A stretch of DNA of 43,427 nt from the NCBI RefSeq assembly GCF_016862995.1, contig NZ_BOOA01000066.1, forward strand, positions 1 to 43,427. The letters run 5' to 3'. The first letter of the stretch is position 1. The number at the start of each line of letters is the position of its first letter. Origin of the DNA: Acrocarpospora phusangensis (GTDB taxonomy: Bacteria > Actinomycetota > Actinomycetes > Streptosporangiales > Streptosporangiaceae). This document shows positions 1 to 43,427 of the stretch, one piece after another. Position numbers and translations under genes: made by a program. The notes beneath the pieces were generated by a model, which was not told the DNA's origin, did no database searches, and saw only the letters and a list, made by a program, of their open reading frames with translations.

Positions 1-53
1 AATTGCCCCATCCGTTGTTGCCGGTGGGTCGTCCCACCCACCCACCCTTTCTC

Positions 54-421
54 CCGGGCTCCGCCCGACCCCCACCCCCTCCGGGCTCCGCCCGGCCCCA
101 CCCAGGCCCCACCCAGGCTCCGCCCGGGCCCACCCCCTCCGGGTTCCGCCCGCCCAGACTCGGCTTCGCCGCCTTCTATCCAGCGGCCAGTGCGGATCAA
201 TCCATAAAGATCTCTAGCAAATAGGCCCAGCCGCTTTTGGCGCCGGCGCGGCGAGAAGCGTCGCCTGCGTAAACGGCGCCGGATAACGGCGAGAAGCCTG
301 GCGTCGGGCTCCGCCCGACCCCCACCCTCTCCGGGCTCCGCCCGACCCCCACACCCTCCGGGCTCCGCCCGACCCCCCCTCCGGGCTCCGCCCGACCCCC
401 GACCCCTCCGGGCTCCGCCCG
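54..421. repeat. GC-rich hairpin repeat cluster, about 27-bp period
   Basis: The core CCGGGCTCCGCCCG or a close variant occurs at 54, 81, 139, 304, 331, 358, 381 and 408, with a degenerate copy near 115. Spacing is 27 bp for most neighbouring pairs and 23 bp for one. Each core is a small dyad, CGGGC-tcc-GCCCG, so every unit can fold into a hairpin. The copies fall in two blocks flanking a less repetitive stretch at about 160-300. Open frames through this region on both strands are low-complexity Pro/Arg/Gly translations and not genes. The rest of 1-434 shows no gene. The repeat ends just before the stop of the next gene and could act as its transcription terminator. Confidence 0.85.
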
Positions 422-434
422 GCCGCATTTCGGG

Positions 435-1412
435 TTATGTCGGAAGGGTGCGGGTTTCGCCTATGGAGAGGTCCCAGAGGGTGGTGGGGTCCAGGTTGTG
501 GATGGTCCAGGATTGGCGGGTTTCTTCGAGGGGGGCGAGGAGGGGTTCGCCGGAGAGGACGAAGGTGCCCCAGTGCATGGTGGCCATGTGGCGGGCGCCC
601 ACGTCGAGGAAGGCTTGCACGGCCTGGTCGGGGTCGACGTGGAAGTTCTTCATGAACCAGCGGGGGGAGTAGGCGCCGACGGGCATGAGGGCGACGTCGA
701 TGTCGGGATATCGGATGCCGATCTCTTTGAAGCGGTGGCCGTAGCCGGAGTCGCCGGCGAAGTAGACGCGGTGGTGGCGGGAGGTGAGGATCCAGCCGCC
801 CCAGAGGGTTTTGCAGGTGTCCCAGAGGGCGCGCCGGCTCCAGTGGTGAGCGGGCACGAAGCTGAAGGTGACGTCGCCGAGGCTGGCGGACTCCCACCAG
901 TCGAGTTCGGCGACGTTGCGGAAGCCGCGGCGGGTGAACCAGCGGGCGAGGTTGGCGGGAACGAAGATCGCGGTGTCTTTGGGCAGGCGGCGGATGGTGG
1001 GCGCGTCGAGGTGGTCGTAGTGGTTGTGGCTGATCACGACGGCGTCGATGGGCGGCAGGTCGGACCAGGCGACGCCGGGCGGGGTGAGGCGCGGCCGGAT
1101 GCCGGGGATCTTGCGCGCCCAGACGGGATCGGTGAGCACGGTCAGCCCGCCGAGCTGCAGAACGAAGGTGGCATGCCCGACCCAAGTGATCAAAGCCTCG
1201 GTTCCGGTCGGACGGGGAAGCTTCGACCGATAGACCGGAATCAGGTCAACATCCCCGATGTCCGTACGGAATCCTCCGTGCTGGACCACGGTGACCACTT
1301 CGAGAAAGCTGGCGAGCGGAGCGGTCAAGCGGTCGGCGAAGCCGTTGGGCCAGCGGCGTACGGGCGGGCGGCCAACGTGCGGGAGGGCTTCCGGCCGGAT
1401 GGTGTACGACAT
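435..1412 (-). CDS. MBL-fold metallo-hydrolase (NAPE-PLD/UlaG-like)
   Basis: This 325-residue protein has the metallo-beta-lactamase fold. The zinc motif HNHYDH is at residues 129-134, followed by PAHHWS (His190), GDSG (Asp221) and MHWGTF (His280). That set is typical of the NAPE-phospholipase D-like branch of MBL hydrolases, which act on phosphodiester or lactone substrates in the cytoplasm. The substrate here cannot be told. The ATG at 1412 is chosen because GGGAG lies 8 bases upstream and the protein then begins at MSYTIRP. An in-frame start 48 bases further upstream has no better site. It is probably monocistronic, since 96 bases separate it from the gene behind it on the same strand. Confidence 0.9.
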   Translation of the reverse strand: MSYTIRPEALPHVGRPPVRRWPNGFADRLTAPLASFLEVVTVVQHGGFRTDIGDVDLIPVYRSKLPRPTGTEALITWVGHATFVLQLGGLTVLTDPVWARKIPGIRPRLTPPGVAWSDLPPIDAVVISHNHYDHLDAPTIRRLPKDTAIFVPANLARWFTRRGFRNVAELDWWESASLGDVTFSFVPAHHWSRRALWDTCKTLWGGWILTSRHHRVYFAGDSGYGHRFKEIGIRYPDIDVALMPVGAYSPRWFMKNFHVDPDQAVQAFLDVGARHMATMHWGTFVLSGEPLLAPLEETRQSWTIHNLDPTTLWDLSIGETRTLPT

Positions 1413-1508
1413 GGGTGCTCTCCCGTCGGTTAACGACCACTCCCCTGTGATGATCCCCACTGGACCGGAAATATGCCTCCACCGACCGATGTATGTGACA
1501 AACCATCC

Positions 1509-1952
1509 TTAATGCGGAGATGCCCTCCTCCATCGGGGCGGACACCGCCGATAACCCCCGTCCTCCAGATTGGCCAGCCGCTCGAACACGTTCCAGGCCG
1601 CGATATCCCCGCAGACGGCGACCGAGACGACCAGCGACAGCGGATAGAGGATCAGCATCGGCAGCCCGATACAGGCCACATATTGCGAGGCATGACGCGA
1701 CTCATGCGCCAGAAGCCTGCCGTGAAGAAATCCATCCGGATATTTGGTCAGAACCACGTTTCCCACGGTGAACGCACTGGCGATCGGAAAAGGTATGCGA
1801 TAGCCATGGGCGTACACCAGGCCGAATTCGCCTTTTCTGGTGGTTGCGCCGCCGATGCGCGCGATGAGCAGCCCGGCCGGAGTGGAGAGGTTCACCCAGT
1901 TGACGACCCGGCGGACCCGATACCAGGTCCCCGGCCGCACGACCCGCACCAT
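1509..1952 (-). CDS. Small membrane protein with HExxH motif, function unknown
   Basis: This 147-residue protein is not assigned to a named family. It contains HESRH at residues 83-87, fitting the HExxH zinc-peptidase signature, directly followed by a hydrophobic stretch at about 94-115 that could cross the membrane. A conserved-looking NVFERLANLEDGGY segment lies near residues 121-134 and includes Glu124, a possible third ligand. It starts 32 bases after the flavin reductase and is probably the last gene of the mshB operon. The ribosome site is weak, so the start is only the most likely one. A membrane-associated metallopeptidase is an inference; the motif could be fortuitous in a protein this small. 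Confidence 0.65.
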   Translation of the reverse strand: MVRVVRPGTWYRVRRVVNWVNLSTPAGLLIARIGGATTRKGEFGLVYAHGYRIPFPIASAFTVGNVVLTKYPDGFLHGRLLAHESRHASQYVACIGLPMLILYPLSLVVSVAVCGDIAAWNVFERLANLEDGGYRRCPPRWRRASPH

Positions 1953-1984
1953 GACCGCATTCTACGATCAGGCCAGGCCCGGCA

Positions 1985-2473
1985 TCAGAACCGGCGATAG
2001 CGGCCTTCGTGGTAGAGCAGGGGCTCCCCGTCCCGGGGCGTGCCCACGTGCTCGACCGCGCCCACGATGATCGTGTGATCCCCGCCGTCGTGCACCCCCG
2101 TGGTACGGCATTCGAGCGTCGCCACCGCATCGTCCAGCAAGGGAACCCCGAGATAGCCGCGATGATGCGGACGGTCGGCCAGCTGCCCCTCCAAGGGCCG
2201 GCCGCGGTGGGCGAAGAAGCGGGAGACCTCCTCGGCGTCCTCGGCCAGCACCGAGACCCCCCAGACCCCCGCCTTCAGCACCGAGTCATGAAAACGGGCG
2301 ATCTTCTCCGCGCAGAACAGCGCGAGCAGCGGATCCAGGGAGACCGACGCGAACGAGTTGACCGTCATCGCGTGGTCCACACCCGCGTCCACGGTGGTGA
2401 CGATGGCGATCCCGGTGGCGTACCGGCCGACAACCTTCCGGTAAAGATCCCTATCTACGTCCACATGGGTCAC
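1985..2473 (-). CDS. Flavin reductase-like FMN-binding protein
   Basis: This 162-residue protein matches the flavin reductase-like (HpaC/NtaB-type) fold in length and motifs. YRKVVGRYATGIAIVTT near the N terminus and MTVNSFASVSLDP form the flavin-binding part, and GDHTIIVGAVEH precedes the C-terminal strand. Relatives transfer electrons from NAD(P)H to free or bound flavin, often for a partner monooxygenase. No monooxygenase is nearby. The GTG at 2473 is chosen because it overlaps the stop of the upstream membrane-protein gene as GTGA, a sign of translational coupling. The longer open frame upstream is only the shadow of that gene. It is the third gene of the mshB operon. Confidence 0.88.
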   Translation of the reverse strand: MTHVDVDRDLYRKVVGRYATGIAIVTTVDAGVDHAMTVNSFASVSLDPLLALFCAEKIARFHDSVLKAGVWGVSVLAEDAEEVSRFFAHRGRPLEGQLADRPHHRGYLGVPLLDDAVATLECRTTGVHDGGDHTIIVGAVEHVGTPRDGEPLLYHEGRYRRF

Positions 2474-2907
2474 TTTATTCGGACATTTTGCCGCAGTAAC
2501 CAGGAGACCCCCGTGGACGGGACCAAAAGGACTGCCACTACCAAGGCGACCGTACAGCCATATAGATAGACATATCCCGAGACGTCTGCCGCGATGGTCA
2601 GGTCGCCCTCCGGTCGCTGCCCGGCCAGTCCCAGCGAGACCGCCAGCCACCCCACGGACGGCACCAGCGCCGCCAGCCGCGTCCCCATCAACCGGCCCAT
2701 CCCGTACGGCACCGCCAGCAGCAGCAACACCCATCCGATCGCCGCCACGGGCACGTCGAACACGTACCACGAATGACTGAATCCACCCAGAACCCCGAGC
2801 ACGGCCCCGAGCACGATCAACGTCCCATACGCGGCCCCGGTGACCGCCGCCTGGAAACCAGCCGTGATCACCGGTTTCTCGGTCACCTCCGGGGCGACAG
2901 CGCCCAT
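2470..2907 (-). CDS. Four-helix membrane protein of the mshB operon (DUF6113-like)
   Basis: This is a hydrophobic protein of about 145 residues with four predicted membrane helices (about 17-41, 50-70, 75-93 and 113-130) and no catalytic motif. Small membrane proteins of this kind commonly follow mshB in actinomycetes. I believe the family is DUF6113, but that name is from memory. Two adjacent ATG codons (2910 and 2907) are possible starts; the second has the better spacing from an upstream AGG. It begins 11 or 14 bases after the mshB stop and overlaps the flavin reductase start by 4 bases, so the three genes look co-transcribed. Its role is unknown. Confidence 0.75.
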   Translation of the reverse strand: MGAVAPEVTEKPVITAGFQAAVTGAAYGTLIVLGAVLGVLGGFSHSWYVFDVPVAAIGWVLLLLAVPYGMGRLMGTRLAALVPSVGWLAVSLGLAGQRPEGDLTIAADVSGYVYLYGCTVALVVAVLLVPSTGVSWLLRQNVRIK

Positions 2908-2920
2908 CATGCGCCTGACA

Positions 2921-3811
2921 TTAGCCGATCCCCGCGAACAGACAGTCCTCCCGCCCGTACGGCTCACCGAGGCCTCCCGCCTCGACCGGCGCGCCCGCCC
3001 CCGCAGGCCCCGGCGCCCCACTCCACAGGATGAAGTGCTCGACCCCGTACGCCTCCTGCCCGATGTCGTTGGACAGCGCGTACCAGGGCGCCCGCACCGA
3101 CACCTGGGTGGCGTGCGCCCGCAGCCCGGCCAGCTTGGCCTCCAGGTACGGCCGGGCGTCGATCTCCGTGGTGATCTCCCCGTCGGCCGCCCCGAACGGC
3201 AGGTCCTCGACGGACTTCACGGTCAGGAAGCCGATCTCCGCCTCGGGCACGCTCTCGGACGCCCGTTTCATCACCGACGTGGCCATGGCCGTGTGGTAGA
3301 ACTTCGCGACCTCCAGCGGCGTGCCCCGGACCATCTCGAAGGCCCGCCAGGCCACCCGGTTCGCCTTGATGTGATCGGGGTGCCCGTAGAAACCGTACCG
3401 GTCGTAGGTGACCATGACCTGGGGCCGTACCTCGCGGATGACCTCCACCAGCGCGGACGCGGCCTCGTCGAGATCGGCCTTCCAGAAGCAGCGCGGATCG
3501 CGGTTGCTCGCCACGCCCATCATCCCGGAGTCCCGCCAGCGCCCGGCCCCGCCGAGGAACCGGTGGTCGGTCACGCCGAGGGCCGCGCAGGCCGCCGCCA
3601 GCTCGCCGATCCGGTACGGGCCCAGCGCGTCGTCACGGTCGGCGGCCAGGTGGGCCAGCCCGGGCGGGATGATCTCACCCTCCTCGCCCAGGGTGCAGGT
3701 GACCAGGGCCACGTGCGCGCCCTCGGCCGCGTATCTCGCCATGGTCGCGCCGGTGCCGATGGTCTCGTCGTCGGGGTGCGCGTGCACCAGGAGCAGCCGC
3801 CGGTCAGTCAT
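2921..3811 (-). CDS. mshB: N-acetyl-1-D-myo-inosityl-2-amino-2-deoxy-alpha-D-glucopyranoside deacetylase MshB
   Basis: This 296-residue protein belongs to the PIG-L/LmbE zinc deacetylases. It has AHPDDE at residues 11-16 (His12 and Asp15 as metal ligands, Asp14 as likely base) and [12 protein letters not shown] ending at His147, including Tyr142. These align one-to-one with the known mycobacterial MshB active site. The enzyme removes acetate from GlcNAc-inositol to give the GlcN-inositol to which cysteine is then ligated, a cytoplasmic step of mycothiol synthesis. The ATG at 3811 is preceded by TAGGCT six bases upstream, so the mRNA is probably leaderless. It heads a likely operon with a membrane protein and a flavin reductase. 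Confidence 0.93.
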
Positions 3812-3842
3812 GGCCCGAGCCTAACTGGCACTATGTGGAACT
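3812..3842. promoter_or_regulatory. Divergent leaderless promoter region, mshB / S9 peptidase
   Basis: Only 31 bases separate the two divergent starts. On the minus strand TAGGCT sits six bases before the mshB ATG. On the plus strand TATGTG sits five bases before the peptidase ATG. Both are placed like -10 elements of leaderless transcripts, and neither gene has a Shine-Dalgarno sequence here. The promoters overlap back to back, so the two genes may compete for polymerase. The assignment is by eye. Confidence 0.4.
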
Positions 3843-5873
3843 ATGAGTGAGAGCTTCCCCAGACTGCACGCCCGCACCCGGCGCTTCACGCTCGGCGTGC
3901 CGCGCGGCTTCACGATCGCCCCGGACCGTGTGCTGTTCCTGCGCGGCAAGACGGGCGTGGACCCGGTCACCTGCCTGTGGGAGCTCGACCTGGCCTCGGG
4001 TGAGGAGCGCCTGCTGGTGGACCCGCTGACGCTCGGCGGGGCCGAGGAGAACCTGCCGCCGGAGGAACGCGCCCGGCGTGAGCGGGCCCGCGAGTCGGCC
4101 GGCGGCGTGGTCGCCTACGCGGCCGACGCCACCGCGCGCCGCGTCGTGTTCGCCCTGTCCGGCGCGCTGTTCCTGTGGGAGGCGGGCGCGGTGCGCGCGC
4201 TGGCCACCCCCGGTTCGATCATCGACCCCCGGCTGTCGCCCGACGGCGCGCGGGTGGCGTACGTGACCGCCGGCGCGCTCCGCGTCCAGCACGTGGACAC
4301 CGGCGAGGACGTCGAGGTGGCCGCCGAGGAGGACGTCACCTACGGCCTGGCCGAGTTCATCGCGGCCGAGGAGCTCGGGCGCATGCGCGGCTACTGGTGG
4401 TCCCCCGCCGGGGACGCGCTGCTGGTGGCCCGGGTGGACGAGGCCCCCGTGAGGCGCTGGCACATCGCCGACCCCGCCAACCCCGACCGCGAGCCCAACG
4501 TCGTGGCCTACCCGGCCGCCGGCACCCCCAACGCCGAAGTGACCCTCTTCCGGTACGACCTGGACGGCTCCCGGGTCGAGGTCCCGTTCGCGCAGGAATA
4601 CCTCATCAACGTGACCTGGGACGCGCACGGCCTGTGCCTGGTGACGCTCTCCCGCGACCAGCGCAGCATGCTCCTGCTCCAGGTCGACCCGGCCACCGGC
4701 GCGAGCACGGTGGTCCGCGAGGACACCGATCCTGCCTGGGTGGAGGCCATCGGCGGTGTGCCCGGGCACCTCCCCGACGGCTCCCTGGTCTGGGTGGCCG
4801 ACGCCGACGGCGGCCGACGCCTGGTGATCGGCGACCAGCCGGTCACCCCGCCCTCGCTCCACGTCCGCGAGGTCCTCGACGTGGACGGCGAGACCGTGCT
4901 CTTCCAGGCCAGCGGCGAACCCACCGAGGTCATGCTCTGGACGTACGCGCGGGGCACGCTCACGCCGGTCGTCACCGAGGCCGGCGCCTACACCGGCCGC
5001 CGCGCCTCGGGCGTCACCGTCGTGGCCGGCCAGACCCTCAGCACGGAGGGCACCTCGGTCCGGGTGCTGCGCGAGGACGGCACGGCTCTGCCGATCCGCT
5101 CGGTGGCCGAACGCCCCGGCCTGGACCTGCGCGTCTCCCTGGTCAGGGCGGGCTCCCGCGGCCTGTCCACGGCCGTCCTGCTGCCCTCCTGGCACGTGGA
5201 GGGCTCCGCCAAGCTCCCCGTCCTGATGGACCCGTACGGCGGTCCGCACGGGCAGCGGGTCATCGCCGCCCACCGGCCCTACCTGGAGTCCCAGTGGTGG
5301 GCCGAGCAGGGCTTCGCCGTCCTGGTCACGGACGGGCGCGGCACCCCGGGACGCGGTCCCGCCTGGGAGCGGGAGGTCCTGCACGACTTCACCGTCACCC
5401 TGGACGATCAGGTGGACGCCCTCCAGTCGATGCCCCACCCCGACCTGGACCTGACCAGGGTGGCCATCCGCGGCTGGTCCTTCGGCGGCTGGCTGGCCGC
5501 GCTCGCGGTGATCCGCCGCCCCGACGTCTTCCACGCCGCCGTCGCGGGCGCGCCGGTCACCGACTGGCGCCTGTACGACACCGGCTACACCGAGCGCTAC
5601 CTGGGCGACCCGGCGGAGGGCCACTACGAGCGTTCGTCCCTGCTCGCCGACGCGGAGAAGCTGGAACGCCCGCTGATGATCATCCACGGCCTGGCGGACG
5701 ACAACGTGGTGGCGGCGCACACGCTGCGCCTGTCCTCCGCGCTGCTGGCCGCGGGACGCCCGCACAGCGTGCTGCCGCTGTCCGGGGTCACCCACATGAC
5801 CCCGCAGGAGGTCGTCGCCGAGAACCTGCTCCACCTGCAGCTGGACTTCCTGAAGAAGGCCCTGGAGAGCTGA
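3843..5873 (+). CDS. S9 family prolyl oligopeptidase-type peptidase (DPP-IV-like)
   Basis: This 676-residue protein has an N-terminal beta-propeller part resembling DPP-IV N-terminal domains and a C-terminal alpha/beta hydrolase. GWSFGGW holds the nucleophile at Ser546, HGLADDNV holds the acid at about Asp620, and GVTHM holds His651. VEPYGGPH-type oxyanion-loop sequence (here MDPYGGPHGQ) precedes them. Enzymes of this group cleave dipeptides or short peptides, commonly after proline. There is no signal peptide, so it is probably cytoplasmic. An EELGRMRGYWW segment near residue 180 matches the Glu-containing loop that binds the substrate amino terminus in dipeptidyl peptidases. It ends flush against the convergent ABC exporter gene with no spacer. 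Confidence 0.92.
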   Translation: MSESFPRLHARTRRFTLGVPRGFTIAPDRVLFLRGKTGVDPVTCLWELDLASGEERLLVDPLTLGGAEENLPPEERARRERARESAGGVVAYAADATARRVVFALSGALFLWEAGAVRALATPGSIIDPRLSPDGARVAYVTAGALRVQHVDTGEDVEVAAEEDVTYGLAEFIAAEELGRMRGYWWSPAGDALLVARVDEAPVRRWHIADPANPDREPNVVAYPAAGTPNAEVTLFRYDLDGSRVEVPFAQEYLINVTWDAHGLCLVTLSRDQRSMLLLQVDPATGASTVVREDTDPAWVEAIGGVPGHLPDGSLVWVADADGGRRLVIGDQPVTPPSLHVREVLDVDGETVLFQASGEPTEVMLWTYARGTLTPVVTEAGAYTGRRASGVTVVAGQTLSTEGTSVRVLREDGTALPIRSVAERPGLDLRVSLVRAGSRGLSTAVLLPSWHVEGSAKLPVLMDPYGGPHGQRVIAAHRPYLESQWWAEQGFAVLVTDGRGTPGRGPAWEREVLHDFTVTLDDQVDALQSMPHPDLDLTRVAIRGWSFGGWLAALAVIRRPDVFHAAVAGAPVTDWRLYDTGYTERYLGDPAEGHYERSSLLADAEKLERPLMIIHGLADDNVVAAHTLRLSSALLAAGRPHSVLPLSGVTHMTPQEVVAENLLHLQLDFLKKALES

Positions 5874-7613
5874 CTAGCGGGACTTCCCGTGCCAGCTGTC
5901 CCAGAGCGCGGCGTAGGCTCCCTTCGCGGCCACCAGCTCGTGGTGGGAGCCCAGCTCGCTGATCACACCGTCCTCGACCACGGCCACCCGGTCGGCGTCG
6001 TGGGCGGTGTAGAGCCGGTGCGCGATGGCGACCACGGTCCGGCCGTCCAGCACGGCGGCCAGTGACCGCTCCAGGTTGCGGGCCGCGCGCGGGTCGATCA
6101 GCGAGGTGGCCTCGTCCAGCACCAGCGTGTGCGGGTCGGCCAGGACCAGCCGGGCCAGCGCCAGCTGCTGGGCGTGCGCCGGGGAGACCGTCGCGCCGCC
6201 GGAGCCGACCATGGTGTCCAGGCCCATCGCGTCCACCCACTCCCAGGCGTCCACCGCCTCCAGGGCACGGCGCACCTCGGCGTCGGTGGCGTCCGGGCGG
6301 GCGATCAGCACGTTGTCCCGCAGGGTGCCCCGGAACACGTGGTGCTCCTGGGTGACCAGGGCGACGTGGCCGCGCAGCTCGTCCAGCGGCAGGTCCACCA
6401 GCGGCGCGCCGCCCACCGTCACCTCGCCGGTACGGGGACCGTGGATGCCGGCCAGCAGGCGGCCCAGCGTGGACTTGCCCGCGCCGGACGGGCCGACCAT
6501 GGCCAGCCGCTCACCGGGACGCAGGGTCAGGTCGATGCCGTGCAGCACGTCGTGGCCGTCGCGGTAGGCGTACCGCACGTCGGTGGCGCGCAGTTCCTCG
6601 CCCTCGGCCCGGACGCCGGTGACGACCCGGTCGTCGCGGACGTTGGCCACGCCGAGCAGCCGCGCCATCGAGGCGCCGCCGACCTGGAGTTCGTCGATCC
6701 AGGAGAGCAGGCGGTCGAGCGGGTCGATGAGCTGCTGGACGTAGAGGATGGCGGTGGTGACCTGGGCGATGGTGGCCCAGCCCTGGATGTAGAACAGGCC
6801 GCCGACCAGGGCGGTGGAGACCACCGGGATCACGTAGCCCAGCTCCACGGCGGGGAACCAGACCATGCGCAGGCCCAGGGTGTACCGCTCGGCCGCGAAC
6901 GAGCGGGCGATGTCGGTGTCGGTCCTGACCCGGCGGCGCTCGCGCAGGCCCAGCGCCTCCACCGTGCGGGCGCCCTCCACGGTCTCGGCCAGGCCCTCCG
7001 TCATGTCGGCGTAGGCGGCGTTCTCGCGGAGGTAGCCGTCCCTGGCGCGCTTCAGGTACCAGCGGGTGGAGATCCACAGCAGCGGCACGGCCACCAGCGA
7101 CGGCAGCGACAGCAGCGGCGCCACGATCAGCAGGCCGCCCAGCATGAAGACGCCGGTGACGACCGCGATCAGCGTCTCCGGCACGGCCTGCCTGACCGTA
7201 CGGGAGAGCGCGTCCACGTCCCGGGAGGTCCGGGTGATGAGGTCGCCGGAGCCGGCCCGCTCCACGGTGGACAGCGGCAGCGCGAGCACCCGGTCCACGA
7301 ACTCCTCGCGGAGCTCGGCCAGGACCCGCTCGCCCAGGGCCGAGGAGGCGTACACGGCGAACCTGGTCAGCACGGCCTGGGCCAGCACGAAGCCGGCGAA
7401 GGCCAGGACCAGCGTGTCCACGTCGATCGTGGTGCCCTCGGCGACCGCCTCGACCAGGTCGCCCAGGAAGATCGGGCCGGCCAGGCCGGCGATCGCGGCC
7501 AGCACGTGCAGGCCGAGCGCCCCGCCCAGCTGCCTGGGGTACTTCAGGGTCAGCCGCCGCGCGTAGGCGCGCACCTGCGCCCGGTCCGCGACGGGCAGGA
7601 TCTGGCGCGCCAT
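5874..7613 (-). CDS. ABC exporter half-transporter, catalytic ATPase half
   Basis: This 579-residue protein has an N-terminal exporter-type membrane domain of six helices and a C-terminal ATPase domain. The ATPase has an intact Walker A GPSGAGKS (374-381), Q-loop Gln422, Walker B LVLDE (497-501) and switch His532. The signature is not LSGGQ but VSPAHAQQ (476-483). It can therefore bind and hydrolyse ATP but would present a defective signature to its partner. The ATG at 7613 overlaps the stop of the preceding half-transporter by one base (TGATG), so the two are translated together and very probably form a heterodimer. The substrate is unknown; multidrug or lipid export is typical for the fold. 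Confidence 0.93.
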   Translation of the reverse strand: MARQILPVADRAQVRAYARRLTLKYPRQLGGALGLHVLAAIAGLAGPIFLGDLVEAVAEGTTIDVDTLVLAFAGFVLAQAVLTRFAVYASSALGERVLAELREEFVDRVLALPLSTVERAGSGDLITRTSRDVDALSRTVRQAVPETLIAVVTGVFMLGGLLIVAPLLSLPSLVAVPLLWISTRWYLKRARDGYLRENAAYADMTEGLAETVEGARTVEALGLRERRRVRTDTDIARSFAAERYTLGLRMVWFPAVELGYVIPVVSTALVGGLFYIQGWATIAQVTTAILYVQQLIDPLDRLLSWIDELQVGGASMARLLGVANVRDDRVVTGVRAEGEELRATDVRYAYRDGHDVLHGIDLTLRPGERLAMVGPSGAGKSTLGRLLAGIHGPRTGEVTVGGAPLVDLPLDELRGHVALVTQEHHVFRGTLRDNVLIARPDATDAEVRRALEAVDAWEWVDAMGLDTMVGSGGATVSPAHAQQLALARLVLADPHTLVLDEATSLIDPRAARNLERSLAAVLDGRTVVAIAHRLYTAHDADRVAVVEDGVISELGSHHELVAAKGAYAALWDSWHGKSR

Positions 7614-9310
7614 CAGTCTTCCCCCCGGGTGACGGTCGATCGGTAGCCGGAGTCGGCCGCGAGCAGCTCGCGGTGGCTTCCCTCCGACCTGAGCCTGCCG
7701 TCGGCCACGTAGAGCACCAGGTCGGCCCGGTCCAGGACGAGCGGGCTGGTGGTGCAGACCAGGGTGGCGCGTCCCGCCCTGGCCTTGCCGAGCCGTTCGG
7801 CGATGCGGGCCTCGGTGTGCGCGTCCACCGCGCTGGTGGGCTCGACCAGGATCAGGATCTCCGGGTCGGCCAGCAGGGCCCGGACCAGCCGGAGCCGCTG
7901 CTGCTGGCCGCCGGAGAACTCCCGGCCCGCCTCGGCTATCTCGGTGTCCAGGCCTTCGGGCAGGGCCGCCACGATGTCCTCGGCGCAGGCGGCGTGCAGG
8001 GCGCGGGCGATGTCCTCGTCCGCCGCGCCGCCGGTCACGTCCAGTTCGGTACGGAGCGGCCCGGAGAACAGCTTGGCCGCGTTGTCGGCGACCAGGACCC
8101 GCGACCGGAACCCGGCGAAGTCCAGGTCGGCCACGGGCACGCCGTCCAGCGTCACCGCGCCGGGCTCGTCCTCCCGGTAGTGGCCCAGCCGGTCGGCGAT
8201 GGCGACGGCGTCCTCGGGGTCGTCGGCGGCCAGCGCGATCAGCAGGCCGGGCCGGACGACCACGCCGGACTCCCGGTCGGCCAGCGGCCCGTCCGGGACC
8301 GGCAGCGTGCCGCCGGTGATCTCGGGGTCCAGGTTGAGGATGCGGCAGACCCGGCGGGCGGCCACGTGGCCCTTGGTCAGCTTGTCTGCGGCCTCGGTCA
8401 GGGTGCGCAGCGGGGCGATCAGGAAGACCGCGTACCCGTAGAAGGACACCAGTTCGCCGCCGGAGATCCGGCCGTCCAGGGCGAAGTGCGCGCCGAGCCA
8501 GGTGACGGCCGCCACCAGCACGCCGGGCAGCAGGATCTGCAGGCCCTCCAGCAGCGACTCCATCGAGGCGACCCGGACGCCGGCCCTGCGGGTCTGCTGG
8601 GACTCCTCCCGGTACCGGTCGGCGAAGACCTGCTCGCCGCCGATGCCGCGCAGCACGCGCAGGCCGACCACGATGTCCGCGGAGCGGGTGGCCATGTCGC
8701 CGTACAGGTCGCGCTGGCGCTGCTGGCGGTGGTGCAGGGGTTTCAGCAGCGGGCCGACCGCGACGGCCATCACGGGCACGCCGATGAGCACCATCAGGCC
8801 GAGCGGGAGCGAGCTGGACAGCAGGATCACGGTCACCGCGGCGATGGCGACGACCGCGCCGCTGCCGCGCAGCATGATGTCCACGGCGTTGCCGATGGAG
8901 GCGATGTCGGAGTTGCCGACGCTGACCACCTCGCCGGTGGACAGCCGTTTGGGCAGGGTCGCGCCCAGCCGGGTGGCCTGGCGGCCGGTGAGCTGCACCG
9001 TGCGGTAGGCCGCGCTCAGCCAGTTGACCACCGCGAACCGGTGGCGCATCACACCCGCCAGCGCCTGCACACAGCCCAGCCCGAACAGCGCGCCCGACCA
9101 CCACACCAGGGCGCCGGCGTCCTTGGCCGTGAAGGCGTTGACGGCCGCGCCGATCGTGTACGGCACCATCGCCTGCCCGAGCCACCACAGGATCGCGTAC
9201 GCGATGCCGACGGTCAGGGGACGCCACTGGGAAACGGCGATCCACCACAGGTACCGGACCGGGCTGCGGGTGTCTGGTGTGCCGGGATCGGCTACTGGTA
9301 ATGCGCGCAT
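7613..9310 (-). CDS. ABC exporter half-transporter with degenerate ATPase
   Basis: This 565-residue exporter half-transporter has six helices and an ATPase domain. The domain keeps a canonical signature FSGGQ (465-469) and D-loop SAVD, but has lost the Walker A lysine and glycines (LAADDPEDAV at 360-369). The Q-loop Gln is Asn410, the Walker B Asp is Val (ILILVE), and the switch His is missing (TTSP). It should not hydrolyse ATP alone. Its intact signature complements the intact Walker motifs of the next gene, leaving one working ATP site. The ATG at 9310 has AGAGG close upstream; an in-frame start 39 bases earlier is less likely. The promoter lies in the region shared with the divergent HTH gene. 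Confidence 0.9.
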   Translation of the reverse strand: MRALPVADPGTPDTRSPVRYLWWIAVSQWRPLTVGIAYAILWWLGQAMVPYTIGAAVNAFTAKDAGALVWWSGALFGLGCVQALAGVMRHRFAVVNWLSAAYRTVQLTGRQATRLGATLPKRLSTGEVVSVGNSDIASIGNAVDIMLRGSGAVVAIAAVTVILLSSSLPLGLMVLIGVPVMAVAVGPLLKPLHHRQQRQRDLYGDMATRSADIVVGLRVLRGIGGEQVFADRYREESQQTRRAGVRVASMESLLEGLQILLPGVLVAAVTWLGAHFALDGRISGGELVSFYGYAVFLIAPLRTLTEAADKLTKGHVAARRVCRILNLDPEITGGTLPVPDGPLADRESGVVVRPGLLIALAADDPEDAVAIADRLGHYREDEPGAVTLDGVPVADLDFAGFRSRVLVADNAAKLFSGPLRTELDVTGGAADEDIARALHAACAEDIVAALPEGLDTEIAEAGREFSGGQQQRLRLVRALLADPEILILVEPTSAVDAHTEARIAERLGKARAGRATLVCTTSPLVLDRADLVLYVADGRLRSEGSHRELLAADSGYRSTVTRGED

Positions 9311-9392
9311 GACCTCTAAAGACTCGCAAGTTCGCAGGTCAATCGGCAAATGATTTTCCGGTCGCCGGGCGCGACAGAAAAGATCTTACGAC

Positions 9393-9438
9393 GTCAACCA
9401 GGGTTGACATCCACCGACATGTCAACCTACATTGACAT
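9393..9438. promoter_or_regulatory. Operator array of four alternating half-sites over a leaderless promoter
   Basis: Four half-sites alternate in orientation: GTCAAC (9393-9398), GTTGACAT (9403-9410), ATGTCAAC (9419-9426) and TTGACAT (9432-9438). They form three perfect inverted repeats with spacers of 4, 8 and 6 bases. The plus-strand promoter sits inside: TTGACA (9404-9409), an 18-base spacer, and TACATT (9428-9433), seven bases before the ATG at 9441. That placement fits a leaderless transcript. Every promoter element is covered by a half-site, which suggests repression, most simply by the HTH protein encoded immediately downstream. The divergent ABC exporter could be controlled from the same sites. 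Confidence 0.7.
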
Positions 9439-9440
9439 AC

Positions 9441-9674
9441 ATGAATGAAACAGCGCAGCTGGCCACCGACGCCAGCAGCAGGGACCCGGCCGTGGGCCTG
9501 CGGGCCGTACGCGCCCTGCGGACCCTGGTCGACCGCCTGGAGGCGCTCCAGGTGGAGAACGCCCGGGACCAAGGCTGGTCCTGGCAGGACATCGCGGTGC
9601 TCCTGGACGTGAGCAGGCAGGCCGTGCACAAGAAGTACGCCGGGGGCCGCGGCCTGTTGAGACGGGAGAAGTGA
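9441..9674 (+). CDS. Small HTH transcriptional regulator paired with Clp-N protein
   Basis: This 77-residue protein has a helix-turn-helix at about residues 47-68 (WSWQDIAVLLDVSRQAVHKKY). That form is typical of small actinobacterial regulators encoded next to Clp N-domain proteins. A short helix at residues 20-40 precedes it. The ATG at 9441 is favoured because a -10-like TACATT ends seven bases upstream, giving a leaderless transcript; a TTG nine bases earlier would fall inside the operator. The stop overlaps the next ATG as TGATG. It most likely represses its own promoter and may control the divergent exporter; this is inferred from the operator array. Confidence 0.85.
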   Translation: MNETAQLATDASSRDPAVGLRAVRALRTLVDRLEALQVENARDQGWSWQDIAVLLDVSRQAVHKKYAGGRGLLRREK

Positions 9675-10237
9675 TGTTCGAGCGATTCACCGACGAGGCC
9701 CGCCAGGTGGTCAAACACGCCAGGGACGAGGCCCGTCGCCTCGCCCACCAGCACACCGGCACCGAGCACATCCTGCTCGGCCTGCTGGCCGACCCGCGGG
9801 ACCCGGCCGCCCTGGCCCTGCGCGGCCTCGACCACGCGGGCGCCGAGGCCGCCATCGAGGCCGTCGTCCGCAGGCCCTGCCACGGCGAGGAACTGGACGC
9901 CGACCTGCTGGGGACGCTCGGCATCGACCTGGACGCGGTCCGGGAGAAGATCGAGGCCAGCTTCGGCCCCGGCTCGCTCGACCGCGCGCCGTTCCGCACC
10001 AAGGGCGGCGCGCTGGTCAGCGGGCGGCACCTGACCTGGACGCCCAAGGCCAAGAAGGCCCTGGAACTCTCCCTGCGGGAGGCCCTGGCCCTGAAGAGCA
10101 AGGAGATCAACACCATCCACCTGCTGCTCGGCCTGATCCGCGAGAACAGCGGCCTGGCCATGCGCATCATCGTCGACCACGGCCTGGATCCGGACGCCAT
10201 CGCCCGGACCCTGCGCGTCCCCCAGACCGGCCCTTAA
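9674..10237 (+). CDS. Clp N-terminal domain protein (no ATPase)
   Basis: This 187-residue protein consists of the ClpC/ClpA-type N domain, with two helical repeats starting at FERFTDEARQVV (residue 2) and TPKAKKALELSLREAL (about residue 120). Each is followed by a HILLGLL or HLLLGLI motif. It has no AAA+ domain, so it is not a chaperone itself. In the family the N domain binds adaptors or substrates, and stand-alone copies are encoded beside small HTH regulators, where they may sense protein damage or modulate the regulator. The ATG at 9674 has GGGAG upstream and overlaps the HTH stop. It converges on sdhB with 14 bases between the stops. Confidence 0.88.
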   Translation: MFERFTDEARQVVKHARDEARRLAHQHTGTEHILLGLLADPRDPAALALRGLDHAGAEAAIEAVVRRPCHGEELDADLLGTLGIDLDAVREKIEASFGPGSLDRAPFRTKGGALVSGRHLTWTPKAKKALELSLREALALKSKEINTIHLLLGLIRENSGLAMRIIVDHGLDPDAIARTLRVPQTGP

Positions 10238-10256
10238 CCCCGGACCGGCCCTTAAC
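10225..10256. repeat. Direct 14-bp repeat carrying both convergent stop codons
   Basis: GACCGGCCCTTAAC occurs at 10225-10238 and again at 10243-10256, an 18-base period. The first copy contains the TAA stop of the Clp-N gene, and the second contains the TAA stop of sdhB read on the minus strand. No hairpin terminator was recognised in the short gap. A local duplication may have created one of the two stop codons. Confidence 0.75.
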
Positions 10257-10985
10257 GCGAGGCCTTGAGGAAGTCGGCGTTCATCCGGGCGATAGTGTCC
10301 AGCGAGATGCCCTTCGGGCAGACCGCCGTGCACTCCCCGGTGTTGGTGCACCCGCCGAACCCCTCCAGGTCCATCTGCTCGACCATGGCCTTGGCCCGGG
10401 ACGCGCGCTCGGGCTGGCCCTGCGGCAGCGACCCCAGGTGAGTGATCTTGGCGGCGGTGAACAGCGACGCCGACCCGTTCGGGCAGGCCGCCACGCAGGC
10501 CCCGCACCCGATGCAGGTCGCCGCGTCGAACGCGTCGTCCGCGTCTCCCTTCGGCACCGGTACGGCATGCGCGTCCGGCGCCGCCCCCGCCGGCACCGAC
10601 ACGAACCCCCCGGCCTGGATGATGCGGTCGAACGCCGACCGGTCCACCACCAGGTCCTTGATCACCGGGAACGGCGCGGCCCGCCACGGCTCGACGGTGA
10701 CCGTGGCGCCGTCCGTGAAGTGGCGCATGTGCAGCTGGCAGGTCGTGGTGGCCTTCTGCTCGCCGTGCGCGACGCCGTTGATCACCATGCCGCACATGCC
10801 GCAGATGCCCTCGCGGCAGTCGTGGTCGAACGCGACCGGGTCGTCCCCGGCCAGGATCAGCCCCTCGTTGAGCACGTCCAGCATCTCCAGGAACGACATG
10901 TCCGGCGAGATATCTTTGACGTGATATTTCACCATTTTGCCTGGTTCGTCTGGGTTGGGCTGACGCCAGATCTTCAGGGTGAGGT

Positions 10986-10989
<4 letters not shown>
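10252..10989 (-). CDS. sdhB: Succinate dehydrogenase iron-sulfur subunit (b558-type complex)
   Basis: This 245-residue subunit carries the three electron-transfer clusters of succinate:quinone oxidoreductase. [10 protein letters not shown] with a later TTTCQLH binds [2Fe-2S]. [12 protein letters not shown] and [12 protein letters not shown] bind the [4Fe-4S] and [3Fe-4S] clusters. It passes electrons from the FAD subunit to quinone at the inner face of the membrane. The GTG at 10989 overlaps the sdhA stop as GTGA; the longer open frame upstream is a shadow of sdhA. The order sdhC-sdhA-sdhB with a single membrane subunit is that of the complexes known from Corynebacterium and Streptomyces. Confidence 0.94.
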
Positions 10990-12907
<1,918 letters not shown>

Positions 12908-12911
<4 letters not shown>

Positions 12912-13675
12912 TGCACAGCTCCGATCATGATCGCGAAGGGCACGCAGAGGAAGCCCAGCACCAGCGCCACCGACAGCAGCGTCGCGGACAGCTTCAGCTG
13001 GGGACGCCAGCGGGCCAGGCCGAGCGTCTGGAAGGCGCTCCACAGGCCGTGCCGCAGGTGCAGCCCCACCATGACCACGGCGACGACGTAGAAGAGCGTC
13101 ACGTACCAGCGGCCCGGCGCGAACCCCTCGATCATCCGGGCGTACGGCGTGGCCGCGCCGCCGGCGGGGTTGACCACGCCGAAGGTCAGGTCCAGCAGGT
13201 GGTAGACGACGAAGAGGGCGATGGTGAGGCCGCCCCAGCGCATGATGTGCACGACGTACCCGCCGGCCTGGGAGCGGCGGCGGGCCGCGTACCGGACCGG
13301 GCGGGCCGCGGCGGCGCGGCGGTAGAGCGCCACGGCCGACCAGATGTGCAGCGCGATCGCGACCACCAGCCCGATCTCGGCCAGGGTGAGCAGGCCGCGT
13401 TTGGGCAGCAGCGGGTAGCCCACCTCGCGCAGCCAGAGCGCGTACCCGTTGAACGACTCGGCGCCGGCGAAGGCCTTGAGGTTGCCGGCCATGTGCGCGA
13501 TCAGGAAGGTCACCAGGATCGCCCCGGTCACCGCCATGACGGCCTTCTGACCGGTGGAGGTGGCGAAGAACCCGGGCTTGCGCGGCCGCCGGGGCGACGG
13601 CGCGGATGTCGAGGCGGGCGGCTCGACGGGCTCGATGGGGGAGGTCGCGGCTCCCCGTTCGATGATGGCGGTCAC
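12908..13675 (-). CDS. sdhC: Succinate dehydrogenase cytochrome b558 subunit
   Basis: This 255-residue membrane anchor has five hydrophobic helices at about residues 47-64, 97-118, 145-167, 191-209 and 229-250. Candidate heme-ligand histidines lie in or near them: His61, His110, His159, His206 and His209. A single anchor of this size with five helices is typical of B-type complexes, which bind two hemes b and reduce menaquinone. The GTG at 13675 follows TACCGT by seven bases, so the transcript is probably leaderless. It is first in sdhCAB and is transcribed divergently from a LysR regulator, with a LysR box between them. Confidence 0.92.
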
Positions 13676-13682
13676 ACTCCGG

Positions 13683-13713
13683 ACGGTAGGAACGCCACCT
13701 GGGTGACGTCCAA
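13683..13713 (-). promoter_or_regulatory. Promoter of sdhCAB, leaderless
   Basis: On the minus strand TTGGAC (13713-13708) and TACCGT (13688-13683) are separated by 19 bases. The -10 element ends seven bases before the sdhC GTG, so transcription would begin at or next to the start codon. The 19-base spacing is long, which fits a promoter needing an activator. A TGAC-N6-GTCA dyad at 13704-13717 overlaps the -35 element. Confidence 0.45.
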
Positions 13714-13734
13714 GTCATCAAGGATCTGGTTTCG

Positions 13735-13749
13735 ATAGCCGGTGGCTAT
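13735..13749. promoter_or_regulatory. LysR-type box (T-N11-A dyad) between sdhC and lysR
   Basis: ATAGCCggtGGCTAT is a perfect 6-3-6 dyad and contains T-N11-A at 13736-13748, the classic LysR-family recognition form. Its centre (13742) lies about 66-67 bases upstream of the expected sdhC transcription start, the usual place of an LTTR recognition site. The LysR gene begins about 80 bases away on the other side. The likeliest reading is that the adjacent regulator binds here to control sdhCAB and itself. Confidence 0.7.
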
Positions 13750-13828
13750 GAGGTCTGGCCCGCCGCCGGTGGCGGATCCGGCGACCCGTGCCAATGCGAG
13801 CAATCTCACACCCGTACCCTTGGGAAAC

Positions 13829-14752
13829 GTGCAGCTTCAGCAGCTCGCGTCGTTCGTGGCGGTGGCCGAGACCCGGCATTTCACCCAGGCCGCCGAACGT
13901 ATGCGGGTGGCCCAGCCCTCGCTGAGCAAGCAGATCAAGGCGCTGGAGGCCGAGCTGGGCGCGCCGCTGTTCAGCCGGGCCAGGGGGAACGTGACGCTGA
14001 CCGCGGCCGGGGAGGCGCTGCTGCCGCTGGCGCGCCGCATGCTGGCCGACGCCGAGACCGCGCGACGCGAGGTGGCCGAACTGGCCGGGCTGCGGCGCGG
14101 CCGGGTCCGGCTGGGGGCGACGCCGTCACTCTGCGCCGGGCTGCTGGCGGACGCGCTGGCCCGGTTCCACGAGGACTACCCGGGCGTGGAGATCCAGGTC
14201 GAGGAGGGCGGCTCGCGGGACCTGGTCCGGGCGCTGGCCCGGGGGCAGCTGGACCTGGCGCTGATCATCCTGCCGCTGCAGAGCGACGATCCGGCCCTGG
14301 TGACCGAGGAGATCCTGCGGGAGACCCTGGTGGTGGCGGCGCCGGCGCATCTGGCGGGGCGCAAGCCGTACCTGCGGATCGAGGATCTGCGGCGGCGGCC
14401 GCTGGTGATGTTCCGGCGCGGCTACGACCTGCGGGAGGCGACCCTGGCGGCCTGCCGCCAGGCCGGCTTCGAGCCCAGGTTCGCGGTGGAGGGCGGCGAG
14501 ATGGACGCGGTGCTGCGCTTCGTGGAGGCCGGGCTCGGCGTGGCCGTGGTGCCGTCGATGGTGCTGGACGGCAGGCCCAACCTGGCCGGCACCCCGCTGC
14601 TGCCCGGCCTGATGCGGACCGTCGCGCTCGCGCACCGCAAGGACGTGGCCCCGACCCGGGCGGCGCAGGCGTTCCGGGCCACCCTGCTGTCCTTCCTGAC
14701 CGAGGCCACCCGGGAGGGCACCCTTCCCGATGGCGTCGAAGCGGTGACCTGA
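13829..14752 (+). CDS. LysR family transcriptional regulator, divergent from sdhCAB
   Basis: This 307-residue LysR-type protein has an N-terminal winged HTH (FTQAAERMRVAQPSLSKQIKALE, about residues 18-40) and a two-lobed effector-binding domain (about 90-295). The GTG at 13829 is chosen over the upstream in-frame ATG because the protein then starts with the family-typical QLQQLASFVAVAE and reaches the usual length. The extra upstream residues are low-complexity and would cover the operator. Divergent placement and the T-N11-A dyad suggest it governs sdhCAB. The ligand is unknown; a C4-dicarboxylate or redox-related metabolite is only a guess. Confidence 0.92.
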   Translation: MQLQQLASFVAVAETRHFTQAAERMRVAQPSLSKQIKALEAELGAPLFSRARGNVTLTAAGEALLPLARRMLADAETARREVAELAGLRRGRVRLGATPSLCAGLLADALARFHEDYPGVEIQVEEGGSRDLVRALARGQLDLALIILPLQSDDPALVTEEILRETLVVAAPAHLAGRKPYLRIEDLRRRPLVMFRRGYDLREATLAACRQAGFEPRFAVEGGEMDAVLRFVEAGLGVAVVPSMVLDGRPNLAGTPLLPGLMRTVALAHRKDVAPTRAAQAFRATLLSFLTEATREGTLPDGVEAVT

Positions 14753-14765
14753 TCTCGCTATATTT

Positions 14766-14779
14766 GGGAGGCCCCTCCC
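14766..14779. terminator. Short GC-rich dyad after lysR
   Basis: GGGAGG and CCTCCC flank two bases directly after the LysR stop and before the PP2C start. There is no T-tract, and the loop would open to six bases. It may be a weak terminator or a structure affecting the ribosome site AAAGAGG of the next gene. Assigned with low confidence. Confidence 0.3.
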
Positions 14780-14792
14780 GAAAGAGGCGTTG

Positions 14793-15950
14793 GTGCCGAC
14801 ACTCTCGCATGGTCTGCCGGACCTCCTGACGCTCCTCCTGATCGAAGACGATCCCGAGGACAAGTTCCTTGTCGAGGAGTCGCTGGCTACTGCGCGCAAA
14901 CCGCCGAAGATCATCTGGGCGCGCAGCCTGGCCGAGGGGCGGGAGCGCTTAACCGCCGAGGTCTCGTGCGTGCTCGTGGATCTGTCGCTGCCCGACGCGA
15001 CCGGCCTGGAGGCGCTCGAGTACGTCCTGCGGATGGCCCCGGACACGGCCGTGATCGTGCTGACCGGCCTCAACGACGTCCACGTCGGCGTGGACGCGGT
15101 CTCCGCCGGAGCCCAGGACTACCTGCTCAAGCAGGACGTGGACGGCCCGCTGCTGGCCCGCGCCATCCGCTACGCCATCGAGCGCAAGCGCGGCGAGCAG
15201 GCCCAGCGCGAACTCGTCAAGGAACGCCTGCTCAGCGCCGAGGCCGCCCGGCTGGAGCACGGCCTGCTGCCGGTGCCCATGCTGCGCACCGAGGCACTCG
15301 CCCACGACACCTGCTACCTGCCGGGCTCCCGCCAGGCCGGGCTGCTGGCCGGCGACTTCTGGGACACCGTGCAGACCCCCGACGGCGCCGTGCACGTGCT
15401 GGTCGGCGACGTCTGCGGGCACGGCCCCGACGAGGCCGCGCTGGGGGCGGCGCTGCGCATCGCCTGGCGCACGCTGACCATCGCGGGCCTGGACGGCAAC
15501 CGCCTGCTCGCCACCATGGACACCGTGCTCCGCCACGAGCGCAACTCGCCGGAGATCTTCACCACGCTCTGCAGCGCCACCATCGCGCCCGACCTGTCCA
15601 GCGCCCGGTTCTACGTGGTCGGTCACCCGCCCCCCGTGCTGATCCGTGCCGGTGAGGTGAACGTGGTCACCGACACGCCCTCGGGGCCGCCGCTCGGCAT
15701 CTTCCCGGAGATGCGGTGGACGCCGGTGGACCTCACGCTCGGCCCGGACTGGTCGCTGCTGATCTACACCGACGGGCTGATCGAGGCCACCGTCGGCGGC
15801 GGCAGGGACCTGCTCGGCACCGACGGCCTGATCGGCCTCATCCGCGAGCAGGGCGGCGTCGACCTGGACCGGCTGATCGCCCGGGTGAAGGAACTGCACA
15901 AGAACGACCTGACCGACGACCTGGCCGCCGTGGTCCTGTCCAGGAGATGA
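14793..15950 (+). CDS. Response regulator fused to PP2C/SpoIIE-type phosphatase
   Basis: This 385-residue protein has a receiver domain (about residues 11-130; acidic pocket EDD at 18-20, phospho-acceptor Asp63, Thr in VLTG, Lys in YLLKQD). A short coiled linker and a PP2C/SpoIIE serine phosphatase domain (about 150-385) follow. Metal-binding sites include GDFWD, GDVCGHG, YTDGLIEA and DDLAAV near the end. Phosphorylation of the receiver presumably switches the phosphatase, which in relatives acts on anti-anti-sigma factors. The GTG at 14793 has AAAGAGG five bases upstream; a TTG just before it is possible. It starts a three-gene signalling operon, and no anti-sigma pair is nearby. Confidence 0.92.
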   Translation: MPTLSHGLPDLLTLLLIEDDPEDKFLVEESLATARKPPKIIWARSLAEGRERLTAEVSCVLVDLSLPDATGLEALEYVLRMAPDTAVIVLTGLNDVHVGVDAVSAGAQDYLLKQDVDGPLLARAIRYAIERKRGEQAQRELVKERLLSAEAARLEHGLLPVPMLRTEALAHDTCYLPGSRQAGLLAGDFWDTVQTPDGAVHVLVGDVCGHGPDEAALGAALRIAWRTLTIAGLDGNRLLATMDTVLRHERNSPEIFTTLCSATIAPDLSSARFYVVGHPPPVLIRAGEVNVVTDTPSGPPLGIFPEMRWTPVDLTLGPDWSLLIYTDGLIEATVGGGRDLLGTDGLIGLIREQGGVDLDRLIARVKELHKNDLTDDLAAVVLSRR

Positions 15951-15951
15951 C

Positions 15952-17508
15952 GTGACCAGAATCGAACCACTGCCCCCGCCCCGACCGCCCAGCGGATTCG
16001 GCCGGCTCCGGGCGGGCCGGTGGTTCCTGCTGGTCGGCGCCGCGCTGCTGCTGGCCTTCACGGCGGCCATCCTGGCGACGCTCTCCACGCTGACCGAGAC
16101 CCGCGACTCCCGCGTCTACATCATCGACGTGATCGACCCGCTGGTCCTGCACACCCTGGAGCTGTCCACGGCGGTGACCACCGAGGAGAGCGCCATCCGC
16201 GGCTACGGCCGTACCAACGAGGAGTCCTTCCGCGCCGAGTACGCCAGGGCCAGGACCGCCGAGACGGCGGCCGAGAACGCGATCAAGGCGCTCATCCCGC
16301 AGGAACCGTCCCTCGGCCTCGACCTGACCCGGGTGCGGACCGCCATCGAGGCCTGGCGGCGGGACTACGCCGACGCCATCGTCCGCAACGTGCCCACCCA
16401 GGGCCGCAACACGGCCGCCCAGCTGGCCGAGGTCAACAGCGTCAGATTCGGGGCGGTCCGCAACGCTCTCGCCGACCAGCAGAAGCACCTTGAGGAGCTG
16501 CACCGGGCCGGCAGCCACCGCCTGGAGGAAGGCTGGGACACCTTCTACCGGGCGCTCGGCGCGCTCGCCGCGCTGCTCGTGCTGTCCGTGATCCTGTTCA
16601 CCCTGCTCGTCCGGTACGTCGTGCTCAAGCCGGTGGCCCGCCTGGCCGAACAGGTCAGGCTGGTCTCCCAGGGCGACTTCGACCACGAACTCCGGGTCAC
16701 CCACCCCGCCGAGATGGCCGAGCTGTCCGGCCACGCCGACGCCATGCGCCGCCGCATCATCGCCGAATGGCGCAACACCTCCCGCGCCCAGCGCGCCCTG
16801 GAGGATCAGGCGGCCGAACTGCGGCGTTCCAACGGCGAGCTGGAGCAGTTCGCGTACGTGGCCAGCCACGACCTGCAGGAGCCGCTCCGCAAGGTGGCCA
16901 GCTTCACCCAGATGCTGGAGCAGCGGTACGGCGACCAGCTGGACGACCGGGCCAAGCAGTACATCAAGTTCGCCGTGGACGGCGCCAAGCGCATGCAGCT
17001 GCTCATCAACGACCTGCTGGACTTCTCCCGGGTGGGCCGGGTGAGCAACGAACGCGAGCCGGTCTCCACCGAGGAGATCTTCGCCACCGCGGTCGGCAAC
17101 CTGGCCGCCCCCATCGAGGACACCGGCGCCACCGTCACCCACGACGAGCTGCCGATGGTCAACGGCAACCGCCTGCTGCTCACCCAGCTCTTCCAGAACC
17201 TGATCGGCAACGCCGTCAAGTTCCGCTCCGAGGCCCCGCCGATGATCCACATCGGCGTGCGCAGGGACGGCGACATGTGGGAGTTCTGCTGCGCCGACAA
17301 CGGCATCGGCGTCGACCAGAAGTACGCCGACCGGATCTTCCTGATCTTCCAGCGCCTGCACCCGCGCGACGTCTACCCCGGCACCGGCATCGGCCTGGCG
17401 CTCTGCCGGAAGATCGTCGAGTACCACGGCGGCCGGATCTGGCTGGAGAAGGAGCCGGACACGCCGGGGACCGTATTCCGCTGGACTTTGGAGGCCACCG
17501 ATGAATGA
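15952..17508 (+). CDS. CHASE3-HAMP sensor histidine kinase
   Basis: This 518-residue membrane kinase has helices at about residues 25-47 and 202-221 flanking an extracytoplasmic CHASE3-type domain ([16 protein letters not shown] at about 78-93). A HAMP domain (about 222-275) and a short coiled coil follow. The HisKA domain has phospho-acceptor His306 in [10 protein letters not shown]. The HATPase domain has an N-box at 416-424, DNGIGV at 449-454 and GTGIGLAL at 477-484. The SHDLQEPL form is shared with phytochrome-like kinases. The GTG at 15952 has AGGAG upstream, one base after the phosphatase stop. The 3' end overlaps the next regulator by 8 bases. The signal is unknown. Confidence 0.93.
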
Positions 17509-17953
17509 TCTTCGCTGGATCGACGTGCTGCTGGTCGAGGACGACCCGGGTGACGTGCTGCTGACCCAGGAGGCGTTCGAGCACAACAAGGTCCGCAACA
17601 AGCTGCACGTGGTCAACGACGGCGAGCAGGCGCTGGCGTTCCTGCGCCGGGAGGGCGACTACACTGACGTTCCTCGGCCCGATCTGGTGCTGCTGGACCT
17701 GAACCTGCCGCGCAAGGACGGCCGGGAGGTGCTTGAAGAGATCAAGGACGACCCGGAGCTGCGGTCGATCCCGGTCGTGGTGCTCACCACCTCCGAGGCG
17801 GAGGAGGACATCCTCCGCAGCTATCGGCTGCACGCCAATGCGTACGTGTCCAAGCCCGTGGATTTCGACCAGTTCATCCGCGTGGTCCGGCAGATTGATG
17901 ACTTCTTCGTGACTGTCGTCAAGCTTCCGGGGAACTCGTACCGGGGCACGTGA
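17501..17953 (+). CDS. Single-domain response regulator (Rcp1-like)
   Basis: This 150-residue protein is a bare receiver domain: acidic residues EDD at 13-15, phospho-acceptor Asp66 in LVLLDLNLP, Thr/Ser in VVVLTTS and Lys in YVSKPVD. There is no output domain. The loop composition and [16 protein letters not shown] segment are those of Rcp1-type regulators that serve bacteriophytochrome-like kinases. It begins inside the kinase gene, behind GGAGG, and is surely co-translated. It may relay phosphate from the kinase or act as a phosphate sink beside the receiver-phosphatase. Its stop codon lies within the first CRP-type box of the next operon. Confidence 0.93.
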
Positions 17954-18015
17954 CAGGAATCACAAAGGCAACTGAGTGACCCGCTTCACACATGATGTTT
18001 GCGTGGTCGTAACGT
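17950..18015 (+). promoter_or_regulatory. Two perfect CRP/FNR-type boxes and -10 of the second sdh operon
   Basis: GTGACAGGAATCAC (17950-17963) and GTGACCCGCTTCAC (17976-17989) both fit GTGA-N6-TCAC exactly, with centres 26 bases apart. A -10-like TAACGT follows at 18010-18015, putting the expected start near 18022. The boxes would then be centred near -40 and -66, close to class II and class I activator positions. TTCACA at 17985, inside the second box, is the only plausible -35, with 19 bases of spacing. A cAMP- or redox-responsive CRP-family regulator is the likely binder; it is not encoded in this window. Confidence 0.65.
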
Positions 18016-18059
18016 AGCCCCCACCAATACGGCGTCCGTACGCGGTGGAGAGGTCCCCG

Positions 18060-18845
18060 ATGACCCAGACAACGGCCGAGAGCCCGGCCAGGAAACAACG
18101 CGCTCAGCTCAAAGTGCGAACCCTTCGCACCGATCGATGGTGGCTTGCCCCGGCATTGACGTTCGCCGGACTCTCGGCGTTTCTCATCTACGGTTTCTGG
18201 GCGATTTTCGACGCGAGCTACTTCGTCGAACCCTATATAGCGCCATTCTCGTCGCCGTGCCTGGCGACGTCCTGTCCCGAGGGCGCCCGATTCCTGGGCC
18301 TTGCTCCCTTCGGCGACTGGTACGGCCTGCCCCCCGGACTGCTGATCCTCGGACTGCCGGCCGGGTTCCGGGTGACGTGCTACTACTACCGGAAGTCCTA
18401 CTACCGGTCCTTCTGGCTGTCCCCGCCCGCCTGCGCCGTCGCCGAGCCGCACAAGAAGTACACCGGGGAGACCCGGCTGCCGCTGATCATCCAGAACGTG
18501 CACCGGTACTTCTTCTACGGCGCGATCGTGATCGGCGCGGTCCTCACCTATGACGCCATCCTCGCGCTGGTCCACAAGCCGGCCGGGCTCGGCACCTGGA
18601 TCCTGCTGGTCAACGCGGCGCTCATCGTCGCGTACACGCTCTCCTGCCACTCCTGCCGGCACATCACCGCCGGGCGGCTGAACCACTTCTCCAAGCACCC
18701 GCTGCGCTACCGGGCCTGGACGTTCATCTCCAAGCTCAACGCCAAGCACCAGCCGCTCGCCTGGGCGTCGATGTTCTCCGTCATGATCGCCGACTTCTAC
18801 GTCCGGCTGGTCGCCAAGGGCGTAATCACCTTCCCGTTCGCTTAA
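18060..18845 (+). CDS. Membrane subunit of mycobacterial Sdh1-type succinate dehydrogenase
   Basis: This 261-residue polytopic membrane protein has about five helices (near residues 29-49, 90-107, 145-170, 180-196 and 232-250). It is immediately followed by Sdh flavoprotein and iron-sulfur genes. It is rich in possible metal ligands: CHSCRH at 196-201, Cys107, Cys125, Cys67 and Cys72, with His148 and His131. Its size, place and partners match the anchor of mycobacterial Sdh1 (Rv0249c type). A membrane-embedded Rieske-type cluster is described for that complex instead of the usual hemes. The ATG at 18060 has GGAGAGG upstream; the in-frame start 15 bases earlier has none. Confidence 0.82.
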   Translation: MTQTTAESPARKQRAQLKVRTLRTDRWWLAPALTFAGLSAFLIYGFWAIFDASYFVEPYIAPFSSPCLATSCPEGARFLGLAPFGDWYGLPPGLLILGLPAGFRVTCYYYRKSYYRSFWLSPPACAVAEPHKKYTGETRLPLIIQNVHRYFFYGAIVIGAVLTYDAILALVHKPAGLGTWILLVNAALIVAYTLSCHSCRHITAGRLNHFSKHPLRYRAWTFISKLNAKHQPLAWASMFSVMIADFYVRLVAKGVITFPFA

Positions 18846-18856
18846 GGATTCTCAAC

Positions 18857-20755
18857 GTGGAGCGTCACGAATACGACGTCGTCGTCATCGGAGCCGGCGG
18901 AGCCGGGCTCCGGGCGGCGATCGAGGCACGACAGCAGGGCAAGCGCACGGCGATCGTCTGCAAGTCCCTGTTCGGCAAGGCCCACACCGTCATGGCCGAA
19001 GGCGGCGCGGCGGCGGCCATGGGCAACGTGAACCCGGACGACAACTGGATGGTGCACTTCCGCGACACCATGCGCGGCGGCAAGTTCCTCAACAACTGGC
19101 GGATGGCCGAGCTGCACGCCAAGGAGGCGCCGGACCGGGTCTGGGAGCTGGAGGCCTGGGGCGCGCTGTTCGACCGCACCAGGGACGGCAAGATCAGCCA
19201 GCGGAACTTCGGCGGGCACGAGTACCCGCGCCTCGCGCACGTGGGCGACCGGACCGGCCTGGAGCTGATCCGCACCCTGCAGCAGCGGGTGGTGGCGCTC
19301 CAGCAGGAGGACTACGAGCTGCACGGCGACTACGAGGCCTACATCAAGGTCTTCGCCGAGTGCACCGTGACCCGGCTGCTCAAGGACGGCGACGCCATCT
19401 CCGGCGCGTTCGGATACTGGCGGGAGACCGGCAAGTTCATCCTCTTCGACACCCCGACCGTGGTGCTGGCCACCGGCGGCATCGGCAAGTCGTACGTGGT
19501 GACGTCCAACTCCTGGGAGTACACCGGGGACGGGCACGCGCTGGCCCTGCTGGCCGGGGCGAACCTCATCAACATGGAGTTCATCCAGTTCCACCCGACC
19601 GGCATGGTCTGGCCGCCCTCGGTGCGCGGCATCCTGGTGACCGAGTCGGTCCGCGGCGACGGCGGCGTGCTGCGCAACTCGCTCGGCGAGCGCTTCATGT
19701 TCAACTACGTGCCGGACGTGTTCAAGGACAAGTACGCCACGACCGAGGAGGAGGGCGACCGCTGGTACACCGACCAGGCCAACAACCGCCGTCCCCCCGA
19801 GCTGCTGCCGCGCGACGAGGTGGCGCGCGCCATCAACGCCGAGGTGAAGGCCGGGCGCGGCTCCCCGCAGGGCGGCGTCTTCCTGGACGTGTCCTCCCGG
19901 CTCCCGGCCACTGAGATCATCAAGCGGCTGCCGTCGATGCACCACCAGTTCAAGGAGCTGGCCGACGTCGACATCACCAAGGAGCCGATGCAGGTCGGCC
20001 CGACCTGCCACTACATCATGGGCGGAGTCGAGGTGGACGCCGACACCGGGGCCGCCTCGGTGCCCGGCCTGTTCGCGGCGGGCGAGGTGTCGGGCGGCAT
20101 GCACGGCTCCAACCGCCTGGGCGGCAACTCCCTCTCCGACCTGCTGGTGTTCGGCCGCCGGGCCGGCGCGGGCGCCGCCGCGTACGTGGACGGCCTGGCC
20201 AGGCGCCCGGTGGTGAGCGGAGTCGAGGAGGCAATGGCGGAGGCCCTGGCGCCCCTGGAGCGGGCCAGCGGCGAGAATCCGTACGAGGTGCACCACGAGC
20301 TCCAGCGGACCATGAACGAGCTGGTCGGCATCATCCGCAAGTCGGGCGAGATCAGCGAGGCCCTGGACGTGGTGGAGAAGCTCAAGGAGCGGGCCAAGAA
20401 CACCGCCTCCACCGGCGGCAAGATCTACAACCCGGGCTGGCACCTCGCCATCGACCTGCGCAACATGCTGCTGGTCAGCGAGTGCGTGGCCAAGGCGGCG
20501 CTGCTCCGCGAGGAGAGCCGCGGCGGGCACACCCGCGACGACTACCCGGTCATGTCCGCCGACTGGCGGCGCAAGCTGCTGGTCTGCTCCGCGCCGGCGG
20601 ACGGCTCCGAGGTGACCGTGGTGGAGCAGGAGCAGCCGGGCATGCGCGCGGACCTGCTCACGCTGTTCGACCGCGGCGAACTCGCCAAATACCTCACCGG
20701 GGAAGAACTGGCGGAGTACGACGCCGCGCTGGCAGCACAGAAGAGAGAGTCGTGA
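18857..20755 (+). CDS. sdhA: Succinate dehydrogenase/fumarate reductase flavoprotein (Sdh1 type)
   Basis: This 632-residue flavoprotein has GAGGAGLRAA at about residues 12-21 for ADP binding and KAHTVMAEGG with His43 for covalent FAD. FHPTGMVWP with VRGDGGVLRN and HGSNRLGGNSLSDLLVFGRRAG are also present. It oxidises succinate (or reduces fumarate) on the cytoplasmic face. The sequence type is that of mycobacterial Rv0248c and differs clearly from the sdhA at 10986, so it is not a recent duplicate. GTG 18857 has AAGGA eight bases upstream, 11 bases after the anchor gene. It overlaps the next gene by one base. Confidence 0.94.
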   Translation: MERHEYDVVVIGAGGAGLRAAIEARQQGKRTAIVCKSLFGKAHTVMAEGGAAAAMGNVNPDDNWMVHFRDTMRGGKFLNNWRMAELHAKEAPDRVWELEAWGALFDRTRDGKISQRNFGGHEYPRLAHVGDRTGLELIRTLQQRVVALQQEDYELHGDYEAYIKVFAECTVTRLLKDGDAISGAFGYWRETGKFILFDTPTVVLATGGIGKSYVVTSNSWEYTGDGHALALLAGANLINMEFIQFHPTGMVWPPSVRGILVTESVRGDGGVLRNSLGERFMFNYVPDVFKDKYATTEEEGDRWYTDQANNRRPPELLPRDEVARAINAEVKAGRGSPQGGVFLDVSSRLPATEIIKRLPSMHHQFKELADVDITKEPMQVGPTCHYIMGGVEVDADTGAASVPGLFAAGEVSGGMHGSNRLGGNSLSDLLVFGRRAGAGAAAYVDGLARRPVVSGVEEAMAEALAPLERASGENPYEVHHELQRTMNELVGIIRKSGEISEALDVVEKLKERAKNTASTGGKIYNPGWHLAIDLRNMLLVSECVAKAALLREESRGGHTRDDYPVMSADWRRKLLVCSAPADGSEVTVVEQEQPGMRADLLTLFDRGELAKYLTGEELAEYDAALAAQKRES

Positions 20756-21501
20756 TGGGGTACAAGGCGAAGTTCCGCGTCTGGCGGGGCGAGGGCGGCG
20801 ACGGCAAGCTGGAGGACTTCACCGTCGAGGTGAACGAGGGCGAGGTGGTCCTCGACGTCATCCACCGCCTGCAGGCCACCCAGGCGCCCGACCTGGCGGT
20901 CCGCTGGAACTGCAAGGCCGGCAAGTGCGGGTCCTGCTCGATGGAGATCAACGGCAAGCCGCGGCTCGGCTGTATGACCCGGATGTCCACCTTCGAGGAG
21001 TCCGAGACGATCACGGTCACCCCGATGCGGACGTTCCCCGTCATCAAGGACCTGGTCTGCGACGTCTCGTTCAACTACCAGAAGGCACGGGAGATCCCGT
21101 CCTTCACGCCGCCGGCCGACGTGCGTCCCGGCGAGTACCGCATGCAGCAGATCGACGTCGAGCGGTCCCAGGAGTTCCGCAAGTGCATCGAATGCTTCAT
21201 GTGCAACAACGTGTGCCACGTCATCCGTGACCACGAGGAGAACAAGACCAACTTCGCCGGGCCGCGCTTCCTGATGCGGATCGCGGAGCTGGACATGCAC
21301 CCTTACGACGTGGCCGACCGCAAGGACGCCGCGCAGGAGGAGCACGGGCTCGGCTACTGCAACATCACCAAGTGCTGCACCGAGGTCTGCCCCGAGCACA
21401 TCAAGATCACCGACAACGCGCTGATCCCGATGAAGGAGCGCGTGGTCGACCGCAAGTACGACCCGCTGGTCTGGCTCGGAAACAAGATCTTCCGCCGCTG
21501 A
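20755..21501 (+). CDS. sdhB: Succinate dehydrogenase iron-sulfur subunit (Sdh1 type)
   Basis: This 248-residue subunit has CKAGKCGSCSMEING with Cys further on (RLGCMT) for [2Fe-2S]. CIECFMCNNVC and CNITKCCTEVCPEH bind the other two clusters. The start is the ATG at 20755, one base into the flavoprotein stop; a longer open frame upstream belongs to another reading of sdhA. The C-terminal RKYDPLVWLGNKIFRR extension is typical of the Sdh1 family. It is the last gene of the operon, followed after four bases by a strong hairpin terminator. Confidence 0.94.
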   Translation: MGYKAKFRVWRGEGGDGKLEDFTVEVNEGEVVLDVIHRLQATQAPDLAVRWNCKAGKCGSCSMEINGKPRLGCMTRMSTFEESETITVTPMRTFPVIKDLVCDVSFNYQKAREIPSFTPPADVRPGEYRMQQIDVERSQEFRKCIECFMCNNVCHVIRDHEENKTNFAGPRFLMRIAELDMHPYDVADRKDAAQEEHGLGYCNITKCCTEVCPEHIKITDNALIPMKERVVDRKYDPLVWLGNKIFRR

Positions 21502-21505
21502 CGGC

Positions 21506-21538
21506 AGAGCGCCGGCCGGGCCACCCGGTCGGCGCTCT
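21506..21538. terminator. Bidirectional hairpin terminator between sdhB and surface-protein gene
   Basis: Bases 21506-21520 pair with 21524-21538 over 15 positions, with one G-U and a three-base CCA loop. The run after it (TTCGTTTCC) is moderately T-rich. It lies 4 bases after the second sdhB and 24 bases beyond the stop of the convergent gene on the other strand, so it could stop transcription from both sides. It is the strongest hairpin noticed in the window. Confidence 0.8.
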
Positions 21539-21561
21539 TCGTTTCCGTCTGGTACGGCGCT

Positions 21562-22533
21562 TCAGTACGGCCTGCGGCGGCGCGGGTCCTCCTCGCCGCC
21601 CTGCCCTTCCTGCGCGGGGAAGACCGCCGTCCCACCCGGCTGACCGGGCAATGGCTCCTCGATGGTCCGCTCGATCACGTACCCCTGCGGGTAATCGGGC
21701 GCCTGCGCGGGCGGCGGATACGACTGCTGCGCCTCCGGCACCGGCCCGTACGGCTGCTGCGGATACGGCATCGGGTACGGCACCGGCACATAACTGACCA
21801 CCGGCGGCTGGTACGGCTGCACCGGGTATCCCGGGTACGGCATCATCTGGCCGGGCATCGGGTGCATCGGCTGCATGGGGGGCTGCATCGGGTACATGGG
21901 CTGCATGGGTGGCTGCATGGCCGCGCCCCGGCGCAGGGCCGCCGCGTGGGCCAGCCTGCGCAGCCGTCCCTCGAAGACCAGCCAGCCGAGCAGGGCGAGC
22001 AGCACCAGCAGCGCCGCCGGAGCGGCCAGTTTGCGGCTGAGGCCGGTCTGGTCGAACTCGGGGGTGGCGTTGCGGATCTCGATCGCCACCACCTCCGGGT
22101 CGGGCTCGGTGAAGGCCGGGCCGGGAGTCACCTGCGGGGCGGGGGTCTCGCCGGCGGTCGGGAGCGAGACGGCCGGCTCGGGAACCTCGGGCGTCTCCTC
22201 CGGGATGACCGGATCGCTGCTCGGCAGCTGCTGCTGCACGGTCGGGATCGGCGGCGGCGTGGTGCTGGGCTGAGCGGGCGGCTGCGACTGGGACTGCGTC
22301 GTGGGCGACGCGCCGGTGGGCGTCGGGGTGACCGTCTGGGTGACGGTGACGCTGACGTCGCCCGTGGGCTCCACGGTGACCGTGACGGTCTCGCAGAGGT
22401 CGCCCTCCCGGCAGGGGTCGACCGGGTTGGCCGCGCCCGACGCGGACGCCGCGGCGATCATCACCAGGAGCCCGGCCGAGGCCAGCGTGGCGGCGACTAC
22501 GGACGCGACCCGTCTGCGTGCGCGTCCGACCAC
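21562..22533 (-). CDS. Membrane-anchored Pro/Thr-rich surface protein with repeat tail
   Basis: I do not recognise a family for this 323-residue protein. It has an Arg-rich start and a hydrophobic signal segment (about 10-33), then a Thr/Val/Pro-rich outer part (TVTVEP, TVTQTVTPTPT, Pro-Gln runs). A second membrane helix lies at about 169-187, with a basic stop RLRR after it. A 130-residue tail rich in Pro, Met, Tyr and Gln follows, including MQPPMQPM repeats. The layout is a type I membrane protein with a proline-rich cytoplasmic tail. Two cysteines close together (41 and 47) follow the signal. GTG 22533 has GGAGG five bases upstream. It is downstream of the secretion-like cluster on the same strand, but has its own candidate promoter. 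Confidence 0.75.
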   Translation of the reverse strand: MVGRARRRVASVVAATLASAGLLVMIAAASASGAANPVDPCREGDLCETVTVTVEPTGDVSVTVTQTVTPTPTGASPTTQSQSQPPAQPSTTPPPIPTVQQQLPSSDPVIPEETPEVPEPAVSLPTAGETPAPQVTPGPAFTEPDPEVVAIEIRNATPEFDQTGLSRKLAAPAALLVLLALLGWLVFEGRLRRLAHAAALRRGAAMQPPMQPMYPMQPPMQPMHPMPGQMMPYPGYPVQPYQPPVVSYVPVPYPMPYPQQPYGPVPEAQQSYPPPAQAPDYPQGYVIERTIEEPLPGQPGGTAVFPAQEGQGGEEDPRRRRPY

Positions 22534-22581
22534 CGTGTCCTCCGCCGTTTTCGCCGTCTCTGCCTGACTTTCCCGGTCATG

Positions 22582-22610
22582 GAAATACTAGTAGGGCAAA
22601 GGACTGGCAA
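22582..22610 (-). promoter_or_regulatory. Candidate promoter of the Pro-rich surface protein gene
   Basis: On the minus strand TTGCCA (22610-22605) and TATTTC (22587-22582) are 17 bases apart, giving a leader of about 40 bases that ends in GGAGG before the GTG. The gap to the preceding gene is 99 bases and notably AT-richer than its surroundings. Assigned by eye only. Confidence 0.4.
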
Positions 22611-22632
22611 AACATGTTTCGGACGGTGAGTC

Positions 22633-24612
22633 TTATTCGGGGTCTTGCTCCTGACGCCTCCGGGACAGCCGAATCTGGAGTCCCAGGATGACCAGAAGCC
22701 CGCCCACCGTGGCCAACGTGAGCGGCAGCCCCTTGATCGACTCCATCCGGTCGGGGGCCTCCGTTAGCGCAATGTTCCTCGGATTGACCAGCGCGGGAGG
22801 GCTGAGCGACGGCGGCGACGGCGCCAGCAACGGAATGCTCGCCCCACCCAGATCCATCGGCAGCGGCACAGGCGTGACCCCCGGCGTCGCCTCCGGCAAC
22901 GTCGGCACCTCCACCGACGGCAACGCGACCGCCTCCGGCACCGCGGGCGCGGCCGACGGCAACGCGGCAGCCGCCTCCGGCAGCGCGGCCGAGGCCGACG
23001 GCAACGCGGCAGCCGCCTCCGGCAGCGCGGCCGACGGCGACGCGGCAGCGTCCGGCAGCGCGGGCACCTCAGCCGACGGCATCGCAACCGCCGCCCGCTG
23101 CTGCGTCACCGCCCCACCAGCCACACCCTGCCGCGCACGCACCGCCCCACCAGCCGACCCCTGCTGCGCACCCACCGCCCCACCAGCCGACCCCTGCTGC
23201 GCACCCACCGCCCCACCAGCCACACCCTGTTGCGGATTCAGTGCGGCACCGGCGGCATCCTGTTGTGGACTCGCCACGCCCGCCACGCCCGCCACGCCCG
23301 GCGTCGCCTGACCGGCGATCCCGGCCTCCGGCGCCTCCTGCGCTCCATGAAGGACCGGCGGCTCCCCGGGCGTCGGGGAGCCCTCCGGCGCGGCTTGGGC
23401 GGCAGGCGCCTGCCACCTTTGCGGTGCGGCCTGGAGACCCGGTAGGAGGCGACTCTGCGGCGCGGCCCCCCCAACTGCGACGTCAGTCGCCTGCCAGCCT
23501 TCGGACGTGGCCCGCGTGCCCGGCCTCACCATCCACCGGTGCCCGCCCTCCCACCCCTGCGGCGACCCGCGCCCGTCCAGACTGTTCGGTGCGCTCAGCA
23601 CGCTACGCCTTTCCGGACCGTCCGGACCGACGGGACCGCCCCGCGCGTCCGGACCGCCCTGCGCGTCCGGATCGCCCTGCCCGACGGGACCGCCCTGCCC
23701 ATCCGGACCGCCCTGCCCATCCGGACCGCCGTGCCCGACTGGACCGCCCTGCCCATCCGGATCGCCGTGCGTCAGAAGGGCGGCGTCAGGCGTCCGCGAC
23801 GCCTCCCCGCCATCCCCGCCATCCCCGCCATCCCCGCCGTCCCCGCCGTCCCCGCCGTCCCCGCCGTCCCCGCCGTCCCCGCCGTCCCCGGCGAGCGTGC
23901 CGACAGCGTCCATCGCCTCACGCCGCCCCGGCTCCCGCATCTGGCTTTGGGGCAGGAGGTCCCCGGACATCCGCGGCACCGGGAAGTCCTCCCGATCCGC
24001 GCCCAACCGGTCCCACCCTCCCCGCTGGCACACGACGCGGCAGGCCAGGGGCGGCAGCCATGCTCCGCTGGGTGCCGGGTTGGCCATGGGGCTGGGTATC
24101 GGGAACAGCTGCCTGGAGCCACTCGACAGGAGGGAGGGGATGCCTGAGGGTTCGGTGGCGGGCACGACGAAAGGGCCGGCGGTGGGCGAAGGCGTACAGG
24201 CCGGGTTGAGGCGTGGGGGAATCGGGACAGGGCCCGGTGAGGCGGGCACGGAGACGGACGGGATCGGCACCGGTGTGGGTGTCGGGCGGACCGGGCTGTT
24301 CGCGCCTCCGGCGAGCAGCGGCCCGCAGTCGACCGTCCCGCCCGGGGACGCCCACGGGCTCGCCCCGGGCACCCCGCTCACGCCCCCGGCCGGCCCTGGG
24401 CCACTGACGGCACTCAGATCCCCACCGTAACCAGCCATCCCTGGAGCCACGCTCACGCCGGTTCCGTGGCCGTTCGCGGACGAGCCCGAGGTCTGGTCGG
24501 TGCTCCGGTCAGGTGCGGGCTGGTCGGCGAGGGCGGCTACCGCCGGACCGCCGAGAATGACGGCCCCGGCCCCCACCACGGACACGACATATCCCCGCCG
24601 CCACCGATTCAT
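22633..24612 (-). CDS. Large repetitive membrane-anchored surface protein with collagen-like triplets
   Basis: This is a 659-residue low-complexity protein with no recognised enzyme domain. A signal peptide (about residues 1-28, PAVAALA) is followed by a Ser/Gly/Pro-rich segment. A run of Gly-Gly-Asp triplets comes next, then Gly-Gln-Gly/Gly-Pro-Val/Gly-Pro-Asp triplets that fit a collagen-like Gly-X-Y pattern with breaks. Eleven-residue Ala-Val-Gly-Ala-Gln-Gln-Gly-Ser-Ala-Gly-Gly repeats and Ala/Leu/Pro/Glu repeats follow. A C-terminal helix near residues 630-650 (VGGLLVILGLQI) and a basic tail anchor it in the membrane. ATG 24612 is preferred over the GTG just before it because GGGGGAG is eight bases upstream. 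Such proteins usually form stalks or wall-spanning rods; that is inference here. Confidence 0.75.
   Translation of the reverse strand: MNRWRRGYVVSVVGAGAVILGGPAVAALADQPAPDRSTDQTSGSSANGHGTGVSVAPGMAGYGGDLSAVSGPGPAGGVSGVPGASPWASPGGTVDCGPLLAGGANSPVRPTPTPVPIPSVSVPASPGPVPIPPRLNPACTPSPTAGPFVVPATEPSGIPSLLSSGSRQLFPIPSPMANPAPSGAWLPPLACRVVCQRGGWDRLGADREDFPVPRMSGDLLPQSQMREPGRREAMDAVGTLAGDGGDGGDGGDGGDGGDGGDGGDGGDGGEASRTPDAALLTHGDPDGQGGPVGHGGPDGQGGPDGQGGPVGQGDPDAQGGPDARGGPVGPDGPERRSVLSAPNSLDGRGSPQGWEGGHRWMVRPGTRATSEGWQATDVAVGGAAPQSRLLPGLQAAPQRWQAPAAQAAPEGSPTPGEPPVLHGAQEAPEAGIAGQATPGVAGVAGVASPQQDAAGAALNPQQGVAGGAVGAQQGSAGGAVGAQQGSAGGAVRARQGVAGGAVTQQRAAVAMPSAEVPALPDAAASPSAALPEAAAALPSASAALPEAAAALPSAAPAVPEAVALPSVEVPTLPEATPGVTPVPLPMDLGGASIPLLAPSPPSLSPPALVNPRNIALTEAPDRMESIKGLPLTLATVGGLLVILGLQIRLSRRRQEQDPE
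23105..23225. repeat. 33-bp tandem repeats in the surface-protein gene
   Basis: Several near-identical 33-base units encode an 11-residue Ala-Gln-Gln-Gly-Ser-Ala-Gly-Gly-Ala-Val-Gly motif. The central copies are almost base-identical, and the flanking copies differ at a few sites. A related block with Ala/Leu/Pro/Glu repeats lies at about 22900-23060. The array length may vary between strains. Confidence 0.8.
23640..23890. repeat. Collagen-like coding repeats: GGxPxG block and 9-bp Gly-Gly-Asp array
   Basis: Bases 23802-23890 are a near-perfect 9-base tandem array encoding Asp-Gly-Gly about nine times. Two unit variants differ by one base and are sorted into two blocks. Bases 23640-23765 are looser 9- and 18-base repeats encoding Gly-Pro-Asp, Gly-Gln-Gly and Gly-Pro-Val triplets. 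Both blocks keep reading frame and Gly spacing of three. Confidence 0.85.
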
Positions 24613-24651
24613 CACCCGAGCTCCCCCGATGCACGCTTCGTAAGCGTTATG

Positions 24652-25059
24652 TCACACCAGGTCGGGACTCAATCCTTCCTTGAGCAGATCTTGCACGGCC
24701 TTCACGATCGGCAGATCCGCGGGCAGCCACGCCACCGAATAGAAGTCCCCCGGCTCAAGCCACCGCAACGCCAGATGCTCCCGCGCCTCGGGTGTCCCCG
24801 CCGCGAGCGCGGCCAGCCACACCCGCAGCACATAACCCCCGCTCAGCGGCCAGTCCCCACCGACCCGCCGGCCAACAGCGATCTTGACGCCCAGTTCCTC
24901 GTCGCACTCCCGGACCAAGGCGTCATGTTCGCTCTCCCCCGGATCGACCTTCCCGCCCGGAAGCTCCCACCCGCCCATGAGCTCCGCCGGTTCGGCCCGC
25001 TGAGCGGCCAGCAGCCGCCCGCCCTCGACGATCGCAGCGCCGACAACGATCTTCTCCAT
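24652..25059 (-). CDS. NUDIX hydrolase (MutT-like)
   Basis: This 135-residue protein has a perfect Nudix box. GKVDPGE is followed by seven residues and RECDEELGV, matching G-x5-E-x7-REUxEExGU, and GGWELPGG precedes it. The family hydrolyses nucleoside diphosphates linked to another moiety. The short single-domain form resembles 8-oxo-dGTP or dCTP pyrophosphatases, but the substrate cannot be fixed. It begins 6 bases after the NlpC/P60 gene on the same strand, so it is probably transcribed with the secretion-like cluster. A role for it in that system is not evident, and it may simply be a passenger. Confidence 0.93.
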   Translation of the reverse strand: MEKIVVGAAIVEGGRLLAAQRAEPAELMGGWELPGGKVDPGESEHDALVRECDEELGVKIAVGRRVGGDWPLSGGYVLRVWLAALAAGTPEAREHLALRWLEPGDFYSVAWLPADLPIVKAVQDLLKEGLSPDLV

Positions 25060-25065
25060 GCCTGT

Positions 25066-26220
25066 CTAGGGTACGCGCGCCCGCACTCCCACACCGGACC
25101 AACGCGATTGACTCCCGATTACCGTACGGCCAAGACTGGGTTGCCCGGCGGCCAGCGGCAGCCGTTTGAGCTGCTCCATCACGTCCGCGTTGGCCAGCGG
25201 CCGGGTGTATCCGACGATCCCGGACCGGTCCTTGTACGTGGTGACCTTGATCGGCCCGCACAGCGTGCACCGCGCCTCGATCATCTTCCCGGGCGAGACG
25301 ACCATCCCGACATGCCCGGGATTGTTGACCGACGTCCCCGGTCCCGAGTTGAAGAACACCAGGTCGCCCGCCTGCTCGTCACCCGCGTCGATCTTCTCCC
25401 CGAACGGCCACTGCCCGAAGGTCGTCCGCGGGATCGACAGCCCCGCGTTCCGGTAGGCCATGTAGATGATCCCCGAACAGTCGTACGCGTCCGGCCCGGT
25501 CCCACCCCACCGGTACGGCTTGCCCCGCTGCGCCAGCGCGTAGTCCAGGATCTCCGCCACGATCTCGCTCGGCGCCTGCACCTCGAAGGCGCAGTCCGGG
25601 TTGTTCTCCGGCGGCAGGCCGATCTCGCCGGAGGCCGCGTACCGTTCGGCGATCTCCAGCACCTGGTCCACGTACCAGGTGGCGCGGTTGTAGACGAAGA
25701 TGGCCTTGCGCAGGTCGTCGGGGGCGCCGTTGCGTTTGAGCATCTTGGCCGCGCCCAGGATGGCGTCCGCGGGGTTGTACACGTCCGCGATGCCGTCGCC
25801 GTCGCCGTCGGAGGCGTAGCCGTTGAACTCGGACGGGATCTCGATGCGCGCCTTGCCGCCCCAGGTGCTGATCAGGAACTGCATCGGCCCGGCCGCGCCC
25901 GCCTCGTTGGTGCCGGACCGCACGCCCGGCAGGGTGGAGCGCCCGTGGTCGGTCTCGCGCTTGCCGACGGCCGCCAGCACGTTCCACTGCACGCCGATCG
26001 CCTCGCCGTGCTTCTTGTAGAGGGCCAGGTACTCCGGGGGAATGTCCTCCTTCGCGGTGGCGGACAGGTCGCCCACGTCGACCGCGCACTCGGCTCCGCC
26101 GCCGCCGAACATGCCCCCGGGTAACGGCGTCATCAGCACGATCGAGCCGAACAAGCCCAGCGGCACGACCACGGCCAGGAGCGCGGCCACCCATTTCCAC
26201 GAGAGCCGGCTCGTGTTCAC
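25066..26220 (-). CDS. Lytic transglycosylase-NlpC/P60 cell wall hydrolase (VirB1/TcpG-like)
   Basis: This 384-residue protein has an N-terminal membrane helix (about 10-30) and two wall-cutting domains. The first, at about 60-195, is a lytic transglycosylase-like domain with Glu89 in KRETDHG and AGPMQF at about 110-115. The second, at about 220-345, is an NlpC/P60 endopeptidase with Cys248 in YDCSG, His303 in PGHVG and an N/Q-type third residue after it. The pair cuts both glycan and peptide of peptidoglycan, as the hydrolase of conjugation machines such as TcpG or Tn916 Orf14 does to open the wall for the channel. The GTG at 26220 overlaps the previous stop as GTGA. Confidence 0.9.
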   Translation of the reverse strand: MNTSRLSWKWVAALLAVVVPLGLFGSIVLMTPLPGGMFGGGGAECAVDVGDLSATAKEDIPPEYLALYKKHGEAIGVQWNVLAAVGKRETDHGRSTLPGVRSGTNEAGAAGPMQFLISTWGGKARIEIPSEFNGYASDGDGDGIADVYNPADAILGAAKMLKRNGAPDDLRKAIFVYNRATWYVDQVLEIAERYAASGEIGLPPENNPDCAFEVQAPSEIVAEILDYALAQRGKPYRWGGTGPDAYDCSGIIYMAYRNAGLSIPRTTFGQWPFGEKIDAGDEQAGDLVFFNSGPGTSVNNPGHVGMVVSPGKMIEARCTLCGPIKVTTYKDRSGIVGYTRPLANADVMEQLKRLPLAAGQPSLGRTVIGSQSRWSGVGVRARVP

Positions 26221-26852
26221 GGCGACGTGTCCCCGTCCTGCCCGGCGTCGGCGGGCTGCATGTCGTAGACCCGCCAGTCCGTGCCGAGCTTCATGACGGT
26301 CACCGCGTACGAGTCGGTCTGGTCGCGCGCGCCGGCCGTGCTGGTGATGTGCTGGATGGAGTCGACCACGAACACGACCGAGCCCAGGGCCATGTCCCTG
26401 ATCGAGATCACCTTGGCCGAGCCGTCCGAGACGATCTGCTCGGCGGTGTCGTGCTGGGTCAGCGCGGGCGCGGTCAGGCTGCGGGTGAGCTGCTCGCCGA
26501 ACTCCACGGTCGCGAACCGCCGCACCCGGTCCACCCGCGCCACCGGATCGGCGTGCGTGTAGGTCCCGTACGCGCCGACGAACCGCCGGGCCAGGTCCGC
26601 GGCGGCGGCCAGCTCGTCCCGGCTCAACGGCAGGTACGCGTACACGTCGAACTCGCCGGAAGGCGTGCTGGCCACCTGGCTCGGCACGGCCGGGACGGTG
26701 ACGCCCGTCGGCGCGCTCCGGCCGGTGGGAGCCGCCTCATGCTCGGTACGCGTGTCCCCGCCGCCGAGCATCGTCAGATAGACGCCGATGGCGGCGAGCA
26801 CGACGACCACGGCCACGAAGACGAGTCGCCTCCGGCCGTCCGTTCCCTCCAT
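26217..26852 (-). CDS. Single-pass membrane protein, second TcpC/VirB8-like (NTF2-fold) candidate
   Basis: This 211-residue protein has one N-terminal helix (about 10-30, LVFVAVVVVLAAIGVYL) and an extracytoplasmic domain from about residue 70. The pattern (LARRFVGAYGTYTH, later SYAVTVMKLGTDWRVYDM) resembles NTF2/VirB8-like conjugation proteins. No catalytic motif is seen. The ATG at 26852 has AAGGA six bases upstream and lies 2 bases after the VirB6-like stop; an upstream in-frame start would invade that gene. It overlaps the hydrolase start by 4 bases. It probably joins the periplasm-equivalent part of the channel. The fold assignment rests on pattern only. Confidence 0.72.
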   Translation of the reverse strand: MEGTDGRRRLVFVAVVVVLAAIGVYLTMLGGGDTRTEHEAAPTGRSAPTGVTVPAVPSQVASTPSGEFDVYAYLPLSRDELAAAADLARRFVGAYGTYTHADPVARVDRVRRFATVEFGEQLTRSLTAPALTQHDTAEQIVSDGSAKVISIRDMALGSVVFVVDSIQHITSTAGARDQTDSYAVTVMKLGTDWRVYDMQPADAGQDGDTSP

Positions 26853-26854
26853 GA

Positions 26855-29194
26855 TCAGTCCTTGTCGCGGTCGGGGGGCCTCAACCAGAACGGCGCGTTG
26901 TCGCCGCCGCGGGCGCTCTTGGCCCGGCTCGGCAGCCACAGCGGCGGCGCTTCGGAGCGCGACTGCCGGGGGGCCTCGGAGCGAGGCGGCTGGGATCTGG
27001 GGGTCTCAGTGTGCGCGGACCTACTGGGTTCGGACCGCCGCTCGGCACGCGGGGTCTCCGACCGGGACGACCGCCGGCCGCCCCCGCCACCTCCGCCGCC
27101 ACCGAACAGGCTGCCGCCGCCGAAGAATCCGCCGCCCGACGAGCCCCGGGAGGACCCGCGCGACGAACCACCGCCGGACCCGCCGCCGGAACCGCCGCCG
27201 CCGAACAGGCCGGACGAGCGGCTTCCGCCGCGGGAGGCCGCGGACGGCCGGGAGGCCCAGCCGCCGGACCGGCCGCCGAACCACCCGCCGGAGGAGGAGC
27301 CTCCGGACGAACCACCCGAGCTGGGCACGCTGCCGGTCGAGGACGGCACGGGCCCGCCCGGCCGTCGCGGACCGGTCGTCCCCGGTCTGCCGCCGGCGGG
27401 CGGACGCAGGTTGAGCGGCGGCGCGCTACCCGGACGCGGCGCCGGCACGGCGCCGCCCTTCTTGCGCGGATCCGTCTCCAGCGGCGCGGGCTGGCCGGTC
27501 GCCCGGACCCCGGTGGCCCCGGCCGCCTTCTCCTCGCCGCGCACCCGGCCCTGCGCCACCGTCGACGCGGCGGCCGCTCCGGCCCCGGCTCCGGCCGCCA
27601 TGGACGCGGCCCCGACGATGGGCTCCGCCTTGCGCAGCCCCCACCGCCCGATCCTGGCCGACGCCACCGGCGGCAGCACCACGCTGGAGCGCTGCAGGAT
27701 CGGCGAACTGGCCGCCTCGCCCAGCATGCGGGTGGTGAACGTGTGCCCGCTCATCGAGGCGAACAGGTGCTGGAACGGTCGCCGGTAGAAGAACACGGCC
27801 AGTGTCAGCAGCGCCATGAACATGATCTGCATGCCCCACGGCAGCGGCGTCGAGATGATCAGCGCGTAGCCGTACACCAGGACGCCCAGCACGAGGGCCA
27901 GCACCGCCTGCCTGAGCAGAGTGCCGACGAGCATCTCCACCCAGCGCATCGCGATGATCCGGCCGGCGCCGGGGTGCACGCCGATCAGCAGGAACACCGG
28001 GCCGAGGATGAGCAGCAGCAGGAAGCCGATCTTGAGGACCAGCAGCGAGACCGAGACCAGGAAGATCAGTACGCCGGCCACCATGGCGGCGATGAACGCG
28101 CCGATGGCCACGCCCAGGCGGCTCGTCCAGTCCTTGCCCTGGAACAGGAAGAACGCCGGGGTGCCCTCCAGGGGCTTGGCGACCTCCTCCTCGAAGCGCT
28201 TCTGGTGGATGTCGCTGCCGGGTGTCTGGGCGCCCTGCTGCTCGGCCACGTCGATGGCCTGGATGTCCAGCAGCTTCGGCGCGAAGGTCGCCACGATCGG
28301 GGCGTTCGCGTCGGCGGTGCCGAACTCGCCCATCAGCCACGGCTTGCAGACCAGCGTCGACCAGAGCGCGTCCGCGTTCTGGGCCACGCCGGGCGTGCCG
28401 GGCTGGCCGTAACCGCCGCCCTCGGGGCGGGCGTTCTCGGCGCCCTTCGGCGGCAGGCAGGACGCGCCGCCCGCGCCGGGCAGGCCGGAGAAGGCCGAGT
28501 TGACGATCTCGCCGGTCTTGTCGGTGATGGTCTTGCCGACGCCGGTCAGGTCCTGCGGGCGGCTGAAGAACCAGGTGGCCACCGTGACCGCCAGGACCAT
28601 CCAGATGACGCCCTCGGTGGTGGTCGTGGCGCGTTTGCGGAGCAGGCCGTACCAGGCCAGCCAGATGGCGGCGATGATCACGATGGGCCGCAGGAACGGC
28701 CAGTACATGGCGTCGGCCAGGTTGACCACCATGTCGTCGACCACGTTCTTGATGGGCAGCAGCGGGCCTTCGGTGGCCGCCGCCTCGTACGTGGTGATGG
28801 TGAGCCGGTCGACCGCCTTGGCCCAGGAGAAGATCGTGCTGGCCCAGGCGTTGCCGAGCACGGCCGCCACGTCGGAGCAGCCCAGGTCGTAGGTGTGCCA
28901 GAACTGGCCTGCCATGCCGTACCTGGCGTAGTTGGTGAGCTCGGGGTCGGGGGCGACCTCGACCGGGGCGCCCGCGCCGACGCCCGCGCCCGCCGCCGCG
29001 CCGGTGTCCCCGGTGTCGGGCGGAGGCGGCTTGACCAGGCCGTCGACGCCGCCGCCGACCATCTCCGGGGCCAGCGACGAGGACAGGTCACAGATCCCGT
29101 CGGCGCTGGCCGTACTGGATGCGAAGACCAACGGAAGACTGAGAACGGTGACCACGGCCACCAGCACCAGCGCTAACCGGCGGACAAACCTCAC
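26855..29194 (-). CDS. VirB6/TrbL-like polytopic conjugation protein with Gly/Ser/Arg tail
   Basis: This 779-residue protein has a signal-like N terminus (about 1-32) and an outer loop. Several membrane helices follow (near residues 160-200, 360-400 and 400-470). A large Gly/Ser/Arg/Pro-rich cytoplasmic tail runs from about residue 560 to the end, with dense Gly-Gly-Ser and Arg-Ser-Glu runs. The helix arrangement is that of VirB6/TrbL/TcpH-type inner-membrane channel components, and a long charged tail is common in such proteins of Gram-positives. The GTG at 29194 overlaps the VirB4-like stop as GTGA. The tail is the most repetitive DNA of the gene and may be disordered. Confidence 0.82.
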   Translation of the reverse strand: MRFVRRLALVLVAVVTVLSLPLVFASSTASADGICDLSSSLAPEMVGGGVDGLVKPPPPDTGDTGAAAGAGVGAGAPVEVAPDPELTNYARYGMAGQFWHTYDLGCSDVAAVLGNAWASTIFSWAKAVDRLTITTYEAAATEGPLLPIKNVVDDMVVNLADAMYWPFLRPIVIIAAIWLAWYGLLRKRATTTTEGVIWMVLAVTVATWFFSRPQDLTGVGKTITDKTGEIVNSAFSGLPGAGGASCLPPKGAENARPEGGGYGQPGTPGVAQNADALWSTLVCKPWLMGEFGTADANAPIVATFAPKLLDIQAIDVAEQQGAQTPGSDIHQKRFEEEVAKPLEGTPAFFLFQGKDWTSRLGVAIGAFIAAMVAGVLIFLVSVSLLVLKIGFLLLLILGPVFLLIGVHPGAGRIIAMRWVEMLVGTLLRQAVLALVLGVLVYGYALIISTPLPWGMQIMFMALLTLAVFFYRRPFQHLFASMSGHTFTTRMLGEAASSPILQRSSVVLPPVASARIGRWGLRKAEPIVGAASMAAGAGAGAAAASTVAQGRVRGEEKAAGATGVRATGQPAPLETDPRKKGGAVPAPRPGSAPPLNLRPPAGGRPGTTGPRRPGGPVPSSTGSVPSSGGSSGGSSSGGWFGGRSGGWASRPSAASRGGSRSSGLFGGGGSGGGSGGGSSRGSSRGSSGGGFFGGGSLFGGGGGGGGGRRSSRSETPRAERRSEPSRSAHTETPRSQPPRSEAPRQSRSEAPPLWLPSRAKSARGGDNAPFWLRPPDRDKD

Positions 29195-31674
29195 GACCGC
29201 ACCTCCTGCGCGACCCCCGACCGGCTGGATCCCCCTTGCAGATCATGCATGCTCTCGCTGGGTTTGTCGTGTGTCGGATTCGTATCAAGCCAGCGCAGCA
29301 ACTCCGGCGAGATCAGGTCCACGCCGATCCGGCCGGCCCGGCCGTCCAGGTCGCGGAAGATGCACTCGCCGTTGCCGAGCGAGCGCAGCACACCCTTGTG
29401 CTCGTCCGACGCGTCGACACCCAGCAGCTCCAGCACGTGCTCGACCTCCACCCGCTCGGTCGAGCGGAACGCGAACACGGAGGAGAGACAGTTGGTGACC
29501 TGCTCGTTCAGCAGGTCGCCCGCGTTCTGTGAGACCAGGACGAGGGCCGTGTTGCGGGAACGGCCCATCCGGGACACCTCGGGCACCAGCTTCGCGCCCT
29601 CGGGCGTCGAGGTGATCGCCCACGCCTCGTCCAGGAAGATCACCTTCGGCGTACGGCGGTCCAGGCCGTTCATCAGCCGCCGCGCGAACTGCGAGACCAG
29701 GTAGAGCAGCGCCACCGACAGCCGCTGCTCGTAGGAGTAGTCGTCGCGGCCGGTCGCCACGTCCGGCAGGGTCAGGCCGCCCAGCGTGAACACCGTGGTC
29801 CAGCCCTCGGTGTCGATCTGCTCGCCGCCGGAACGGTCGAAGCAGAGCCGCGCCAGGTGCATGTCCGACATCGAGCGCAGCACCGCGCCCAGGTTCTTGG
29901 AGGCCGCGTCCTCGGTCCGCTCCAGGTGGTCCACCACCTTGCCGAGCGAGGGGTCCGGCTGGCCGGCGACCGCCGCGACCGCCTGGATCATGGCCGACTC
30001 GCGCTCCTCCGACATGCGCGGCAGCAGCAGCCGCAGCGTCTCGGTGGCCATCGTCTTCTTGGCCGCCAGGTCGTCGCCGAACGAGAACGGGTCCAGCAGG
30101 CCCGGCGCGGCCGACATGAGCGGGATCGTCCTGGCCCGCCGCCCCCGCTGGTGCAGCAGCTCCACCAGCGACGACGCGTCGCCCTTCGGGTCGATCACGG
30201 CCACCGTGACGCCGCGCAGCGCCATCTGGTAGATCAGCAGCAGCGCCAGCGTGGTCTTGCCACCGCCCGGCTCGCCGGTGATCGCGATCGCCGTCGGCCG
30301 GTTCCTGGTCGCCGCCACCAGCGGGTCGAAGTGCACGATGCTGCGCGCCCGCCCCAGCGTCTCCCCGATGTACGGCCCGAGCCATCCGGCCTTGCCGTCG
30401 TCCACCCGGTCGCCCAGGTCCACGGTGGCGTGCGCCATCCCGCCCGCGATCGTCCGCAGCGGCTGCCGCTGCGCGTACGCGTTGACCCTGACCTTCTCCC
30501 CCGGCAGCGCCTCGCAGAACAGCGAGAACTGGTCGCCGGTCGAGTTGACCACGTCGATGCCCAGGTCGCGGTAGTGCTCGATGACCGCCTCGACCCGCTG
30601 GACGCACATCTCCTCGGTGGGGGCGCTGACGCTCATCCGGTGCCAGCCGTACACGAAGGGCAGGCGTTCCTTGGTGATGCCGTGCTCCAGCATGCGGGCG
30701 GCGTCGATCTGCTCGGCCAGCGCCAGCGGAGCCTCCGCGCCCGCCTCCCGGATGTGGATGTCCATGTCGCGGGCGTGCGCCAGCTTGCGGGCCACGTCCT
30801 TGCTGGCCCGGACCGGCGGGATCAGCCGCATCCGGCTGGAGATCTCCACCGGGAAGGGCAGCTGGTCGCCGAAGTGCATCCACGGCTCGCCGTCGGGGAA
30901 GGGCATCAGGTCGGGGAAACGCGCGAAGGACAGGTGCGCGGTGTAGGAGTCGCCGCTCGGCTGCTCGATCCGCAGCAGCGACCTGCCGTTGTGGATCTGG
31001 CCCTCGACCAGGGCCTCGATCTCGCCGCGGCCCCAGCGCCTGCGCGGGCTGGCCGACGGCGGGGGGTCGCCGAGCGCTCCGGAGGCGGCGTGCTGGAACA
31101 GCCAGGCGATCTCGACCGAGGTGGCGTGCCTGGCGTACAGGGCGCTGGAGGCGAGGGCGCGGCCGAGCCGTTCCGCCGACTCGGTCCACTTCGCGACCTC
31201 GCGCTCGGGCACGTGGTCGTCCTCAAGCCCGAGGGACTTCTCCGAACGCTGGTAGAAGCCGAACAGCTGGGCCAGCACGCCGGTGCCGAGCTGGGCCCCG
31301 CGCGGGCCCAGCCGCACTCCCAGGTAGACCTCCTTGGACCAGAAGTCCTTCGCCCAGACGTGCCGGTACATCTCCTCCAGGTAGTCGCGCCAGCCCGCGC
31401 CCTCGTCCGAGGTGGCGTTGAGGGCCATCGCCCACTCGGCCGCCGGGTACGTGCGGTGCGCGACCCGCAGGTGCACCTCGGCGTCCTGCATCCGGATGGC
31501 GGCCAGCGCGATCGTCACGTTGTTGGCCAGCGCCTCGCGCTCCTCGGGCGTGATGAACTCGTAGCTGACCGTCGGCAGCCGGAAGTAGGCCCACGCGGCC
31601 GAATCGGTGAGGAGCACGCGGTCGTCGAAATACCGCACCGCCAGACGGCTCCGCGCCCGGGACGCCCTAGCCAA
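29191..31674 (-). CDS. VirB4-like ATPase of a type IV secretion/conjugation system (TcpF-like)
   Basis: This 827-residue ATPase has an N-terminal domain (about 1-440) and a RecA-like domain with Walker A GEPGGGKTT at about 466-474. Walker B VIFLDEAW lies near residue 680, followed by a QN motif (VSQNAGDLL). It belongs to the VirB4/TraC/TcpF group that powers substrate passage and assembly of the channel. The start is uncertain: TTG 31674 has GGGGAG seven bases upstream and overlaps the preceding stop, while a GTG 33 bases later is possible. The next gene follows with a GTGA overlap. It is the best single marker that this cluster is a type IV-related machine. Confidence 0.9.
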   Translation of the reverse strand: MARASRARSRLAVRYFDDRVLLTDSAAWAYFRLPTVSYEFITPEEREALANNVTIALAAIRMQDAEVHLRVAHRTYPAAEWAMALNATSDEGAGWRDYLEEMYRHVWAKDFWSKEVYLGVRLGPRGAQLGTGVLAQLFGFYQRSEKSLGLEDDHVPEREVAKWTESAERLGRALASSALYARHATSVEIAWLFQHAASGALGDPPPSASPRRRWGRGEIEALVEGQIHNGRSLLRIEQPSGDSYTAHLSFARFPDLMPFPDGEPWMHFGDQLPFPVEISSRMRLIPPVRASKDVARKLAHARDMDIHIREAGAEAPLALAEQIDAARMLEHGITKERLPFVYGWHRMSVSAPTEEMCVQRVEAVIEHYRDLGIDVVNSTGDQFSLFCEALPGEKVRVNAYAQRQPLRTIAGGMAHATVDLGDRVDDGKAGWLGPYIGETLGRARSIVHFDPLVAATRNRPTAIAITGEPGGGKTTLALLLIYQMALRGVTVAVIDPKGDASSLVELLHQRGRRARTIPLMSAAPGLLDPFSFGDDLAAKKTMATETLRLLLPRMSEERESAMIQAVAAVAGQPDPSLGKVVDHLERTEDAASKNLGAVLRSMSDMHLARLCFDRSGGEQIDTEGWTTVFTLGGLTLPDVATGRDDYSYEQRLSVALLYLVSQFARRLMNGLDRRTPKVIFLDEAWAITSTPEGAKLVPEVSRMGRSRNTALVLVSQNAGDLLNEQVTNCLSSVFAFRSTERVEVEHVLELLGVDASDEHKGVLRSLGNGECIFRDLDGRAGRIGVDLISPELLRWLDTNPTHDKPSESMHDLQGGSSRSGVAQEVRS

Positions 31675-33868
31675 CGATGCTCTCCCCTCTCGCTGTGGTC
31701 AGCCCGCTCGCGACCACTCCGGCAAGCGCCACGTACGCCCGGCGTCCGCCCGCGCGGAGATCGCCGAGATCCACCGGCCCGGTTTCGGCCAGCTCGTCCT
31801 CCCACGGCACCCGGACGATGGCCCGGCATCGGCCGCGCGCCACCGCCTCGGCCCGCTCGACGTCCGCCAGGCTGCGCCGGCTCACCCCGTTGACCACCAT
31901 GACCGCCCGCCGCCGCAGGTCCGCGCAGCCGTGGCCGTCCAGCCACTCGTACGTCATGGCCACCGCGTCCGGCGCGTCCGCGCTGGCCGGCGCCACCAGC
32001 ACCAGCTGGTCGGCGTACGGCAGCAGCCGCGCGGCCAGCGCCGCCGCCGGGTCCATCAGGATCACCCGGTACTGCTGGTCCAGCAGCCGCATGGCCCGCG
32101 CGATCCGCTGGTCGGAGAAGGCCGCCCGGTCCGAGATGCGCTGCTCCGCGCCCTCGTCGGTGTCGGCGGCCAGCACGTCCAGACCCGACTCGCACCGGCT
32201 GGTGTACGCGCCGACATGCGTGCCCACCTGGTCGAGCACGGCCAGGAAGGAGCTGAGCGTCTCCGGCGACTCGGGCCTGATCCTGGCCGTCAGGGTGTGG
32301 TCGCCGGTGTTGGCGTCCACCGCGAGCACGCCGTCGTCGCGGTGCCTGGCCAGGGTGTGGCCGAGCAGCAGCGTGGTCGTGCTCTGCCCGGCGCCGCCGG
32401 TGCAGCCCAGCACGACCACCCGGCGACTGCCGGTGATCGGCGTGCGCACCCGCGCCTCGTCGTTCTCGATCCCGTCGGTACGGCCTCCGCCGCTGCCCAC
32501 CACGACCTGGGCGATCCGCCGCCAGCCGCCGCTGGGGTCCCGGCTCACCGACTCCACCCGGCGGACCTTGGGCTCCTCCACGGACTTCTTGGCCTCGGGG
32601 CGAGGGATGGGCACGGGGGCGGCGGGCTGGCCGGACAGCGCGGGCACGGCCCGGATGGAGAGCTGGCGGGCGGGTTCCCGCCGCTCGGGGGCCGGTGGCC
32701 GGGGCGGCTGGCCGCGGCGGTGCTGCTCCCTGGCCCGGTCCGGCGGGGTGGCCGGTTCCGGGATCGGGCGCTGGGGCACCGGGGGCATCTTCTGCGGGGT
32801 GAGCGTCTGCGGCGGGGTGGCGGCTCCGCTCCTCGACTCGGTCTCGGTCGAGGCGGCGGCCAGGCGGCGCAGGCGGCGCAGCGCGTCGGGACCGATCGGC
32901 GGCGCGGGCGCCTCGGCGACCGGCTGCGCGACCTTGGGCTCAGGCGTCGGCTCAGGCCGGGGTTCGGGCTCTGGTTCAGGCGTCGGTCCGGGCTTGGGCC
33001 CGCCCGGCTCGGTCTTCGGTTCGGGCCGGATCCGCTCGACGGGAAGCCCGCGCTCGGGCCGGGCGTATTCGACGGGCTGCCTGGGCTCGGGCCGGGCGTA
33101 TTCGACGGGCTGCCTGGGCTCGGGCCGGGCGTATTCGACGGGCTGCCCGCGCTCGGGCCGTCCGGGCTCGGGCAGGGTGTATTCGGCGGGCTGCTTCGGC
33201 TCGGGCCGTTTGGGCTCGGGCTGGACGAAGACCGGGATGGCCGGGGCCTTGGCGGAAGCCGTACCCCAGGAGGGGCGGACGGTCGGTTCGGCGACCGGCG
33301 CGGCCGGGGTGGGGTCGGCGGGGATCGCGGCGGCGGCAGCGGCCACGGCGGGGCGGATCGTTCCGGGGACGCGGCGGCGCGGCGGCTCGGGGGACTTGGA
33401 CGCCGGCTGCGGGAGCTTGACCGACACCTTCGCGGCGGCCGCGGCGCGGGCACTGGCCAGCACGGGCTGGGCCTGCCGGGCGCGGCGCGAGGCCGGACGG
33501 CGGGACGCCCGCCAGACGCGGCCGTGGAAGACCACCTCGTCCGGTTCAGAAACCGGCGCCAGCCGGCACCAGGTACGCGGCTCGGACAGGTAGCGGCTCT
33601 GCGACTGGAGCAGTTCGGTGAGGCGTTTGCCCTCGATCACCGGCCGGGTGGACAGCCAGGTCACGACGCCCGGCGGAACGAGGTAGATGACGTGCCAGGG
33701 AGCGTCGAACTCCAGGCCGACAAGCTGCAGGAAGACCCACCAGGGCGCGCTCACGCCGATGAAGACACCGATCCAGACGATGGGCAGCGGCGTGGGCAGC
33801 CGTAGGTCGTACAGCTTGTAGAGCCGCTTCTCAATTCGCCAAATATTGGTGTATGTAGGCAGGTCCAC
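31667..33868 (-). CDS. TcpE-like membrane domain fused to a MinD-like ATPase with degenerate P-loop
   Basis: This 733-residue protein has three parts. Residues 1-120 hold two membrane helices in a TcpE-like form (LPTYTNIWRIEKRLYKLYD start). Residues 120-480 are Pro/Glu/Arg-rich with 11-residue repeats. Residues 480-725 are a MinD/ParA-like domain. The P-loop there reads GCTGGAGQSTTT near residue 493, so both lysines of the KGGxGK form are replaced by Thr and Gln. Walker B is ILMDPAAAL. ATP binding may be weak or absent. TcpE is a small inner-membrane partner in Clostridium and Tn916-like conjugation. The GTG at 33868 has GAGGAGG six bases upstream. It overlaps the next start by 8 bases. Confidence 0.82.
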   Translation of the reverse strand: MDLPTYTNIWRIEKRLYKLYDLRLPTPLPIVWIGVFIGVSAPWWVFLQLVGLEFDAPWHVIYLVPPGVVTWLSTRPVIEGKRLTELLQSQSRYLSEPRTWCRLAPVSEPDEVVFHGRVWRASRRPASRRARQAQPVLASARAAAAAKVSVKLPQPASKSPEPPRRRVPGTIRPAVAAAAAAIPADPTPAAPVAEPTVRPSWGTASAKAPAIPVFVQPEPKRPEPKQPAEYTLPEPGRPERGQPVEYARPEPRQPVEYARPEPRQPVEYARPERGLPVERIRPEPKTEPGGPKPGPTPEPEPEPRPEPTPEPKVAQPVAEAPAPPIGPDALRRLRRLAAASTETESRSGAATPPQTLTPQKMPPVPQRPIPEPATPPDRAREQHRRGQPPRPPAPERREPARQLSIRAVPALSGQPAAPVPIPRPEAKKSVEEPKVRRVESVSRDPSGGWRRIAQVVVGSGGGRTDGIENDEARVRTPITGSRRVVVLGCTGGAGQSTTTLLLGHTLARHRDDGVLAVDANTGDHTLTARIRPESPETLSSFLAVLDQVGTHVGAYTSRCESGLDVLAADTDEGAEQRISDRAAFSDQRIARAMRLLDQQYRVILMDPAAALAARLLPYADQLVLVAPASADAPDAVAMTYEWLDGHGCADLRRRAVMVVNGVSRRSLADVERAEAVARGRCRAIVRVPWEDELAETGPVDLGDLRAGGRRAYVALAGVVASGLTTARGESIVG
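33053..33151. repeat. Three tandem 33-bp units in the linker of the TcpE-MinD gene
   Basis: Three adjacent 33-base units at 33053, 33086 and 33119 encode an 11-residue Tyr-Ala-Arg-Pro-Glu-Pro-Arg-Gln-Pro-Val-Glu repeat. The first two are almost identical, and the third differs near its end. A longer degenerate copy follows. The repeats would lengthen an extended Pro-rich spacer between membrane and MinD-like domain. Confidence 0.85.
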
Positions 33869-33898
33869 CCGATTCCTCCTCTCCCAGCGTGCCCAGGA

Positions 33899-34213
33899 TC
33901 ACTGGATGCCAAGCGCCCCCGCGATGGCCTTCGCCGTCACCTCGATGATGTTCGGCACGTAGAAGATCACACCGATCGCGATGGCCAGAATGATGAACTG
34001 GACGAATCGCGTGATCTCCCTGGTGAAGAGGAAGAAGAGCGCGACCACCGAGACGATCACCAGGAACAAAGGCCCGAAGAAGCGGCGCAGGAAATCGGCC
34101 AGCCCCTCGGTGTTGATGCCCTGGTTCGGCGCCGGGGTCGGCGTGAACGCAATGAGTTCGGCGCCGCCGAGCTGACTCGACGCGGCGGTCTCAAGAATCG
34201 TGTGCACAATCAT
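33899..34213 (-). CDS. Small two-helix membrane protein (TcpD/VirB2-like position)
   Basis: This 104-residue protein has an unstructured start and two adjacent hydrophobic helices at about residues 48-66 and 70-98. A basic/acidic loop (TREITR) lies between them. No catalytic motif is seen. It lies between the TcpC-like and TcpE-like genes, the place of the small membrane protein TcpD in clostridial tcp clusters; it is also the size of a VirB2-like pilin. ATG 34213 has GGGAGG seven bases upstream. The family is not recognised, and the role is read from position. Codons in this gene are less GC-rich at third positions than in the backbone genes. Confidence 0.78.
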   Translation of the reverse strand: MIVHTILETAASSQLGGAELIAFTPTPAPNQGINTEGLADFLRRFFGPLFLVIVSVVALFFLFTREITRFVQFIILAIAIGVIFYVPNIIEVTAKAIAGALGIQ

Positions 34214-34263
34214 TTTTCGCCCTCCCGGGGGTGTGGATCAGCGACATCACGGTCGGCCATGTG

Positions 34264-35262
34264 TTACCCCACGGACCGGCCCGCGCCCTGGATCCGCCCG
34301 ACGAGCCACTTCTCGCCCTGCCTCTCCATGGAGAGCTGGTAGGCCTGCTCCAGGCCGGCCGGTTGCGCGGCCGGATCAGCCGCCGGGTCGGTGGTCGGCT
34401 GGACCGCGGCGGCGCCCGCCGGGACCGCCCACACCACGACCGCCGTGACGGTCCTGCTCGACTCCCCGCCCACCGGAACGATCACATCGGTGAGCTGGGC
34501 CAGCGTGAACGAGCCGCCGAGCCCGTCGATGGTCGCGCCGTCCGTGGCGTAGAGCCGCAGCTCCGCCGAGTTGCCCGACGCGTACGCCTTGAAGAAGCCC
34601 TCCAGGGTCGGCCGGAGCTGGTCCTCCAGGCCGTTGTCCCGGTCGGGGTCGGCGATCGCGGGCAGGTCGGCGACGGCGGGGGCGGGCAGCAGCGCCGGCC
34701 GCCCGGAGACCACGAAACGGTCGCCGGAGTGGTAGACGGGCACCGACAGCAGCCATCGTTTGCTGCCCGACTGGAAACTCACCACGACGATGGCATTCTC
34801 GTTGTCGTCGGCCACGTCGATGCTCTGGAATTGAATCGCGCCGGCCGACATCCGGCCGTAGCCATTCCAGCCGAAACGGCGCTCGACGCCCTGGGCGAGA
34901 AATGCGGTAAGCCTTTCGTCGCGCTGGTCGGGATTGGTCGCGTCGAAATTCAAATAGACCGCGGCGAATTGGCTCGCGAATCCGGCGGCCTCCTGGACCG
35001 GATATCCGGAGTCTGCGGGCGCGGTCGGGGCCGCGGCGTTCTGGCCCTGGGTGAACCGTTCGAACGGCGCCCGCACCCCGTTGACCACGATCACGACGAT
35101 GAGCGCCCAGAGGACCGCCCGGCCGACCCAGACGAGCCAGCGGCCCCCGCCGCCGCTCCATCCCCTGCGCCGCACCGGCGCCGAGTCGAGATCAGGCAAC
35201 GGGTACGACTCGGGGTCGCCAGCGATCCGAGGATCCTGCTGGACGGTTGACCTGCGAGCCAT
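34264..35262 (-). CDS. TcpC-like conjugation scaffold protein (VirB8-like)
   Basis: This 332-residue protein has one membrane helix (about residues 43-65, GRWLVWVGRAVLWALIVVIVV). Two extracytoplasmic domains follow (about 85-190 and 195-320), matching the TcpC layout of tandem NTF2/VirB8-like folds joined by a Pro/Ala-rich linker. TcpC trimers couple the membrane channel to the wall hydrolase in conjugative plasmids such as pCW3. The C-terminal domain ends with EKWLVGRIQ, a usual last strand. ATG 35262 has GGAGG four bases upstream; a GTG just before it is too close. It is the first gene of the operon. Its mid-part uses AT-richer codons than the backbone. Confidence 0.85.
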   Translation of the reverse strand: MARRSTVQQDPRIAGDPESYPLPDLDSAPVRRRGWSGGGGRWLVWVGRAVLWALIVVIVVNGVRAPFERFTQGQNAAAPTAPADSGYPVQEAAGFASQFAAVYLNFDATNPDQRDERLTAFLAQGVERRFGWNGYGRMSAGAIQFQSIDVADDNENAIVVVSFQSGSKRWLLSVPVYHSGDRFVVSGRPALLPAPAVADLPAIADPDRDNGLEDQLRPTLEGFFKAYASGNSAELRLYATDGATIDGLGGSFTLAQLTDVIVPVGGESSRTVTAVVVWAVPAGAAAVQPTTDPAADPAAQPAGLEQAYQLSMERQGEKWLVGRIQGAGRSVG

Positions 35263-35604
35263 CACGCCTCCGCTCGCGCCGATCCCCCCGGCTGGCGCGG
35301 TGTCTTCTTACTCTCGATCCGGTTATCCACGTTGAAGTATTCACCCTAGCGGTCCCGCCAATTGTTCCAGGAAAGCCACGCCCATGCTGTGCGCATCTAA
35401 GTAACCGGCCAAACCGAGTCTGCATGAGACAGAGAGTGGCCGTACCGGCAGGTACGACCACGAAACGGCGTCTTTGCAGGCCAGCGACCCGTACTATTAC
35501 CAACCGGTCAGCGAGAGCTATCCAAACCGTACGAAGACTCCTACCTGGGTTTCGCTCCCCGCGCAGGATATCGGCCCCGCCCGGGGGCAGCTCCCCGTTG
35601 CCCG
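35263..35604. other. Intergenic region upstream of the tcp-like operon
   Basis: This stretch of about 340 bases has no gene I can support and is AT-richer than its surroundings. It holds a perfect dyad CGTACC-GGCA-GGTACG at 35441-35456 that could bind a regulator. A minus-strand TTGGCG with TACTTC 16 bases on (about 35334-35361) is a weak promoter candidate for the tcpC-like operon. A plus-strand frame starting near 35474 runs into the neighbouring gene and is not convincing. Confidence 0.4.
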
Positions 35605-37944
35605 TCAGAGGCCGATCAGGTCGGTGCGGCCGAGGAAGAAGGCGGCGTGGACGTTGTCCATGCCGACGGTCTCGCTGATCTGCGCGGCCCTGACCCCGGC
35701 CGTCCCGTAGCCGACGCGCAACGTCCCCTTGTCCGGTCTGCTGTCCGCGGGGATGTCGCCCAGCAGGCTCAGCCTGACCTCGGGCGACTTGAAACTCTCC
35801 CGGACGAGGCTCAGGAAGATCCGATGGGCGACCAGCTCGACGATGCCCTCGGCGATGATCTGCGAGTGCCCGATCGTGGCCGCCTTGGCGGCGAAGGCCG
35901 GGTGCGTGAGGCGGTGCATGAACTCGTGCACCATCGTGTTCAGGGTGCGCCAGCGCCAGAACGCCCTGACCTGGTCCGCAGGCAGCTCGCCCGACCATGC
36001 CCGGGTGGGGGCGAACGGCTGGAGGGAGATCATTCCCTCCTCGGTGCCGTGCGAGGCCGTACGGAGATAGAGCGCGCCGATCCGGTTCGCGCGCTCGGTG
36101 TCGGCGTCGAGCCACTCGCCCAGAATGCGCCGCAGGGCCGCGACGTGTTCCGGGTTGCTGCCCACATAGCCGGCTCGGACGAACGGCGCGTCCGCGGACT
36201 CCGGCGTCCCCACGACCTCCGGAGTGACAACCTCCAGTGTCACGTCCTCCGCGGCGACCTCCAGAGTTGTCTCCGCCGTGCCGGCTATTTCCGGGCCGGC
36301 TTCCGGGCCTCTGCGGTCCGGGCCCCTGGGTTCCGGGCTTTCCGGTCCCCGGCCCTTGGGTTCCGGGCCTCGCGGTTCCCGGCCTCTGGGCTCTGGGCTT
36401 TCGGCTTCCCGGCCCTCGGATTCCAAGCCTCTGAGCTCCGAGCCTCTCGGTTCCGGGCCTCTGAGTTCCGGGCCTCTGGATTCCAAGCCTCTCAGTTCCG
36501 AGCCCGTGGATTCCAAGCCTTGGGGCTCTGGGCTCTGGGGTTCCGGTGTGCCGACGAGTTGGGCGGGCTTCGGTCTGGCCATGCCGACGACTTCCGCGCG
36601 GTTCATGAGGTAGCCGAGCCTGATCTCCCGGTTGTCGGTCTTCTCCAGGGTGCTGCGCACTCGCTCGCCGTAGCGGAAGCCCTGGTAGTAGGGACCTTCT
36701 GGGTTCGCCCGGGCGAATGGCACGTTCTCGCCGATCCACGTCTGCAGGTACGCGGCGACCACCCTGACCCGTTCGATCGGCTCATAGACGGGCTCCTCGC
36801 CCTCCGCGTGAATCCAGAAGCGGGCCTGCTCCGCCACCGCCGCTTCGAGCGCGGGCACCAGAACGTCCCGCAGAATCCCCTCATCGAGCGGCCGCTCGAC
36901 CTGCCGCCCCACCTCGGGCATGCGGTAGTACCCGCGCAACGTGTCCTGCTGATCACTGGACGGCGTGGACAGCCCGGCGCACAGCAACGCGCTCATCAGG
37001 CCCGACACCTCCAGCACCTCACGCTCGAAAACGGCGTCCGCCTCACCGGGATTCGTTCGGTGCTGACTGGCCCGGCCTATCAGCCGCTCCACCGCCCCCG
37101 CGTGGTTCCTCTCCCCCGGCGTCAACCCCGCCTTCTCCTGGTACGCGTACAGCGCGCACGCCAGCCACCGCCGGTTCTCCCCGCTGATCCCCTCAAGCCG
37201 CACCCACAGCGGCTGTCCCTCCCCCAGCAACTCAGTCGCGACCCCGTCGAAGTAGGCGCTCTCCTGTTCGGGCCCGGCAAACCGAGGCACAGCCACATAA
37301 TCAAGCGCCGCGAAAGGCGACGGCCGCAACCGCGCCCGCCCCAACTCCTGGTCTCGCGCCCCCGGCAAGCGCCCCCCGCCAAGCTCCCGCACCTCCGAAT
37401 CCGGCCTCACGGGCACACGCGCGACGCCCAGCTCACGAACCCCTGAATCCGAACGCACAGGCAACCGCGACGCACCCAGCTCACGCGCACCCGAATCCGG
37501 CCTCACGGGCAGGCGCGCCACACCCGAATCCGAACTCACAGGCAAACGCCCCGAACCCAGCTCACGGACGCCCGAATCCGTAGTGGCAGGCAATCGCGCC
37601 GCGCCCAGTTCCCGGACGTTCGTATTCGAACTGGCAGGTAGCCGCGCCGTGCCCAGTTCCCGGGCCTCGCCCCGTCCGCCGGTCACCATGCCGGTCGTGG
37701 TCATGCGGACGGTCTGGACAGGCCGCACGTCCACCGGCGGCGAGTCGAGCGTGATCCGCTGGACTCGCTTGGTCTTGTCGAGGACGCGCTGACCGGTCGG
37801 CTCCTCACCGTCCCGCTCGGGAGACGCCTCCCGGCTGCCGGGCCGGCTTTTCGCGCCGGGCTTGTCCTCAGCGGAGGCGGAGGAGTTACCCGAGGACCGG
37901 GAGCCACTGCGGCGCTTCTTGTACACCCGCTCATGGTGGCCCAT
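35605..37944 (-). CDS. Large repeat protein with zincin motif, function unknown
   Basis: I do not recognise a named family for this 779-residue protein. An Arg/Ser-rich basic start (1-60) has no signal peptide. Residues 95-206 hold about six imperfect 16-residue repeats of the RELGxxRLPxxxDSGV type. A non-repetitive middle at about 210-460 follows, then a PEPRG/ELRG/LESxG repeat at about 466-551. A C-terminal domain contains HEFMH (673-677) and AEGIVEL with Glu699, which together look like a zinc metallopeptidase site (HExxH plus downstream Glu). ATG 37944 has only weak ribosome-site support. It is on the same strand and upstream of the tcp-like operon but separated by about 340 bases. It could be a secreted effector or wall protease; this is inference. 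Confidence 0.72.
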   Translation of the reverse strand: MGHHERVYKKRRSGSRSSGNSSASAEDKPGAKSRPGSREASPERDGEEPTGQRVLDKTKRVQRITLDSPPVDVRPVQTVRMTTTGMVTGGRGEARELGTARLPASSNTNVRELGAARLPATTDSGVRELGSGRLPVSSDSGVARLPVRPDSGARELGASRLPVRSDSGVRELGVARVPVRPDSEVRELGGGRLPGARDQELGRARLRPSPFAALDYVAVPRFAGPEQESAYFDGVATELLGEGQPLWVRLEGISGENRRWLACALYAYQEKAGLTPGERNHAGAVERLIGRASQHRTNPGEADAVFEREVLEVSGLMSALLCAGLSTPSSDQQDTLRGYYRMPEVGRQVERPLDEGILRDVLVPALEAAVAEQARFWIHAEGEEPVYEPIERVRVVAAYLQTWIGENVPFARANPEGPYYQGFRYGERVRSTLEKTDNREIRLGYLMNRAEVVGMARPKPAQLVGTPEPQSPEPQGLESTGSELRGLESRGPELRGPEPRGSELRGLESEGREAESPEPRGREPRGPEPKGRGPESPEPRGPDRRGPEAGPEIAGTAETTLEVAAEDVTLEVVTPEVVGTPESADAPFVRAGYVGSNPEHVAALRRILGEWLDADTERANRIGALYLRTASHGTEEGMISLQPFAPTRAWSGELPADQVRAFWRWRTLNTMVHEFMHRLTHPAFAAKAATIGHSQIIAEGIVELVAHRIFLSLVRESFKSPEVRLSLLGDIPADSRPDKGTLRVGYGTAGVRAAQISETVGMDNVHAAFFLGRTDLIGL
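36290..36545. repeat. Gly/Pro/Glu/Arg coding repeats in the zincin protein
   Basis: An irregular tandem array of 12- to 18-base units encodes PEPRG, ELRG and LESRG type blocks. Units are mixed and recombined rather than identical, with strong runs of TTCCGGGC/TCTGGG on the plus strand. The array breaks no frame. Confidence 0.75.
37325..37665. repeat. 48-bp coding repeats in the zincin protein
   Basis: About six units of 48 bases (one shortened to 33) encode the RELGxxRLPxxxDSGV repeat. Base identity between neighbouring units is high, especially around the GAGCTG, CGCCTGCC and GATTCGG portions. They lie in the N-terminal third of the protein, away from the catalytic-like domain. Confidence 0.82.
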
Positions 37945-38018
37945 CCCCCAAGCAAGGCCGCCTTACCAGAAAGTCACACGCTCGTGACGTTCCGGAGCGA
38001 GAGGCGTTCGTCTGTCTC

Positions 38019-39095
38019 CTAGACGTTGAAGCGGAACTCGACCACGTCGCCGTCGCGCATGATGTAGTCCTTGCCCTCGATCCTGGCCTTGCCGGCGGAC
38101 CGGGCGGCGGCCACGGAGCCCGCCTCCATGAGGTCGTCGAAGGAGATCACTTCGGCCTTGATGAAGCCGCGCTGGAAGTCGGTGTGGATGACGCCGGCGG
38201 CTTCGGGGGCGGTGGCGCCCTTCTTGATGGTCCAGGCCCTGGTCTCCTTCGGGCCCGCGGTCAGGTAGGTCTGCAGGCCGAGGGTCTCGAAGCCGACGCG
38301 GGCCAGCTGGGAGAGGCCGGACTCGTCCTGGCCGACCGACTGGAGGAGTTCCAGCGCCTCGTCGTCGGGGAGTTCCACCAGCTCGGACTCGATCTTGGCG
38401 TCCAGGAAGACGGCCTCGGCGGGGGCGACGATCGCGGACAGCCGGGCCCGCAGGTCGGCGTCCACCAGTTCGTCGGCGTCCAGGTTGAAGGCGTAGAGGA
38501 ACGGCTTGGCGGTGAGCAGGTGAAGCTCGCGCAGGTCGGTCAGGTCCATGCCCGACGCGTACAGCGTGGTGCCGCCGTCGAGGATCTTGCTGGCCGTCTC
38601 GGCCGCGTCCAGGGCGGCCTTGCGGTCCTTGTTGGTCCTGGCCTCCTTCTGGAGGCGCGGCACGGCCTTCTCGATCGTCTGGAGGTCGGCCAGGATGAGC
38701 TCGGTGTTGATCGTCTCGATGTCCCGCTCGGGGGCCACGTCGCCGTCCACGTGAGTCACGTCGGGGTCGTTGAAGACCCGGATGACCTGGCAGATGGCGT
38801 CGGTCTCGCGGATGTTGGCGAGGAACTGGTTGCCCCGGCCCTGGCCTTCCGAGGCGCCCTTGACCAGGCCGGCGATGTCCACGAACTCCACCTTGGCCGG
38901 GAGGATCCTGGCCGAGTCGTGGATGGTGGCGAGCTGGGCGAGCCGCGCGTCGGGCACGCCCACGATCCCGACGTTGGGCTCGATGGTGGCGAACGGGTAG
39001 TTCGCCGCGAGGGCGTTGGCGCTCTTGGTCAGCGCGTTGAAAAGGGTGGACTTGCCGACATTGGGCAGGCCGACGATCCCGATGCTCAAACTCAC
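38019..39095 (-). CDS. ychF: Redox-regulated ATPase YchF (OBG family)
   Basis: This 358-residue OBG-family protein is close to the usual YchF length of about 363. G1 is GIVGLPNVGKST at residues 6-17. DIAGLVKGASEGQGRGN is the G3/switch II segment, and the NxxE-type G4 favours ATP over GTP in this family. The TGS-like C-terminal domain ends with GDVVEFRFNV. YchF binds ribosomes and has been linked to oxidative-stress responses. GTG 39095 follows TAAACT by eight bases, so the mRNA may be leaderless; the -10 element includes the stop of the upstream gene. Open frame upstream of this start belongs to another reading. Confidence 0.95.
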   Translation of the reverse strand: MSLSIGIVGLPNVGKSTLFNALTKSANALAANYPFATIEPNVGIVGVPDARLAQLATIHDSARILPAKVEFVDIAGLVKGASEGQGRGNQFLANIRETDAICQVIRVFNDPDVTHVDGDVAPERDIETINTELILADLQTIEKAVPRLQKEARTNKDRKAALDAAETASKILDGGTTLYASGMDLTDLRELHLLTAKPFLYAFNLDADELVDADLRARLSAIVAPAEAVFLDAKIESELVELPDDEALELLQSVGQDESGLSQLARVGFETLGLQTYLTAGPKETRAWTIKKGATAPEAAGVIHTDFQRGFIKAEVISFDDLMEAGSVAAARSAGKARIEGKDYIMRDGDVVEFRFNV

Positions 39096-39106
39096 GGAAT
39101 CCGAGT

Positions 39107-39625
39107 TTAGCGGCCGGTGAGGCAGATCCTGGTCGGGCCGCCGCGCAGTACGTGATCGGAACCCTTCGGGCAGCCACCGCCCGCGGTGTGGAACGCGGTC
39201 ACCTTCGCCCAGGCCCGGTTGGAGCCACAGGAGACCCTGACGATCTCCCCCAGGCTGGTACGGCGTCGCGGACGTTCCACACAATCCCCCCGTCGCGGAG
39301 GTACGGGGCCCGGACGCGTGGCGGGTGGGAGGCCGGCGAGGCATGCCGTACCGGTCGGGTGGAGGGCGGCGCGGAGGTCGGTGCCGGGCGGGCAGGTCGG
39401 CGCGATGGCGAGCACCCGGCCGGGGGCTTCGGCGCAGACGTCGAGCACGACGGTGGAGCCGCTCTCGCGCACGCAGGCGCCGGCGCTCCAGCGGAGCGGA
39501 GGCGGGGGCGGCGGACGGCTCTCGCCGGGCCCGCCGACGATCAGCACGCCGGCCACGGTGGTGGCCGCGATCAGGACGGCGAGGGTCAAACCCAGCGCCT
39601 GGAAACGTATGCCCGACGTAATCAC
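39107..39625 (-). CDS. Membrane-anchored protein with duplicated cysteine domain (LppU-like)
   Basis: This 172-residue protein has an N-terminal helix (about 9-30) and a Pro-rich spacer. Two similar extracytoplasmic domains of about 55 residues follow, each with four cysteines in the pattern C...C...CPxG(T/S)D...C. The first is GACVRESG...CPPGTD...TACLAG, and the second is GDCVERPR...CPKGSD...RICLTG. Two disulfides per domain are likely. The pattern recalls the LppU/SCO3897 actinobacterial family, but there is no lipobox. GTG 39625 follows TAACTC by 11 bases. It precedes ychF by 11 bases and may be co-transcribed with it. Function unknown. Confidence 0.7.
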   Translation of the reverse strand: MITSGIRFQALGLTLAVLIAATTVAGVLIVGGPGESRPPPPPPLRWSAGACVRESGSTVVLDVCAEAPGRVLAIAPTCPPGTDLRAALHPTGTACLAGLPPATRPGPVPPRRGDCVERPRRRTSLGEIVRVSCGSNRAWAKVTAFHTAGGGCPKGSDHVLRGGPTRICLTGR

Positions 39626-39706
39626 AAGGAAACTCTGAGTTATCAGCGCACGCCGCGCAAGCGCGCCTCCCCCTTCGGCAGGAAAAGTACTGGGATCATC
39701 CACCAC

Positions 39707-41011
39707 GTGGACGTCATGGCTCTCGCACTCCAGCTCGCCGTCGGGTTGGCGGCCGGGCTGGCCGTCGGATACACGCTCGGACGCGGAAAATCCGGGCGCG
39801 CCGCCGAGGAGGCCGCCGCCAGGCTGGCCGAGTCCGCGGCCCGCCTGGCCGAGGCGGAGGCCCGGACGCGCGCCGCCGAGGAGAAGGTCGACTACATCGA
39901 GAACCAGCTCACCGAGCGGTTCCAGGCCCTCTCGGCGCGCGCCCTCGACCTCAACAACCTGCGCTTCCTGGAACTGGCCGAGAACCGGCTGAACACCAGC
40001 AGGGCCGAGGCCGCCGGGGACCTCGACCAGCGCAGGCAGGCGATGGAGAACATGGTCGCGCCGCTGCGCGAGACGCTGTCGCGGGTGCAGAACCAGCTCC
40101 GGGAGAGCGAACTGGGCGCCCGCGGCGCCCGCGCCGAGTTGCAGCAGCAGCTGGAGTTCGTCCGGCACAGCTCCGAGCAGCTCCAGGCCGAGACGCGGTC
40201 GCTGGTCCGGGCCCTGCAGCGCCCGGAGGCCCGCGGCCGGTGGGGGGAGCTCCAGCTCCGGCGGGTGGCGGAGATCGCCGGCATGGCCCGGTTCTGCGAC
40301 TTCGACGAGCAGGTCACCGCGTACACGTCCGAGGGCGTGGTCCGGCCGGACATGATCGTCCGGCTGGCCGGCGGCAAGAACATCGTGGTGGACTCCAAGG
40401 TGTCGCTCGCCGCGTACCTGGAGGCGGCCGAGACGCACGATCCCGAACTGGCCGGGCCCCGGCTGGACGCGCACGCCCGGCACGTGCGCGAGCACGTGGA
40501 CCGGCTCGCGGCCAAGACCTACTGGCAGGCGTTCAGCCCCGCGCCCGAGTTCATGGTGCTGTTCATCCCCGGCGAGGCGTTCCTCGCCCCGGCCCTGGAG
40601 CGCGACCCCGCCCTCCTGGAGTACGCGATGAGCAAGCGCGTGCACATCGCCACCCCCACCACCCTGATCACCATGCTCCGCACCGCCCAGTACGCGTGGC
40701 AGCAGGCCGCCCTGAGCGAGAACGCCCGCGCGGTCTTCGACCTCGGCAAGGAGCTGTACGAGCGCCTCGGCGGCCTCGGGCGGAACGTGGACGCGCTCGG
40801 CAAGTCGCTGTCGAAGGCCGTCGCCGCGTACAACAGGACGGCGGGATCGCTGGAGAACCGCGTGCTGGTGAGCGCGCGCAAGCTCAGCGACCTGGGGCTG
40901 GTGGACACGCCGATGAACGCTCCCGAGCTGGTGGAGGAGCTGCCGCGGCTGCTGGCCATGCCGGAACTGGTGGACGAAGAGCCGGTAAGCGCGCCTCCTG
41001 TGTCGCTGTAG
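39707..41011 (+). CDS. rmuC: DNA recombination protein RmuC
   Basis: This 434-residue RmuC-family protein has a short N-terminal membrane segment (about residues 5-20), a long coiled coil (about 30-170) and the conserved RmuC domain (about 180-370). The domain includes ARGRWGELQLRRVAEIAGM, VRPDMIVRLAGGKNIVVDSKVSLAAYLEA and PTTLITMLRTAQYAWQQ. RmuC limits inversion at short inverted repeats and contains a nuclease-like fold. GTG 39707 or ATG 39716 may be the start; neither has a Shine-Dalgarno sequence and the mRNA may be leaderless. A longer frame upstream is a shadow. It diverges from the cysteine-domain gene. Confidence 0.92.
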   Translation: MDVMALALQLAVGLAAGLAVGYTLGRGKSGRAAEEAAARLAESAARLAEAEARTRAAEEKVDYIENQLTERFQALSARALDLNNLRFLELAENRLNTSRAEAAGDLDQRRQAMENMVAPLRETLSRVQNQLRESELGARGARAELQQQLEFVRHSSEQLQAETRSLVRALQRPEARGRWGELQLRRVAEIAGMARFCDFDEQVTAYTSEGVVRPDMIVRLAGGKNIVVDSKVSLAAYLEAAETHDPELAGPRLDAHARHVREHVDRLAAKTYWQAFSPAPEFMVLFIPGEAFLAPALERDPALLEYAMSKRVHIATPTTLITMLRTAQYAWQQAALSENARAVFDLGKELYERLGGLGRNVDALGKSLSKAVAAYNRTAGSLENRVLVSARKLSDLGLVDTPMNAPELVEELPRLLAMPELVDEEPVSAPPVSL

Positions 41012-41050
41012 AACGGTAAGTTGAGGCGTGAGGAAGGGGGGTCTGCGGCC

Positions 41051-41518
41051 ATGAGGCTGACCGCGCGCGGCGCCGTCACACTGCTGTTCGTGATCACACT
41101 CCTCGGCCAGCTCATCGCCCCCGGGCCCGTGTTCATCGTCGGGTGCGCGGTCGCCGTCCTGCTGGTCAACCCGCGCGACCTGCTCCCGCTGGTGGTCACG
41201 CCGCCGCTGGTCTTCTTCCTGGCCGCGCTCTTCATCGAGACCGTGCACGCGCTGCGCACCGCCAGTTTCCTGCAGTCGCTCGCGCTGGGCCTGTTCACCA
41301 CGCTGTCCGCCGCCGCGCCCTGGCTGCTGGCCGGCTCCGCGCTCACCCTGGGCGTCGCCTGGCGGCGCGGCCTGGCCGCCAACCTTCGTGTCGTCCGCCA
41401 GGCCCAGCTCCAGCGGGTGCCGAAGCCGCGGCAGAGCCGCGACGCCGTCCCGGCGTTCGCGCCGGAGCCCGAGGGGTATTTCGAGCCCCGCGTCTACGGC
41501 TCCGCCAAAGAGGACTGA
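41051..41518 (+). CDS. Membrane protein of the ispH/ychF neighbourhood (DUF6542-like)
   Basis: This 155-residue protein has three or four membrane helices (about 5-25, 25-40, 55-75 and 85-105) and a basic C-terminal tail with a YFEPRVYG end. In Mycobacterium a similar membrane protein (Rv1111c) sits between ispH and ychF. The family I recall for it is DUF6542, from memory. ATG 41051 has GGAAGGGGGG upstream; the earlier in-frame start does not. It follows rmuC closely and converges on ispH with 6 bases between the stops. Function unknown. Confidence 0.75.
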   Translation: MRLTARGAVTLLFVITLLGQLIAPGPVFIVGCAVAVLLVNPRDLLPLVVTPPLVFFLAALFIETVHALRTASFLQSLALGLFTTLSAAAPWLLAGSALTLGVAWRRGLAANLRVVRQAQLQRVPKPRQSRDAVPAFAPEPEGYFEPRVYGSAKED

Positions 41519-41524
41519 CCCCTT

Positions 41525-42499
41525 TTAGGCGCGCAGGTCCCTGCGGAGTTCGTGCGGAAGGGCGAAGCGCATGTGCTCCTTCACCGACTCGACCTCCTCC
41601 ACGTCGGAGAACCCGTGGGTCTCCAGCTTGCGCAGAACGCCCTCGACCAGGATCTCCGGGACCGAGGCGCCGCTGGTGAGGCCGACCGTGGTGACGCCCT
41701 CCAGCCAGCCGTCCTCGACGAAGGACTCGTCGTCCACGAGGTAGGCCGCGTCGGCGCCGTAGTCGAGGGCCACCTCGACCAGGCGCTTGGAGTTGGAGGA
41801 GTTCTGCGAGCCGACCACGATCACCAGCTGGGACTGGGCGGCGATCTCCTTGACGGCGGTCTGGCGGTTGGAGGTCGCGTAGCAGATGTCGTCACTGGGC
41901 GGGTCGATGAGCTCGGGGAAACGCTCCTTGAGCCGGGTCACCGTCTCGGTGGTCTCGTCCACCGAGAGGGTGGTCTGGGAGAGCCAGACGACCTTCTTCG
42001 GATCACGTACGGTCACCGTGCCGACACCGTCCAGACCGTCCACGAGCTGCACGTGGTCGGGCGCCTCGCCGGCGGTGCCCTCGACCTCCTCGTGGCCCTC
42101 GTGGCCGATCAGCAGGATGTCGTAGTCCTGGGCCGCGAACCGCTTGGCCTCGTTGTGCACCTTCGTGACCAGCGGGCACGTGGCGTCGATGGTCCGCAGC
42201 TGACGTCTGGCCGCCTCGTCGTGCACGGCGGGGGCCACCCCGTGCGCCGAGAAGACCACGATGGCCCCTTCCGGGACCTCCTCGGTCTCGTCGACGAAAA
42301 TCGCGCCGCGTCCCTCGAGCACGCGCACGACGTGGGTGTTGTGCACGATCTGCTTGCGGACGTAGATCGGCGCGCCGTACTGCGCGAGCGCCTTCTCCAC
42401 AGCTTCCACGGCGCGGTCCACGCCCGCGCAGTACCCGCGTGGCTTCGCCACCAGAACACGTCTGCGGTCAGGAATGCTCGCGGGGGTCTGTGACGTCAT
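41525..42499 (-). CDS. ispH: 4-hydroxy-3-methylbut-2-enyl diphosphate reductase IspH (LytB)
   Basis: This 324-residue enzyme carries out the last step of the non-mevalonate pathway, making IPP and DMAPP from HMBPP with a [4Fe-4S] cluster. Cluster cysteines are Cys24 (RGYCAGV), Cys108 (DATCPLV) and Cys207 (CYATSNRQ). HNTHVV and SAHGVAP hold the conserved active-site His residues, and TEEVPEG and [10 protein letters not shown] are family motifs. The length is normal. ATG 42499 follows TAGCAT by six bases, so it is probably leaderless. It diverges from the lipid-droplet-type gene, the same arrangement as lytB2 and Rv1109c in Mycobacterium. Confidence 0.97.
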
Positions 42500-42531
42500 G
42501 GTCTCATGCTACGTGGAGTGTCAGCCGCATC

Positions 42532-42562
42532 CTGACCTCACGTCGAATTGATCCAATATGAA
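42532..42562 (+). promoter_or_regulatory. Candidate promoter of the lipid-droplet-type gene
   Basis: CTGACC (42532-42537) and AATATG (42555-42560) are 17 bases apart; a shifted TGACCT/TATGAA pair has 18. The leader would carry AGGAG five bases before the ATG at 42581. The divergent ispH -10 is about 30 bases away. Read by eye. Confidence 0.35.
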
Positions 42563-42580
42563 CATTTTCCAGGAGCCGCG

Positions 42581-43336
42581 ATGTCTCTCCTTCGAACTTT
42601 GACCAAGCCCCTCCGTGACGCGTACGACAATCGCGAGGAGATCGTGGGGAAGGCCAAGGACCTGCCGATGGCGGTGCTGCAGAGCGCCCTCAGCGGCGTC
42701 GGCCACGCCCTGCTGATCGGCGACCGCGTCCGGACCGCCGTCCAGCGCCTGGCCGGCTCCGACCGGGAGAAGGAGGCCCCCCAGCCCGCCGCCCCCGAAG
42801 AGGACAAGCCCACCCGCCGCGCCCCCGTCATCTTCGCCCCCCGCCCCTCGGAGTCCAACGGCTCCCCCGAACCCACGCCGACCCCCGAACCCGTCACCGA
42901 GCCAGCCGCGGAGACCAAACCGGAGCCCGTCACCGAGCCGGTCGCGGAGACCAAGCCGAAGCCCAAGCGGAGGGCCAAGCCGGAGACCAAGCCGGAGACC
43001 AAGCCCGAGGCCGAGGTCGCGCCGGAGGCTGCGGCCAAGGTTCAGGACAAGGTTCAGGACGAGCCGCAGGTCGCCGCGGTCGAGCTGGACGCCGAGCCGA
43101 AGACCGCCGCGCCCATGGCCGAGCCCGAGATCGTCGCGCCCGCCGGGAAGACCGCTCCCGCGGAGCCCATCCCCGGGTACGGCGACCTGACCATCGCCTC
43201 CCTCCGGGCCCGCATGCGCGGCAAGTCCACCGAGGATCTCCAGCAGCTGATCGCCTACGAGGAGGCCACCACCGCCCGCTCGGAGGTCATCACCATGTTC
43301 CGCAACCGCGTCACCAAACTGGAGTCCGGAGTCTAG
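42581..43336 (+). CDS. Lipid-droplet-associated-type protein with low-complexity linker
   Basis: This 251-residue protein has a conserved N-terminal part (LLRTLTKPLRDAYDNREEIVGKAKDLP...) and a Pro/Glu/Lys/Thr-rich linker at about 60-195. The linker includes KPETKPE and EPVTEP repeats. A conserved C-terminal helix (LTIASLRARMRGKSTEDLQQLIAYEEATTAR) and MFRNRVTKLE follow. The ends match the family annotated as lipid droplet-associated protein, next to ispH in Mycobacterium (Rv1109c). Such proteins coat triacylglycerol inclusions through amphipathic segments. ATG 42581 has AGGAG five bases upstream; an earlier in-frame start does not. The assignment relies on the ends and synteny. Confidence 0.72.
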   Translation: MSLLRTLTKPLRDAYDNREEIVGKAKDLPMAVLQSALSGVGHALLIGDRVRTAVQRLAGSDREKEAPQPAAPEEDKPTRRAPVIFAPRPSESNGSPEPTPTPEPVTEPAAETKPEPVTEPVAETKPKPKRRAKPETKPETKPEAEVAPEAAAKVQDKVQDEPQVAAVELDAEPKTAAPMAEPEIVAPAGKTAPAEPIPGYGDLTIASLRARMRGKSTEDLQQLIAYEEATTARSEVITMFRNRVTKLESGV

Positions 43337-43361
43337 GGACGGGTGCCCAGCGTCCGGCGGC

Positions 43362-43420
43362 CCGGCGGTCTCCAGCGGAAAGGCCCAACGGCAGTCCGGC
43401 GGTCTCCGGCGGAGAGGCCC
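43362..43420. repeat. Two 25-bp direct repeats at the window end
   Basis: Bases 43362-43386 and 43396-43420 match in 23 of 25 positions, with a 34-base period. They begin about 25 bases after the last gene. The array may continue beyond the window. No gene is seen in 43337-43427. Confidence 0.75.
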
Positions 43421-43427
43421 GGGACCG

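Follow-up and report, generated by a model that had tools for sequence, protein, structure and literature searches.

In a passage of a 2025 review it is called surprising that nearly all known functions of Gram-positive T4SS are DNA translocation, and the question is raised whether other functions exist (PMC12857230). Two chromosomal systems described in literature passages are precedents: the T4SS of Patescibacteria, a monoderm VirB4 system mostly without a relaxase and thought to be co-opted (PMC12102498), and the Streptomyces cmdABCDEF cluster. According to the passages on the latter, cmdB and cmdA-F mutants of S. coelicolor branch and septate aberrantly and are impaired in segregating their chromosomes, while the transfer of plasmids is not significantly changed (data not shown), and CmdB is a membrane-bound, VirB4-like protein (PMC2782261).

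The window analysed here is one entire contig of 43,427 nucleotides from Acrocarpospora phusangensis (NZ_BOOA01000066.1). On its minus strand, at 25066-35265, it carries a block of genes that we consider rather likely to be a type IV apparatus of the MPF_FA (Tcp/Tn916) type, domesticated in the order Streptosporangiales and passed on vertically. That the apparatus is fixed and decoupled from conjugation is held with high confidence, while non-DNA export as its job is close to an even bet. Among soil actinomycetes the block offers a conserved candidate for a non-DNA Gram-positive T4SS, which can be compared with a cousin on plasmids. The system had been called undescribed, and no paper on it was found among the literature matches listed, whose scope left most subscription journals outside.

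Core components and neighbouring genes

The original prediction placed TcpC-, TcpD-position-, TcpE-, VirB4-, VirB6- and second VirB8-like proteins and a two-domain wall hydrolase on one strand, and searches with Pfam, NCBIfam and Foldseek bear this out for all but the TcpD-position protein. The features of the region are as follows.

35605-37944: putative zincin, 779 aa; HEFMH by eye, no Pfam match
38019..39095, minus strand: ychF, upstream neighbour outside the machine, start codon inferred; PF06071 1e-38 on ORF 38019-39344
34264..35265, minus strand: TcpC/VirB8-type scaffold protein, 333 aa, one TM; PF12642 3e-14
33899..34213, minus strand: TcpD-position protein, 104 aa, two TM helices; orthologue in 20/20 loci
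31667..33868, minus strand: TcpE (VirB3), Pro/Ala/Glu-rich linker and MinD/ParA-like domain in one gene, 733 aa
33563..33856, minus strand: TcpE domain, aa 5-102; PF12648 4e-21
31670..32503, minus strand: MinD/ParA-like domain; AlphaFold2 pLDDT 86, Foldseek matches FlhG/MinD/Soj
32381..32407, minus strand: altered P-loop GCTGGAGQS, T and Q replacing two lysines of KGGVGKT
29191..31674, minus strand: VirB4/TcpF ATPase, 827 aa; PF12846 3e-69, Walker A GEPGGGKTT intact
26855..29194, minus strand: VirB6/TcpH-type polytopic membrane protein, 779 aa; PF04610 3e-6
26217..26939, minus strand: second VirB8-fold protein, 240 aa; Foldseek matches to VirB8 folds
25066..26220, minus strand: membrane-anchored SLT + NlpC/P60 wall hydrolase; PF00877 2e-19, PF13406 1e-6, TM 11-29
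24652..25059, minus strand: NUDIX hydrolase, associated; PF00293 5e-15
22633..24615, minus strand: 660-aa protein rich in Gly, Pro and Ala, with a signal and a TM near the C-terminus; TM 10-28 and 630-648
21562..22533, minus strand: 323-aa low-complexity membrane protein adjoining sdhB; TM scan, locus profile matches

Thus, the features of an MPF_FA core are present, namely an AAA_10 VirB4, TcpE, TcpC, VirB6, a wall hydrolase and a second VirB8 fold. A TcpC profile built from 15 orthologues matched (5e-16) the solved chain 3ub1, which we take to be TcpC of pCW3 and whose entry describes an NTF2-like protein with a role in plasmid conjugation. The VirB4 protein matched the NCBIfam TcpF model NF052333 at 5e-74, under the 1100-bit cut-off of this exception model, and its Walker A columns are invariant in the orthologue profile; VirB6 matched NF046089 at 2e-21, also under the cut-off of the model. 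For the second VirB8 protein Pfam alone gave E 0.059. Its structural model (mean pLDDT 78, pTM 0.58, folded part 92-98) matched the VirB8 domain of PrgL (7aed) at 2e-5 in Foldseek, together with CagV, DotI and 3ub1, and hhalign aligned the protein with TcpC at P 81.5 across 41 columns. The SLT-NlpC/P60 hydrolase occupies the VirB1/TcpG role; PHROGs matched it to tail and lysis proteins and assigned a function to none of the T4SS core proteins. The genome itself holds one PF12846 and one PF12642 match.

The 104-aa TcpD-position protein had no meaningful family match in Pfam, and is marked by a near-invariant loop, FFLFT[RK]E[IV]TRF (12 sequences, by eye). It was rejected as a VirB2 pilin (P 0.2 when aligned by hhalign with a pilin-like protein from another locus) and as LptF/LptG, where a Pfam match of 4e-6, just under the cut-off, was taken as a chance match for a two-helix protein. 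The tight coupling claimed for most of the genes holds in part: among the nine junctions counted, from tcpC through the 323-aa gene, GTGA is found at two and overlaps at four in all, whereas the others have gaps of 6-99 bases.

Downstream, the two low-complexity membrane proteins said to follow are indeed present, but a NUDIX gene, unlisted in the original prediction, lies between them and the hydrolase, and their membership of the machine is doubtful for both. Profile matches were found in 82 of 105 loci for NUDIX, some loci being cut by contig ends, and in 75 of 105 for the 323-aa protein. The 660-aa protein had no Pfam match and has BLAST relatives in only two congeners among 20 loci. Upstream, a zincin repeat protein had been noted as preceding the block; it is not a conserved part of the machine, as the 20 related loci compared, each of 20 kb, hold no homologue.

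The absence of a relaxase, a TcpA/FtsK-type coupling ATPase and an integrase was correctly predicted: no relaxase, T4CP, FtsK or integrase was detected by Pfam (E limits 0.1 to 0.001) among 39 window ORFs, which are part of the window's ORF list and in some cases overlap. The chromosomal core is kept without a linked relaxase or coupling protein.

A MinD/ParA-like domain fused to TcpE

What the original prediction overlooked is that TcpE makes up only about the first 100 of 733 residues, and that the C-terminus of the same protein is a MinD/ParA-like domain. Pfam gave weak ParA-type matches at aa 484-630, and the AlphaFold2 model, matched by Foldseek to FlhG, MinD and Soj, has the SIMIBI fold. 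The deviant Walker A motif KGGxGK[ST] is not retained, both P-loop lysines having given way to other residues in every one of the 105 chromosomal loci, while KGG-GK is found in all 32 non-fused relatives listed (25 distinct places). The fusion is present in 88 of 89 loci, a count that leaves out 16 loci that lack TcpE because they end inside its gene, and is a single ORF in 24 of 24 loci of a smaller set; the linker between the two parts ranges from 247 to 1322 residues. Between congeners the dN/dS of the ParA-like domain is 0.05-0.07, that is, purifying selection.

Relatives of the domain occur in T7SS and T4SS loci. One adjoins EccB/EccE/WXG100 genes and another adjoins T4SS pilin, SCO6880-family and T4CP genes. 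The phylum-wide draw scored six candidates per genome, so weak relatives can escape it. The SCO5717-family relatives reach E about 1e-60 at domain level. TcpE/VirB3 is fused to a MinD/ParA-like domain that is kin to secretion-associated MinD-type ATPases, such as the SCO5717 family of T7SS loci, and has lost both P-loop lysines.

Distribution in the order and plasmid cousins

Of 150 genomes drawn from the order Streptosporangiales, the own genome counted, 147 have VirB4. It was also found in 36 of 36 other genomes from the genus and the family, as well as in the single genome from a second family, at 74-97% identity. The misses fall in one genus, whose three sampled members all lack it, two of them again in a search with the VirB4 profile; since one genus does without the block, the machine is not indispensable. 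Outside the order, a draw of 353 genomes from the class yielded VirB4 matches in 15, all of them weak (at most 32% identity); this draw scored two candidates per genome, so that weak relatives can escape. In phage records 4 weak VirB4 matches were seen, in Enterococcus and Streptococcus phages. The hosts of the best 80 of 265 confirmed loci are Acrocarpospora, Microbispora, Herbidospora, Nonomuraea, Streptosporangium and kin.

Gene order is kept in 20 of 20 loci (20-kb, BLAST; virB6 unscored in two), and the machine genes have dN/dS of 0.05-0.22 between congeners. In the counts based on 105 loci a genome can enter twice, under two ids, with 96 distinct VirB4 among 103 loci. The question had been raised whether the site lies between ychF and sdh in relatives. 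This holds for ychF, which is found upstream on the same strand, at any distance within the locus, in 62 of the 73 distinct loci where 2.5 kb or more precede tcpC, but less so for sdhB, found downstream in 5 of 20 loci and in 3 of 5 loci with 6 kb of downstream DNA. Thus a monoderm core (VirB1-, VirB3-, VirB4- and VirB6-type, with two VirB8-type proteins) sits at one kind of chromosomal site, without the sporadic distribution at variable sites that is a trait of conjugative elements. These figures (147/150, 20/20, 62/73 and the dN/dS values), along with the lack of PF02534 or plasmid-type coupling proteins and of MobF in the own genome, support the claim that the machine is fixed in the chromosome and not mobile.

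Two Nocardiopsis plasmids (NZ_CP099838.1 and NZ_CP080600.1) carry all eight components at profile level, including the TcpD-position protein, present on both, with VirB4 proteins 73.5 and 70.3% identical and an annotated MobF relaxase and coupling protein on each. As in the chromosome, ParA adjoins the VirB6 and hydrolase genes. However, the plasmids have TcpE and ParA as separate genes with a canonical KGGVGKT in ParA, whereas the chromosomal protein is fused and altered; moreover, their hydrolase has the SLT part only (by Pfam in one, as a partial profile match in the other) and their gene order differs from that of the chromosomal block. In the VirB4 tree the plasmid proteins group with one chromosomal row (90/98, not starred), although a topology with the chromosomal proteins in a clade of their own is not rejected (p-AU 0.40). 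In the ParA tree the plasmid proteins are not sisters of the fused ParA, and in a concatenated six-component tree (quick method, unrooted) the plasmids fall between the two clades of chromosomal loci, where an outgroup could also stand. Descent of the chromosomal block from such a plasmid is not supported, as the VirB4 tree does not resolve it and the ParA tree contradicts simple plasmid-to-chromosome descent; with these topologies, capture of the channel by a plasmid may have taken place. A Nonomuraea plasmid whose VirB4 is 29% identical shows the ordinary case, in which an FtsK/SpoIIIE-domain protein adjoins VirB4.

Candidate roles and comparison with known systems

Near-universal retention without components for selecting and cutting DNA, together with the altered MinD/ParA-like domain, suggests that the apparatus has probably been turned to a cell-envelope housekeeping job. 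The VirB4 motor would drive a channel through membrane and wall, the SLT-NlpC hydrolase would open the wall locally, and cargo would be taken without a VirD4/TcpA coupling ATPase, whose absence points to protein, wall material or small solutes as the probable cargo. Export may take place at tips or septa, or there may be passage between mycelium compartments. The tethered pseudo-MinD domain could, on its long and flexible linker, act as an arm that positions or gates without catalysis. We put forward tentatively, and as less probable than the domesticated apparatus in general, an order-wide non-conjugative type IV envelope machine in which the dead MinD/ParA module on VirB3 positions or gates the channel and replaces the coupling ATPase. 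In this version the module would come from secretion-associated SCO5717/EspI-like stock, on a leash of 250-1300 residues. Export of protein or surface polymer stays a guess because the zincin is unconserved and the 660-aa protein has relatives in two congeners only. Nonomuraea, Streptosporangium and Microbispora are antibiotic producers, so an envelope or developmental role, if true, would also be of practical interest.

Other roles would keep DNA as the cargo. A septal or intramycelial channel for development or chromosome segregation, handling DNA within the organism as has been proposed for cmdABCDEF, would suit a MinD/ParA-type domain on TcpE, which could serve positioning at septum or nucleoid, and would agree with the phenotypes reported in the passages on the cmd mutants (PMC2782261); yet the block has neither a DNA motor nor a coupling protein, orthology with cmd is unsupported by the VirB4 profile, and we regard this role as unlikely. 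Less likely still is a resident mating channel serving mobilisable or conjugative plasmids in trans, with relaxase and T4CP supplied by the plasmid. On the two Nocardiopsis plasmids an orthologous channel does occur together with MobF and T4CP, and both families are sporadic among relatives (MobF in 18 of 41 genomes, T4CP-type proteins in 12 of 31); with these T4CPs and the FtsK-family proteins on other contigs of the own genome, a coupling protein acting in trans is possible. However, both plasmids bring their own channel copy, and retention in 147 of 150 genomes needs a steady selection that occasional plasmids would hardly give. Moreover, four of five sampled Acrocarpospora have a MobF match and none has a T4CP, neither of PF02534 nor of the plasmid type, and the own genome has neither T4CP nor MobF (PF08751), the only relaxase family sought genome-wide. 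An ordinary ICE or its decaying remnant, with a DNA-processing module overlooked or lost, would explain why all parts are of conjugative origin and why a plasmid cousin exists, but it is very improbable and already contradicted by the conservation of site and gene order, the presence across the order, frames that are open, low dN/dS between congeners and the lack of relaxase, T4CP and integrase among the 39 ORFs.

The apparatus can be set beside further described systems. The Patescibacteria T4SS belongs to a different phylum and, in its best-studied case, has a pilin array and VirD4-like parts (PMC12857230, in the passages concerned), with no TcpE-ParA-type fusion reported in the passages at hand. 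Streptomyces cmdABCDEF (SCO4126-4131) resembles the block, in the passages on it, in that genes for membrane proteins, among them a VirB4-like ATPase, are clustered on the chromosome, but no TcpE-ParA fusion is reported there (PMC2782261). The order's VirB4 profile gave no match at 1e-5 in one probable Streptomyces genome, assigned by its SCO5717-family match, with SCO4127 itself outside the comparison, and distant matches only in six other genomes of the probable genus; cmd is therefore not a demonstrated orthologue. SCO5717-family and EspI-like T7SS ATPases share a MinD/ParA domain behind a long low-complexity N-terminus, the likeness to EspI being by description only, but the SCO5717 family has a canonical P-loop and no adjoining TcpE; EspI has been linked to ATP levels (Zhang 2014, as cited in a passage of PMC6343904).

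There is also a likeness to the Tcp/Tn916 (MPF_FA) systems such as pCW3, whose gene names, as used here, are taken in part from passages of PMC12857230. TcpC, TcpE, TcpF (VirB4), TcpH (VirB6) and the wall hydrolase are common to both by profile, as are two VirB8-type proteins and a tcpE directly before virB4. In contrast to these systems, the block is chromosomal, vertically inherited, without linked relaxase or TcpA-type coupling protein, and has TcpE fused to a pseudo-MinD; this VirB3-pseudo-MinD fusion is a defined, testable novelty.

Composition and fixation of the block

The A. phusangensis genome comprises 9.1 Mb in 219 contigs, and the window is contig C66 in full. Its features of interest are as follows.

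10252-13718 (minus) and 18857-21501 (plus): two succinate dehydrogenase/fumarate reductase sets (flavoprotein and FeS subunit), on opposite strands with about 5 kb between them
35265 down to 25066 (minus): tcpC, a 104-aa two-helix gene, tcpE, virB4, virB6, a second virB8-like gene and an SLT-NlpC/P60 hydrolase gene, by gene calls and profiles
After the hydrolase gene: a NUDIX gene and two genes for low-complexity membrane proteins, then sdhB on the opposite strand
35605-37944 (minus): a gene for a 779-aa protein in which RELGxxRLPVxSDSGV-type repeats and an HEFMH zincin motif are seen by eye

The machine encoded at 25066-35265 is assembled from known conjugation parts. The TcpC profile matched the solved conjugation protein 3ub1, the predicted model of the 240-aa second VirB8-like protein has a VirB8 fold, and in NCBIfam the ATPase was best matched by TcpF (5e-74) and the VirB6 protein by the CD3337/EF1877 mobilome membrane family (2e-21), each under its curated cut-off. 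The Walker A and B residues of VirB4 are intact, and PF12846 and PF12642 each have a single match in the genome. As originally predicted, a scan of 39 window ORFs found no relaxase, coupling protein or integrase.

The original prediction of a fixed chromosomal machine is also supported. The block is fixed in the order. With the window VirB4 as query, matches at 74-97% identity were obtained in all 36 further genomes from the same genus and family, as well as in the sole genome of a second family, and none in the three genomes of a third family of the order. A wider draw across the order recovered VirB4 in 147/150 genomes, that of A. phusangensis included, the three misses belonging to one genus, the same that was missed in the third family. 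In a class draw of 394 genomes, with two candidates scored per genome, 56 had a VirB4 match, 41 from the same order and 15 from others at 32% identity or less. The order tcpC, two-helix gene, tcpE-parA, virB4, virB6, second virB8 and hydrolase was kept in 20/20 loci of 20 kb from different genomes (virB6 was left unscored by BLAST in loci L041 and L052). Upstream, on the same strand, ychF was found in 62 of the 73 distinct loci with at least 2.5 kb before tcpC. Between Acrocarpospora loci, dN/dS of the machine genes was 0.05-0.22, the TcpE and ParA-like domains lying near the low end. Against the more distant locus L035 it was 0.16-0.57, and there the second VirB8 was highest.

The gene of the 779-aa HEFMH protein, between ychF and tcpC, is possibly lineage-specific; the Pfam search of this protein was empty and a homologue was absent from 20 related loci.

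TcpE fused to a ParA-like domain

In the 733-aa TcpE protein, Pfam assigns TcpE at residues 5-102 only, with weak MinD/ParA/BcsQ matches at 484-630. The latter domain has a predicted MinD/Soj fold (pLDDT 86), with Foldseek matches to FlhG (1.4e-10), MinD 1hyq and Soj 1wcv. Both domains share a single reading frame in 24/24 loci of the first set and in 88 of the 89 loci where TcpE was found, a count that leaves out 16 loci whose contig ends before TcpE. The exception is L111 (6472-9950, an [Actinomadura] parvosata record), where the gene is divided between two overlapping frames, either a sequencing error or a broken gene. The linker ranges from 247 to 1322 residues, and the four linkers inspected are Pro-, Ala- and Glu-rich. 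At 105/105 chromosomal loci the P-loop sequence is GC[TSA][GS]GAGQ[ST], which thus lacks the two lysines of KGGxGK[ST], the signature lysine and that of the P-loop itself. In ParA/MinD proteins, hydrolysis is lost when these lysines are replaced. As far as shown by the literature matches listed, it is this TcpE-pseudo-MinD fusion, together with the order-wide fixation, that is new.

The domain profile matched 49/396 genomes of the phylum, including that of A. phusangensis, which has a second family member with a canonical P-loop on contig C23. Among the non-fused relatives, 32 rows representing 25 distinct places were inspected, and every one has the canonical KGG-GK P-loop; the fused copies form one clade in the ParA tree (13 rows, 100/100). 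No TcpE was found beside those non-fused relatives whose loci were fetched, nor any ParA-like match near 17 distant VirB4 loci (L053-L069). At locus L187, an SCO5717-family protein adjoins the type VII secretion (T7SS) genes EccB, EccE and WXG100. Outside the window's class, at L192 (genome G545, contig C519), a canonical MinD/ParA gene lies beside genes for a TrbC/VirB2-type pilin, an SCO6880-family protein, a coupling protein (T4CP) and a hydrolase related to the SLT-NlpC enzyme, which suggests that MinD-type ATPases partner actinobacterial type IV secretion systems (T4SS) more widely. EspI of ESX-1 would be a natural comparison for the ParA-like domain; it is reported to lower secretion at low ATP in work cited in PMC6343904.

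Missing transfer functions and the putative role

Among all genomes searched, a plasmid-type T4CP was detected in 12/41 and PF02534 in 12/31, and the same five Acrocarpospora genomes had neither (0/5 for each). The FtsK-family matches of the A. phusangensis genome fall on three contigs, none of them the window contig; a coupling protein may act in trans. PF08751 (MobF) was matched in 18/41 genomes in all, once in each of four other Acrocarpospora and not in the window's genome. A MobF-type ORF of 1414-1444 aa is present in Acrocarpospora genomes G001 (contig C42), G002 (C122) and G004 (C100), and is shorter in G003; no counterpart was found in the window's genome.

The retained parts are those for building and powering a channel, and the absent ones those for DNA choice and processing. 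Gram-negative T4SS without VirD4 exist, such as pertussis toxin export and Brucella VirB. On these grounds a channel in the envelope or septum that works without a T4CP is our preferred reading, with the tethered pseudo-MinD as its putative regulator. The main rival would be an intramycelial role, as suggested for cmdABCDEF of Streptomyces coelicolor, a chromosomal cluster with a VirB4-like protein where, according to PMC2782261, branching, septation and chromosome segregation were affected with no significant change in plasmid transfer. According to PMC6585502, transposon insertions in cmdBCDEF and in a gene for a lytic transglycosylase alike raise actinorhodin production. The VirB4 profile search gave no support for orthology between the cmd ATPase and the VirB4 of the block.

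Plasmid relatives in Nocardiopsis

A tblastn search with VirB4 against 72,556 plasmid records returned, at 60% identity or more, three Nocardiopsis plasmids and one Nonomuraea gerenzanensis record, the latter a main replicon filed as plasmid. Two of the three Nocardiopsis plasmids were examined, NZ_CP099838.1 and NZ_CP080600.1 (L153 and L154). The VirB4 tree was ambiguous on plasmid versus chromosomal descent, and the unrooted concatenated component tree was compatible with an outgroup position for the plasmids. Since their ParAs lie among T7SS-type ParAs, apart from the fused clade, ParA may have been recruited twice to this channel. PLSDB types both plasmids, which have a complete complement of T4SS parts and for which both MobF relaxase and T4CP are annotated, as non-mobilisable, likely a false negative of the typing. 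Like the chromosomal block, both have all eight machine components at the profile level, yet their TcpE and canonical MinD/ParA are separate genes rather than fused, their hydrolase shows the SLT part only, and the MobF relaxase and a type IV conjugative DNA transfer protein are annotated elsewhere on the plasmid.
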